From Limnomonas spitsbergensis (lineage: Eukaryota > Chlorophyta > Chlorophyceae > Chlamydomonadales), in assembly GCA_037349105.1 (NCBI GenBank), contig JAYJMM010000123.1, positions 6,820,001-6,884,000 on the forward strand: a stretch of 64,000 nt of DNA. The letters run 5' to 3'. A program made the translations under genes and the position numbers. Numbering within the stretch: the stretch's first letter is position 1; every line of letters starts with the position of its first letter. Of the stretch, positions 1 through 64,000 are shown piece by piece. Under the pieces are notes generated by a model. That model saw only the letters and a program-made list of their open reading frames with translations, did not search any database and had not been told where the DNA came from.

Positions 1-527
1 GTTTGGTTGGAACGCTGGATTTCGTGCTGGGTGTTCGGCAGGCAAAGCAACTTCTGAATTACCCAGGATGTGAGGGTGGGGGGGCTGGTGGAACGAAAGG
101 TAAAAAATCAATGGCATGCGGATTTCCTTGTATGCATATGTTGCTGTTAGAGATTGAACGCAATCCCTTACTGCCCCACACCCTTTTTTGAAGGGGCCAG
201 GCAGAGCGAACCGTGAGAGAACGACAAAATTAAACCTTGGAGGGAGGCTAGTAGCCTAGGCCTAGTGTCGAACACAGAATTAGCCATGCATGCAGAATTG
301 AACACATTTTCTTTCCAGCCTTTTGTCTGTCCCTTCAGTTTTCCCACCCATTTCCCTTTTTTTTTCCTGCCCCTTTTACCGAGGCGCCCATGCGGCCGAG
401 CCTTTTTTGGAGCAGGGCCCAGAGGTGTAACGTCATTGGCAGAATTGCTTACCATGTACGTCTTTTCACCCTTAATGCCTGAGGAATTCTCATCTCTAAA
501 GAATGTCCACATCACTGAATTTTCAAT
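1..527. repeat. LINE-like 3' tail and unassigned DNA
   Basis: No gene is recognisable here. From about 240 to 434 the sequence matches the 3' untranslated tail of the LINE-like family seen elsewhere in the window: a CCTTTTGTCTGTCCCTTC stretch, a T/C-rich run, then the block ending in GCCCAGAGGTGTAACGTCATTG at 418-439. The same block lies near 3160-3178, 17790-17808 and 18910-18933. Bases 1-240 hold nothing I can name. Confidence 0.5.
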
Positions 528-737
528 GTGGATGACTGTACCGGTTCGCATTTAGGTGGAGCCGTACCGATGAATGCGTTTAGGTGGTCTAGTCGAGGTT
601 GGTGGCGCCATGTGCTTCGCTTCTACAATACAGCAGTAGCACGGGCAGCACAGGGAGACAGCCCATTCATGGTGGCAGCCATGGCGGCTGATATGCAGCT
701 TGCACTCAGTCACACCCCTGGAGGACGCAATTGGTGA
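528..737 (+). pseudogene. LINE-like reverse transcriptase C-terminal fragment
   Basis: A 69-codon open stretch whose second half (residues around HVLRFYNTAV and AADMQLALS) repeats part of the larger fragment immediately downstream and of the copy at 16.5-17.5 kb. It is a short, separate piece of the same non-LTR retrotransposon family, probably a truncated or rearranged copy. It has no catalytic motif. Confidence 0.5.
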
Positions 738-765
738 CGTGATCAGCTTTGTGCCTTATAGGAGC

Positions 766-1477
766 TACAGTAGGGAGCAAGAGGGCATGCGCATGTGTGT
801 GCACCAACTTAAGTGTTCGCCGCATGGCAGCCAAGATGGCCTAAGGCGCCATCTTCCAACCCGCATCAGGCTGGCAGCTGTGTACGCAGCGCCTGCGGCC
901 AACTACGGCGACGTGGTGTGGGCCACCAGCCACCTTCGACCGCGGCAATGTCTCTCCAGCAAAATGCAGTCCAGCTTGCTTCGGCACCTACGCCAGGCTG
1001 CGGGGCTACCTGCATCAGCCGCCAGTTGGGGAGTCATGAGAGAGCTGCAGCTCCAACCACTACAGCGAATCTGGTGGGCCCACATCCTCCGCTTCTACAA
1101 TGCAGCGGTGGCACCGGAGGCACAGCAATACAGCCCGATCATGGCTCAAGCCATGGCAGCAGATATGCAGCTTGCAATGAGCCAGGGCACTGGCGGCCGC
1201 ACGTGGTGCTCTGATCTGCTGCTTGCATTAGAGGAGCTGGAGCGGGGGGCAGCCACCCCCACCTTGCGCGAGGCAGCAGCTGCCCTACAGCGCCTACCCG
1301 TCACAGAGGTGTTGGCACTTGTTGACGCAGCCTAAGAGCAAGCACGGCTGGACGCAAGCGGCGGTGGGGACCCTACCACCGAGCACAGATCTGCGGCGAC
1401 CTACCACGCCTGGTTCCAGTCCACGGCAGGTGCCCTGCTGGCGCAAGCCCAGAGCCGCACTAGTCAGAGGGAGTGTG
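766..1477 (+). pseudogene. LINE-like retrotransposon ORF2 fragment, C-terminal to the RT core
   Basis: The reading frame contains a segment typical of the region after the RT palm in non-LTR elements: a Y-G-x-x-V-W motif (ANYGDVVWA), then leucine/arginine-rich text ending in LQLQPLQRIWWAHILRFYN. The catalytic palm lies outside the copy. The frame is closed by TAA at 1333-1335, yet the codons beyond it still match the copy at 17.14 kb (EHRSAA-Y-x-WFQST), so this is a decayed element. Its sequence stops near 1477 and resumes near 2488 on the far side of a hAT-like insertion. Confidence 0.6.
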
Positions 1478-2487
1478 CTTCAGGGGTCTACAATGGGGTC
1501 TGGGAACTGACCGGTTTCGCCGGGCACTTTTCCCCCCTCACCGTTTTTTTTTCCGTGCCGGAGACCTCTTATTTTTTGTCCGGTTTTCCCAAAAAGTACG
1601 AAAAGTGTGATTTTTTTCTCCCGATTTTTGGAAACTGTTTTATCTTCACTCGTCTTACATTACATTCATAAAAATAAACCTACACACACACATAACTACG
1701 GCCTCTCCTCCTTGGTAAACAAAAAGTTCAAAGTTAATTTCTGTTCAATTATCTACACACACCATCACACTATTACAGTTTTTGCTTGGCGCGTGCCAAT
1801 TCAGCATACCTAGCTAAAGGCAAATCGTCATCATCTGACTCTAAGGGCGCGGGATCTGCATCCTTTTCATCCTCCTCCGGAGGTTGCATCGCATCCACCT
1901 CACCCTCCTCCTCAGCCAACTCCTCCTCGCCCTCAGCACCCTCAGCCAAAGACGTGCCCACGAAGGGGACTTGAATGCCGCACACATCGAGGGCCAATTT
2001 GGCCAGAAGAACTGGGGCTTGTCACCCAAGTGCATGGGCTGCTTGTTGGCCACCTCAACAGCTGACATGATAAGCTCGTGATGAACATCCTTGGCGTCGA
2101 AAGAAAAATGTGAAACCAACATTTTTACCCGCATGAGCGAGTCCACAATAACAACATCAAGACTGCTTCGCAGCCGTGTCTTGATGAGCTTGTGGATGCT
2201 GAAACCACGCTCCACCTCAGCGGTGTGCACGACAAGGACAAAGTAGCAACTAACAAGCTTCACCATATGGGGGACCAGGTGCGGCCAGTGGGCATACTTG
2301 GCAATCATGAAGGCCCACGCCCCAGCCATCGTGGCCTTGCCGTACTGCTCTAGACGTTCAAACATGTAACCCTTAATCAGCTCAAACTCAGCAAAGACCT
2401 CAGGTCTAATACCAGCACCATGCTCTGGGAACTGTGATCCTTCAGTGACCACACCCGTGTAAAAGTGGGAAAATATCTTCTCACTGT
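1478..2487 (-). mobile_element. hAT-type transposon fragment inserted in a LINE copy
   Basis: The LINE sequence breaks at about 1477 and continues at about 2488, and the 1.0 kb between carries a hAT transposase fragment on the minus strand. The left edge reads CAGGGGTCTACAATGGGG, and CAGGG is a usual start for hAT terminal inverted repeats. Just outside it is AGTGTGCTT, and a near match ACTGTGCTT lies at about 2480, compatible with an imperfect 8-bp target duplication. I do not see a clean matching right terminus, so the element is truncated or its end has decayed. Confidence 0.5.
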
Positions 2488-2520
2488 GCTTGTGTGCTTG
2501 TGTGCGCACCAATTTGCGAT
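1773..2520 (-). pseudogene. hAT transposase C-terminal (dimerisation) region, frameshifted
   Basis: The minus-strand frame from about 2490 down to about 1990 encodes a recognisable hAT C-terminal dimerisation domain: HTAEVERGFSIHKLIKTRLR followed by SLDVVIVDSLMRV, matching the family pattern of a conserved S/E-R-x-FS, then KTK/R-x-R, then L-x-x-LMR. The upstream catalytic region (DDE, RNase H-like) is absent. Near 1995 the frame must shift to reach a second open stretch (1773-1997) that encodes a very acidic tail rich in E and D, ending at TAA. It is a dead fragment; I cannot exclude a small intron instead of a frameshift at that point. Confidence 0.65.
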
Positions 2521-3178
2521 GCGGCTTGGCGCGATCAGCACTGCTGATACCAGAGGACGGCGCAACGGTCAGCGGCGACAAGCACGCTGATGCCAGCGGT
2601 GTTGGGCAGGGGGGATAGCGAGGAGGTAGAGGATGCGCTGCATTTGTGCTTCCAGTGCCCTAGTGTCAGGGAGCAGTTACGGGAGCGGGTGGGCAGGTCC
2701 TCCGGGCGCTGCCACTAACTTCCACCAGTTGTACCAGGCTAAGCATGGGTGGGACGCACTTGCTTTTGTGGACTGTGCTGTGGGCATTATCCAAGGTTAG
2801 TCTCCGGGGTTTCTGAGGCCAATGTCGTTGGCCTTTCCGGCCTTCTCTTTTGGCCTTTTTTTTTGTTGTTGTTGTTGTCGTTGTTGTTTGCCCCTTTTTA
2901 TTTTCTTCTCTTCTCCCTTCTGAGCAGTGGAGCGCCCTCGCGGCCAAGCAGGGGTGGAATACGCTTGCTTTCCTGGACTTTTTCTTTTCTTAGAGGCTCT
3001 GTTGAGGGGTAGTCTCTAGTGGAACTCAGGTGTTGGACTTGGTCTGCTTAGCCTTCCCGGCCTCTCCTTTTGTTCCTTTCCCCCTCTCTTCCTTTTAGTG
3101 CCTCCTTATCTCCCTTCTGAACAGTTGGGCGCCCACGCGGCCGAGCTTTGAGCGGGCCCAGAGGTGTAACGTTATTGA
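2488..3178 (+). mobile_element. LINE-like element, zinc-finger end and 3' UTR (continuation across the hAT insertion)
   Basis: Resumes the copy that stops at 1477. At about 2618-2700 one frame reads EDALHLCFQCPSVREQLRER, the histidine/cysteine pattern usual at the C-terminus of LINE ORF2 proteins. A T/C-rich 3' UTR follows, ending in the family tail (GCGGCCGAGC, then GGCCCAGAGGTGTAACGTTA) at 3135-3172. There is no poly(A) tail. The segment aligns by eye with 17340-17808. Confidence 0.55.
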
Positions 3179-3836
3179 CACTGATAATAGAGGACGGCGC
3201 AGCGATCAGCAGCGTGACACACGGTACTGCCAACGATGCTGGGCTGAGGGCCAACATGTGGAGGATGCGCTGCTTGTGTGCATTCAGTGCACTAGCTGAA
3301 GGAGAAATTGAGGGCGAGAGGTTGGGCAGGACCCCCTGAGGACGCCACGGATTTTCAGCAGTACCAGGGTAGGAATGGGTGGGAGGCTCTGGCTTTTGTT
3401 GAGGACATGGTAGACTTTGTTGAGGGCTAGTTTGTTATCTTTGTTTGTCCTCCTTGGGGACTGGCTCTTTCCCTTTTTGTCTCTCTTGTTTTCCGGGGCG
3501 GGATCTGCGGTCTGCCTTCCCGTTTTCTGGGAGGGGGGGTGTCTCGAGCTGTCCTTTATGCTCCTCTCTGTCTTTCCTGTTGCCTGAAGTCTCTTTCCCT
3601 TTTCCTCCGGACCAGACAGGAACTAGGATAGCCCGCAGGCAGGAGTAGGAGGCTAGTCTCTTCAGGGGCAGGTGATACGATTTTTTGCCTGACCTTTTTG
3701 TTCTTGTTATTTGAAAGGTAGACGTGCTTTCCTTTTGTGACTTTCCCTTGATTTTCCTAGCTGACTTAATGTTTGCCGGTGTGGCTGAGCTTCATTCAAG
3801 TAGGGCCCAGAGTTATCACGTCATTAACCCAAAAAT
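3179..3836 (+). mobile_element. Second, 5'-truncated copy of the same LINE-like family
   Basis: It begins directly at the end of the previous copy's tail, at a point inside the zinc-finger region (GAGGACGGCGCAGCGATCAG, as at 2553 and 17360). It continues through a diverged 3' UTR and ends in a weak version of the family tail (TAGGGCCCAGAGTTATCACG) near 3800-3830. Head-to-tail placement of a truncated copy against the 3' end of another suggests insertion at or near the tail sequence itself. Confidence 0.45.
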
Positions 3837-3907
3837 GACAGAGGTCAACCGGTGCGTTGAAAGCTCTGCGTGGACAGTTGTGCACAGGGGTTGTGCCATA
3901 AGATGGT

Positions 3908-3923
3908 GGTGTTGAAAAACACC
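3908..3923 (-). terminator. Histone-type 3' palindrome downstream of H3
   Basis: On the minus strand this reads GGTGTTTTTCAACACC, a six-base stem with a short T-rich loop, 40 bases beyond the H3 stop. An almost identical palindrome with the same stem lies behind H4 at 4965-4980, and each is preceded by a CCAAAC-like stretch. Shared position and sequence behind two replication-type histone genes point to the histone mRNA 3'-processing hairpin in its algal form. Confidence 0.75.
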
Positions 3924-3963
3924 TGTTTGGTTGATCAGGCATGAGGGGCAGGGCAAGGGAGAC

Positions 3964-4913
<950 letters not shown>

Positions 4914-4964
4914 ACAAGTCTCAGCTTTGCGCTCCACTAACAAGCCCACCCATGCATCCAAACC

Positions 4965-4980
4965 GGTGTTTTTAAACACC
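4965..4980 (+). terminator. Histone-type 3' palindrome downstream of H4
   Basis: GGTGTTTTTAAACACC, a stem of six to seven base pairs with almost no loop, 52 bases after the H4 stop. It matches the palindrome behind H3 (3908-3923) and so is very probably the histone mRNA 3'-end signal. Confidence 0.75.
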
Positions 4981-5184
4981 ACTAATCACCCCAAAATGAA
5001 ACCTTATGTCCGCCGAAGGGGCCCTGCTGTGTCAAGATATGCCACCTGGCACAGAGCATGCAAGCCCATTACCTTCACTAAAATCCATAACCCCGTGCCA
5101 TGGGGAAAAAGCTTCCCCCCAAAAGGCCTGCCCAAGACCAGAACATGTCATGCATGACTCATGTCAGTGGTTTGCGTGCTCCAG

Positions 5185-5335
5185 ACCATCAGCGTGCATG
5201 GTCCAGACCATCAGCACGTATGGTCCAGACCATCAGCATGTATGGTCCAGATCAGCGGCATGCGTGGTTAAGAACTTCAGCAAGCATGGTCCAGATTAAC
5301 GGCATGCACAGTCCAGATCATCAGCATGCATGGCC
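5185..5335 (+). repeat. 22-23 bp tandem repeat downstream of H4
   Basis: About seven imperfect copies of a unit like GTCCAGACCATCAGCGTGCA. It has no coding sense. The flanking 5340-6320 shows no gene, only AT-richer unique DNA. Confidence 0.7.
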
Positions 5336-6603
5336 AGGATAGATCGCTGCGCATTTTCTTGTAGGTCCAATCTTGGATTTATGAAGCTTCCTTACCAGAT
5401 CGTGCAGCTCCCTTCAGAAAATGCATGCGTCTTGGCTCTGAATCGCGCCATGTCTTCCGGCCGCTGGCAGCAACCATCTTGCATGTAGGTGCGATTCTAC
5501 CAGCACTCTTCCCTGGTAGGCTCATGTCTAGCTTTTTTCTTTACCCTAACACCGTACCCCTGCGAGGGGCGTTGCCATTTTTGTCTTGCGACTGCTGGCC
5601 TGATGCTAGAGGGCGTGAGGCATGCACCCTCGGTTTGTCAAAGCCGAGGTCATGCCAGAGGTGACGAACTAAGGCTGGTGCGCCCTAAGTTTTAAAATAG
5701 GAACGGCACGGATGTGTCCTCGGCCTAGGCTGTCTTGTTTCCCTGAACACCCAATGAGGCTGTGACCCACGTGTGGCGTACCGCTTTCAGTGCTGTGCTT
5801 CCTTACGGTTAGTGAAATTACGGTTTGCGGTGACGGTGCAATTTGCGCGCAATTTACCAGGACCGCCCAGATTGCACCGCAATTACTGCAAGTTGCTTTC
5901 GGCGTAACCACAGACGAAACCCTGGTTACGGACCGCAAATGGGGTTGTCGGCTCGGAACCTACCCGCCAATGGACGGAAAGTCGTGGCACGTTAACGTGG
6001 AAGTGGTTCTGATCTTCAAGATATCTTCCTATGAGTTGACGCACAACGACCTGCAACTTCCCACCTTCGAAACTGTATGACTGATGTCCCCAAAAGACAG
6101 AAATCTACTAGAACGTGCTTGCAGTCTAGATTATAGCTCGCTCTTAATTGCGTGTAAGCTAAAAAGCCTTGCTTGCGCAATTACGTGTTACGCCGTACTT
6201 GACCGTAATTACTTACAAAAAATCGGATTACGGCGTAATCGCACAGCACTGACCGCTTTATTTAATTATTTAACTGTCTTAATACCGGTGCATAATTAGT
6301 TATCGGCCCAGCTCCATGATCACTACTGGAAATGCGCAGTAGGAAAACCTTTGTATTACCATGGTTTACATCAGTAAAAACTTCCGTTACCATGGTAACA
6401 GAGTTACGTTGGTAACCAAGGCTTTACATATGTAAATTTACTACGGACGAAGGCTCTGTCGTTTTACATCAGTTTTTCCGTGATATTCGACCATGGTATT
6501 GTAACCAATGTCAAGCTACAAAGCTTCCGAGTTTGTTATCTAACCGAGCGTTTACTGCGTTTTTACTTATGTACTTTTACTGAGCTCCTACTAAGCTTGT
6601 ACA

Positions 6604-6850
6604 ATGGTCATCCTACTGAGTTTTCACCAGGCCTTTACCAAGGTCATCCTACTGAAGTTTTACCAGGCCTTTACCAAGGTCATCCTACTGAGTTTTTACC
6701 AGGCCTTTACCAAGGTCATCCTACTGAGTTTTTACCAGGCCTTAACCAAGGTCATCTTACTGAGTTTTTACCAGGCCTTAACCAAGGTCATCCTACTGAG
6801 TTTTTACCAGGCCTTTACCAAGGTCATCCTACTGACTTCTTACTAGGTTG
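6604..6850 (+). repeat. 36-bp minisatellite inside the CACTA-like element
   Basis: Seven copies of a 36-bp unit containing GGTCATCCTACTGAGTTTTT and CAGGCCTTTACCA. Because 36 is a multiple of three, two frames stay open across it. This is a repeat by-product and not evidence for a protein. Confidence 0.85.
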
Positions 6851-6859
6851 GCCTACTGA

Positions 6860-9100
6860 GAGAAGCAGTACTAGTATTGCACCGTTGCATAATAGTTGTG
6901 ATACACTATTAATCTGTTGTTGTACTACGCGCATGTTATTGGCAATGAGATTACACCTTGCCCACGAAGGCTTGGCCGCATGGGCGCCGAAGTGTCAGAC
7001 TGTGCGGAAATAAAATTGAATGCAAAGGGGGAATGGAAGAAAACAACATAAATAAAAAGGAAAGACCCACCACCCCACCCCAAAAGCCCTCTTCAAGTCA
7101 AAAGGAAAGGGAGGGGCAAAATTGAAATACCCCTCAAATGAATGCTAGCAAGATACGGGTTATCATTTGCAGATTGTCTGATTAATAAATAAAAAATGGA
7201 CACACATAGCCAACACAATTAGCTGCACTACGTCAGCTCCGTATCTCAAAAAAATTAGCGTGTGCGCTTCTTCGTACACATTGTGATGCCTGGCCATGAT
7301 ATTCATGATGCTCTTCGAAGCTTTCACCCATGTGGATGAACACCTGGAGATTTTGGGGTCAAAGCAAAAAATCAGCACATAGAGCACATTTCTTTTAACC
7401 TACAAGTCATAAACAATTCAGCCAGCCGGTTTGTAGATGGCCATTTATGAAAACTCACCGACGCTTCAATGGACGGTAGTTGCGCCAAAATCAAGGTGAC
7501 AATGACAATGGTAGAGGCCCCGTAATGTGTTCTGTTTCTCAGAGTGTGTGCCTGTGGAAAGTACAGAGCCACGGTGTTAAGCTTTGGTCTGGATACATGA
7601 CTGGTCCCAAACAAAGCAAACATGCAGATCCCCAAGCTTACCTGGAAATAGTGTGCTACTGGGATGACGCTGCACTTGACAGCCTTTAGCTACAGATCAC
7701 CATGTCCGACCACTGCTGGCCGATGGTGAAGCAAGCATAAGAACAAACCATAATACATCGCAATTGCTTTGGTACCTGCATTATTTCAGCGCGGCTAAGT
7801 TTTTAGATGCATTAAATGTGGTCATGGCCAAAGTGCTGATGGCCATATGTGGTCGCTGGAGAGATTCAAGAGGACATTATAAGGCAGACCATCGTGCTAT
7901 CCTAGTGAGCAATGTTGTACAAGGATGTAACGAGCTTGACCACGCGCATCGTATTAGATGCTTGTGGCATGCAAGCTGCATGGCAGATAGGCATGTCTTG
8001 GCATGTAATCTATGCCTTATGACCGATACACTTCTGTGAGGCAGGCTGCATGGCGAATACGCTTGAAGCATGCATTGTGCAATGTGCATGGCGAATTGGC
8101 AGGTGCCCTTGTGGCAGGTAAGCTGCTAGCGGACAGGCGCGTCACCATAGCGGCGTGCATGCATGCATCAAGGGGATTCAAGGCTGGTGAGCTGCATGGC
8201 TGGTACACTTGTGGCAGGCAAGTTGTCATACCGTATGCATGTACTCCACTTACCAGAACGGAAGACTAACATGCTTTCATGCAGTCGATGGCTCAATTCC
8301 TCGCTGACATTTATTGCTAATGTGCTTGTCTCTGCTCGATTTCTCGCTGACGTTTGACGCCAACGTGCTAGCCTGTAAACTTCAGCGAGGAAAAGAGCAG
8401 ATATTTGGCATCAGCGGATGTTGTCTTCAATTTGCAAGCCACGGTAACCCTTCCCCATGATAGAAGTCCGAGTCAAAGTCAGTAACCGATCCCAAGACTG
8501 CTCGACGGATTCAAGCTTTCCACACGAAGCGAATTTAAGATAAGAAGCGATTATGACTGATTTCCGACGCTACTTCTCTCATGGGATTTCCGGTAAAGCA
8601 TGCCCGCACTCGAAAGCACTAAGCATGAGGTTGTACGGCCTGACTCGCTTCAGAACCATCAGAAATCAAAAACATTCGAATCACATACAGTCAAATTCAT
8701 GGCTCGCTCAGGCGTTTCAATACCTTTCATTTTCTTGCAATCGCCTGCCATCGAATAAATTGTCAGGGTGGAATGAGCAATCATTTGTGGCGCTACTCTT
8801 ACGATCAGGTGCATGCTTGGCTTTGTTTCAAGCTACCAGTGCAAGCTTGCAATCATGATGCACACTGACATTAATGATTTGGGTTTGTTAGAGTATCGCA
8901 ATGCCCAGTATTGATCTCAAGTTTGCTTCCTTGTCCACACGCAGGAACTATCAAAAGAGTACCGAGCTGCTCATCCGGAATCTTACATTTTAATGGCTGT
9001 GCCGCGAGATTGTTCAACAGTTCAAGACCGTCGCTCGCCTGCAAGCAATCGCTTCCTTGGCACAACAAGAGGCGACTGAGGCCTACACAATCGATATTTT
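6860..9100. other. CACTA-like element interior without recognisable gene
   Basis: Only short, mutually overlapping ORFs (about 60-100 codons) on both strands. Weak degenerate repeats rich in GCATGC and GTGGCAGGTAAGC-like strings lie at 7960-8230. No transposase, RNA gene or captured host exon could be identified. Confidence 0.5.
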
Positions 9101-9120
9101 CGAAGATTGCAGTACTTCTG

Positions 9121-10985
9121 CACATTCTGGCTTGCACTACATGAGCTTTGCATTACAGCAACGGCGCCGCACCCAATGCCGGCATGAACTGACCCCACGC
9201 TGCAACATTGCCGCACCCACTGACATGCTCTGCCACCACGCTGCAATAATGATTTTTAAGTCCGGCATGCACATGTTTTGAGCAATATCCTGGCACGCCC
9301 ATGTAGTTGAGGCTGGATATCCCGGCACGCCCATGTATCTGAGGCTGGATATTCTGGCACGCCTATGGGTTGCGGCTGGCTTTCCGGCACGCCCATGGGT
9401 TGGGGCTGGTATTCCGGCACAAACATGGGTTGGGGCTGGTTTCCCGGCACGCACATGGGTTGGGGCTGGTAAAGGCTCATGCTTGTTGTTGTCTGCTTTG
9501 GCACCTTCTTTTTAAAAGAGTCCCTGGCTGAACAGGCCCTCACTACCATGCACTGCATTAATACTGTAATATATCTGCACTTTCTGGCTTGCACTACATG
9601 AGCTTTGCACTACCGCAACAACGCCACACCCACTGCTGGCCAGAACAGCTCCTACGCTGCAACATTGCCGCACCCACTGACATGCTCTGCCACCACGCTG
9701 TAATAATGATTTTTAAGTCCGGCATGCACATGTTTTGAGCAAATCGTGGCACGCCCATGTATTTGAGGCTGGATATCCCGGCACGCCTGTGGGTTGCGGC
9801 TGGCTTTCCGGCACGCCCATGGGTTGGGGCTGGTATTCCGGCACGAACATGGGTTGGGGCTGGTTTCCCGGCACGCACATGGGTTGGGGCTGGTAAAGGC
9901 TCATGCCTGTTGTTGTCTGCTTTGGCACCTTCTTTTAAAAAAATACCCTGGCTGAACAAGCCCTCACTACCATGCACTACATGAATACTGTAACACATCT
10001 GCACTTTCTGGCTTGCACTACATGAGCTTTGCACTACCGCAAAAACGCCACACCCAATGCAGGCCAGAACTGCTCCTACGCCGCACCCACTGGCATGCTC
10101 TGCCACCATGCTGCAATAATGATTTTTAAGTCCGGCATGCACATGTTGTGAGCAATATCCTGGCACGCCCATGTAGTTGAGGCTGGATATCCCGGCACGC
10201 CCATGTATTTGAGGCTGGATATTCTGGCACGCCCATGGGTTGCGGCTGGCTTTCCGGCACGCCCATGGGTTGGGGCTGGTATTCCGGCACAAACATGGGT
10301 TGGGGCTGGTTTCCCGGCACGCACATGGATTGGGGCTGGTAAAGGCTCATGCTTGTTGTTGTCTGCTTTGGCACCTTATTTTTAAAAAATATCCTGGCTG
10401 AACAAGCCCTCACTACCATGCACTACATGAATACTGTAATACATCTGCACTTTCTGGCTTGCACTACATGAGCTTTGCACTACCGCAACAACGCCACACC
10501 CACTGCAGGCCAGAACTGCTCCTAAGCCGCAACACTGCCGCACCCACTGACATGCTTTGCCACCATCTGCAATAATGATTTTTAAGTCCGGCATGCACAT
10601 GTTTTGAGCAAAATCGTGGCACGCCCATGTATTTCAGGCTGGATATTCTGGCACGCCTATGGGTTGCGGCTGGCTTTCCGGCACGCCCATGGGTTGGGGC
10701 AGGTATTCCGGCACGCCCATGGGTTGGGGCTGGTATTCCGGCACGAACATGGGCTGGGGCTTGTCGTTGTCTGCTTTGGCACCTTCTTTTTAAAAGAGTC
10801 CATGGCTGAACAGGCCCTCACTACCATGCACTGCATGAATACTGTTATACATCTGCACTTTCTGGCTTGCACTACATGAGCTTTGCACTACCGCAACAGC
10901 GCCACACCCACTGCTGGCCAGAATTGCTCCTACGCTGCAACATTGCCGCACCCACTGGCATGCTCTGCCACCATGCTGCAATAAA
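9121..10985. repeat. Higher-order tandem repeat, about 410-455 bp per unit
   Basis: Four large copies plus a partial fifth, marked by the recurring CTGGCTTGCACTACATGAGC near 9127, 9584, 10009, 10454 and 10862. Each unit holds a nested array of a 30-bp sub-unit (CCCATGGGTTGGGGCTGGTA plus TTCCGGCACG). Different numbers of sub-units account for most of the length variation between units. It lies wholly inside the CACTA-like element. Confidence 0.85.
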
Positions 10986-11029
10986 GATGCAACCACTGGC
11001 GTGTATTGCCTTTAATGTGCAACATCGCC

Positions 11030-11170
11030 TCCACCCACCACATCAACCAGCCCCACCTCCATCATCCACATCAACGAGCCCTACCTCCCCCCACCACCTC
11101 CACCAGCCCCACCTCCACCCACCACTTCAACCAGCCCCACCTCCACCCACCACATCAAACTGTCCCCTCT
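11030..11170 (+). repeat. C/A-rich short tandem repeat
   Basis: About five degenerate units of CAACCAGCCCCACCTCCACC with CCACCACAT spacers, directly after the higher-order repeat. Confidence 0.6.
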
Positions 11171-11529
11171 CCCACCAACGCACTCTGACCTCCTCCGCTA
11201 CCATGCCCCCCTCCCCCCAACACGAGGCTTATGCCCGCGTATATATGTAGTATAGGGTTTTGTCTCATCACTTGCACGAGGTCATCGGGTCATGAAACAA
11301 TCATTAACTGGAATCAGGTTTGATTGTGGCATCAGCTTTTCTGCTTACGCACTACTTACCGGAAGTAGAATACCGGTAAAATCTTGCCGAAATGGCATAT
11401 TGGTGAATCTAACATCTTGTGTGAATTGTATCCGGAAACATTCATGCATACAAACTAACCTTGTGGTAAGGAATGTTTCTGGCAAGGGAGAAAGGAAATA
11501 AATAATGGAACAAGAAGGGCAGGGGAACT

Positions 11530-11985
11530 ATCGGTTACTTAGTAATGTGCGGCCGACTTCTTAATTTAACCTTGGTTACTTAGTCTGGGCGGGCGCAAAG
11601 GTGTAACGATATTGACCTTGGTTACTTAGTAACGTCAACCTAGACATGTAACGTTGGTTACGAAGTTGCTTACGGCCAGCCTAGTCATCTTACATTGGTA
11701 ACTAGGTAACATACGGCCTACCTAGTAATATCACATAGGTTGCTAAGTAACTTTCGGGCAACAAGGTAATTTTACATGGGTAACTAAGTAACTTCCGGCC
11801 AACCCAGTAATGTTACATAGACTAACGTTGGTAACATCATGGTAATTCCTCTTACCAAGAGATAACAATGGTAACTTGACAAACGTAGAAACATACCATG
11901 GTTAACATTGGTACCACCATGGTAGCACCTTAGCCAGCCATGTAAAGTAACCAAGTTGGGCATTTACCATGGTAAACCATGGTGT
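11530..11985. repeat. Right subterminal repeat zone of the CACTA-like element
   Basis: Many copies of GTTACTTAGTAA-like and ACCATGGTAA-like motifs in both orientations, matched by a shorter zone at the left end (6350-6460). In CACTA elements such subterminal repeats are the binding sites of the element's DNA-binding protein. Confidence 0.6.
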
Positions 11986-12010
11986 TACTGTGAAATTTCC
12001 AGTAGTGGAT

Positions 12011-13970
12011 CCACATTTTTCTAGACTCAGCAAGGGGCTTGTCACTTACAGCCCGATTCTGATTGGTGGAGGAAACAAGTGTGGAGGAAAATACGAAAGT
12101 TTTCGTAAGTTCCTCCACCCCTGATCCACGAGGCGTGAGATGGAGGAAGAATGGCGAAGGTTGGAGTTCTGTACGGGTGATCTTCACAGCGCTCTTTCCT
12201 GCCGCCTGTTTCATTTCTTTCTTGCATTCTTCCTTGCAGTGTATATTATTTCTGCATATCGCTCTGTAATTTCTGCAGACCGACTATGGAAGTAGCACAT
12301 TTTTGAGTGGCTGTAGATCGCTCGCTCCATCATCGAAAGAGCCGTCGTTTGCTGCCTTCATCCACGCCAAATCGCCGGAGAGACATCAAAAGTTAAAGAA
12401 AGAACTTGCGATTAACGTCATATGGAAAGGAAAGGACGCAGATATTATCTCGGCCACGCTGGCAATGAGCTCAATAGTTCTAATAGTTCAATATATAGTT
12501 CCGCGGACTCCCCCCCTCCGCGGAAAAGAATGCGTTCCTCCATGCATCAGAATCGTGCTGTTAGGGGGTCGGCTCGGACGAGTCCCCCGACAATTGCAGT
12601 CGACACTTGGGATGGGGTCTTCCCCCGCAAAATGTTTTACTGGCGTCCAGGATTTACTCTTTTTAATATGGAAGGAAAGTTCACTTTTTTACCTGTCGAA
12701 CTTTTTGGGTAGAAAGGCCCCGTCCGAGCCGAAACCCCTTGTTTGGGGGGACTCGTCCGACCCCCTAATAAGTGACAGGCCCCTTGACCCAGCCTCCCTA
12801 CCCCGAACCGTAAACAAGAATCCACAGTCCCCTGGATCGCCAACCCATTCACTTGACGGTCATATGATTGAAAGAAAGAAAGAAAACGCCTGAGCGTGGC
12901 TTGAGGAATACGGAATTTTAAATGCCGTACACTCACCGGGATATACGTCTTGAACTCAGACCAGGAGCCTCCTTCAATAAACTTGAAGGTATATGTCCAG
13001 GACAAAACCCCCGAACCTTCACCAGTAAAACCCAAACCATAGTCCCGTTGCCTCTACAACATTTTTGCAATCCCGTATCAAGCGTTTCGGCAATGCTTTC
13101 TTTCCTGATGACAGTTTGTTCGCCATATTCTAGTTCCTCGTACCCTCCAGGAGGCTGAGCATATGAATATGAGTAAGTCTTCAAGCCGTTTCTAGCGACC
13201 ATGCATTCAATCAGGGTCACACTAGCCCCCCCCTTGCGTCTGCATCATACATACGTCATGTACTCCCCCCACCCCTTGAACCCTGCCCCCCTGCTTGCCC
13301 CCGTCGGGGTTCGCGAAGTGCTATTGGCGGTGGATCAATCACTTCACTGCCGTGTGGCCATCAACTTTGCAAAGAGGGTGAGGCCAACTGGGATCTGCTG
13401 GGGGAATGAGGCTGAGGGATAAGGGTGGGTCGGTGGGGGCATAAGGGTGGGGAAATTAGGGTGTATACCATTATAACCATTACAAGGTTTTAAAAGAGAA
13501 TGGAGAATCTGGTGCCAAGGCAGGCATGCACGCACGCCACATGCACGCATATGCATGCACGCAGAGAATGGAGAATCTGGTGCCAAGGCACACACGATAC
13601 ACGCCACCTGCACGCACGCCAGATACACACACACACACGTCCTTGCGTCTCCTTCGAGGGTAGGAATCCCCGACCCCCAGTTGCATTCAGGGCCCATGAT
13701 TAAGGGTGTTATGCCCAGGTTCCAGGGTCCAGGGTGTCGTGCTCAATGTGCCGTGACCGCCGTCCCTGAGTGTCCCGATCTCCCATTCAGAAGCTTCCAT
13801 AGCTCGTAGTGCTCCCTCTGTGCACGGGCTTGTCAGCAGACGTCCCCTATCAACCAGAAGGGCAGTTAGGTTTAGGGTTTAGGGCTGAGGGTTTGTTTTG
13901 CTAAGGGTTTAGGGTCTAGGGCCATGTCGTCTACCATCAAGCAACAGGGGGGAGTGTGCTTGCCAGGTCA
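12011..13970. other. Gene-poor stretch with small inverted repeats
   Basis: No recognisable gene; the longest ORF (12303-12893, 196 codons) has no domain I know and low-complexity composition. A perfect palindrome CCGCGGACTCC...TCCGCGG lies at 12501-12522. Inverted arms at 12561-12588 and 12745-12767 share TTAGGGGGTCGG and CGGACGAGTCCCCC. A 28-bp direct repeat (AGAATGGAGAATCTGGTGCC) is found at 13497 and 13565. TTTAGGG-like motifs occur at 13868-13912. Confidence 0.4.
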
Positions 13971-14009
13971 CTGTTTAGTGTCAAGAGCGCCCTTCTTCAG
14001 ACACACACA

Positions 14010-14240
14010 TACCCATAATGATGTACAGTTCTGGTACACATAATGAGGTACAGTTCTGGTGCACATAATGAGGTACAGTTCTGGTACACATAATGAGGTA
14101 CAGTTCTGGTACACATAATGAGGTACAGTTCTGGTACACATAATGAGGTACAGTTCTGGTACACATAATGAGGTACAGTTCTGGTACACATAATGAGGTA
14201 CAGTTCTGGTACACATAATGAGGTACAGTTCTGGTACACG
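14010..14240. repeat. 25-bp minisatellite
   Basis: About nine nearly identical copies of a 25-bp unit containing GAGGTACAGTTCTGGTACAC. The unit is partly palindromic around GTACAG/CTGGTAC. Since 25 is not a multiple of three, all three minus-strand frames give the same 25-residue cycle, showing that the ORFs here are artefacts. Confidence 0.9.
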
Positions 14241-14369
14241 CACTCCACCATGAACTCCACACCAGAATGTGAAGTGGCATATGGATAGAATTATCCTCAC
14301 GCCACCCCAAATTGAGCCAGGCAGCTCGTGCTCACGCCCCCCCCCCCCCCCCCTCTCCCACCCCACCCC

Positions 14370-14795
14370 ACCCACCTTGCTCCCCATGTTCCGCAGCGTG
14401 TTCCAGTTTGTATGAGATATGCTTCCTGAATCCTCCCTGCTTGCCCCCTTGCTTCTCCCCGCCCCCCCCCCAGGCCAACCCAAACCACCAAAATTTGCAC
14501 CGCTGCCAGTGCTGCTGCTACTGGTGGTACTAGAGGCTCGGCTCTGTGTCTTTTTGCGGGCCTGACATTCGATGCACGTTCTGCCGTGGGGTGGGTGGGC
14601 GTCGGGCCCCTCCTTGACTGAGGAGCACTGGAGCAGCAGCCAGGCTGCATGGTGCGCTTTGCACGGAAACTGGCTTGCGCTTATCGATCGTTTCTTAAAG
14701 TTGCCGGTGAGGCATGCAGTGGCGCATAACATCCGGGCGCCCGTCTGCCCCGCTCCCGTAAGATGTGCAGCCCTCCTTTCAACCCTTGTGGCTCG
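14370..14795. repeat. Dispersed repeat, copy 1 (partner at 17.81-18.15 kb)
   Basis: Shares CCTGAATCCTCCCTGCTTGC, GCGGGCCTGACAT, CATAACATCCGGGCGC and GCAGCCCTCCTTT in the same order with 17810-18150. On the minus strand both copies encode a Cys-rich snippet (C-x-x-CQAR), suggesting a fragment of a transposon protein. I cannot assign the family. Confidence 0.6.
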
Positions 14796-14803
14796 TTCCC
14801 TGG

Positions 14804-14880
14804 ATGTGGGGGATCTTGGTGACCTTGGGCTCGTTATGGACCATAACAGGCCTAAGGTCACCAAGCAAGATCCCCCACAT
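14804..14880. repeat. Long near-perfect hairpin
   Basis: The left arm ATGTGGGGGATCTTGGTGAC (14804 on) pairs with GTCACCAAGCAAGATCCCCCACAT (14857-14880) with a small bulge. The interior TTATGG/CCATAA also pairs, giving a stem that runs nearly to the centre, about 77 bases in all. It could be a miRNA-type precursor, a fold-back element or a fused pair of inverted repeats. Confidence 0.7.
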
Positions 14881-16080
14881 ACATTTTGTCCTTCAGCAGC
14901 GACTGCATTATCTGCTGCTGTAACTGCACATTTAGCTGTGCATGGCCTATCATCAACCTATCATTCATTTCCCTCCTAGACCCCTTCCGCCTGTCACCTG
15001 ATCTGGGCCCCTCTGGCTCGTCTGATCCGGATTCCTCAGGGCTAGAGCTAGATCCTGATCTGTCACCCCCATTTTCAGCTCCCGATGGGCCTTAAATGGG
15101 CCAGTGCTCTCTAACGAGGCGGTCGCTGTGCTCACTTGGCGGTCCCCCTTCAGGGGGTCGCTGGCCACTTTCACTTCTAGGCGCTCTACCCCCCTCACGC
15201 AGCTTGCAGGTCGCACCATTCCGGGATCTCCTGACCCCTTCAGATGGTTGGCGTTCAGCCTCACCCCTAGATCTTCTACCATTTTATTTCTGATAGCAAG
15301 CGCTCCTCATCATCCTTAGTTCTCCGGTCTGCTTCTGACTGTCGGCGAGACCCCAATGAGCGAGTTCACCCCTTGGAATCTAGCTGACACTCTGTGAATC
15401 TGACAGTCGCCTCGGTCTTGGCTGGGTCGGCTGGGCTGTGTGCCCCCTGTGTATACCCCATGTCCCCAGCCCTCCTGCCAATCACCTTGATCACCCTGCC
15501 GCTCCAGGATATTCCCTAACCTGGCTGTCTTGGGCTGGCCATACCCCCTCACATTCTCTGGGCATCCCCTGTCCGCATCTGTGCCCCTTTATGAGCGCCT
15601 GCATCCTCACATCATCTTCCCTTTCTTTCAGGAATGAAGCAATCTTGTCCTCCTAGACCTGCTCTTCCTCTACTGGAATGATCCTGGACCTTTCATCTTT
15701 TTTGGCCTCGCTTGCCCTGAGTGAGTCAGGCCAATGCTCCGCCCCACTGCCATTCTGGCCAGGACACCACTTGTCAACTACGGTTGTTCGCTAGCTGCTG
15801 TGCTACCTAGACCAGGCCTCACTGCCCTTCCCCTGGCTTGTTGCTGACCCCCTATGCTCAGCTCGCTGTCACCCTGGGGTACTCAAATCCTGACCAGCCA
15901 TTGTGGGATACCCTTTCTTCGGACAAATTTGTGTGCCAAGTTAGGGCTTCTATCTACGGATTTATCATGCAATCACACTATTATCATACCTTCTAGGAGA
16001 GTCTGCAAGCCCCAGATCTGCAAGCTCCAGCGTAGGCTCAGCCAGTGTGATCTCGGGCGTAACTAACTTGTGCTCAATGT
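14881..16080 (-). pseudogene. Possible decayed transposon ORF, minus strand
   Basis: Read on the minus strand, several consecutive pieces look protein-like and charged (for example KKDERSRIIPVEEEQV followed after one stop by EDKIASFLKEREDDVRMQAL near 15560-15710, and LNANHLKGSGDPG near 15240). They are interrupted by stops and frame changes. Composition recalls a gag-like protein, but I find no zinc knuckle or other defining motif. The rest of the stretch holds nothing I recognise. Confidence 0.2.
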
Positions 16081-16109
16081 CGACACATACCGTGCTTGGA
16101 TGTATAAGC

Positions 16110-16188
16110 CATATCATTGCCATATCATTGCCATATCATTGCCATATCATTGCCATATCATTGCCATATCATTGCCATATCATTGCCA
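16110..16188 (+). repeat. 11-bp tandem repeat
   Basis: Seven copies of CATATCATTGC in a row, followed by a C-run. Confidence 0.9.
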
Positions 16189-16544
16189 TGACCCCCCCCC
16201 CTCCCAGGCTGAATCCACTCAAAGTCTTTCTAATGACTCCTGGATTTAGCTGCCTCCTAGGCAGAATATAACAGATTAGTCGGCAGGGTCATGGGCAAAA
16301 CCCTAGGGCAGCCCGGCATCGGCCACCGGGCCACACGGAGCTGATCGGCTGCCGTTCTCATGAATGGCCGGGGGACGCCACACCAAGATAAACAACCTTG
16401 TGGGAACCTGCCCTGGACAAATGTGACTCATCTAAGAAAGGAATGCAGCTTGGCCCCATGCATCTCATGTGCCCCATGCACACGGCCCTATGCATGCCTT
16501 GCCACCACACATTTTCCATGAGGTCCTGATGTGATGATAGTGCT

Positions 16545-17808
16545 GAAGCGTGTCCAGGATTTCAAGTTTTGGGGCATCATTCAGCGCGAGAGTGGCAGCA
16601 TGAGGAAGGCCATGCAAGGTAGAGTGGTGCCTTTGGCTGCCGCGTTGCAGCGTGTCTGCCGCATAGCCGCAAACGTGCACCTCAGGTATCATCTGCCTAC
16701 ACGCATCCAGTTGGAATCTGTCCATGAAGCGCCTGCAGCCAACTACGGTGATGTGGTGTGGGCCACTGATTGCCTCAGGCCGCAGCATTGCCTCGAGAGC
16801 AGGATGCAGTCCGGCCTCTCCAGAATCTGCGCAAGGCTGCAGGGCTACCTGTGTCCGCTGCCAGCTAAGGGGTCATGAGGGAGCTGCAGATCCAGCCGTT
16901 ACAGCCAAGTTGGTGACAGCATGTACTTCGCTTCTAAAACGCAGTGGTCGCACCAGCAGCACAGCAAGACAGCCCACCGCCCACTCATGCAGCTCGCTGT
17001 CAGGCAGGGCACTGGAGGGCGCAATTGGTGCAGTGAATTGCTAGGTGCCTTGCTGGAGCTGGGATCAGCCGTCCCCAAACTGCGTCAGACAGTGACTGAC
17101 CTACAGGCGCTACCTGTCGCAGAAGCGCTAGCGCTAGTTGATGCTGCATATGAGCGGGCGCAGCTGGATGCAGCTGGCAGAGGGGACCCCAGAGATCTTG
17201 CCACTGAACACAGGTCTGCGGCTGCCTACCGCACCTGGTTTCAGTCTACGGTGGGCGCTTGCTCCCGCAGGCCTGGGTCCGCACTAGCCGAAGGAAGTGT
17301 GCTTGCGTGCGCACGAACTGAAGGCTGCGGCTTGGCGCCATCAGCACGGCTGACACTAGAGGACGGCGCAACGGTCAGCAGCGAGACAGACGGTGCTGCC
17401 AGCGATGTTGGGCTACGGGAGACGGCGAGCATGTGGAGGACGCGTTGCATGCATGCTTTCAATGCCCCAGCGTGCAGGATCAACGGGAGAGCGGGGGTGG
17501 GTAGGTCCTCCGAACTGTTCTAGAGACTTCTTCCAGTAATCTAGTTGTACCGGGGCAGGCTTGGGTGGGATGCCTTGGCTTTTGTGGACGACGTGGTAGA
17601 CATCGTTGAGGCGTAGACGTTTTCAGAGGCTGGACCTTCCTGTGTTCTTTATTTCCCAGCCTTTTGTCTGTCCCTTCACTTTATTTCCCACTGTTCCTCC
17701 TGCCTCCCCCCCCCCTGCCCCCTTTTTCATATCTTTCTTTCCTCCCAGCCCATTAGTTAGGCGCCCACGCGCCCTCTTGAACAGGGCCCAGAGGTGTAAC
17801 GCCATTGA
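16545..17808 (+). mobile_element. LINE-like retrotransposon 3' copy, the longest in the window
   Basis: Covers the same protein region as 766-1477 plus 2488-2790 without the hAT insertion: ANYGDVVWA near 16738-16764 and, in another frame, EHRSAAAYRTWFQST near 17205, then the region corresponding to the zinc finger near 17390-17500. The frame has to change at least twice (about 16870 and 16920), so the copy is inactive. The 3' UTR (17620-17760) and tail (GGGCCCAGAGGTGTAACGCC) follow. It is the best template for defining the family. Confidence 0.6.
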
Positions 17809-17809
17809 C

Positions 17810-18150
17810 ATATTGTGTGAGATGTGTATGATACATGCCCCCTGAATCCTCCCTGCTTGCCCCTCCCCATAACCCCACCCCTAACCACCAATATTATACC
17901 TGCCAGTGTTGTTGATGCTGCTGCTGGCACTAGGGGCTCCGCTATGTGTCTCAAGGCGGGCCTGACATATGGGGCATGATCTGCAGGGGGTGGGGAGGCG
18001 TCCGCCCCTTCTCGCCGAAGGAGCACCTGCGCGCTTAGCTCGGGAGCTGGCTAACGCTTTTATGATTCTTATATTTGCCCGTGGGGCATAACATCCGGGC
18101 GCAAGTCTGCCCAGTTCCTGCGGGGTGAGCAGCCCTCCTTTTCAATCAAC
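17810..18150. repeat. Dispersed repeat, copy 2
   Basis: Diverged partner of 14370-14795, starting immediately after the LINE-like tail at 17808. The order of shared blocks is conserved. Confidence 0.6.
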
Positions 18151-20790
18151 CTGAGCGGACCAAGCTCTTTCTGCGCCTGGTTAACATTTATGACAGCGGC
18201 CCTGTATGCTACCATGGTGGGATTTCAAGCTGCTGATGAATGCCCATTTGCACTCATGCGAACAAAAATATATATACCGTTTATTTATTTCACTTGTGGT
18301 ACTTCCCCCGTCATGAGCCTGGACATTGGTGGCGTGCCCGAGTTTGATGCCTTTGGCTCCCTCCCGCATCGCAAAATGGTCGTCAGTTTCAAGTTCGTTC
18401 TGCTCCACGATGTATTCCCCTGGCTAGCATGTGTGCGATGGCTCCCTGACCCTCCCTTCCCGTGCGAGGGGGAGGGGGGCAAAAAAGTAACATTATATAC
18501 CGGTACCCCATCCTCCAAAGTTAATAAGTTGTAGAGGTTAACGAGAGCTGAATAAATCTGATATATATATCCTCTGATATAAATCTTATTAAAAATTGCT
18601 TTTTGGCCAACGGGAAGAAGAGGCAGCAAAGTGGAGGGGGTAGACTGGGGGGTCTCCCCTAAAGGACAATTTTAGGCGGAATTCCCAACATTTTTTTAAG
18701 CATCAGATTGAGAAGATAGCTACACCGATGCATTTTGCATGTCATGTGCTATTATATTGATTTCGACCATATAATATGGCATAGAAAAACGTCATATCCC
18801 CCTGGCATGCAATATCAGCATGAGGGCAGCATGCAGCACCACAAACCTAAGTTTGGGTACTACTGTTCTTCACTTAATGCATCTCACGCGGCCGAGCATT
18901 CTTGTGCATGGCCCAGAGGTGTAACTTCATTGACTGAATGCATCAAATTCTCGAGCCAAAGAAAACAGAGTATACCGTATGATGACATAAGCTATGGATG
19001 ATAGACTGTCTACCTACGCGATGTTTTTAGCATGCTCTCAAACTTCACAGACAGCGCTCTGAGGAACCCCCAACACTCCCTGGCCTCTTAACCATGATGC
19101 CCCCGGCAGGTGGACGACCCCCCCCCGGCAGGTGGACGACCCCCCCCCGGCAGGTGGACGACCCCCCCCGGCAGTTGGATCACCTTCAGCTGGAGCTGGG
19201 GACCACAGTAGGTGGGGATGCACTGACAGTGTGGAGGATACTACACGAATTAAATTTGGGTCTCAGACGGTAGAAGCGCTTCACGCTTAAGAAAAACAGC
19301 GGGCTTGCTTAGGGGCCCACCGCCCATAGGGCCCCTGAGCAATTCCGCTTCAAGGCTGTGGGCGGAAGTTTGTGCTTCCAGCAATGCGGGTGCACCGCAC
19401 ATTGGAGAGCATATCTTGTGGTGCTGTGGCGGGGTACCCGTTTTCTTTTAGACCTTATCGAACTTTTTACGCATGAGTTATTGCGGCCGTGTGAGTGCTT
19501 GTTGGTCGTGTGCCTTTCCTGTTCATGCTCGCCTTTTCTCAGCGAGTGCCGAAAAGGGCCACATGCGCACCCGGGCTGTTTTTTTGTGTGTCAGCGTCTC
19601 AGGTTTTCTAGGGTTGGGCGGCTGGCCTCAAACTTGTTAAGTCAAAAGAAAATATACCTTGTTGCGCCAATGTGGTGCATTATGTCACATGTGGCTTGGA
19701 GTCTGGTAGTGCTGGTGGTGCTGAGGCTTACGGTTATATGGGCCTTGCGTGTGTAGACAGGGCATCAGGGCATTGCAAAACTGACTTGGTGAAAGGCTTT
19801 AACAGCAACAGGCTGGTAGGTAGGTACATAATCGGTATCCCGGGCTGGATCCCACACCTCATATATATTTTCTTGTATGGACATGTCATATTTTATAACC
19901 AGCTAGGTTAATGGAAGCCATGAGAAGCGCACTGATCTGCTCATGCGATTAGACCCCTGACGAACCTTGCAACTCTGCTGGTTGACTGAGAAATTAAGGT
20001 GTTACCAGTCCTGAGTTTTGGAGACCAGGGGAAGGGCTGGTTGTCGATAAACATTATTTTGATAATGGGGGGTTATGCTTTTTCTGCCCCATCCTTGTCC
20101 GTGAGAGGAAAATATTTACATTTTTTTACCCGCATGATCAAAATAGTTTTTATTGCGCCGCAGGGGCCATCAATATTTTTGAAGTTCATCCGCAAAGCCT
20201 CTTAAACGGAAAGCGTTGCGCTACGCCAGCGACGGAGATAAGCCGTAGCAACTGCAAGGGTTGGTGGGAACGCATACGGTACAACATGATGCAAATAATA
20301 CCGGTACCAGTGTGGGACTGTGTGGTGAACATGTATGATACTGGTCCTCACAAGCTAAACTTCAAAATTTCATTATGAAGTTAACCCGCGCAGCCCATCG
20401 ATGATTACCGGTAACAAACAAATAATTGCTTGTTATTTTGTGCGGGCAAGTTAACATTGATCGGTGCGAATGCAAAGGACGTCTACAGTATCCTGCATTC
20501 ATTCCTGTGAGTCACCTCATTTACATACACCCACCGGCCTGTGTGACCAGGCCACAAAAAGCTCTGGGCTCTTTTACAGCTTGCAGACCAAGTGACCAAC
20601 TCACAGAAGTGGCATGCATGCGAGATTGCAAGCTAGTTTTCATCTGAGCATAATTGTAAATTTGAAAGTGCAGCTGAGGCCTCCTGTGATGTGGGCAGGC
20701 GTAAATTGAGGAATTCACCGGGTACCCGCCTACCCGGGCCAGGCAAATAAGCGTGCGGGTCACGAGCTGGTAGGTGGTCACGAAGCCGCT
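18151..20790. other. Gene-poor stretch upstream of the rhodopsin gene
   Basis: No recognisable gene; the longest ORF (19358-19756, 132 codons) lacks any known motif. A solitary LINE-like tail lies at 18885-18933. The last few hundred bases before 20791 probably hold the promoter and 5' UTR of the rhodopsin gene, but I see no convincing TATA box. An in-frame TGA about 84 bases upstream of ATG 20791 bounds the coding region. Confidence 0.4.
19098..19176 (+). repeat. About 22-bp tandem repeat
   Basis: Four copies of CCCCGGCAGGTGGACGACCC separated by variable C-runs. Confidence 0.85.
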
Positions 20791-23700
20791 ATGGCCACAC
20801 TTCTCACACTTCGAAAGGGACCGTTTTTACCACGTCACACGCGCATGCAGACTTGTAATCAGCGAGACGGGGTGCAGCCAGGAGGATCAATGATGGACAA
20901 GTCACCTAAACTTCCGAAGAAGGCAGTCCCCGGGACTGTCACTCTCGGCTTCAGAAGTATCATCCCGATGTCGACCGTTCTGTGAGCGCTATTTGAATGA
21001 CACAAAGTATTGCTGGTAGCTTGGTTTGGGAGGAATCGATGCCCACGTTCATCATCATTGCACAGGACCGGCATATTGTCCTTCCTAATCTGCGCGTACA
21101 TGCTCTGTGACAATGTGAACGTCGGTGACCCGGTGCTGGAGGCGGAGTACCTCGCGGAAACTCATCCAGAAACATATGGGTGGCCCATGGTGGCATTCGG
21201 CACCGCTTTCAGCCTAAACTTCTTAACGCTGGCGTTCGAGCGCGACTCTGCTAAGATGCAGCTCGCGCTGTTTGCATGTGTGAGTGTCTAATCCTAACTC
21301 GTGCGATGATGTCATTGCTGCTGCATCCAGTCTGCCCTGCCCAAAGTGCGCCATGGACCTATCCAGCCCTGCTGCCTCCTGACCCCCCTTACCTGCTGCC
21401 CTGCAGTACATTAATTTCCTAGCGAGCTTCAATGACTGGCTGTCATGGACAGGACGGGCACCCGTCATCCGGGATGTGTGGGGCGAAGGCCTCCAGATCA
21501 TGCGCGGTCTGATGTGGCTGCACACGACCCCCGCCATGGTGAGAAATCATGCATGGCAGCAGTCATGCATGCGGGCGAGCACTTGGGCCCATGTGGCTCC
21601 ACACAAGAACCCGCCATGGTATGCAGCAGCAGACAGCTTGCAGGCTCATGTAGCTGCATATGACACCCGCCATGGTGAGAAAACATGCATGGCCGTAGTC
21701 ATGCGTGTGGGGTCATTAAGCTGCCTACAGGCAGCCATGTCAGTGTGTCATACATGGTAGTGAGTCAAGCATGGCAGGGAGTCATGCATTACAGCAGTCA
21801 TGCATTGGGGTGGATGTGGCTGCACCTGCGCAGCGCTGTGGTAGGGGCAGCAGGTAGGCAGGCATGCCGTCCGATGCGCAGTGTCCATTTCCTCGCTACT
21901 CGATTACAGGCCAGCTACAGTACAGCTACCTCCTGGCCCCAAAGCTTAGCCAGCCATGCTGCTTAAGCCCTGGTCTGAAAGCCAGTCAAGGTTTGGCCTC
22001 AATCAGCCACCCAGCTGCTGCTCCGGAAACATAGCAATGTCAGAGGGGCGCGTTGTTGTTGGTCTGGTCGGACGTTAACAGCCGTTGTCCAGACAGCATG
22101 CAGATGCCAGGCAGCATCGTGTAGTCGGCCTTTTGACAGCCGCTGTCCATGCAGCATGCGGGGACCAAGCAGCATGTTGAAGTCACTGGTCAGCCTGAAA
22201 CAGGCGCTGTCTATGCAGCATGCGGAGGCGAGGCAATGCGATGCTTTCATCAGACTGCCGATGGCAGTGGTGCATGGCAGAGGTGCATGCCAGAGGCGCA
22301 TGGCAGTGCTGAGTGGCAGTGGTGCATGACAGTGGTGCATGGCAGCGGTGCATGGCTGAGGCGCATGGCAGTGCTGCATGGCAGAGGCGCATGGCAGAGG
22401 CGCATGGCAGTGCTGCGTGGCAGTGGTGCATGGCAGTGGTGCATGGCAGCGGTGCATGGCTGTTATGCATGGCAGTGCTGCATGGCAGTGGCATTGGCAT
22501 GCCTGATGCCAAGGCATCTGTTTGAATGGTGGTGCATGGCCAGGATCTGGTGCATAGGCCAGGGTGTAGGGTAAATCCTGAACCTGGTGCATAGGCCAGG
22601 GTTTAGGGTAAACCGTGAACCTGGTGCATATGCCAGGGTTTAGGGTAAACCCTGAAAACGTTGCACAGGCCAGGGTTTAGGGTAAACCCTGAACCTGGTG
22701 CACATGCCAGGGTTTAGGTTAAACCCTGAACATGGTGCACAGGCCAGGGTTTAGGATAAACCCTGAAAATGTTGCACAGGCCAGGGTTTAGGTTAAACCC
22801 TGAACATGGTGCACAGGCCAGGTTTTGGCGGACACCCTTTACCTGGTGCATGGGCCAGTAGCCGTCTGTATTATTCGATTGTTGTTGCACGACCAGGTCA
22901 AGGATGCACGAAACTATGTGCATAATCTTATAGAGGAGTGACACTTCCATGGACGACCCTGTGTATCTGGCTGAGGGCGCAACGACCATTCCAGGGCCCA
23001 CTGAACTCTCTTATGGTGTCGGTGACGCGCAACGACCATCCCAGCGCCCACTGAACCTTCGCTTGGTGTCGATGACTATGGTGACGGCACTTGGTGACGA
23101 CACTGCCGCGCTCTCAGCGCCCAATGGATTTTCTGATGGTGTCGGTGACTGTGGTGACGACACTCACACCGCCGCGCTCTCATCTGCAGCGCAGACGCTG
23201 CTGTTTTGGGCGGTTTGGCATTTGGATGGGCATATCCCCATGAGCCAATTTCCCACGAAACAGGCAGACTTGTCTGAGCTACGCAGCATACGCTGAGCAC
23301 TCAGCACCCTTTGGGCAACGATGCCTGCTGTGGAGGCAGTTGTGCGATGATGATTGATTTGGGTGTCGACGGCTGGCCAATCTTGAAGACTATGCTGCGG
23401 TCATTGCGTTGTGGTAACTTCAGCGGTGATTTATGAAACAGCAGGCACGGCTACCTGCCCAGTGGTGTGGGCCGCAATGCCGTTGCTGACACACAGGCAC
23501 GATGCACACATGATAGCAAGGCACCACACAAGTCATCGCTTTCTCTTCATGGGCCCTCCCCGGTCCCCCCTTGCCCTCTTACCTGCCCCCTGACCTCCCC
23601 GCTCTCCCATGACCTCCCACCTAACGCCTTTCAGGTCTATCTTCTCAGCATTTTATCCGACTTCAGCCGTTGGAGGGTGAGTTCCTTCGGCCGGACCAGC

Positions 23701-26700
23701 CAGTAGCAGCTACCTCGGAGCAACCAATCCGTAGGAGCTCTTGGAGGCAACCAACCCGTAGTAGCTCCTGGGGTGAACTGTGTAGCCTCGTTGCCAGCAT
23801 GATGCAGCCGCCCTCACGATCTCTCATTGGAGCCTTCCTTCCTCCCAGCTTTATGCGTTTTGTCTCCGGATCCTGAATGTTTTCCCGGTGGGCATTCAGG
23901 CTCGAAAAAAACTTGACCTTGAACCCCTTAACCTTTGTGACTGCCTCCCGATCCTGAATCCTGTTCTGGCAGGCGTTAGGGTTTAAAGACCTAAGCCTTA
24001 AATCATAAACCTAGTGGCTGCCTGCAGATCCTAACTGCTATTCTGGTGGGCATAAGGGTTAAAATCCTGACCTCTTAACCCTACCCACCTGTGCCCGTCT
24101 GTAGGTCCTAGATTCTGTGCTGGCAGTCATGAGGGTTTAAACCCTCCTTACCCTACAGCCTTAGCCCCTGTGCCTGCCTGCAGATCCCGACTGCTGTTAT
24201 AGTGAGCATAACTGTTAAAACAACCCTCAACCTTGAACCCTTAACCCGTGTGCCTGCCTGCGTATCCTGAATGCTGTCCTGGCAAGCATCATGGTTTGAA
24301 GCCTAGACCCTGTACCTGGGTGGCTGCCTGCAGATCCTGTATGCCGTGTTGGCGGACATTCTGATGCTCGCCTTTGGCATCGGTGCCCAGTTGGCCCCCA
24401 ACATCTCCCTTGCAGGTAAGGCTTAGGTTTCAGGGTTAAGGGTTTAGGTTAAAACCCTTAACCCCCAACATCTCTCTTGCTGGTAGGGTGGGCGCTTGCG
24501 TGCTAGGACGGTCTGGGCGGAGGAACGCTTGTGTGTGCGCGTGTCTGGCGGGTGGGCGTCTGCGCGCTAGGGTGTCTGGTGGTTGGTTGCCTGTGTGTGC
24601 GTCTGTACGGGTCCCTGGGCGGGTGAACGCCTGTGTGTGTAGGTGTGACCTGTGATGGAGTAACATGCGATGGAGTAACATGTGATGGAGTAAAGCTGTG
24701 ATGACGTAACAGGTGATGGAGCGACCTGCGTAAGCGTGACCTGTGGAGGAGTAACCTGTGATGTGGCAGCTATTTTTTCTATATTTAGATTTCTATTTTT
24801 TTACGTTTCTCCCATTAAAGATATTTAATGTGGCAGCTGCATACTTTGATAGGGCGCCACGATAGAGTCCGTGTTCACCTCTTGTAAAGTGGTTGTTGCT
24901 CTCATTGTCCCTGTTGCTTTTGCTCTCGCTTTTGCTGTTGTTTAATCGTTGCTTCTTTTTTAAATGTTGCTCCTGCTGCCGCTGCTGCTGCTGTCCTCAT
25001 TGCTGCTGATGCCCCTCACCCCATGCCTGATCCAGTGATGTGCTACGTCATCTCCACACTCTTCTTCGCGTACGTCGTCAAGGAGATGTGGGCCATGTTT
25101 GATGCGTGAGTCATCAGGGAGCATGTTAGGGTTGAGAGTTTAGGGGTGTGGGGTAATACTTGCCCTAAACCCATGTTTGATGTGTGAGTCCTCAGGTTGC
25201 TTGTTTGGGGTTTAGGGTTTAGCTTACCCTAAACCCATGTTTGATGCGTGATTTATCAGGGTGCTTGTTGTTGCTGTCCTTTGTTTCTGCAACACCTGGA
25301 TTCAGGACCTCGGGTTCGAAAAGAACGCTCCGCCGTATTGTGTTTCATTTACCTATCATCAAAGGTTACCTTCAAGCTCTCAAGGGTAATGAAGTAGTGC
25401 TAATCATTGCCGTGACTTGCATGGTGTTTATCTTCACCAAGATTTGCATGGCGTTTATCTTCACCAAGATTTGCATGGTGTTTATCTTCACGAAGATTTG
25501 CATGGTGTTTATCTTCACCAAGATTTGCATGGCGTTTATCTTCACCAAGATTTGCATGGTGTTTATCTTCACCAACATTTGCATGGTGTTTATCTTCACC
25601 AAGATTTGCATGGTGTTTATATTCACCAAGATTTGCATGGCGTTTATCTTCACCAAGATTTGCATGGTGTTTATCTTCACCAAGATTTGCATGGTGTTTA
25701 TCTTCACCAAGATTTGCATGGCGTTTATGTTCACCACGATTTGTATGGCGTTTTTTCTTCGCCAGAATCCGTATGGCATTTATCTTTACCGGGATTTGAA
25801 TGCCGTGAATCTTCACCGTGAATTGCATGGCGTTTACCTACACTGTGTATTGCATGGTCAAAGCAGTACGGCATGGTGGAGCGCTCTTCCCTGCTATCCT
25901 GTCATAGTCAGTGTGGCAGGGAGGGTGGGGAGGGGGGTCATTTCCGATGGAAAGAGGACCACTAAGCGGACTATTGATCTTCCCCTCCCGTTAGCCATTG
26001 TTCCTGCCCCTGTGGCGATCCTTTCCCCCCACTGTATGGTTGCTCCTGCAGAAAGACGACCATTGATCTTCTCCTCCCGTCAGCCATTGTTCCTGCCTTT
26101 GTGGCGATATCCTGTCTCCCCACTGCATGGTTGCTCCCGCACCTCGAGGCGCGCATCGACAGCAGCAGGCAAACCCTTAACCCTACCCCTCCCACTGTAT
26201 GGCTCCCGCAGCTCCCTGGCAGAGGCGCGTGTCGACAGCAGCAGGCAAACCCTTAAACCTACCCCTCCCACTGTATGGTTGCTCCCGCAGCTCCCTGACA
26301 GAGGCGCGCATGGACAGCAGCAGGCAAACCTTTAACCCTACCCCTCCCACTGTATGGTTGCTCCCGCAGCTCCCTGACTGAGGCGCGCATCGACAGCAGC
26401 AGGCAAACCCTTAACCCTACCCCTCCCACTGTATGGTTGCTCCCGCAGCTCCCTGGCAGAGGCGCGCATCGACAGCAGCAGGCAAACCCTAAACCCTACC
26501 CCTCCCACTGTATGGTTGCTCCCGCAGCTCCCTGGCAGAGGCGCGTGTCGACAGCAGCAGGCAAATCCTTAACCCTACCCCTCCCACTGTATGGCTCCCG
26601 CAGCTCCCTGGCAGAGGCGCGTGTCGACAGCAGCAGGCAAACCCTTAACCCTACCCCTCCCACTGTATGGTTGCTCCTGCAGCTCCCTGACAGAGGCGCG

Positions 26701-29700
26701 CATGGACAGCAGCTGGCAAACCTTTAACCCTACCCCTCCCACTGTATGGTTGCTCCCGCAGCTCCCTGGCAGAGGCGCGTGTCGACAGCAGCAGGCAAAC
26801 CCTTAACCCTACCCCTCCCACTGTATGGTTGCTCCCGCAGCTCCCTGGCAGAGGCGCGCGTCGACAGCAGCAGGCAAAGCCTCATGGTGCTGCGGGGTCT
26901 GGCGGTGGTGAGTCGCAGGAGATGAACCCTAACACCTAAACCCTTTACCCAAACCCTAAAGCGTTGAGCCTGGGATCTCGTTTCTCCCTGGCTCTGGCCT
27001 TCTCTTTGGAGTGCCTCTGGCACTGGCCTTCCCTGGGCCTGCTGCTTGGCCCATGGGCTTCTCGACCCGGCAAGCCAGCCTTATGAGCCCAGGTCTGGGC
27101 CGTTTGCTTCCCCCCGTCTCATCCTGCCCTTCCCCCCTTCACGTCAGTGGGGTGGCCCACTCCCCCATGCTCATCTTGCGTTTTTTCACGCGCTGGGCCT
27201 GTGGTTTTTGATCTCGGTATTATGTGTGATGATCCAGCGCTCCTCACAGACTCACACACACAGGGCCTGTGGTTCTTATTCGCAGTATTTCTGTTACTTA
27301 ATGCAGAGCCAGTGGTTCTCATTCTCAGTATCTGTTTAAATTCCCAATGCTCCTCTCAAACACTTGGGGTCTGTGGTTCTTATTCAAAGTGTATATGTGA
27401 ATTTATCCATTGTTCCTCACACACCAACGAGGCCTTTGGTTCTCGTTCCCGGCGTTATTTGTGATAAGCCAGCGCTTCTCACAGTCTTGAAGGTGCATGG
27501 CCAGTGCTTCTCATTCTAAGTATATGTTTCATCATCCTGTGCTTCTCTCACATGCATGGCCTTTGGTTCTCGTTCCCAGTGCTATTTGTGATGACCAAGT
27601 GCTCCTGACAGTGACATATGCCATGCCTGTGGTACTGCACATATTCCCAATATTATACATGATGATCCTTTTCCCGGTCCCCTGCAGGGCCTTTGGTTCT
27701 CCTTCCCATTGCTATTTGTTTAGTGATCATGTGCCCCTTTCACATGCAGGGCCTTTGGTTCTCCTTCCCGGTGCTATTTGTTTAGTGATCATGTGCCCCT
27801 TTCACATGCAGGGCCTTTGGTTCTCCTTCCCGGTGCTATTTGTTTAGTGATCATGTGCCCCTTTCACATGCAGGGCCTTTGGTTCTCCTTCCCGGTGCTA
27901 TTTGTTTAGTGATCATGTGCCCCTTTCACATGCAGGGCCTTTGGTTCTCCTTCCCGGTGCTATTTGTTTAGTGATCATGTGCCCCTTTCACATGCAGGGC
28001 CTTTGGTTCTCCTTCCCGGTGCTATTTGTTTAGTGATCATGTGCCCCTTTCACATGCAGGGCCTTTGGTTCTCCTTCCCGGTGCTATTTGTTTAGTGATC
28101 ATGTGCCCCTTTCACATGCAGGGCCTTTGGTTCTCCTTCCCGGTTCTATTTGTTTAGTGATCATGTGCCCCTTTCACATGCAGGGCCTTTGGTTCTCCTT
28201 CCCGGTGCTATTTGTTTAGTGATCATGTGCCCCTTTCACATGCAGGGCCTTTGGTTCTCCTTCCCGGTTCTATTTGTTTAGTGATCATGTGCCCCTTTCA
28301 CATGCAGGGCCTTTGGTTCTCCTTCCCGGTGCTATTTGTTTAGTGATCATGTGCCCCTTTCACATGCAGGGCCTTTGGTTCTCCTTCACGGTGCTATTTG
28401 TTTAGTGATCATGTGCCCCTTCCACATGCAGGGCCTTTGGTTCTCCTTCCCGGTTCTATTTGTTTAGTGATCATGTGCCCCTTCCACATGCAGGGCCTTT
28501 GGTTCTCCTTCCTGGTGCTATTTGTTTAGTGATCATGTGCCCCTTTCACATGCAGGGCCTTTGGTTCTCCTTCCCGGTACTATTTGTTTAGTGATCATGT
28601 GCCCCTTTCACATGCAGGGCCTTTGGTTCTCCTTCCCGGTGCTATTTGTTTAGTGATCATGTGCCCCTTTCACATGCAGGGCCTTTGGTTCTCCTTCCCG
28701 GTGCTATTTGTTTAGTGATCATGTGCCCCTTTCACATGCAGGGCCTTTGGTTCTCCTTCCCGGTGCTATTTGTTTAGTGATCATGTGCCCCTTTCACATG
28801 CAGGGCCTTTGGTTCTCCTTCACGGTGCTCTTTGTTTAGTGATCATGTGCCCCTTCCACATGCAGGGCCTTTGGTTCTCCTTCCCGGTTCTATTTGTTTA
28901 GTGATCATGTGCCCCTTCCACATGCAGGGCCTTTGGTTCTCCTTCCTGGTGCTATTTGTTTAGTGATCATGTGCCCCTTTCACATGCAGGGCCTTTGGTT
29001 CTCCTTCCCGGTGCTATTTGTTTAGTGATCATGTGCCCCTTTCACATGCAGGGCCTTTGGTTCTCCTTCACGGTGCTATTTGTTTAGTGATCATGTGCCC
29101 CTTCCACATGCAGGGCCTTTGGTTCTCCTTCCCGGTTCTATTTGTTTAGTGATCATGTGCCCCTTTCACATGCAGGGCCTTTGGTTCTCCTTCCCAGTGG
29201 TATTTGTTTAGTGATCATGTGCCCCTTTCACATGCAGGGCCTTTGGTTCTCCTTCCCGGTGCTATTTGTTGAGTGATCATGTGCCCCTTTCACATGCAGG
29301 GCCTTTGGTTCTCCTTCCCGGTGCTATTTGTTTAGTGATCATGTGCCCCTTTCACATGCAGGGCCTTTGGTTCTCCTTCCCGGTGCTATTTGTTTAGTGA
29401 TCATGTGCCCCTTTCACATGCAGGGCCTTTGGTTCTCCTTCCCGGTGCTATTTGTTTAGTGATCATGTGCCCCTTTCACATGCAGGGCCTTTGGTTCTCC
29501 TTCCCGGTTCTATTTGTTTAGTGATCATGTGCCCCTTTCACATGCAGGGCCTTTGGTTCTCCTTCCCGGTGCTATTTGTTTAGTGATCATGTGCCCCTTT
29601 CACATGCAGGGCCTTTGGTTCTCCTTCCCGGTTCTATTTGTTTAGTGATCATGTGCCCCTTTCACATGCAGGGCCTTTGGTTCTCCTTCCCGGTGCTATT

Positions 29701-32700
29701 TGTTTAGTGATCATGTGCCCCTTTCACATGCAGGGCCTTTGGTTCTCCTTCCCGGTGCTATTTGTTTAGTGATCATGTGCCCCTTTCACATGCAGGGCCT
29801 TTGGTTCTCCTTCACGGTGCTATTTGTTTAGTGATCATGTGCCCCTTCCACATGCAGGGCCTTTGGTTCTCCTTCCCGGTTCTATTTGTTTAGTGATCAT
29901 GTGCCCCTTCCACATGCAGGGCCTTTGGTTCTCCTTCCTGGTGCTATTTGTTTAGTGATCATGTGCCCCTTTCACATGCAGGGCCTTTGGTTCTCCTTCC
30001 CGGTACTATTTGTTTAGTGATCATGTGCCCCTTTCACATGCAGGGCCTTTGGTTCTCCTTCCCGGTGCTATTTGTTTAGTGATCATGTGCCCCTTTCACA
30101 TGCAGGGCCTTTGGTTCTCCTTCCCGGTGCTATTTGTTTAGTGATCATGTGCCCCTTTCACATGCAGGGCCTTTGGTTCTCCTTCCCGGTGCTATTTGTT
30201 TAGTGATCATGTGCCCCTTTCACATGCAGGGCCTTTGGTTCTCCTTCACGGTGCTCTTTGTTTAGTGATCATGTGCCCCTTCCACATGCAGGGCCTTTGG
30301 TTCTCCTTCCCGGTTCTATTTGTTTAGTGATCATGTGCCCCTTCCACATGCAGGGCCTTTGGTTCTCCTTCCTGGTGCTATTTGTTTAGTGATCATGTGC
30401 CCCTTTCACATGCAGGGCCTTTGGTTCTCCTTCCCGGTGCTATTTGTTTAGTGATCATGTGCCCCTTTCACATGCAGGGCCTTTGGTTCTCCTTCCCGGT
30501 GCTATTTGTTTAGTGATCATGTGCCCCTTTCACATGCAGGGCCTTTGGTTCTCCTTCACGGTGCTCTTTGTTTAGTGATCATGTGCCCCTTCCACATGCA
30601 GGGCCTTTGGTTCTCCTTCCCGGTTCTATTTGTTTAGTGATCATGTGCCCCTTCCACATGCAGGGCCTTTGGTTCTCCTTCCTGGTGCTATTTGTTTAGT
30701 GATCATGTGCCCCTTTCACATGCAGGGCCTTTGGTTCTCCTTCCCGGTGCTATTTGTTTAGTGATCATGTGCCCCTTTCACATGCAGGGCCTTTGGTTCT
30801 CCTTCACGGTGCTATTTGTTTAGTGATCATGTGCCCCTTCCACATGCAGGGCCTTTGGTTCTCCTTCCCGGTTCTATTTGTTTAGTGATCATGTGCCCCT
30901 TTCACATGCAGGCCTTTGGTTCTCCTTCCCAGTGGTATTTGTTTAGTGATCATGTGCCCCTTTCACATGCAGGGCCTTTGGTTCTCCTTCCCGGTGCTAT
31001 TTGTTGAGTGATCATGTGCCCCTTTCACATGCAGGGCCTTTGGTTCTCCTTCCCGGTGCTATTTGTTTAGTGATCATGTGCCCCTTTCACAAGCAGGGCC
31101 TTTGGTTCTCCTTCCCGGTGCTATTTGTTTAGTGATCATGTGCCCCAACACATGCAGGGCCTTTGGTTCTCCTTCACGGTGCTATTTGTTTAGTGATCAT
31201 GTGCCCCTTTCACATGCAGGGCCTTTGGTTCTCCTTCCCGGTGCTATTTGTTTAGTGATCATGTGCCCCTTTCACATGCAGGGCCTTTGGTTCTCCTTCC
31301 CGGTGCTTTTTTGTTTAGTGATCATGTGCCCCTTCCACATGCAGGGCCTTTGGTTCTCCTTCCCAGTGCTATTTGTTTAGTGATCATGTGCCCCTTTCAC
31401 ATGCAGGGCCTTTGGTTCTCCTTCACGGTGCTATTTGTTTAGTGATCATGTGCCCCTTTCACATGCAGGGCCTTTGGTTCTCCTTCCCGGTGCTATTTGT
31501 TTAGTGATCATGTGCCCCTTTCACATGCAGGGCCTTTGGTTCTCCTTCCCGGTGCTATTTGTTTAGTGATCATGTGCCCCTTCCACATGCAGGGCCTTTG
31601 GTTCTCCTTCCCGGTTCTATTTGTTTAGTGATCATGTGCCCCTTTCACATGCAGGGCCTTTGGTTCTCCTTCCCAGTGCTATTTGTTTAGTGATCATGTG
31701 CCCCTTTCACATGCAGGGCCTTTGGTTCTCCTTCCCGGTGCTATTTGTTTAGTGATCATGTGCCCCTTTCACATGCAGGGCCTTTGGTTCTCCTTCCCGG
31801 TGCTTTTTGTTTAGTGATCATGTGCCCCTTTCACATGCAGGGCCTTTGGTTCTCCTTCCCGGTGCTATTTGTTTAGTGATCATGTGCCCCTTTCACATGC
31901 AGGCCTTTGGTTCTCCTTCCCGGTGCTATTTGTTTAGTGATCATGTGCCCCTTCCACATGCAGGGCCTTTGGTTCTCCTTCCCGGTGCTATTTGTTTAGT
32001 GATCATGTGCCCCTTTCACATGCAGGGCCTTTGGTTCTCCTTCCCAGTGCTATTTGTTTAGTGATCATGTGCCCCTTTCACATGCAGGGCCTTTGGTTCT
32101 CCTTCCCAGTGCTATTTGTTTAGTGATCATGTGCCCCTTGCACATGCAGGGCCTTTGGTTCTCCTTCCCGGTGCTTTTTGTTTAGTGATCATGTGCCCCT
32201 TTCACATGCAGGGCCTTTGGTTCTCCTTCCCGGTGCTATTTGTTTAGTGATCATGTGCCCCTTTCACATGCAGGGCCTTTGGTTCTCCTTCCCAGTGCTA
32301 TTAGTTTAGTGATCATGTGCCCCTTTCACATGCAGGGCCTTTGGTTCTCCTTCCCGGTGCTATTTGTTTAGTGATCATGTGCCCCTTTCACATGCAGGGC
32401 CTTTGGTTCTCCTTCCCGGTTCTATTTGTTTAGTGATCATGTGCCCGTTCCACATGCAGGGCCTTTGGTTCTCCTTCACGGTGCTTTTTGTTTAGTGATC
32501 ATGTGCCCCTTGCACATGCAGGGCCTTTGGTTCTCCTTCCCGGTGCTATTTGTTTAGTGATCATGTGCCCCTTTCACATGCAGGGCCTTTGGTTCTCCTT
32601 CCCGGTGCTATTTGTTTAGTGATCATGTGCCCCTTGCACATGCAGGGCCTTTGGTTCTCCTTCCCGGTGCTATTTGTGTTGGTCAAGGCTGGCTTCACCT

Positions 32701-35700
32701 CTATCTTTGTGGAGGAGTGGATGTGGACCGTCGGGGACTTTTTAGGTACGGTTGGGGCAGCTGGGGCAGGTCATCTGGGGCAGCTGGGGCAGGTCATCTG
32801 GGGCAGCTGGGGCAGGTCATCTGGGGCAGCTGGGGCAGGTCATCTGGGGCAGCTGGGGCAGGTTATCTGGGGCAGCTGGGGCAGGTCATCTGGGGCAGCT
32901 GGGGCAGGTCACCTGGGGCAGCTGGGGCAGGTCAGCTGGGGCAGCTGGGGCAGGTCATCTGGGGCAGCTGGGGCAGGTCATCTGGGGCCGCTGGAGCAGG
33001 TCATCTGGGGCAGCTGGGGCAGGTCAGCTGGGGCAGCTGGGGCAGGTCAGCTGGGGCAGCTGGGGCATGTCATCTGGGGCAGCTGGGGCAGGTCATCTGG
33101 GGCAGCTGGGGCAGGTCATCTGGGGCAGCTGGGGCAGGTCAGCTGGGGCAGCTGGGGCATGTCATCTGGGGCAGCTGGGGCAGGTCATCTGGGGCAGTTG
33201 GGGCAGGTCACCTGGGGCAGCTGGGGCGGGTCATCTGGGGCAGCTGGGGCAGGTCATCTGGGGCAGCTGGGGCAGGTCATCTGGGGCAGCTGGGGCAGGT
33301 CATCTGGGGCAGCTGGGGCAGGTCATCTGGGGCAGCTGGGGCAGGTCATCTGGGGCAGCTGGGGCAGGTCATCTGGGGCAGCTGGGGCAGGTCATCTGGG
33401 GCAGCTGGGGCAGGTCATCTGGGGCAGCTGGGGCAGGTCATCTGGGGCAGCTGGGGCAGGTCATCTGGGGCAGCTGGGGCAGGTCATCTGGGGCAGCTGG
33501 GGCAGGTCATCTGGGGCAGCTGGGGCAGGTAAAATCCCTAGACTTCTTAAACCTGAACCCTAAATCGCAGGCAAGGTGATGTCCAGCAGCTGTCTGCTCC
33601 ACGGCAAATAAACCGATTCACCCTAAAATCCCAAACCCTTGACTCTAAACTGCAGGCAAGGTGATGTTCAGCAGCTCTCTGCTCCACGGCAAATAAACCT
33701 ATGAACCCTAAAATCCCAACCCTTGACTATAAACGGCAGGCAAGGTGATGTTCAGCAGCTCTTTGCTCTACGGGAAATGAACCCATGAACCCTAAAATCC
33801 CCAACCTTTAACTCTGAACCACAGGCAAGGTTATGTTCAGCAGCTCTTTGCTCTACGGGAATTTCCTGACCATTGAGCAGCGTCGCCTCATTGCCATGCG
33901 CATCATCGAGGAGGGGAACAGGTGAGCAGCTGCTGACCGTGGTAGGTCTGGGGGGGGGCTGAGCAACTGCTATAATTTGTATGCAAAAGAAACAAGCCTT
34001 GCCAAATTCCTCAGCTCGCAGCTCTCCCTGTGCAATGCTCCCTGTTTGATTTCTCAGCATGCACCCCTCCATGCGTCCACCCCTCCATGCATGCACCCCT
34101 CCATGCGTCCACCCCTCATTGCATGCACCCCTCCATGCGTCCACCCCTCCTTGCATGCACCCCTCCATGCGTCCACCCTTCCATGGTCGATTTATCAGCA
34201 TGCTGCCGTCCATTATGTACTCTCCACGGCTAGTTTCTCAACAGTCACCCCTCCATCCATACACCCCTCCATGGTCAATGCCTCAGCATGCACCCCTCCA
34301 TGCATGCTCCCTACTTATTGGATTCCTTAGCACGCAGTTCTTAGTTTCTTAGTGAGACAGCATGTGAAGTGCTCTATTCGGCGACTCAAGGAACTGCTGT
34401 TGCAACCTTCACGACTGAATTTATCAAATGTTGCAGTTTCCAAGAGGTCGCAGATTATCCCATGTCTTTTCTTTGAAAGATCTTTGATAGGTATTGTCTT
34501 CGATAGGTTCTTTGATAGGTCTTTTCTTTGATAGGCTTGCCGTTATGCGCTGCACCATATGCCAGCTGCCTTGCACATACGGCACGCCACCCTCAGGCTC
34601 TGTCCCGAATCCATGTGCTCGGCACTCCTAAAACAAACGAAGCTTAAGGAAGCAAAGCTCGAGCAAAAAGGGTAGGGGCGAGCATTAGGGAAAGCAGGTC
34701 TGCTTTTTTAACATCGATCACTTCTTTAAACACTTAATTTTAGGGTTCAAGTTTTGGAGGTAAAGGACCCCCCCTTTGGGCATATGACACTCCTGATAAT
34801 TGAGAGTTCGGGTTTGGGGTTCAGTTTTTTTGAGTTATCTTTCCCTAAGTTCTCCCTAGTTCTCTATCCCTAGGTTCCATATCCCCTAGTTTATGGCGCT
34901 CCAGGTTGTTGTCATCTTGTCACTGTTCTAGGCGTCTCACTCACCTTGGCCCCTCAGTCTGTCCATCTTGTGCCTCCCACATGATCCAGGTCATTTTGCA
35001 AATGTGCAGACATACTTCCAAGGCCCTTCCATCCTTTCACTCTTCTAGGGGTCACACCCCACACCTCCTCCCCTCTTCCCTGGTATTTGTTTTCGTCTCA
35101 CAGGATCCAGGACATTCAGGAGCTGAAAGACCTGATCGATTAGAAGGAGCGCTAAATGTCCACACCTCCACACCTCCACACCTCCACACCTCTGTGCTGG
35201 TTTTTGTCGTGTCTCACAGAATTTAGGTAATTCAGGAGCTGAAAAACCGATCAATCAGAAGGAGGGCTTTATGCCCACACCTCCACACCTCCACAACTCG
35301 GTGCACAGTATTTGTTTTGTCCTACAGGATTTAGAATATTCAGTAGCGCTTCATGTCCAGCATGTCCCACGAGCTGCGCATCCTGCCCCCTCCCCACCTT
35401 CCCAACCTCTCCCTCTGTCCTATTAATTATTGTGCTCCACAGGATCCAGGTGATTCAGGAGCTGAAAGACCTGATCGACCAGAAGGAGCGCTTCATGTCC
35501 AGCATGTCCCACGAGCTGCGCACCCCGCTCAACGGCATCATTGGGTTGTCGGACGGCCTGCTGGTTGGCAACTGTGGCCCCATCAGCGACAGCGCGCTGA
35601 AGACCGTGGCCACCATCAAGTCCAGTGGCTCCAGGCTGCTCAATCTAATCAATGACATTCTGGACGCAGCGGCCATGCGCAGCGTGAGTGCCTTTTTCGT

Positions 35701-38700
35701 AGCAGTGCCATGCGCAGGATGCATGCCCTTTGAGTGTATGGTGGTGCCATGCGCAGCGTGCGTGCCTTTTGTGTGGCAATGCCATGCCTCCCATGCGCGT
35801 GCCAAGATTAATATCTCTTGCCTCCCATTCGCATGCCAAGATAATGATCTTTTTCCTCCCATGCGCATGCCAAGATTAATATCTCTTTCCTCCCATGCCC
35901 ATGCCACGATAATTATCTCTTTCCTCCCATGTGCATGCCAAGATTAATATCTCTTTCCTCTCATTTGCATGCCAAGATAATGATCTCTTTCCTCCCATGC
36001 GCATGCCAAGATTAATATCTCTTACCTCCCATTCGCATGCCAAGATAATGATCTCTTTCCTCCCATGCGCATGCCAAGATTAATATCTCTTACCTCCCAT
36101 TCGCATGCCAAGATAATGATCTCTTTCCTCCCATGCGCATGCCAAGATTAATATCTCTTTCCTCCCATGCCCATGCCACGATAATTATCTCTTTCCTCCC
36201 ATGCGCATGCCAAGATTAATATCTCTTTCCTCCCATGCGCATGCCACAATAATTATCTCTTTCCTCCCATGCGCAGGGCAACCTGGCTATCAAGCAGGGC
36301 AAAGTCAATATGCAGCGGGCAGTGGGGGCAGTGCTCCAGCTGTGTCAGCCCCTGGTAAGATGTGCGAGCAGGGAGCAGTGGGGACAGTGGGGGCAGTGCT
36401 CCAGCTGTGTCAGCCCCTGGTAAGATGTGGGGCTGGAGTCCCTGCCCCCCGGGTACAACCTCAACCCCTCAACCTTCGACCCTGTTGTGCTGTTCATGCA
36501 AGCGCGGTGTGAAGTTGGTGAATGAGATCAGCGAGTCCCTGCCCCCCGGGTACAACCTCAACCCCTTAACCTTCGACCCTGTTGTGCTGTTCAGGCCAAG
36601 GGGGGTGTGAAGCTGGTGAATGAGATCAGCGAGTCCCTGCCCCCCGGGTACAACCTCAACCCCTTAACCTTCGACCCTGTTGTGCTGTTCAGGCCAAGTG
36701 CGGTGGTAAGCTGGTGAATGAGATCAGCGAGTCCCTGCCCCCCGGGTACAACCTCAACCCCTTAACCTTCGACCCTGTTGTGCTGTTCAGGCCAAGCGCA
36801 GTGTGAAGCTGGTGAGTGAGATCAGCGAGTCCCTGCCCCCCGGGTACAACATCAAATTATTAACCTTCGACCCTGTTGTGCTGTTCAGGCCAAGCGCGGC
36901 GTGAAGCTGGTGAATGAGATCAGCGAGTCCCTGCCCCCTGGGTACAACCTCAACCCTTTAACCTTCGACCCTGTTGTGCTGTTCAGGCCAAGCGCGGCGT
37001 GAAGCTGGTGAATGAGATCAGCGAGTCCCTGCCCCCTGGGTACAACCTCAACCCCTTAACCTTCGACCCTGTTGTGCTGTTCAGGCCAAGCGCGGCGTGA
37101 AGCTGGTGAATGAGATCAGCGAGTCCCTGCCCCCTGGGTACAACCTCAACCCCTTAACCTACGACCCTGTTGTGCTGTTCAGGCCAAGCGCGGTGTGAAG
37201 CTGGTGAATGAGATCAGCGAGTCCCTGCCCCCCGGGTACAACCTCAACCCCTTAACCATCGACCCTGTTGTGCTGTTCAGGCCAAGCGCGGTGTGAAGCT
37301 GGTGAATGAGATCAGCGAGTCCCTGCCCCCTGTGGTGGGGGATGAGGGACGCATCATCCAGATTTTCCACAACCTGGTGGACAACTCGTGCAAGTTCACA
37401 CATGCTGGAAAGATCTCAGTCTCGGCGGAAGTCAAGGTGAGAGGGGCTAGGTTGGGCATTGGCGGGGAAGGGGAGGTTGTGGATCAAGGGAAGGGGTAGG
37501 TTGTGAAAGGGTGGGGGAGGGGAGTGGTGGGGAGGGTGAGAGGAGCTAGGTTGCGCTGTGGCGGGGGAGGGGAGGTTGTGGATCAAGGGAAGGGCTAGGT
37601 TGTGAGAGGGTGGGGGAGGGAAGTGGTGGGGAGGGTGAGAGGGGCTAGGTTGCGCTGTGGCAGGGGAGGGGAGGTTGTGGATCAAGGGAAGGGCTAGGTT
37701 GTGAAAGGGTGGGGGAGGGGAGTGGTGGGGAGGGTGAGAGGGGCTAGGTTGCGCTGTGGCAGGGGAGGGGAGGTTGTGGATCAAGGGAAGGGCTAGGTTG
37801 TGAAAGGGTGGGGGAGGGGAGTGGTGGGGAGGGTGAGAGGGGCTAGGTTGCGCTGTGGCAGGGGAGGGGAGGTTGTGGATCAAGGGAAGGGCTAGGTTGT
37901 GAGAGGGTGGGGGAGGGGAGTGGTGGGGAGGGTGAGAGGGGCTAGGTTGCGCTGTGGCAGGGGAGGGGAGGTTGTGGATCAAGGGAAGGGCTAGGTTGTG
38001 AAAGGGTGGGGGAGGGGAGTGGTGGGGAGGGTGAGAGGGGCTAGGTTGCGCTGTGGCAGGGGAGGGGAGGTTGTGGATCAAGGGAAGGGCTAGGTTGTGA
38101 GAGGGTGGGGGAGGGGAGGGTAGGGGGAGGGTGAGAGGGGCTAGGTTGCGCTGTGGCAGGGGAGGGGAGGTTGTGGATCAAGGGAAGGGCTAGGTTGTGA
38201 AAGGGTGGGGGAGGGGAGTGGTGGGGAGGGTGAGAGGGGCTAGGTTGCGCTGTGGCAGGGGAGGGGAGGTTGTGGATCAAGGGAAGGGCTAGGTTGTGAA
38301 AGGGTGGGGGAGGGGAGTGGTGGGGAGGGTGAGAGGGGCTAGGTTGCGCTGTGGCGGGGGATGGGAGGTTGTGGATCAAGGGAAGGGCTAGGTTGTGAGA
38401 GGGTGGGGGAGGGGAGGGTAGGGGGAGGGTGAGAGGGGCTAGGTTGATGTGTGGCAGGGGAGGGGAGGTTGTGGATCAAGGGAAGGGCTAGGTTGTGAGA
38501 GGGTGGGGGAGGGGAGTGGTGGGGAGGGTGAGAGGGGCTAGGTTGGGCAATGGCAAAGGAGGGGAGGAGATGCCATATTTGCTGCCGCGAAGACAGCACG
38601 TTCGATTTGACTTCCTCGCAATTAACGTTGCTTATGGGTGGTGGGACACGTTGAAAAATTGAAATGCTAGCTGTCCGTAGTCAAGGTGAAGGGGGCTAGG

Positions 38701-41700
38701 TTGTGTGAGGGCTTAACCTTTAACCCTAGACTAGGCGGAAATCAAGGCGAGGGGGGCTCTTTAGGGTACCAGCGATTGAGGGGAGGGGACGCAAACAGAC
38801 ACACACACACACACATGACATGCCACTTGGGAGTTGATTTTTGTGAAGGTGGGGGTGAGGGGGGCTAGGTTGGGTGAAGGCGGGGGAGGTGGGGGGGATG
38901 CCATGCCCGTTGGAAGGCTTTTCTGTTGCTTATGCAGCACATTTGAGTTGCCTCCCTCGCAATTAACGTCGTTTAGGGGTGAAGGACTCATATAATTGCT
39001 AATTGTCTACGCCAGTTTCAGCCCGAGATGAAGAGTTGGGGGAAATTTTGCTATCCCATGAGAAGCATTGAAGTGCTGACCCAGTGCTGACCTGGTGCTG
39101 ACTCAGTGCTGTCCCAGTCCTGACCTGGTGCTGACCTGGTGCTGACTCAGTGCTGTCCCAGTGCTGACCTGGTGCTGACTCAGTGCTGTCCCAGTGCTGA
39201 CCTGGTGCTGACTCAGTGCTGTCCCAGTGCTGACCTGGTGCTGACTCGGTGCTGGCCTGGTGCTGACTCAGTGCTGTCCCAGTGCTGACCTGGTACTGAC
39301 TCAGTGCTGTCCCAGTGCTGACCTGGTGCTGACTCAGTGCTGTCCCAGTGCTGACCTGGTGCTGACTCAGTGCTGTACTAGTGCTGACCTGGTGCTGACT
39401 CAGTGCTGTCCCAGTGCTGACCTGGTGCTGACTCGTTCGTGTGTGCGCAGGATGGCCTGGTGGAGGTGTCCGTTGTCGATTCTGGCATCGGCATTCTGCC
39501 CAACCGCTTTGATCAGATCTTCCAGGCTTTTGAACAGGTATGGAGAGCAGAGAGTATGGAGGAGGGGCTGAAGATATGGAAGGGTAAGAGGCATGAAGGT
39601 GCTTTGCGCAGTTATGGAGGAGGGGCAGAAAATATGGAGAGGTAAGAGGCATGAAGGTGCTTTGCGCAGTCATGGAGGAGGAGCAGAAGATAGGGAGAGG
39701 TAAGAGGCATGAAGGTGCTTTGCGCAGTTATGGAGGAGGAGCAGAAGATATGGAGGGGTAAGAGGCATGAAGGTGCTTTGCGCAGGTGTGTAGGGGCAGG
39801 CGATACGGAGGGGTAAGAGGCATGAAGGTGCTTTGCGCAGGTGTGTAGGGGCAGGCGATACGGAGGGGTAAGAGGCATGAAGGTGCTTTGCGCAGGTGTG
39901 TAGGGGAAGGCGATATGGAGGGGTAAGAGGCATGAAGGTGCTTTGCGCAGGTGTGTAGGGGCAGAAGATACGGAGGGGTAAGAGGCATGAAGGTGCTTTG
40001 CGCAGGTGTGTAGGGGCAGAAGATACGGAGGGGTAAGAGGCATGAAGGTGCTTTGCGCAGGTGTGTAGGGGCAGGCGATACGGAGGGGTAAGAGGCATGA
40101 AGGTGCTTTGCGCAGGTGTGTAGGGGCAGGCGATACGGAGGGGTAAGAGGCATGAAGGTGCTTTGCGCAGGTGTGTAGGGGCAGAAGATACGGAGGGGTG
40201 AGAGGCATGAAGGTGCTTTGCGCAGGTGTGTAGGGGCAGAAGATACGGAGGGGTAAGAGGCATGAAGGTGCTTTGCGCAGGTGTGTAGGGGCAGGCGATA
40301 CGGAGGGGTAAGAGGCATGAAGGTGCTTTGCGCAGGTGTGTAGGGGCAGAAGATACGGAGGGGTAAGAGGCATGAAGGTGCTTTGCGCAGGTGTGTAGGG
40401 GCAGGCGATACGGAGGGGTAAGAGGCATGAAGGTGCTTTGCGCAGGTGTGTAGGGGCAGGCGATACGGAGGGGTGAGAGGCATGAAGGTGCTTTGCGCAG
40501 GTGTGTAGGGGCAGGCGATACGGAGGGGTAAGAGGCATGAAGGTGCTTTGCGCAGGTGTGTAGGGGCAGGCGATACGGAGGGGTAAGAGGCATGAAGGTG
40601 CTTTGCGCAGGTGTGTAGGGGCAGGCGATACGGAGGGACTTGGAGGCTGAAATTTTAGGCTGTTGAGGTTATTGAGGCAGCTTCTGAAGCCCCCTTACAC
40701 AGCGCTGAAGTTCTTCGTTCCTTGAATGTACGGTAGCACACACACGCTGGCACACACACACTCACACGCTTGCACTCTGTTCCGTGAAGGCACGCTTACT
40801 CAGGCATGAACGCTGGCACTCTGCACCTTGAATGCGTACCTGCGCTCCTAACAGGTGGACATGAGCGTTACTCACAAGTACGGCAGCACATACTTACAAA
40901 TGCAATATGTTATTTGAATGCATACCTGCACTCCTCGCAGGTGGACATGAGCGCTACACGCAAGTATGGCGGCACTGGCCTGGGCCTGAACCTAGTGAAG
41001 CAGCTGGTAGAGGCACACGGTGGCACCATCAACGTGCAATCCAGGATTGGGGTCGGGACCACGTTCACGTTCCTTCTTAAGGTGGGAATTGGGGTCGGGA
41101 CCACGCTCTGGTGCCTTGTCCAGCTAAGATTGGGGTCAGAACCACATTCACATTCCTTCTTAAGGTGGGATTGGGGTCGGGACCACACTTAGGTGCCTTG
41201 TCCAGCTAAAACCGGGGTCGGGACCACAATCACGTGCCTTCTCAAGATGAGGTTGGGGCCAGGCCCTCGTTCACGAGCCTTGTCAAGGTAAGATTCGGGT
41301 CGGGGCATAGAGTCCATTATCATCGTGAGAGATTGGGGTGTGGGGACCACGCTCACGTTCCTTGTCAAGTAAAGATTGGGGTCGTGACATCATGTCTATT
41401 CTCAAGATTCACGTTCATTGTCAAGGTGAGCTGTAAAGGTCGGGACCACGTTCACGTTACATCTGAAGGTGGGATTGGGATGCAAGGATCACGATCAGGA
41501 AGAAATATATACAGCCCTGAAGTGTGGATTAAGGATGGCACCAGTTCGGCCGCATCAAGCTGAGTAGCCTACGATATATAGCTTCGTGTGCGGCTAAACT
41601 GCGCCCGGAAATGCCAGAGAATGAGAATTAACCTTGAACCCTGACCACAAAACCCTGATGCCAGAGAATGCCCCGGTTTGCCATCCCCCATCCATTATTT

Positions 41701-44700
41701 ACTGACGGCGGATATGTCGCATGCACCTTGAACAGATATTTACAAGATTTACAAGATTTACATGCACATTGTAAAGATATTTACTGAAGACGAATATATC
41801 GCATGCACCTTGAACAGATATGGACAGGGACGGCGTCGAAGAAGGACACGGCTCAGAAGAGCAGCATGGAGTGCCCACACTCACCCGGGCGGCTTGAGAA
41901 GCTGGTTCGACCCAGGTGAGGGTGTGGGTGAGAGAGTGACGGGTGCTGGTGAAGGGTGTGGGAAGGTGTGGGTGAAGGATATGGCGTAGAGGGTAAGCGT
42001 GGATTGCCCACACTCTCGTAGGCGGCTTGGTTAGACCCAGCTTATGTTTTGGGTGGGGGTGGGGTGGGAGGTTGTGGGAGGTTGTGGGTGAAGGGTGAGG
42101 TATGTGTGGCGGGTTGTGGGAGGGGGAAGGGTGAGAGTGGTATGTGAAGGGTGATGGAGGTGGATGGAAGGGTGAAGGGTGTGGATCAGGCATGTAGGGT
42201 TGGGTAGGTACGGAAGTGTGATTGGGGTGGGAGGAAGGGTGCGGGTGAAGGGCAGGGGAAGTTGGTTATAGGTGTGTGTAGGTGGGGGGGTGAAGATTTG
42301 TGGGTTAGGAAGGGCATGAGTAAGGCTGTTGACAGGGTGGGGGCAAGGCTATTGACAGGGCGTGGCTCGGGCTGTAGACAGGGTGGGGGCAAGGCAGGTG
42401 GAGGCATGAGGATTTTGGGGCAAGGAAGGGCATGAGCAAGGTTGGTGGAAGTGTGTCGGCAGAAGGGTGTGGATAAGGATGGTGGAAGGGTGTGTTGACA
42501 GAAGGGTGTGGATTAGGAAGGTGGAAGGGTGTGTCGACAGAAGGGTGTGGATTAGGATGGTGGAAGGGTGTGTCGGCAGAAGGGTGTGGATTAGGATGGT
42601 GGAAGGGTGTGTCGACAGAAGGGTGTGGATTAGGATGGTGGAAGGGTGTGTCGACAGAAGGGTGTGGATTAGGATGGTGGAAGGGTGTGTTGACAGAAGG
42701 GTGTGGATTAGGATGGTGGAAGGGTGTGTTGACAGAAGGGTGTGGATTAGGATGGTGGAAGGGTGTGTCGACAGAAGGGTGTGGATTAGGATGGTGGAAG
42801 GGTGTGTCGACAGAAGGGTGTGGATTAGGATGGTGGAAGGGTGTGTCGACAGAAGGGTGTGGATTAGGATGGTGGAAGGGTGTGTTGACAGAAGGGTGTG
42901 GATTAGGATGGTGGAAGGGTGTGTCGACAGAAGGGTGTGGATTAGGATGGTGGAAGGGTGTCGACAGAAGGGTGTGGATTAGGATGGTGGAAGGGTGTGT
43001 CGACAGAAGGGTGTGGATTAGGATGGTGGAAGGGTGTGTCGGCAGAAGGGTGTGGATTAGGATGGTGGAAGGGTGTGTCGACAGAAGGGTGTGGATTAGG
43101 ATGGTGGAAGGGTGTGTCGACAGAAGGGTGTGGATTAGGATGGTGGAAGGGTGTGTCGACAGAAGGGTGTGGATTAGGATGGTGGAAGGGTGTGTTGACA
43201 GAAGGGTTTGGATAAGGATGGTGGAAGGGTGTGTCGACAGAAGGGTGTGGATTAGGATGGTGGAAGGGTGTGTCGACAGAAGGGTGTGGATTAGGATGGT
43301 GGAAGGGTGTGTCGACAGAAGGGTGTGGATTAGGATGGTGGAAGGGTGTGTCGACAGAAGGGTGTGGATTAGGATGGTGGAAGGGTGTGTCGACAGAAGG
43401 GTGTGGATTAGGATGGTGGAAGGGTGTGTCGACAGAAGGGTGTGGATTAGGATGGTGGAAGGGTGTGTCGACAGAAGGGTGTGGATTAGGATGGTGGAAG
43501 GGTGTGTCGACAGAAGGGTGTGGATTAGGATGGTGGAAGGGTGTGTTGACAGAAGGGTGTGGATTAGGATGGTGGAAGGGTGTGTTGACAGAAGGGTTTG
43601 GATAAGGATGGTGGAAGGGTGTGTCGACAGAAGGGTGTGGATTAGGATGGTGGAAGGGTGTGTTGACAGAAGGGTGTGGATTAGGATGGTGGAAGGGTGT
43701 GTCGACAGAAGGGTGTGGATTAGGATGGTGGAAGGGTGTGTTGACAGAAGGGTGTGGATAAGGATGGTGGAAGGGTGTGTCGACAGAAGGGTGTGGATTA
43801 GGATGGTGGAAGGGTGTGTCGACAGAAGGGTGTGGATTAGGATGGTGGAAGGGTGTGTCGGCAGAAGGGTGTGGATTAGGATGGTGGAAGGGTGTGTCGA
43901 CAGAAGGGTTTGGATAAGGATGGTGGAAGGGTGTGTTGACAGAAGGGTGTGGATAAGGATGGTGGAAGGGTGTGTTGACAGAAGGGTGTGGATTAGGATG
44001 GTGGAAGGGTGTGTTGACAGAAGGGTGTGGATTAGGATGGTGGAAGGGTGTGTCGACAGAAGGGTTTGGATAAGGATGGTGGAAGGGTGTGTTGACAGAA
44101 GGGTGTGGATAAGGATGGTGGAAGGGTGTGTTGACAGAAGGGTGTGGATTAGGATGGTGGAAGGGTGTGTTGACAGAAGGGTGTGGATAAGGATGGTGGA
44201 AGGGTGTGTCGACAGAAGGGTGTGGATTAGGATGGTGGAAGGGTGTGTCGACAGAAGGGTGTGGATTAGGATGGTGGAAGGGTGTGTCGACAGAAGGGTG
44301 TGGATAAGGATGGTGGAAGGGTGTGTCGACAGAAGGGTGTGGATTAGGATGGTGGAAGGGTGTGTCGACAGAAGGGTGTGGATTAGGATGGTGGAAGGGT
44401 GTGTCGACAGAAGGGTGTGGATTAGGATGGTGGAAGGGTGTGTCGACAGAAGGGTGTGGATTAGGATGGTGGAAGGGTGTGTCGACAGAAGGGTGTGGAT
44501 TAGGATGGTGGAAGGGTGTGTCGACATAAGGGTGTGGATTAGGATGGTGGAAGGGTGTGTCGGCAGAAGGGTGTGGATAAGGATGGTGGAAGGGTGTGTC
44601 GGCAGAAGGGTTTGGATAAGGATGGTGGAAGGGTGTGTCGACAGAAGGGTGTGGATTAGGATGGTGGAAGGGTGTGTCGACAGAAGGGTGTGGATTAGGA

Positions 44701-47700
44701 TGGTGGAAGGGTGTGTCGACAGAAGGGTGTGGATTAGGATGGTGGAAGGGTGTGTCGACAGAAGGGTGTGGATTAGGATGGTGGAAGGGTGTGTTGACAG
44801 AAGGGTGTGGATTAGGATGGTGGAAGGGTGTGTCGACAGAAGGGTTTGGATAAGGATGGTGGAAGGGTGTGTTGACAGAAGGGTGTGGATAAGGATGGTG
44901 GAAGGGTGTGTCGACAGAAGGGTGTGGATTAGGATGGTGGAAGGGTGTGTCGACAGAAGGGTGTGGATAAGGATGGTGGAAGGGTGTGTCGACAGAAGGG
45001 TGTGGATTAGGATGGTGGAAGGGTGTGTCGACAGAAGGGTGTGGATAAGGATGGTGGAAGGGTGTGTTGACAGAAGGGTGTGGATTAGGATGGTGGAAGG
45101 GTGTGTTGACAGAAGGGTGTGGATAAGGATGGTGGAAGGGTGTGTCGACAGAAGGGTGTGGATTAGGATGGTGGAAGGGTGTGTCGACAGAAGGGTGTGG
45201 ATAAGGATGGTGGAAGGGTGTGTCGGCAGAAGGGTGTGGATTAGGATGGTGGAAGGGTGTGTCGACAGAAGGGTTTGGATAAGGATGGTGGAAGGGTGTG
45301 TTGACAGAAGGGTGTGGATAAGGATGGTGGAAGGGTGTGTTGACAGAAGGGTGTGGATTAGGATGGTGGAAGGGTGTGTTGACAGAAGGGTGTGGATTAG
45401 GATGGTGGAAGGGTGTGTCGACAGAAGGGTGTGGATTAGGATGGTGGAAGGGTGTGTCGACAGAAGGGTGTGGATTAGGATGGTGGAAGGGTGTGTTGAC
45501 AGAAGGGTGTGGATTAGGATGGTGGAAGGGTGTGTCGACAGAAGGGTGTGGATAAGGATGGTGGAAGGGTGTGTCGACAGAAGGGTGTGGATTAGGATGG
45601 TGGAAGGGTGTGTCGACAGAAGGGTGTGAATTAGGATGGTGGAAGGGTGTGTCGACAGAAAGGTGTGGATAAGGATGGTGGAAGGGTGTGTCGACAGAAG
45701 GGTGTGGATTAGGATGGTGGAAGGGTGTGTCGACAGAAGGGTGTGGATAAGGATGGTGGAAGGGTGTGTTGACAGAAGGGTGTGGATTAGGATGGTGGAA
45801 GGGTGTGTCGGCAGAAGGGTTTGGATTAGGATGGTGGAAGGGTGTGTTGACAGAAGGGTTTGGATTAGGATGGTGGAAGGGTGTGTCGACAGAAGGGTTT
45901 GGATAAGGATGGTGGAAGGGTGTGTCGACAGAAGGGTGTGGATTAGGATGGTGGAAGGGTGTGTCGACAGAAGGGTGTGGATAAGGATGGTGGAAGGGTG
46001 TGTTGACAGAAGGGTGTGGATTAGGATGGTGGAAGGGTGTGTCGGCAGAAGGGTGTGGATAAGGATGGTGGAAGGGTGTGTCGGCAGAAGGGTGTGGATA
46101 AGGATGGTGGAAGGGTGTGTCGACAGAAGGGTGTGGATTAGGATGGTGGAAGGGTGTGTCGACAGAAGGGTGTGGATTAGGATGGTGGAAGGGTGTGTCG
46201 ACAGAAGGGTGTGGATAAGGATGGTGGAAGGGTGTGTTGACAGAAGGGTGTGGATTAGGATGGTGGAAGGGTGTGTCGACAGAAGGGTGTGGATTAGGAT
46301 GGTGGAAGGGTGTGTCGACAGAAGGGTGTGGATAAGGATGGTGGAAGGGTGTGTTGACAGAAGGGTGTGGATTAGGATGGTGGAAGGGTGTGTTGACAGA
46401 AGGGTGTGGATTAGGATGGTGGAAGGGTGTGTCGACAGAAGGGTTGGATAAGTGATGGTGGAAGGGTGTGTCGACAGAAGGGGGTGGTTTGGGATGGGGG
46501 GAAGGGGGGGGTTTGGGGGTGGATGAAGGATGGTGGAAGGGTGTGTTGACAGAAGGGTGTGGATTAGGATGGTGGAAGGGTGTGTCGAGCAGAAGGGTGT
46601 GGATTAGGATGGTGGAAGGGTGTGTCGACAGGAAGGGTGTGGATTAGGATGGTGGAAGGGTGTGTCGACAGAAGGGTGTGATTAGGAATGGTGGAAGGGT
46701 GTGTCGACAGAAGGGGTGTGGATTAGGATGGTGGAAGGGTGTGTCGACAGAAAGGTGTGGATAAGGATGGTGGAAGGGTGTGTCGAGCAGAAGGGTGTGG
46801 AATTAGGATGGTGGAAGGGTGTGTCGACAGAAGGGTGTGGATTAGGATGGTGAAGGGTGTGTCGACAGAAGGGTGGTGGATTAGGATGGTGGAAGGGTGT
46901 GTCGAACAGAAGGGTTTGGATTAGGATGGTGGAAGGTGTGTCGACAGAAGGGTGTGGATTAGGATGGTGGAAGGGTGTGTCGAACAGAAGGGTGTGGATT
47001 AAGGATGGTGGAAAGGGTGTGTCGACAGAAGGGTGTGGATTAGGATGGTGGAAGGGTGTGTCGGCAGAAGGGTGTGGATTAGGATGGTGGAAGGGTGTGT
47101 CGACAGAAGGGTTTGGATAAGTATGGTGGAAGGGTGTGTTGACAGAAGGGTGTGGATTAGGATGGTGGAAGGGTGTGTTGACAGAAGGGTGTGGATTAGG
47201 ATGGTGGAAGGGTGTGTTGACAGAAGGGTGTGGATTAGGATGGTGGAAGGGTGTGTCGACAGAAGGGTGTGGATAAGGATGGTGGAAGGGTGTGTTGACA
47301 GAAGGGTGTGGATAAGGATGGTGGAAGGGTGTGTTGACAGAAGGGTGTGGATTAGGATGGTGGAAGGGTGTGTCGACAGAAGGGTGTGGATAAGGATGGT
47401 GGAAGGGTGTGTCGACAGAAGGGTGTGGATTAGGATGGTGGAAGGGTGTGTCGACAGAAGGGTGTGGATTAGGATGGTGGAAGGGTGTGTCGACAGAAGG
47501 GTGTGGATAAGGATGGTGGAAGGGTGTGTCGACAGAAGGGTGTGGATTAGGATGGTGGAAGGGTGTGTCGACAGAAGGGTGTGGATTAGGATGGTGGAAG
47601 GGTGTGTCGACAGAAGGGTGTGGATTAGGATGGTGGAAGGGTGTGTCGACAGAAGGGTGTGGATTAGGATGGTGGAAGGGTGTGTCGACAGAAGGGTGTG

Positions 47701-50700
47701 GATTAGGATGGTGGAAGGGTGTGTCGACAGAAGGGTGTGGATTAGGATGGTGGAAGGGTGTGTCGACAGAAGGGTGTGGATTAGGATGGTGGAAGGGTGT
47801 GTCGACAGAAGGGTGTGGATTAGGATGGTGGAAGGGTGTGTCGACAGAAGGGTGTGGATTAGGATGGTGGAAGGGTGTGTCGACAGAAGGGTGTGGATTA
47901 GGATGGTGGAAGGGTGTGTCGACAGAAGGGTGTGGATTAGGATGGTGGAAGGGTGTGTCGACAGAAGGGTGTGGATTAGGATGGTGGAAGGGTGTGTTGA
48001 CAGAAGGGTGTGGATAAGGATGGTGGAAGGGTGTGTCGACAGAAGGGTGTGGATTAGGATGGTGGAAGGGTGTGTCGACAGAAGGGTGTGGATTAGGATG
48101 GTGGAAGGGTGTGTCGGCAGAAGGGTGTGGATTAGGATGGTGGAAGGGTGTGTCGACAGAAGGGTTTGGATAAGGATGGTGGAAGGGTGTGTTGACAGAA
48201 GGGTGTGGATTAGGATGGTGGAAGGGTGTGTTGACAGAAGGGTGTGGATTAGGATGGTGGAAGGGTGTGTTGACAGAAGGGTTTGGATTAGGATGGTGGA
48301 AGGGTGTGTCGACAGAAGGGTTTGGATAAGGATGGTGGAAGGGTGTGTCGACAGAAGGGTGTGGATTAGGATGGTGGAAGGGTGTGTCGACAGAAGGGTG
48401 TGGATAAGGATGGTGGAAGGGTGTGTTGACAGAAGGGTGTGGATTAGGATGGTGGAAGGGTGTGTCGACAGAAGGGTGTGGATAAGGATGGTGGAAGGGT
48501 GTGTCGGCAGAAGGGTGTGGATAAGGATGGTGGAAGGGTGTGTCGACAGAAGGGTGTGGATTAGGATGGTGGAAGGGTGTGTCGACAGAAGGGTGTGGAT
48601 TAGGATGGTGGAAGGGTGTGTCGACAGAAGGGTGTGGATAAGGATGGTGGAAGGGTGTGTCGACAGAAGGGTGTGGATTAGGATGGTGGAAGGGTGTGTC
48701 GACAGAAGGGTGTGGATAAGGATGGTGGAAGGGTGTGTTGACAGAAGGGTGTGGATTACGATGGTGGAAGGGTGTGTCGACAGAAGGGTGTGGATAAGGA
48801 TGGTGGAAGGGTGTGTCGGCAGAAGGGTGTGGATAAGGATGGTGGAAGGGTGTGTCGACAGAAGGGTGTGGATTAGGATGGTGGAAGGGTGTGTCGACAG
48901 AAGGGTGTGGATTAGGATGGTGGAAGGGTGTGTCGACAGAAGGGTGTGGATTAGGATGGTGGAAGGGTGTGTCGACAGAAGGGTGTGGATTAGGATGGTG
49001 GAAGGGTGTGTCGACAGAAGGGTGTGGATTAGGATGGTGGAAGGGTGTGTCGACAGAAGGGTGTGGATAAGGATGGTGGAAGGGTGTGTTGACAGAAGGG
49101 TGTGGATTAGGATGGTGGAAGGGTGTGTCGGCAGAAGGGTGTAGATAAGGATGGTGGAAGGGTGTGTCGGCAGAAGGGTTTGGATAAGGATGGTGGAAGG
49201 GTGTGTCGACAGAAGGGTGTGGATTAGGATGGTGGAAGGGTGTGTCGACAGAAGGGTGTGGATAAGGATGGTGGAAGGGTGTGTCGACAGAAGGGTGTGG
49301 ATTAGGATGGTGGAAGGGTGTGTCGGCAGAAGGGTGTGGATTAGGATGGTGGAAGGGTGTGTCGACAGAAGGGTGTGGATTAGGATGGTGGAAGGGTGTG
49401 TTGACAGAAGGGTGTGGATTAGGATGGTGGAAGGGTGTGTCGGCAGAAGGGTGTGGATTAGGATGGTGGAAGGGTGTGTTGACAGAAGGGTGTGGATTAG
49501 GATGGTGGAAGGGTGTGTCGACAGAAGGGTTTGGATAAGGATGGTGGAAGGGTGTGTCGACAGAAGGGTGTGGATTAGGATGGTGGAAGGGTGTGTCGAC
49601 AGAAGGGTGTGGATAAGGATGGTGGAAGGGTGTGTCGGCAGAAGGGTGTGGATTAGGATGGTGGAAGGGTGTGTCGACAGAAGGGTGTGGATTAGGATGG
49701 TGGAAGGGTGTGTCGACAGAAGGGTGTGGATTAGGATGGTGGAAGGGTGTGTTGACAGAAGGGTGTGGATTAGGATGGTGGAAGGGTGTGTCGGCAGAAG
49801 GGTGTGGATTAGGATGGTGGAAGGGTGTGTTGACACAAGGGTGATAGACAACAGACAAAGATCCTTTCCTCCCCTGCAAGATGGCTGCCCGCGCCGCCGC
49901 TCGCCCAATCTCCGCCTGCTCTTCACACCGCAGGCGTGCCCGGTCGTTCGCGGAGTGCTTTGTGCGCGACTCCAACGCGCCCAACAGCCCCGAGGGCCCG
50001 CCCACCGCCGTTACGGCGCCGGACAACAGCCCTCCGCACGGCAACGGCTCGGTGCCCAACAGCCCGGCCGCGCAGGCCATCTGCCGGGCCACGGTCCAGG
50101 CACAGGCCCGGCGCTTCTCGGTGGTGCGCGACGCGGAGCTGAACCCGATCGGACACCGGCGCGTGCTGAGCGTTGATGACGACCCGGTCAACCAGATGGT
50201 GATCCAGAGCCTGTTGGCGCCAGTAGGCTATAAGGTGGGTGGGGGGTGGTTAGGGTTAAGGGTTTAACTGGGGGCTGTAAGGTGGGGGCCTTGGGGGAGG
50301 GGGGGGCTTACATCAGCGGTGGGCTAAAAGGTGGGTGGCGGTGGTAAGGGTTAAGGGTTAAGCTGGGGGCATACATCAGCGATGGGCTAAAAGGGGGGGA
50401 CGGGTGGGGATGTTGGTGGTGGTGGGCAGGCTACAAGGTGGGTCTGGAGGGGGGCATACATCATCGGTGGGCTAAAAGGGGGGGGCGGGGCGGTGGTGGG
50501 CTACACTAGCAGTGGGATATAAGGTGGGGGCAGGGGGTGGGCTAAAAGGTGGGGACGGGCGTTAGGGTTTAGCTAGGGGCTACAAGGTGGGGGCAGTGTG
50601 GTGGGCTACAAGGTGGGGGCAGAGTGGTGGGCTACAAGGTGTGTGTGGGGGGTGTAGGGTTAAGGGTTTAGATGGGGGCTGTAGGGGGGGGGGGGGGGGC

Positions 50701-53700
50701 TGATACTAGTGAAGGGTTGGTAATTCATTGGGGAGGAGGGGGGTCTGGCACAGGTGAAAGATCGACATTTCGGTGGGGAGGGGCAGGGGGTGCAGGCGTA
50801 GGTACAGGGTCGGCCGTTCAGCGTATTGGTGGGTTGCATCGCCCACAATGGAGGACATCAGGGAGCATAGGGTGGCCAGGTGTGGGGGAGAGGGGGTAGG
50901 GGGGTCAATCTCTTTCTGCTAGTTTTTGGATGGCCAGAAGGCATCGTTTATGGAGATGGCCAGAAGGCATCGTTTATGAGGATGGCCAGAAGGCATCGTT
51001 TATGGGGATGGCCAGAAGGCATCATTTATGGGGATGGCCAGAAGGCATCATTTATGGGGATGGCCAGAAGGCATCGTTTATGGGGATGGCCAGAAGGCAT
51101 CGTTTATGGGGATGGCCAGAAGGCATCATTTATGGGGATGGCCAGAAGGCATCGTTTATGAGGATGGCCAGAAGGCATCGTTTATGAGGATGGCCAGAAG
51201 GCATCATTTATGGGGATGGCCAGAAGGCATCGTTCATGAGGATGGCCAGAAGGCATCGTTTATGAGGATGGCCAGAAGGCATCGTTCATGAGGATGGCCA
51301 GAAGGCATCGTTTATGAGGATGGCCAGAAGGCATCGTTTATGGGGATGGCCAGAAGGCATCGTTTATGAGGATGGCCAGAAGGCATCGTTTATGGGGATG
51401 GCCAGAAGGCATCGTTTATGAGGATGGCCAGAAGGCATCGTTTATGGGGATGGCCAGAAGGCATCATTTATGGGGATGGCCAGAAGGCATCATTTATGGG
51501 GATGGCCAGAAGGCATCGTTCATGAGGATGGCCAGAAGGCATCGTTTATGAGGATGGCCAGAAGGCATCGTTTATGGAGATGGCCAGAAGGCATCGTTCA
51601 TGAGGATGGCCAGAAGGCATCGTTTATGAGGATGGCCAGAAGGCATCGTTTATGAGGATGGCCAGAAGGCATCGTTTATGGGGATGGCCAGAAGGCATCG
51701 TTCATGAGGATGGCCAGAAGGCATCGTTTATGAGGATGGCCAGAAGGCATCGTTTATGAGGATGGCCAGAAGGCATCGTTTATGAGGATGGCCAGAAGGC
51801 ATCGTTTATGGGGATGGTCAGAAGGCATCGTTTATGGGGATGGCCAGAAGGCATCGTTTATGGGGATGGCCAGAAGGCATCGTTTATGAGGATGGCCAGA
51901 AGGCATCGTTCATGAGGATGGCCAGAAGGCATCGTTTATGGGGATGGCCAGAAGGCATCGTTCATGGGGATGGCCAGAAGGCATCGTTTATGGGGATGGC
52001 CAGAAGGCATCGTTCATGGGGATGGCCAGAAGGCATCGTTCATGGGGATGGCCAGAAGGCATCGTTTATGGGGATGGCCAGAAGGCATCGTTCATGGGGA
52101 TGGCCAGAAGGCATCGTTCATGGGGATGGCCAGAAGGCATCGTTTATGAGGATGGCCAGAAGGCATCGTTTATGGGGATGGCCAGAAGGCATCGTTTATG
52201 AGGATGGCCAGAAGGCATCGTTTATGGGGATGGCCAGAGGGCATCGTTTATGGGGATGGCCAGAAGGCATCGTTTATGAGGATGGCCAGAAGGCATCGTT
52301 TATGGGGATGGCCAGAAGGCATCGTTTATGGGGATGGCCAGAAGGCATCGTTTATGAGGATGGCCAGAAGGCATCGTTTATGGGGATGGCCAGAAGGCAT
52401 CGTTTATGGGGATGGCCAGAAGGCATCGTTTATGGGGATGGCCAGAAGGCATCGTTTATGAGGATGGCCAGAAGGCATCGTTTATGAGGATGGCCAGAAG
52501 GCATCGTTTATGGGGATGGCCAGAAGGCATCGTTTATGGGGATGGCCAGAAGGCATCGTTTATGAGGATGGCCAGAAGGCATCGTTTATGGGGATGGCCA
52601 GAAGGCATCGTTTATGAGGATGGCCAGAAGGCATCGTTCATGGGGATGGCCAGAAGGCATCGTTTATGAGGATGGCCAGAAGGCATCGTTTATGAGGATG
52701 GCCAGAAGGCATCGTTTATGAGGATGGCCAGAAGGCATCGTTTATGGGGATGGCCAGAAGGCATCGTTTATGAGGATGGCCAGAAGGCATCGTTCATGGG
52801 GATGGCCAGAAGGCATCGTTTATGAGGATGGCCAGAAGGCATCGTTTATGGGGATGGCCAGAAGGCATCGTTTATGAGGATGGCCAGAAGGCATCGTTTA
52901 TGGGGATGGCCAGAAGGCATCGTTTATGAGGATGGCCAGAAGGCATCGTTCATGGGGATGGCCAGAAGGCATCGTTTATGAGGATGGCCAGAAGGCATCG
53001 TTTATGAGGATGGCCAGAAGGCATCGTTTATGAGGATGGCCAGAAGGCATCGTTTATGAGGATGGCCAGAAGGCATCGTTCATGAGGATGGCCAGAAGGC
53101 ATCGTTTATGAGGATGGCCAGAAGGCATCGTTTATGAGGATGGCCAGAAGGCATCGTTTATGAGGATGGCCAGAAGGCATCGTTTATGAGGATGGCCAGA
53201 AGGCATCGTTCATGAGGATGGCCAGAAGGCATCGTTTATGAGGATGGCCAGAAGGCATCGTTTATGAGGATGGCCAGAAGGCATCGTTTATGAGGATGGC
53301 CAGAAGGCATCGTTTATGAGGATGGCCAGAAGGCATCGTTTATGGGGATGGCCAGAAGGCATCGTTTATGAGGATGGCCAGAAGGCATCGTTTATGGGGA
53401 TGGCCAGAAGGCATCGTTCATGAGGATGGCCAGAAGGCATCGTTTATGAGGATGGCCAGAGGGCATCGTTTATGAGGATGGCCAGAAGGCATCGTTTATG
53501 AGGATGGCCAGAAGGCATCGTTTATGAGGATGGCCAGAAGGCATCGTTTATGAGGATGGCCAGAAGGCATCGTTTATGAGGATGGCCAGAAGGCATCGTT
53601 TATGAGGATGGCCAGAAGGCATCGTTCATGGGGATGGCCAGAAGGCATCGTTCATGAGGATGGCCAGAAGGCATCGTTTATGAGGATGGCCAGAAGGCAT

Positions 53701-56700
53701 CGTTTATGAGGATGGCCAGAAGGCATCGTTCATGAGGATGGCCAGAAGGCATCGTTCATGAGGATGGCCAGAAGGCATCGTTCATGAGGATGGCCAGAAG
53801 GCATCGTTTATGAGGATGGCCAGAAGGCATCGTTTATGAGGATGGCCAGAAGGCATCGTTCATGAGGATGGCCAGAAGGCATCGTTTATGAGGATGGCCA
53901 GAAGGCATCGTTTATGGGGATGGCCAGAAGGCATCGTTTATGAGGATGGCCAGAAGGCATCGTTTATGAGGATGGCCAGAAGGCATCGTTCATGAGGATG
54001 GCCAGAAGGCATCGTTTATGAGGATGGCCAGAAGGCATCGTTTATGAGGATGGCCAGAAGGCATCGTTTATGAGGATGGCCAGAAGGCATCGTTTATGAG
54101 GATGGCCAGAAGGCATCGTTTATGAGGATGGCCAGAAGGCATCGTTCATGAGGATGGCCAGAAGGCATCGTTTATGAGGATGGCCAGAAGGCATCGTTTA
54201 TGGGGATGGCCAGAAGGCATCGTTTATGAGGATGGCCAGAAGGCATCGTTTATGAGGATGGCCAGAAGGCATCGTTTATGAGGATGGCCAGAAGGCATCG
54301 TTTATGAGGATGGCCAGAAGGCATCATTTATGAGGATGGCCAGAAGGCATCGTTTATGGGGATGGCCAGAAGGCATCGTTTATGGGGATGGCCAGAAGGC
54401 ATCGTTTATGGGGATGGCCAGAAGGCATCGTTTATGGGGATGGCCAGAAGGCATCGTTTATGAGGATGGCCAGAAGGCATCGTTCATGAGGATGGCCAGA
54501 AGGCATCGTTTATGGGGATGGCCAGAAGGCATCGTTTATGGGGATGGCCAGAAGGCATCGTTTATGGGGATGGCCAGAAGGCATCGTTTATGGGGATGGC
54601 CAGAAGGCATCGTTTATGGGGATGGCCAGAAGGCATCGTTTATGAGGATGGCCAGAAGGCATCGTTTATGAGGATGGCCAGAAGGCATCGTTTATGAGGA
54701 TGGCCAGAAGGCATCGTTTATGGGGATGGCCAGAAGGCATCGTTTATGAGGATGGCCAGAAGGCATCGTTTATGAGGATGGCCAGAAGGCATCGTTTATG
54801 GGGATGGCCAGAAGGCATCGTTTATGAGGATGGCCAGAAGGCATCGTTTATGAGGATGGCCAGAAGGCATCGTTTATGAGGATGGCCAGAAGGCATCGTT
54901 TATGGGGATGGCCAGAAGGCATCGTTCATGAGGATGGCCAGAAGGCATCGTTTATGAGGATGGCCAGAAGGCATCGTTTATGAGGATGGCCAGAAGGCAT
55001 CGTTTTTGGGCGCCACCCTACAAATTTAGCTTTGGGCTGCTCCGCCTGGATCCTGGCACCCTGATGCCGCTGTACACTTTGATACTCTTTCTGCCAGCTC
55101 ATGATGACGTATACTTTCCGGACGCCAATATACTGCCCCCTGCCTAACACTGCCTCCCTGCTGCCGCTGCCCCCTGCTGCCGCTGCCCCCTTGCTGCACA
55201 TTTTCTCTGATGATGTGAACCTTTTGGACGCCAACGCACTGCCCCCTTCTCGACACTTCCTCCCTGCTGCCACTGCCCCCTGCTCTCACTGTCTCCTGGG
55301 TACCACTGTACCACTGGGTACCACTGGGTACCCCTATACCCCTGAGACTCTCTCTGCTACGCCCTTCAAGCCATATAATTTCCGGACGCCAACATGCTGC
55401 CCCTTGATGCCCCTGCTGTGCACCCTGAAATATCCTCTTGTCAGGTCTTGCAAGCCATTCGAATAGCAAGGAAATTTCCCACGCGGTTTTTTTAAAACGT
55501 GGAGGGGAGAGGGGGAGGGGGGGTGCTGTTGAGACAGGGTCTTGATGCTGACACGGTGAACCCTGTATCTCTTCATACCAGGCCTTTTGCAAGCCATATG
55601 GATGGCCAAGGAGCATCCCTCACGGTTCCACACACACATGGGCAGGGGGATGGACTATTGTAACTGCGTCTCGCCGCTGACTCTGTAGACCCTGCATCTT
55701 CTTTCTGCTAGGTACTGCAAGCCATGCGGATTGGCCAGGGAGCCCCCGACGGTTTCACATATGAAGAGGGGGGGGGACTATTGTAACTGCGTCTCGCCGC
55801 TGACTGGTTGGACCCTGTATCTTCCTTCTGCTAGGTCTTGCAAGCCATGGATGGCCAGGAGGCGTTGGACCTGTTGGCTTCTGAGGATCAGCTGCCGGAC
55901 ATCATCCTTCTAGATGTGATGATGCCGGGGATGAGCGGATATGAGGTACGAGGGGATCAGCGATTGTGAGGGATGGTTTCGGGATGTTTGTGTAAGGAGA
56001 TAAGCGGTGAGGGTTGAGGGGGTGAGGGATTGTTGTGTGAGGGGATCAGGGGATGAGCGGATATGAGGTACGAGGGGATGTGCGATTGTGAGAGATGGTT
56101 GAATGAGGGGATGAGGGGTTACAATGGATGAGGGGATGAGGGGTTACAATGTCTCAATGTATGACTGTACAAGGGTTTGTCCTGAACCTGTTCGTTTAAA
56201 CCCTGCACACAAACTTCTCACTTTCCCTGGAATATCTCGTCCACACCTCAGGTCCACCTCAAGATCCAAGAGCCCTACCCTCTTGTTTTACACTTGTCCT
56301 GAACCCGTCCCCTAAAACCTGAACACAAAATCCACACTTTCCTGCACTATCTCGTCCACACCTCAGGTCCACCGCAATATCCATGAGCTGTGTCCTTCTA
56401 TTGCACACTTGTTCGGAACCTTTTCCCCTAAATCCTTAACACATACTCCACACTGTTCCCACACTTTCGTGTCCACACTTTAGGTATGCCGCAAGATACA
56501 CGAGCTCTATCCTCAAAACTGTCCGCCCGTCCTCATGGTCAGCGCCAAAAGCAAGGAGGAGAACATTGTGGAGGGGTTGCTGGCTGGTAGTAATGATTAC
56601 CTGGTGAAGCCCTTCGGCAGGTGAGGGGGGAGCTGGAGAGAGGGGAGGGGAGGAGGGGGGGCAGGCCAATCGGCGTTGACCAAAAAGATGTATAAAAGCA

Positions 56701-59700
56701 GGCGAGGGAGATGTATGCAGTTATGCACCCTGCTGCTATTGAAGCAAGCAATGTGGATCAGGCTTTTTGTTCTGCCTGTCACCGAGCCTGTCAGACCAAG
56801 TAAGTTTGTGGGAAGAAAAGTGTAGAAATGATCTTTGAGGGAGGAAGGATCATGTTTTTCTCGCACCTGTAATCTTCAACATCCGTCTTTTCCACACATC
56901 CTTCACATTTCTGAAGGCAAACACAGTGTCCGCACATACCCCACTCTGTCAGGCAGGAGTGCCTCGCTCGCACCTTTCAGCACATCTGCCTCTTTCCACA
57001 CCTCCTTCATACTTGTTACAACAAACTAACTTTTTTCACACCTCCTCCATGCTGCAAGGCAGGAGATCTTTGCTCGCATCCTAGCACATCTGCCTCTTTC
57101 CACACCTCCTTCATACCGTACTTGTTATAACACAATATTGTGTCCACACTTTCTCCACGCGGCCAGGCAGGAGATCCTCGCTCACATTCAGGCACACCTG
57201 CGTTTTCTTGCTCCCACGCCTCCTCCACACTCCTGGGGAAAGGAGTTTGTTGCATGCATCCACCTTTTCACCAGTCTTCACACTTCCCCCCCCCACACAC
57301 ACATCTCCTTCACGCAGCCAGGCAGGAGATACTCAGTCCGCATCCAAGCACACCTGCCTCTTTCCACACTTCCTTCATAATTGTTCCGACAAACAATTTT
57401 TTCCCACACCTCCTCCGCGCTGGCAGGCAGGAGATCCTTGCTCGCATCCAAGCACACCTGCGCTTCAGAGACATGGTCTTCAAGGCAGGAGAGATGTCGG
57501 GTGAGACACTGGGAATGACACGAGGGAAGGGTGCGCCTAACCCTAAGGATTCGAGAAGAGTCACAAAGGATTGGAAACCATAACTAGTTATTACTTCTTA
57601 CTAGGAGGGGGGGAGGGGGGGGGGGGGCAAGGGACAAAGGCTGGTGTGGTGGACATGGGGGAGGGGATCCCTTCTCACCCCCCTCTTTCCCCCTCCTCGA
57701 CCTGCACAGCCAATACCCGAGACGCCTGGGAGGGGAGCTCCTCCTTCCCTGACTTTGACTCTTTAACCCCACCCCTGCTCTCACATTTGTTTCACCGCCT
57801 CAGCTCATTCCCTCCCCCCTTATCCCTCTCCCTCCTCCCCCCCTCGCCTGCACAGCCAATACCCGCAGAGACGCCTTGGTAGGGAGCTCCTCCTCCCTCG
57901 CCTTTGACTCCTTAAACCCATCCCTACTCTCATATTTGTTTCACCTCCCTCAGCTCATTCTTCCCCCCCTTACCCCTCCCCCCCCCCCCCCTCCTCGCCT
58001 GCACAGCCAATACCCGCAGGGACGCCTTAAAGGGGAGCTCCGAGCTGTCCCAGCTGTGCCTGTTTGGTCAGGGGGATGAAGACGACATCAGCGTGCCCTT
58101 CAGCACATTCTGACCCCCCCCTTCCCCCTCTCGCCCTTCTTGCCTACACAGCCAATACCTGCAGGGGAGACTGGAGTGGAGCTCCTCCTCCCCTGACTTT
58201 GACTCCTCAACCCCGCTCTTGCTCTCACATTCCCTCCCCTCCCTTCCCCCCCTCTTCGCTTACACAGCCAATACCCGCAGGGACGCCCTTGAGTGGAGTT
58301 TCTCCTCCCTCTCCTTCGACTCCTGAATACCACTCCTGCTCTCATATTTGTTTTAAGCCCTAAGCTCATTTCCTCCCCCCTCCCTTCCCCATCCCCCTCT
58401 TTGCCCTCGCCTGCACAGCCAATACCCGCAGAGACGCCCTAGAGGGGAGCTCCTCCCTCTCCTTCAGCTCCTTAACCCCACCCCTGCTCTCACATTCCCT
58501 ACCTCCCCTCCCCCCCCATCCTCACCTGCACAGCCAATACCCGCAGAGACGCCTTAGAGGGGAGCTCCGAGCTGTCCCAGTTGTGCCTGGTTGGACAGGG
58601 GGAGGAGGGCAGCATCGGCGTGCCCTTCAGCCTGCCGCCGGACGTCAAGTTGGATATGGAGCACGGCAAGGCATCCACGATGCAGGTAAGCCAGGTGCCG
58701 CATTCCTCCTAGCAGTAGCAGTGGCAGCAGTTGCGGGCGGTGGTAGCAGTTGCAGTCATAGGCAGCAACAGCAGTAGCAGTAGTTGCAGGCAGTGGTAGC
58801 AGCTGCAGTCATAGGCAGTAACAGCAGTAGCAGCAGTTTCGGACAGTGGCAGCAGTTGCAGTCATAGGCAGTAACAACAGTAGCAGCAGTTGCGGGCAGT
58901 GGTAGCAGTTGCAGTCATAGGCAGCAACAGCAGTAGCAGCAGTTGCAGGCAGTGGTAGCAGTTGCAGTCATAGGCAGTAACAGCAGTAGCAGCAGTTGCA
59001 GGCAGTGGTAGCAGTTGCAGTGATAGGCAGTAACAGCAGTAGCAGCAGTTGCAGGCAGTGGTAGCAGCTGCAGTCATAGGCAGCAACAGCAGTAGCAGCA
59101 GTTGCAGGCAGTGGTAGCAGTTGCAGTCATAGGCAGTAACAGCAGTAGCAGCAGTTGCAGGCAGTGGTAGCAGTTGCAGTCATAGGCAGTAACAGCAGTA
59201 GCAGCAGTTGCGGGCAGTGGTAGCAGTTGCAGTCATAGGCAGCAACAGCAGTAGCAGCAGTTGCGGGCAGTGGCAGCAGTTGCAGTCATAGGCAGCAACA
59301 GCAGTAGCAGCAGTTGCGGGCAGTGGTAGCAGTTGCAGTCATAGGCAGCAACAGCAGTAGCAGCAGTTGCAGGCAGAGGTAGCAGTTGCAGTCATAGGCA
59401 GTAACAGCAGTAGCAGCAGTTGCGGGCAGTGGTAGCAGTTGCAGTCATAGGCAGTAACAGCAGTAGCAGCAGTTGCGGGCAGTGGCAGCAGTTGCAGTCA
59501 TAGGCAGCAACAGCAGTAGCAGCAGTTGCGGGCTGTGGCAGCAGTTGCAGTCATAGGCAGTAACAACAGTAGCAGCAGTTGCGGGCAGTGGCAGCAGTTG
59601 CAGTCATAGGCAGCAACAGCAGTAGCAGCAGTTGCGGGCAGTGGTAGCAGTTGCAGTCATAGGCAGCAACAGCAGTAGCAGCAGTTGCAGGCAGTGGTAG

Positions 59701-62610
59701 CAGTTGCAGTCATAGGCAGTAACAGCAGTAGCAGCAGTTGCGGGCAGTGGCAGCAGTTGCAGTCATAGGCAGTAACAGCAGTAGCAGCAGTTGCAGGCAG
59801 TGGTAGCAGTTGCAGTCATAGGCAGTAACAGCAGTAGCAGCAGTTGCGGGCAGTGGCAGCAGTTGCAGTCATAGGCAGTAACAGCAGTAGCAGCAGTTGC
59901 GGGCAGTGGCAGCAGTTGCAGTCATAGGCAGTAACAACAGTAGCAGCAGTTGCGGGCAGTGGTAGCAGTTGCAGTCATAGGCAGTAACAACAGTAGCAGC
60001 AGTTGCGGGCAGTGGCAGCAGTTGCAGTCATAGGCAGTAACAACAGTAGCAGCAGTTGCGGGCAGTGGCAGCAGTTGCAGTCATAGGCAGTAACAACAGT
60101 AGCAGCAGTTGCGGGCAGTGGCAGCAGTTGCAGTCATAGGCAGTATCAACAGTAGCAGCAGTTGCGGGCAGTAGCAGCAGTTGCAGTCATAGGCAGTAAC
60201 AACAGTAGCAGCAGTTGCGGGCAGTGGCAGCAGTTGCAGTCATAGGCAGTAACAACAGTAGCAGCAGTTGCGGGCAGTGGCAGCAGTTGCAGTCATAGGC
60301 AGTAACAACAGTAGCAGCAGTTGCGGGCAGTGGCAGCAGTTGCAGTCATAGGCAGTAACAACAGTAGCAGCAGTTGCGGGCAGTAGCTGTAAGTCGGACA
60401 TGGAGCACGGCAAAGCATCCATGATGCCGGTGAGCCAGATGAAGTGCTTCTTACCTCCTAGCGGTAGCAGTGGCAGTAGCAGGGGGGGTTGGGGGCAGTA
60501 GCAGCAGTTGCGGGCAGTAGCAGTAAGTCGGACATGCAGCACGGCAAGGCATCCACAATGCAGGTGAGCCGGTTGCAGGTGCCGCATGCCTCCTAGCGGT
60601 AGCAGTGGCAGTAGCAGGGGGGGTTGGGGGCAGTAGCAGCAGTTGCAGGCAGGAGCAGTAAGTCGGACATGGAGCACGGCAAGGCATTAATGATGCAGGT
60701 GAGCCGGTTGCATGGGCCGCATGCCTCCTAGCGGTAGCAGTCTGTACAGGCAGCAGGAAGCGGCAGTTGCAGGCAGTAGCAGTTGCAGGCAGTAGCAACA
60801 GCAGGAGCACTTGCGGGCAGTAGGCAGTATAAAGCGGCAGTTGCGGGCAGTAGTTAGTAGGATTCAACGTGCTTGAAGGTGCCGCATGCCTCCTAGCGGT
60901 GACAGCAACAGCAAGTCGGACAGGGAGCACTACAAGGCTTCCATGATGCAGGTGAGTCTGGTGCAGGCGCTCGTCCTAGCAGTAGCAGTAACAGTAGCAG
61001 CAGTTGCGGGCAGTAGCAGCAGTTGCAGGCAGTAGCAGCAGTTGCGGGCAGTAGCAGCAGTTGCGGGCAGTAGCAGCAGTTGCGGGCAGTAGCAGCAGTT
61101 GCGGGCAGTAGCAGCCTTTGCAGTCACAGGCAGTAACAGTTACAGGCATCCATGCTGCAGGTGAGCCTGGCGCAGGTGCCGCATGCCCCTAACGGTATTT
61201 ACTGGCAGCAGGGAGCGGCAGCTTGCGGGCAGTAGCAGTTGCAGGCAGTAGCAACAGCAGGAGCACTTGCAGGCAGCAGGGAGCGGCAGCTTGCGGGCAG
61301 TAGCAGTTGCAGGCAGTAGCAACAGCAGGAGCACTTGCAGGCAGCAGGGAGCGGCAGCTTGCGGGCAGTAGCAGTTGCAGGCAGTAGCAACAGCAGGAGC
61401 ACTTGCAGGCAGCAGGGAGCGCAGCTTGCGGGCAGTAGGCGCAGCATGAGCAGCAGTAGAGGTAGCAAGGATCAGTGTGTTCTTATTTATTATTATTATT
61501 TTGGGGGCTGTGTTTGCACCTTTAGCAGGCACCTCCGCTGTTGACAAAGGCCCGATTGGGACCAAATCTGGACTGGCATTCAGCTGGTGGCAGAAGCGGC
61601 ATGGCTGGCCACAAAAATGGGGTGTCCAGCCAGAGACCGGGGTGTAGCTGTCGTGTAGCTGATGTGTAGCATGACAGATGTGTGCAGCGGTTTGGCTGTT
61701 GCGGCAGTCCCATTAGCTTGCTCTTGGAAACTACCTGCACGTGTGTATGCGTGTTTGTGTGTGTATGTAATTGTGTGTGTGTGTATGTGTGCGTGTGTGT
61801 GTGTATGCCTTTACTTGCAGATGTTTGAGAAGGCCACGATGGCGGTGAAATGTGTTTGCTACATCACGGAACTTCCTGCCAAGATGTCGGCGGCGCATTC
61901 TGCTTGCGCTTGGCACGACCCACAAGCATGAATGCATGTGTGTCTGTGTGTGTGTGTTTTGCAGATGTTTGAGAAGGCCACGCTGGCAGTGATACGAGTT
62001 TGCAACATAGCGGAGCTCTCCGCCAAGATGTCGGCGGCGCACTTGGCCATCATGCTCGCACAGTGGGTTTGGGTTAAGGGCTTAGGGTTCAGGGTTTTCT
62101 ATGAGGGCCTGTGCAGTTGGCCAGCTTGCTCGCACAGTGGGTTTAGGGTTTCGGTTTAAGCAATGAGGGCCTTTCAGTGGCAATTGGAATTAAGTTTTTG
62201 GTTACCAGAGGAGTCATTATCTGGTTGACAAACAATTAGTCTCTGGTAAATTTTCCCGATCCGAATTGATTTGGGCTCATTTGTTTCTACGCAACTGACC
62301 TTGGCTCAGCTAAGCTTAATTGTTCGGTCACCACTTCGGATTTGCCTCGTTACTAGTAACCACTAACCAACTAACCGACAAAAAAAAAACTGGTGACTCT
62401 CCGTGGATTGCTCATCCTGCCACCTGTGATACTGGTTTTGCTCTGACTGGCCTTCCTTCCCTCCCGCCCTCCCTCCCTTTTGCTCTGACTCGCCCTCCCT
62501 CCCTTTTGTGTGTCAACACAGCCTGCACGCGTTTGTTGATGAACAGCTCTCGGCCCTCGATGATGCGCATGTGATCCTGGGAATGGATGGAAGGTTGATG
62601 GTTGCAACAG
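20791..62610 (+). CDS. HKR: Histidine-kinase rhodopsin (opsin, kinase, receiver, cyclase), 22 exons, 3' end outside the window
   Basis: A modular photoreceptor: light absorbed by retinal in a microbial-type opsin should control a histidine kinase that phosphorylates a receiver domain, which then acts on a cyclase domain. Exons, all with GT donors and AG acceptors: 20791-20981, 21066-21279, 21407-21538, 23635-23676, 24334-24415, 25036-25105, 26841-26907, 32646-32745, 33825-33921, 35443-35683, 36277-36354, 37281-37436, 39451-39537, 40941-41081, 41818-41915, 49934-50234, 55835-55945, 56484-56620, 57427-57500, 58534-58685, 61965-62062, 62522-62610. All 21 junctions keep one frame, giving about 919 codons. 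Start 20791 is the first ATG after an in-frame stop; ATG at 20890 or 20893 is an alternative. The last exon ends in phase 1, so the rest of the cyclase lies beyond 64000. Same architecture as chlorophyte HKR/two-component cyclase opsins. The architecture is secure; exon 15 and exon 22 boundaries are the least certain. Confidence 0.9.
21539..23634 (+). repeat. HKR intron 3: exon 3 donor copies and GCATGG-rich arrays
   Basis: Just after the donor, decayed copies of the exon 3 end plus splice site (GTGGCTCCACACAAGAACCC/GCCATGGT near 21592, then GACACCCGCCATGGTGAGAA near 21661) repeat the true boundary at 21510-21545. At 22260-22500 lies a 12-13 bp array of GCATGGCAGTGGT-like units. At 22555-22840 there are about eight units of a roughly 38-bp repeat containing the palindrome GGGTTTAGGGTAAACCC. 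The remainder to 23634 is unique sequence with no further exon seen. Confidence 0.75.
23677..24333 (+). repeat. HKR intron 4: six decayed copies of the exon 5 acceptor edge
   Basis: From about 23870 a degenerate repeat of roughly 75-85 bp carries CAGATCCTGAATGCTGT and CTGGCGGGCAT-like strings, each a diverged copy of the true exon 5 start (CAGATCCTGTATGCCGTGTT GGCGGACATT at 24331). Spacers contain AACCCTTAACC-type, telomere-like text. Copies are strongly diverged, so this array is old. Confidence 0.7.
24416..25035 (+). repeat. HKR intron 5: one exon 5 donor copy and a 16-bp array
   Basis: CCCAACATCTCTCTTGCTGG near 24465 repeats the exon 5 end and donor (24397-24420). A degenerate array of GTGATGGAGTAACATG units occupies 24650-24770. 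Confidence 0.7.
25106..26840 (+). repeat. HKR intron 6: donor copies, 27-bp array and eight exon 7 acceptor copies
   Basis: Two copies of ATGTTTGATGYGTGAGTC/TGATTTATC-like text (about 25175 and 25235) repeat the exon 6 end and donor. At 25415-25770 are about 13 copies of a 27-bp unit with TTGCATGGTGTTTATCTTCA, open in several frames because 27 is a multiple of three. From 26212 eight copies of a 79-bp unit each contain the exon 7 acceptor and first 36 coding bases (GCTCCCGCAG, then CTCCCTGGCAGAGGCGCG), beginning at 26212, 26291, 26370, 26449, 26528, 26604, 26683 and 26762, ahead of the true exon at 26841. Confidence 0.9.
26908..32645 (+). repeat. HKR intron 7: about 80-copy, 62-bp array of the exon 8 acceptor edge
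   Basis: From 27688 to the true exon at 32646 the same 62-bp unit recurs, (32646-27688)/62 being 80. Each unit carries the whole 3' splice-site context (GTGCCCCTTTCACATGCAG) and the first 30 or so bases of exon 8 (GGCCTTTGGTTCTCCTTCCC), then TTTGTTTAGTG. Using a decoy acceptor would read [11 protein letters not shown] and stop. Before 27688 (27190-27680) eight or so older, strongly diverged units precede the homogeneous block. The array splits helix F from its N-terminal part in exon 7. Confidence 0.95.
32746..33824 (+). repeat. HKR intron 8: 23-bp G-rich array and three copies of the retinal-lysine exon edge
   Basis: Immediately after the donor come about 33 copies of a 23-bp unit, GGGGCAGCTGGGGCAGGTCA plus TCT (32752-33530). 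All three frames stay open because the unit contains no stop. Then copies of exon 9's acceptor and first 45 or so bases begin at 33571, 33656 and 33740 (spacing 85, 84, 85 to the true exon at 33825). Each starts GCAAGGTGATG, so each contains a copy of the K301 codon, and each reaches TAA or TGA after about 15 codons. Confidence 0.95.
33922..35442 (+). repeat. HKR intron 9: short C-rich array and exon 10 acceptor copies
   Basis: At 34055-34180 a roughly 16-bp unit, CACCCCTCCATGCGTC, is repeated about nine times. Exon 10 acceptor copies begin at 35104, 35220 and 35328, with a weaker trace near 34985. The 35104 copy reads ATTCAGGAGCTGAAAGACCT as in the exon but then has TAG. The 35328 copy skips an internal part and reaches the H-box codons TCCCACGAGCTGCGC, so one decoy includes the phospho-acceptor histidine. 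Confidence 0.85.
35684..36276 (+). repeat. HKR intron 10: exon 10 donor copies and 34-bp array related to the exon 11 acceptor
   Basis: GCCATGCGCAGG and GCCATGCGCAGCGTGCGTGCC at about 35708 and 35746 repeat the exon 10 end and donor. From about 35800 some 14 copies of a 34-bp unit, TTTCCTCCCATGCGCATGCC plus AAGATTAATATCTC, run up to the true acceptor TTTCCTCCCATGCGCAG at 36260-36276, whose context the unit shares. Confidence 0.85.
36355..37280 (+). repeat. HKR intron 11: eight copies of the exon 12 acceptor edge at exactly 98 bp
   Basis: One copy of the exon 11 end and donor (CAGCCCCTGGTAAGATGTG) follows at 36390-36428. Copies of exon 12 then start at about 36497 and at 36595, 36693, 36791, 36889, 36987, 37085 and 37183, before the true exon at 37281. 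Each has CTGTTCAG plus 52-53 coding bases (GCCAAGCGCGGTGTGAAGCT on) and then switches to intronic GGGTACAACCTCAACCCC. A decoy read-through ends at TGA in the next unit. Confidence 0.95.
37437..39450 (+). repeat. HKR intron 12: 99-bp and 33-bp arrays
   Basis: Starting at the donor itself, about 11 copies of a 99-bp unit begin GTGAGAGGGGCTAGGTTGCG, so every unit repeats the intronic half of the 5' splice site. A duplicated block of about 150 bp (CTCGCAATTAACGT) lies at 38600-38980. At 39070-39430 about 11 copies of a 33-bp unit, CTGACCTGGTGCTGACTCAG, lead to the exon 13 acceptor. The long minus-strand Pro/Ser/His ORFs here are artefacts of 99 = 33x3. Confidence 0.9.
39538..40940 (+). repeat. 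HKR intron 13: 55-bp array and exon 14 acceptor copy
   Basis: About 20 copies of a 55-bp unit with GGTAAGAGGCATGAAGGTGC and TTTGCGCAGGTGTGTAGGGG (39550-40635); the unit contains both a CAG acceptor-like and a GTGTGT donor-like string back to back. Near 40855 AGGTGGACATGAGCGTTACT repeats the true exon 14 start (GTGGACATGAGCGCTACACG). Confidence 0.9.
41082..41817 (+). repeat. HKR intron 14: copies of the exon 14 donor edge
   Basis: About seven decayed copies of GGGGTCGGGACCACGTTCAC...CTTCTTAAGGTGGGA follow the true boundary at 41050-41090 at intervals of roughly 50-65 bp, up to about 41480. Near the acceptor, GCATGCACCTTGAACAGATA occurs at about 41717 and again at the true site, 41801-41820. 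Confidence 0.85.
41818..50234 (+). other. HKR: HKR exons 15-16: linker and start of receiver domain
   Basis: Exon 15 (32 codons, in the frame that reads [20 protein letters not shown]) is assigned by frame, splice sites and fit to both neighbours; it has no domain and is the least secure exon. Exon 16 encodes a disordered, Pro/Ser/Asn/Ala-rich linker ([20 protein letters not shown] and on), then the first strand and helix of a receiver, [15 protein letters not shown]. The acidic pair D680-D681 are the usual Mg2+-binding residues. The two exons are separated by an 8.0-kb intron. Confidence 0.8.
41916..49933 (+). repeat. HKR intron 15: about 190-copy, 39-bp minisatellite
   Basis: A partial copy of the exon 15 end (GCCCACACTCTCGTAGGCGG) lies at 42007. 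From about 42440 to 49840 the 39-bp unit GATGGTGGAAGGGTGTGTCG plus ACAGAAGGGTGTGGATTAG repeats about 190 times. Single-base variants (TCG/TTG, GAC/GGC, ATTAGG/ATAAGG, GTGTGG/GTTTGG) recur in blocks, suggesting later duplication of multi-unit segments. Between 46440 and 47035 units carry many one-base insertions and deletions not seen elsewhere. Giant ORFs of 700-1170 codons on both strands come from the 39 = 13x3 unit and are not genes. Confidence 0.95.
50235..55834 (+). repeat. HKR intron 16: donor copies, about 156-copy 26-bp array, exon 17 acceptor copies
   Basis: From 50235 to about 50650 a dozen copies of GGCTATAAGGTGGGT-like text (GGGCTACAAGGTGGGGGCAG and variants) repeat the exon 16 end and donor. 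From about 50930 to 55000 a 26-bp unit, GATGGCCAGAAGGCATCGTT plus TATGAG, recurs about 156 times. At about 55447, 55572 and 55707 text like GCAAGCCATATGGATGGCCA repeats the exon 17 start (TTGCAAGCCATGGATGGCCA, 55838-55857), each with a CTAG or CCAG-type acceptor upstream. The satellite core GATGGCCAG is itself part of that exon edge. Confidence 0.9.
55946..56483 (+). repeat. HKR intron 17: donor and acceptor edge copies
   Basis: GATGAGCGGATATGAGGTAC at about 56051 copies the exon 17 end and donor (55930-55950). At about 56252 and 56368 CACCTCAGGTCCACCGCAAT-like text copies the exon 18 start (ACTTTAGGTATGCCGCAAGA, 56478-56497). Confidence 0.8.
56621..57426 (+). repeat. HKR intron 18: four acceptor copies of exon 19
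   Basis: GGCAGGAGATCCTCGCTCAC-like text at about 56950, 57059, 57165 and 57318 copies the exon 19 start (GCAGGAGATCCTTGCTCGCA at 57427), each with CAGGCACACCTGCG-like codons following and pyrimidine-rich text before. Confidence 0.85.
57501..58533 (+). repeat. HKR intron 19: six acceptor copies of exon 20, one of them long
   Basis: Copies of CACAG plus CCAATACCCGCAGAGACGCC begin at 57710, 57856, 58007, 58152, 58268 and 58419; the true exon starts at 58534. Most keep only about 40 coding bases. The copy at 58007-58113 keeps about 105 and stays in frame with conservative changes before a TGA. Confidence 0.9.
58534..58685 (+). other. HKR: HKR exon 20: receiver-cyclase linker
   Basis: A 50-codon linker ([19 protein letters not shown], a Gly/Glu-rich turn, then [19 protein letters not shown]). 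Acceptor and donor are both duplicated in the neighbouring introns. No domain is recognisable; its place between receiver and cyclase suits a signal-transmitting segment. Confidence 0.8.
58686..61964 (+). repeat. HKR intron 20: 53-bp array, five exon 20 donor copies and one near-complete exon 21 copy
   Basis: At 58745-60390 about 31 copies of a 53-bp CAG-rich unit (GGCAGTAACAGCAGTAGCAG, TTGCGGGCAGTGGCAGCAGT). Near 60396, 60530, 60664, 60913 and 61140 text like GGAGCACGGCAAGGCATCCA plus ATGCAGGTGAGCC copies the exon 20 end and donor (58656-58692). At 61821-61905 there is a diverged copy of exon 21 with its own TTACTTGCAG acceptor. Confidence 0.9.
61965..62610 (+). other. HKR: HKR exons 21-22: N-terminal part of a degenerate class III cyclase domain
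   Basis: [18 protein letters not shown] aligns with the first strand of class III nucleotide cyclases, where the usual text is V-T-x-x-F-(A/S)-D-I-x-G-F-T-x-L-S. The metal-binding Asp is replaced by R868. Exon 22 then gives [17 protein letters not shown] and [11 protein letters not shown], aligning with the family's L-N-x-L-x-x-x-F-D helix and I-G-D-A-Y-M-x-V-x-G strand; the second metal Asp aligns with Gly. The fold assignment rests on hydrophobic pattern and position after the receiver, and the substitutions suggest no catalysis. The distal half is outside the window. Confidence 0.55.
62063..62521 (+). repeat. HKR intron 21: one donor copy
   Basis: GCTCGCACAGTGGGTTTAGG near 62128 copies the exon 21 end and donor at 62055-62072. 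The rest is unique, ending in a C/T-rich tract and CAACACAG acceptor. Confidence 0.7.
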
Positions 62611-63545
62611 GTGGGGTGGTTGGAAGAGTGGTTGCTGCAACATGTGGGGTGGATAAAAGAGTGATGGTTGCAACATGTGGGGTGGTTGGAAGAGTGGTTG
62701 TTGCAACAGGGGGGGGGGGGGGTGATGAGAGAGTGATGGTTGCAACATGTGGGGTGGTTGGAAGTTTGATGGTTGCAACAGGTGGGGTGGTTGGAAGAGT
62801 GGTTGCTGCAACATGTGGGGTGGATAAAAGAGTGATGGTTGCAACATGTGGGGTGGTTGGAAGAGTGGTTGTTGCAACAGGGGGGGGGGGGGTGATGAGA
62901 GAGTGATGGTTGCAACATGTGGTGTGGTTGGAAGAGTGATGCTTGCAACAGGTGGGGTTGTTGGAAGTGGTTGTTGCAACATGTGGGGTGGTCGGAAGAG
63001 TGGTGGTTGCAACAGGTGGGGTGGTTGGAAGAGTGGCGGTTGCAACAGGTGGGGTGGTTGGAAGAGCGATGGTTGCAACAGGTGGGGTGGTTGGAAGAGT
63101 GATGGTTGCAACAGGCGGGGTTGTTGGAAGAGTGATGGTTGCAACATGTGGGGTGGTTAGAAGGTTGATGGTTGCAACAGGTGGGGTTGTTGGAAGAGTG
63201 TTTGTTGCAACATGTGGGGTGGTCGGAAGAGTGGTGGTGCAACAGGTGGGGTGGTTGGAAGATTGGTGGTTGCAACAGGTGGGGTTGTTGGAAGAGTGAT
63301 GGTTGCAACAGGTGGGGTGGTTGGAAGAGTGATGGTTGCAACAGGTGGGGTGGTTGGAAGAGTGATGGTTGCAACAGGTGGGGTGGTTGGAAGAGTGATG
63401 GTTGCAACATGTGGGGTGGTTGGAAGAGTGGTTGTTGCAACAGGTGGGGTTGTTGGAAGATTGATGGTTGCAACAGGTGGGGTGGTTGGAAGAGTGGTGG
63501 TTGCAACAGATGGGGTGGTTGGAAGAGTGATGGTTGCAACACATG
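62611..63545 (+). repeat. HKR intron 22: about 29-copy, 33-bp array of the exon 22 donor edge
   Basis: Each unit reads GATGGTTGCAACAGGTGGGG plus TGGTTGGAAGAGT, that is, the last coding bases of exon 22 (GTTGCAACAG) with the donor GTGGGG. The array begins directly at the true donor 62611. Minus-strand ORFs of 250-376 codons inside it are artefacts of the 33-bp period. Confidence 0.9.
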
Positions 63546-63754
63546 AGTTGCATGAAGAATCTACGCACCAGCCCGAATGCTTGCCTTTAGGTTGCGACTC
63601 TTATGCAGTAATAAGCTCACAGCCGGCACTTCCGCTGAACCCTTTGACCCGCCTTCAGCCATGGCCTGCTGAAACCTGAAACTTGACCCCTGAACCCTGA
63701 ACCCTGAAACCCTGACCCTGAAACCTGAAACCGAACCCTTTGTCCCCTCCCCAG

Positions 63755-64000
63755 GCCTGGGCGGGAGCCGCGACCAGGTCCAGGATGCAGTGCCGTTTGC
63801 ACCTTGACCCCTCCACCTTCGATCCGCCCACAACCGTAGGCCCTCAAGGCCTTAACCCTAAGCCCTGAAACCTGAAACTTGAACCTGGACCCTATGTCCC
63901 CTCCTCAGGCCTGGGCGGGAGCCGCGACCAGGTCCGGGATGCAGTGTCGTTTGCACCTTGACCCCTCCACCTCCGATCCGCCCACAACCGTAGGCCCTAA
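63755..64000 (+). other. HKR: Two copies of a probable next HKR exon edge
   Basis: CCCCAG plus GCCTGGGCGGGAGCCGCGAC occurs at 63753 and, after CCTCAG, at 63908, 155 bp apart. Joined in phase 1 to exon 22 it reads ATG-GLGGSRDQVQDAVPFAP, which fits the cyclase pattern after the second metal strand, but both copies then meet TGA. By the pattern of the upstream introns these are acceptor copies, and the true exon 23 should lie just beyond the window. Confidence 0.45.

Follow-up and report, generated by a model that had tools for sequence, protein, structure and literature searches.

How an intron can come to carry copies of the edge of its neighbouring exon, complete with splice site, and how splicing may then find the true site among them, are the questions raised by a stretch of 64,000 nucleotides (hereafter the window) from Limnomonas spitsbergensis.

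The predicted host gene and the copies of its exon edges

The published genome of this Arctic snow alga is described as comprising 260.248 Mb in 124 contigs with a GC content of 54.15% (PMC11228838, in the text available); the assembly holding the window has 260,226,709 bases in 124 contigs, and the GC content of the window is about 0.43-0.58 per 2 kb. The window holds most of one gene:

20890..62610, + strand: predicted histidine-kinase-rhodopsin gene with 21 exons placed (E1-E14 and E16-E22), running off the window

The exons were placed by homology to a partial Haematococcus lacustris protein (P0001), by tblastn and by splice consensus, with 20 complete introns and one that leaves the window; the model is a prediction from sequence only, whose least certain parts are E1 and the start of E16. 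P0001 is the closest protein found (49% identity over 90% of the draft protein), and the joined translation of 871 aa unites Bac_rhodopsin, HisKA, HATPase_c and Response_reg domains (Pfam) in one protein, as expected of a histidine kinase rhodopsin. As for a C-terminal cyclase domain, Pfam gave no match within the 871 aa, the gene continues beyond the window, and the segment of P0001 that follows the receiver domain has a weak alignment to E21 (32%, E 0.76). No exon 15 with consistent splice sites could be placed, so that the exon numbers above 14 in the sequence-only reading of this DNA may be offset from those used here; a candidate small exon 15 of 13 aa lies at 41500-41570 and resembles by eye P0001 after the ATPase domain. 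Upstream of the gene, a 446-bp unit containing 30-bp repeats is present 3.7 times at 9113-10761, and a phage search of positions 1-20000 of the window gave no match.

Two tests for copies of exon edges were applied. In test 1, exon-only edge probes of 36 nt were aligned locally in the adjacent intron, the controls being 200 dinucleotide shuffles and all non-adjacent exon edges; every control was beaten by 18 of 40 edges, in 15 of 20 introns, and exon edges gave no match above shuffle level in non-adjacent introns. In test 2, an ungapped scan with the 30-nt exon edge at ≥70% identity, 158 copies were found at 11 acceptor and 8 donor edges (19 of 41), in 15 of the 20 complete introns and in the partial one after E22, letter-shuffled probes of the same 19 edges giving means of 0.00-0.02; the scan found no copy at the remaining 22 edges, including all of those flanking introns 1 (84 bp) and 2 (127 bp). 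Introns of this gene do contain copies of neighbouring exon edges: with both tests united, copies of adjacent edges are present in 16 of the 20 complete introns, or in 17 of 21 with the partial one, in line with the earlier claim of at least 17 of 22. The copies are distributed as follows:

21539..23634, + strand: intron 3, single copy of the E3 3' edge, with GT at 21645 (both tests)
24416..25035, + strand: intron 5, copy of the E5 3' edge with GT (both tests)
26136..26840, + strand: 79-bp array, 9 copies of the E7 5' edge, 8 with AG (repeat finding and test 2)
27196..32645, + strand: 62-bp array, 83 copies of the E8 5' edge, 78 with AG (repeat finding and test 2)
33560..33824, + strand: 85-bp array, 3 copies of the E9 5' edge, 3/3 with AG
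35099..35442, + strand: repeat of ~115 bp, 2 copies of the E10 5' edge with AG (test 2)
36355..37280, + strand: intron 11, one perfect copy of the E11 3' edge with GT, then 8 copies of the E12 5' edge, 7 with AG
37436..38567, + strand: 99-bp array starting at the E12 donor, its unit with one exon base
40855..40940, + strand: copy of the E14 5' edge with AG (paralogs A and B have copies of their own)
41094..41470, + strand: 41-bp array, 7 copies of the E14 3' edge, 3 with GT
55946..56483, + strand: intron 16, one copy of the E17 3' edge (GT), then two of the E18 5' edge (AG) (test 2)
57059..57426, + strand: two copies of the E19 5' edge, 2/2 with AG (test 2)
57856..58533, + strand: four copies of the E20 5' edge, 4/4 with AG, one covering much of the exon
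60400..60951, + strand: four copies of the E20 3' edge, 4/4 with GT, none scoring more than one bit below the true donor
61821..61964, + strand: copy of the E21 5' edge with AG, covering most of the exon
62063..62521, + strand: intron 20, copy of the E21 3' edge with GT (both tests)
62584..63541, + strand: 33-bp array, 26 copies of the E22 3' edge, 21 with GT

The E12 edge copies of intron 11 are spaced by 98 bp; the donor-side arrays of E12 and E13 start at the donor or 36 nt after it and contain at most one exon base, or none detectable; the long copies at E20 and E21 span most of the exon and, by eye, stop short of its donor. If the exon numbers of the sequence-only reading are taken as the present ones, 12 of the 13 acceptor edges that it named hold (5 and 17 by one test only), the exception being that of exon 15, which could not be placed, while 8 of its 11 donor edges stand, those of exons 6 and 10 being weak (perfect matches of 12-13 nt, equalled by 1 and 2 of 200 shuffles) and that of exon 16 unsupported. 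Its further statement that periods differ between introns agrees with the lengths of the repeat units.

The AG or GT is retained exactly at the copied junction in 141 of the 158 copies, and 121 of these 141 score no more than one bit below the true site, by a strength matrix built from kinesin sites of the same genome only (41 donors and 43 acceptors), which were themselves picked with the window-gene matrix, so that the two matrices are not fully independent. The best copies found in test 2 span 21/30 to 30/30 identity, a graded divergence that is to be expected if the duplication process continues. The extreme case is intron 7, where the 62-bp unit joins the final 30 nt of the intron to the opening 32 nt of exon 8 and is repeated ~80 times over 5 kb, the exact copy numbers of this and other kilobase arrays being uncertain and dependent on the assembly. 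Of the 78 E8 copies with AG, 76 fall at most one bit short of the true acceptor, and any of the 78, if used, would bring an in-frame stop into the message; intron 7 would thus present about 79 near-equivalent acceptors, of which, as predicted from the reading frame, the last alone yields protein. Tandem exon duplication producing mutually exclusive exons was considered and, for the copies at E8, E20 and E21, rejected: those of E8 contain only 32 nt of exon, and the 78 that retain AG all lead to that stop, while the long copies at E20 and E21 do not extend to the donor. The spread of an introner or transposon, which would place the same element in different introns, was likewise rejected in a comparison covering exon-edge probes and repeat units: exon edges match their own intron only, and the repeat units differ.

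Other loci and the origin of the copies

Edge copying is not limited to the window gene, and it is sparser in the other genes sampled. A search of the assembly for kinesin motor exons gave 139 matches, from which 18 loci of at most 7 kb each were taken, picked for compactness and several exon matches before any look at repeats; 67 matches were used, and three matches in these loci carrying two in-frame stops were left out, so that some intron there may conceal an exon piece. Of 134 possible kinesin edges, 99 passed the splice-site and flank thresholds, and 22 of these 99 (11 of 51 acceptor and 11 of 48 donor edges) have at least one copy, against 0.02 expected from letter shuffles, in 9 of the 18 loci, two pairs of which look like near paralogs and are not fully independent; the splice dinucleotide is retained in 35 of the 51 kinesin copies. 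Over all sources, 30 of 66 introns carry an edge copy: 15/20 in the window gene, 4/5 in paralog A, 1/10 in paralog B and 10/31 in the kinesins, the paralog counts taking in only introns with clear splice sites.

The two histidine-kinase-rhodopsin paralogs are found at 6.94 Mb of C123 and 3.44 Mb of C28, and their matches break at many shared exon ends; the former (C123:6943126-6943362, minus strand) lies on the same contig as the window gene in opposite orientation, ~88 kb away from exon 10 to exon 10. Paralog B has little of the effect (1 of 20 edges copied). The E14 acceptor copies of the three genes fit their own exon best (45/52/43, against 25-32 to the other paralogs), as do the E22 copies of two genes (44 and 35 against 26 and 20) and, weakly, the E18 copies of three (25-31), so that some duplications appear to be separate events, or to have been homogenised with their own exon; for the paralog copies of E19, E17 and E10, own and other exons are not distinguishable, and these copies are possibly older and of shared ancestry among the paralogs. 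The suggestion of the sequence-only reading that a recurring local tandem duplication, and not one transposon, is at work is supported by the own-intron matches, the differing units and these own-exon matches in the paralogs. Intron 3 (21539-23634) is missing from both paralogs, in which E3 and E4 are contiguous, intron 12 (37437-39450) from paralog A and intron 20 (62063-62521) from paralog B; these absences may reflect either gain or loss.

The reading that we consider probable is that introns grow by undirected local tandem duplication, that the outermost edge is kept by selection, and that the choice among the decoys is made by context, likeliest exon definition. By slippage or unequal exchange, units of tens to ~150 bp would be duplicated locally, regardless of where the junctions lie; a unit that happens to overlap an exon edge would leave a decoy inside the intron, the outermost copy would stay attached to the remaining exon and be kept by selection on the protein, and the inner copies would drift and at times amplify into satellites, splicing still having to use the acceptor copy that comes last and the donor copy that comes first. 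The anatomy of the copies, their recurrence and the roughly flat profile described below are matters of observation; the molecular mutation step and the part played by selection are what we infer from them.

The earlier claim was that duplication is seeded across splice junctions, for which co-transcriptional structures or breaks at exon edges would be conceivable routes, and many edges are indeed affected (19 of 41). In the window gene, 30-mers with a near copy within 1.5 kb make up 0.80 of those in introns, 0.50 of those across junctions and 0.19 of those inside exons (0.19 in the 20 kb upstream, 0.03 in shuffled sequence); followed from intron to exon, the profile is roughly level up to the edge, with no clear peak at the junction, and the duplicated fraction drops within the first ~30 nt of an exon, and over a shorter stretch at exon ends. 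The kinesin profile resembles it at a lower level, again lacking a clear peak and decaying 20-30 nt into the exon; over 52 edges, its acceptors show a small rise at the junction, 0.25 and 0.21 where the value 20-50 nt upstream is 0.13. Copied edges amount to 18/40 (0.45) in the window gene, below the 0.64 of intronic 30-mers, to 5/10 (0.50) against 0.64 and 1/20 (0.05) against 0.09 in the two paralogs, and to 15/62 (0.24) in the kinesin loci, slightly above the 0.21 of introns there. Splice edges are thus copied about as often as ordinary sequence within introns, there is no clear sign that junctions are preferred, and the claim of seeding, which the kinesin edges and their acceptor rise would favour, appears unlikely. 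Undirected duplication, together with selection protecting exon interiors, explains both the profiles and the paired edge and intron rates; it leaves unexplained that, in the window gene, copying reaches further into exons from their starts than from their ends, an asymmetry that speaks against it, as do the small acceptor rise in the kinesins and the weakness of the effect in paralog B.

The retention of AG or GT in 141 of 158 copies, and of strength in 121 of 141, would also be expected if the copies were themselves selected for, as arrays of alternative acceptors and donors regulating expression via alternative splicing or nonsense-mediated decay; we hold this to be quite unlikely, as recent copies would retain AG or GT by descent anyway, kinesin copies retain fewer (35 of 51), and copy numbers and affected edges vary between the paralogs. 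That the introns were born by tandem duplication of exon segments, the exon copies being remnants of the event, could account for the absence of introns 3, 12 and 20 from one or both paralogs and for the match between the end of intron 10 and that of exon 10 (score 20, reached in 0 of 200 letter shuffles), the one hint of such a birth; the match predicted at intron ends is missing at p<0.01 in 19 of 20 introns (intron 9, p=0.03), intron starts match the downstream exon start in 0 of 20, and copies that keep the junction with intron sequence must have arisen once the intron already existed, all of which makes this origin very improbable. The ten letters shared by the end of intron 10 and the near-end of exon 10 (36267-36276 and 35673-35682) are CCATGCGCAG. 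An artefact of assembling long repetitive reads would be conceivable for an assembly made from PacBio continuous long reads, and the copy numbers of kilobase arrays are uncertain; single copies and short arrays occur in many separate loci with graded divergence, and the assembly is reported to have been polished with Illumina reads (PMC11228838, available text), so that we regard an artefact as extremely improbable as the source of the copies.

Splice-site choice and known systems

Correct splicing of the window gene is assumed here from its intact coding exons. As the true site is matched in strength by most decoys, the choice of site must rest on context, and the likeliest context would be exon definition, under which a copied acceptor would lack a donor to pair with at the distance of an exon, and a copied donor would lack an acceptor, an explanation that the following counts support only in part. 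In all 8 introns that carry copies of both types, those of the donor edge come first, 5' of those of the acceptor edge, an order that local duplication must yield, and in these introns there is consequently no copied acceptor followed by a copied donor that would close a false exon. The E8 acceptor array contains 0 strong donors against 13.0 expected; strong donors are absent from 6 of the 8 acceptor arrays in all, the five besides E8 saying little as only 0.1-0.8 were expected, and 3 and 9 strong donor-like sites are present in the acceptor arrays of E9 and E12. Strong acceptors are lacking from two of the four donor arrays, where 2.4 and 1.5 were expected, and occur near expectation in the other two (2 against 1.8 and 6 against 7.5), and in intron 13 a donor lies 40-350 nt downstream of 20 of 21 strong acceptors; the picture for strict shielding by exon definition is therefore mixed. 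We advance only tentatively the broader idea that this alga constantly makes full-strength decoys genome-wide, and that its spliceosome tolerates them by reading sites only as acceptor-donor pairs around an exon; if it were true, intron 7 with its ~79 near-equivalent acceptors would be an extreme natural test of that rule.

The earlier statement that no gene built in this way had been described is contradicted by the 'mirage' minisatellites of amphioxus, tandem duplications of exon-intron boundaries reported in Adh3, in the globins BflGb6 and BflGb9, in troponin C and in PGBD5, for which RT-PCR suggested regular splicing (PMC3087553, PMC3902484, in the passages available, which cite Canestro et al. 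2002 as the original report). The window gene has the same boundary-spanning tandem copies, at acceptor and donor boundaries alike, so that repeats spanning the boundaries at both 5' and 3' exon edges are common to the two systems; in both, many copies, and not all, keep AG or GT (141/158 here, 35/51 in the kinesins), and the units vary in length, between 10 and 160 bp according to the same passages in amphioxus. In these passages the amphioxus cases are reported gene by gene, and units are few (3 or 6) in the globin example, whereas in the alga most introns of one gene are hit, one array has ~80 units and other genes share the phenomenon; the host is moreover a green alga, in which regular splicing is assumed, whereas in amphioxus it was suggested by RT-PCR. 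In the model of Rogers of intron gain by tandem genomic duplication (as outlined in PMC3087553 and PMC3296678), segments with splice motifs are likewise duplicated, but new introns arise from exonic sequence, whereas in the alga existing introns grow; Rogers-type end repeats were looked for and rejected, 0 of 20 intron starts and 1 of 20 ends (intron 10) falling below p=0.01. Internal tandem repeats at boundaries in human segmental-duplication genes also alter gene structure by minisatellite expansion, but they are described as changing exons and possibly forming introns (PMC2812944, available text), whereas in the alga the frame is untouched and the copies are intronic.

A search of the open-licence literature gave no algal or plant report of edge-copy introns, and none at such density; 'mirage' led to the reports on lancelet genes already mentioned (PMC3087553, PMC3902484), and the available text of the repeat section of the genome paper (PMC11228838) makes no mention of exon-edge copies. 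The scale reached in this alga, beyond the amphioxus precedent, may be new. What sets the case apart is this scale, together with the lineage and with a natural experiment where the true site cannot be recognised by its strength; to the old question of how the spliceosome chooses among equals, the genome offers many ready-made cases, and full-length IsoSeq transcripts are reported for L. spitsbergensis (PMC11228838, available text). The copies also point to a plain route of intron lengthening and are a caution for gene predictors working on decoy-rich introns.

Other repeats and telomere-type motifs

Eleven other satellite units were tested for an exon origin against 100 letter shuffles. The 39-bp (42439), 26-bp (50928), 55-, 27-, 37-, 13- and 11-bp units do not exceed the shuffles; the 26-bp unit has 14 of 15 letters in common with E17, yet scores 25 against a shuffle maximum of 26, and the narrow pass of the 53-bp unit against the distant E11 (26 against 24) was taken as chance. 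In intron 10, the 34-bp unit aligns to the E11 acceptor region (46 against 27) and takes in 5 exon bases; the 99-bp unit aligns to the E12 donor (39 against 37), and for the 23-bp unit the match is to intron sequence adjoining E8 only. Two of these satellites are very long, the 39-bp unit being repeated 190 times at 42439-49843 and the 26-bp unit 157 times at 50928-55005, both with no exon origin beyond chance.

Rotations of CCCTAAA/TTTAGGG number 289 + 134 in the 87,174 letters of window and kinesin introns and 4 + 2 in the 14,393 exon letters of the same loci, and in the window introns the CCCTAAA type reaches 1.92 per kb against 0.12 expected. A filling of introns with telomere motifs as the driver of duplication was considered and set aside: CCCTAAA heptamers are present in 19 and absent from 11 of the introns with edge copies, and present in 17 and absent from 19 of the rest (p=0.22). 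At the ends of contigs, TTTAGGG-type repeats were found in two of the six that were read.
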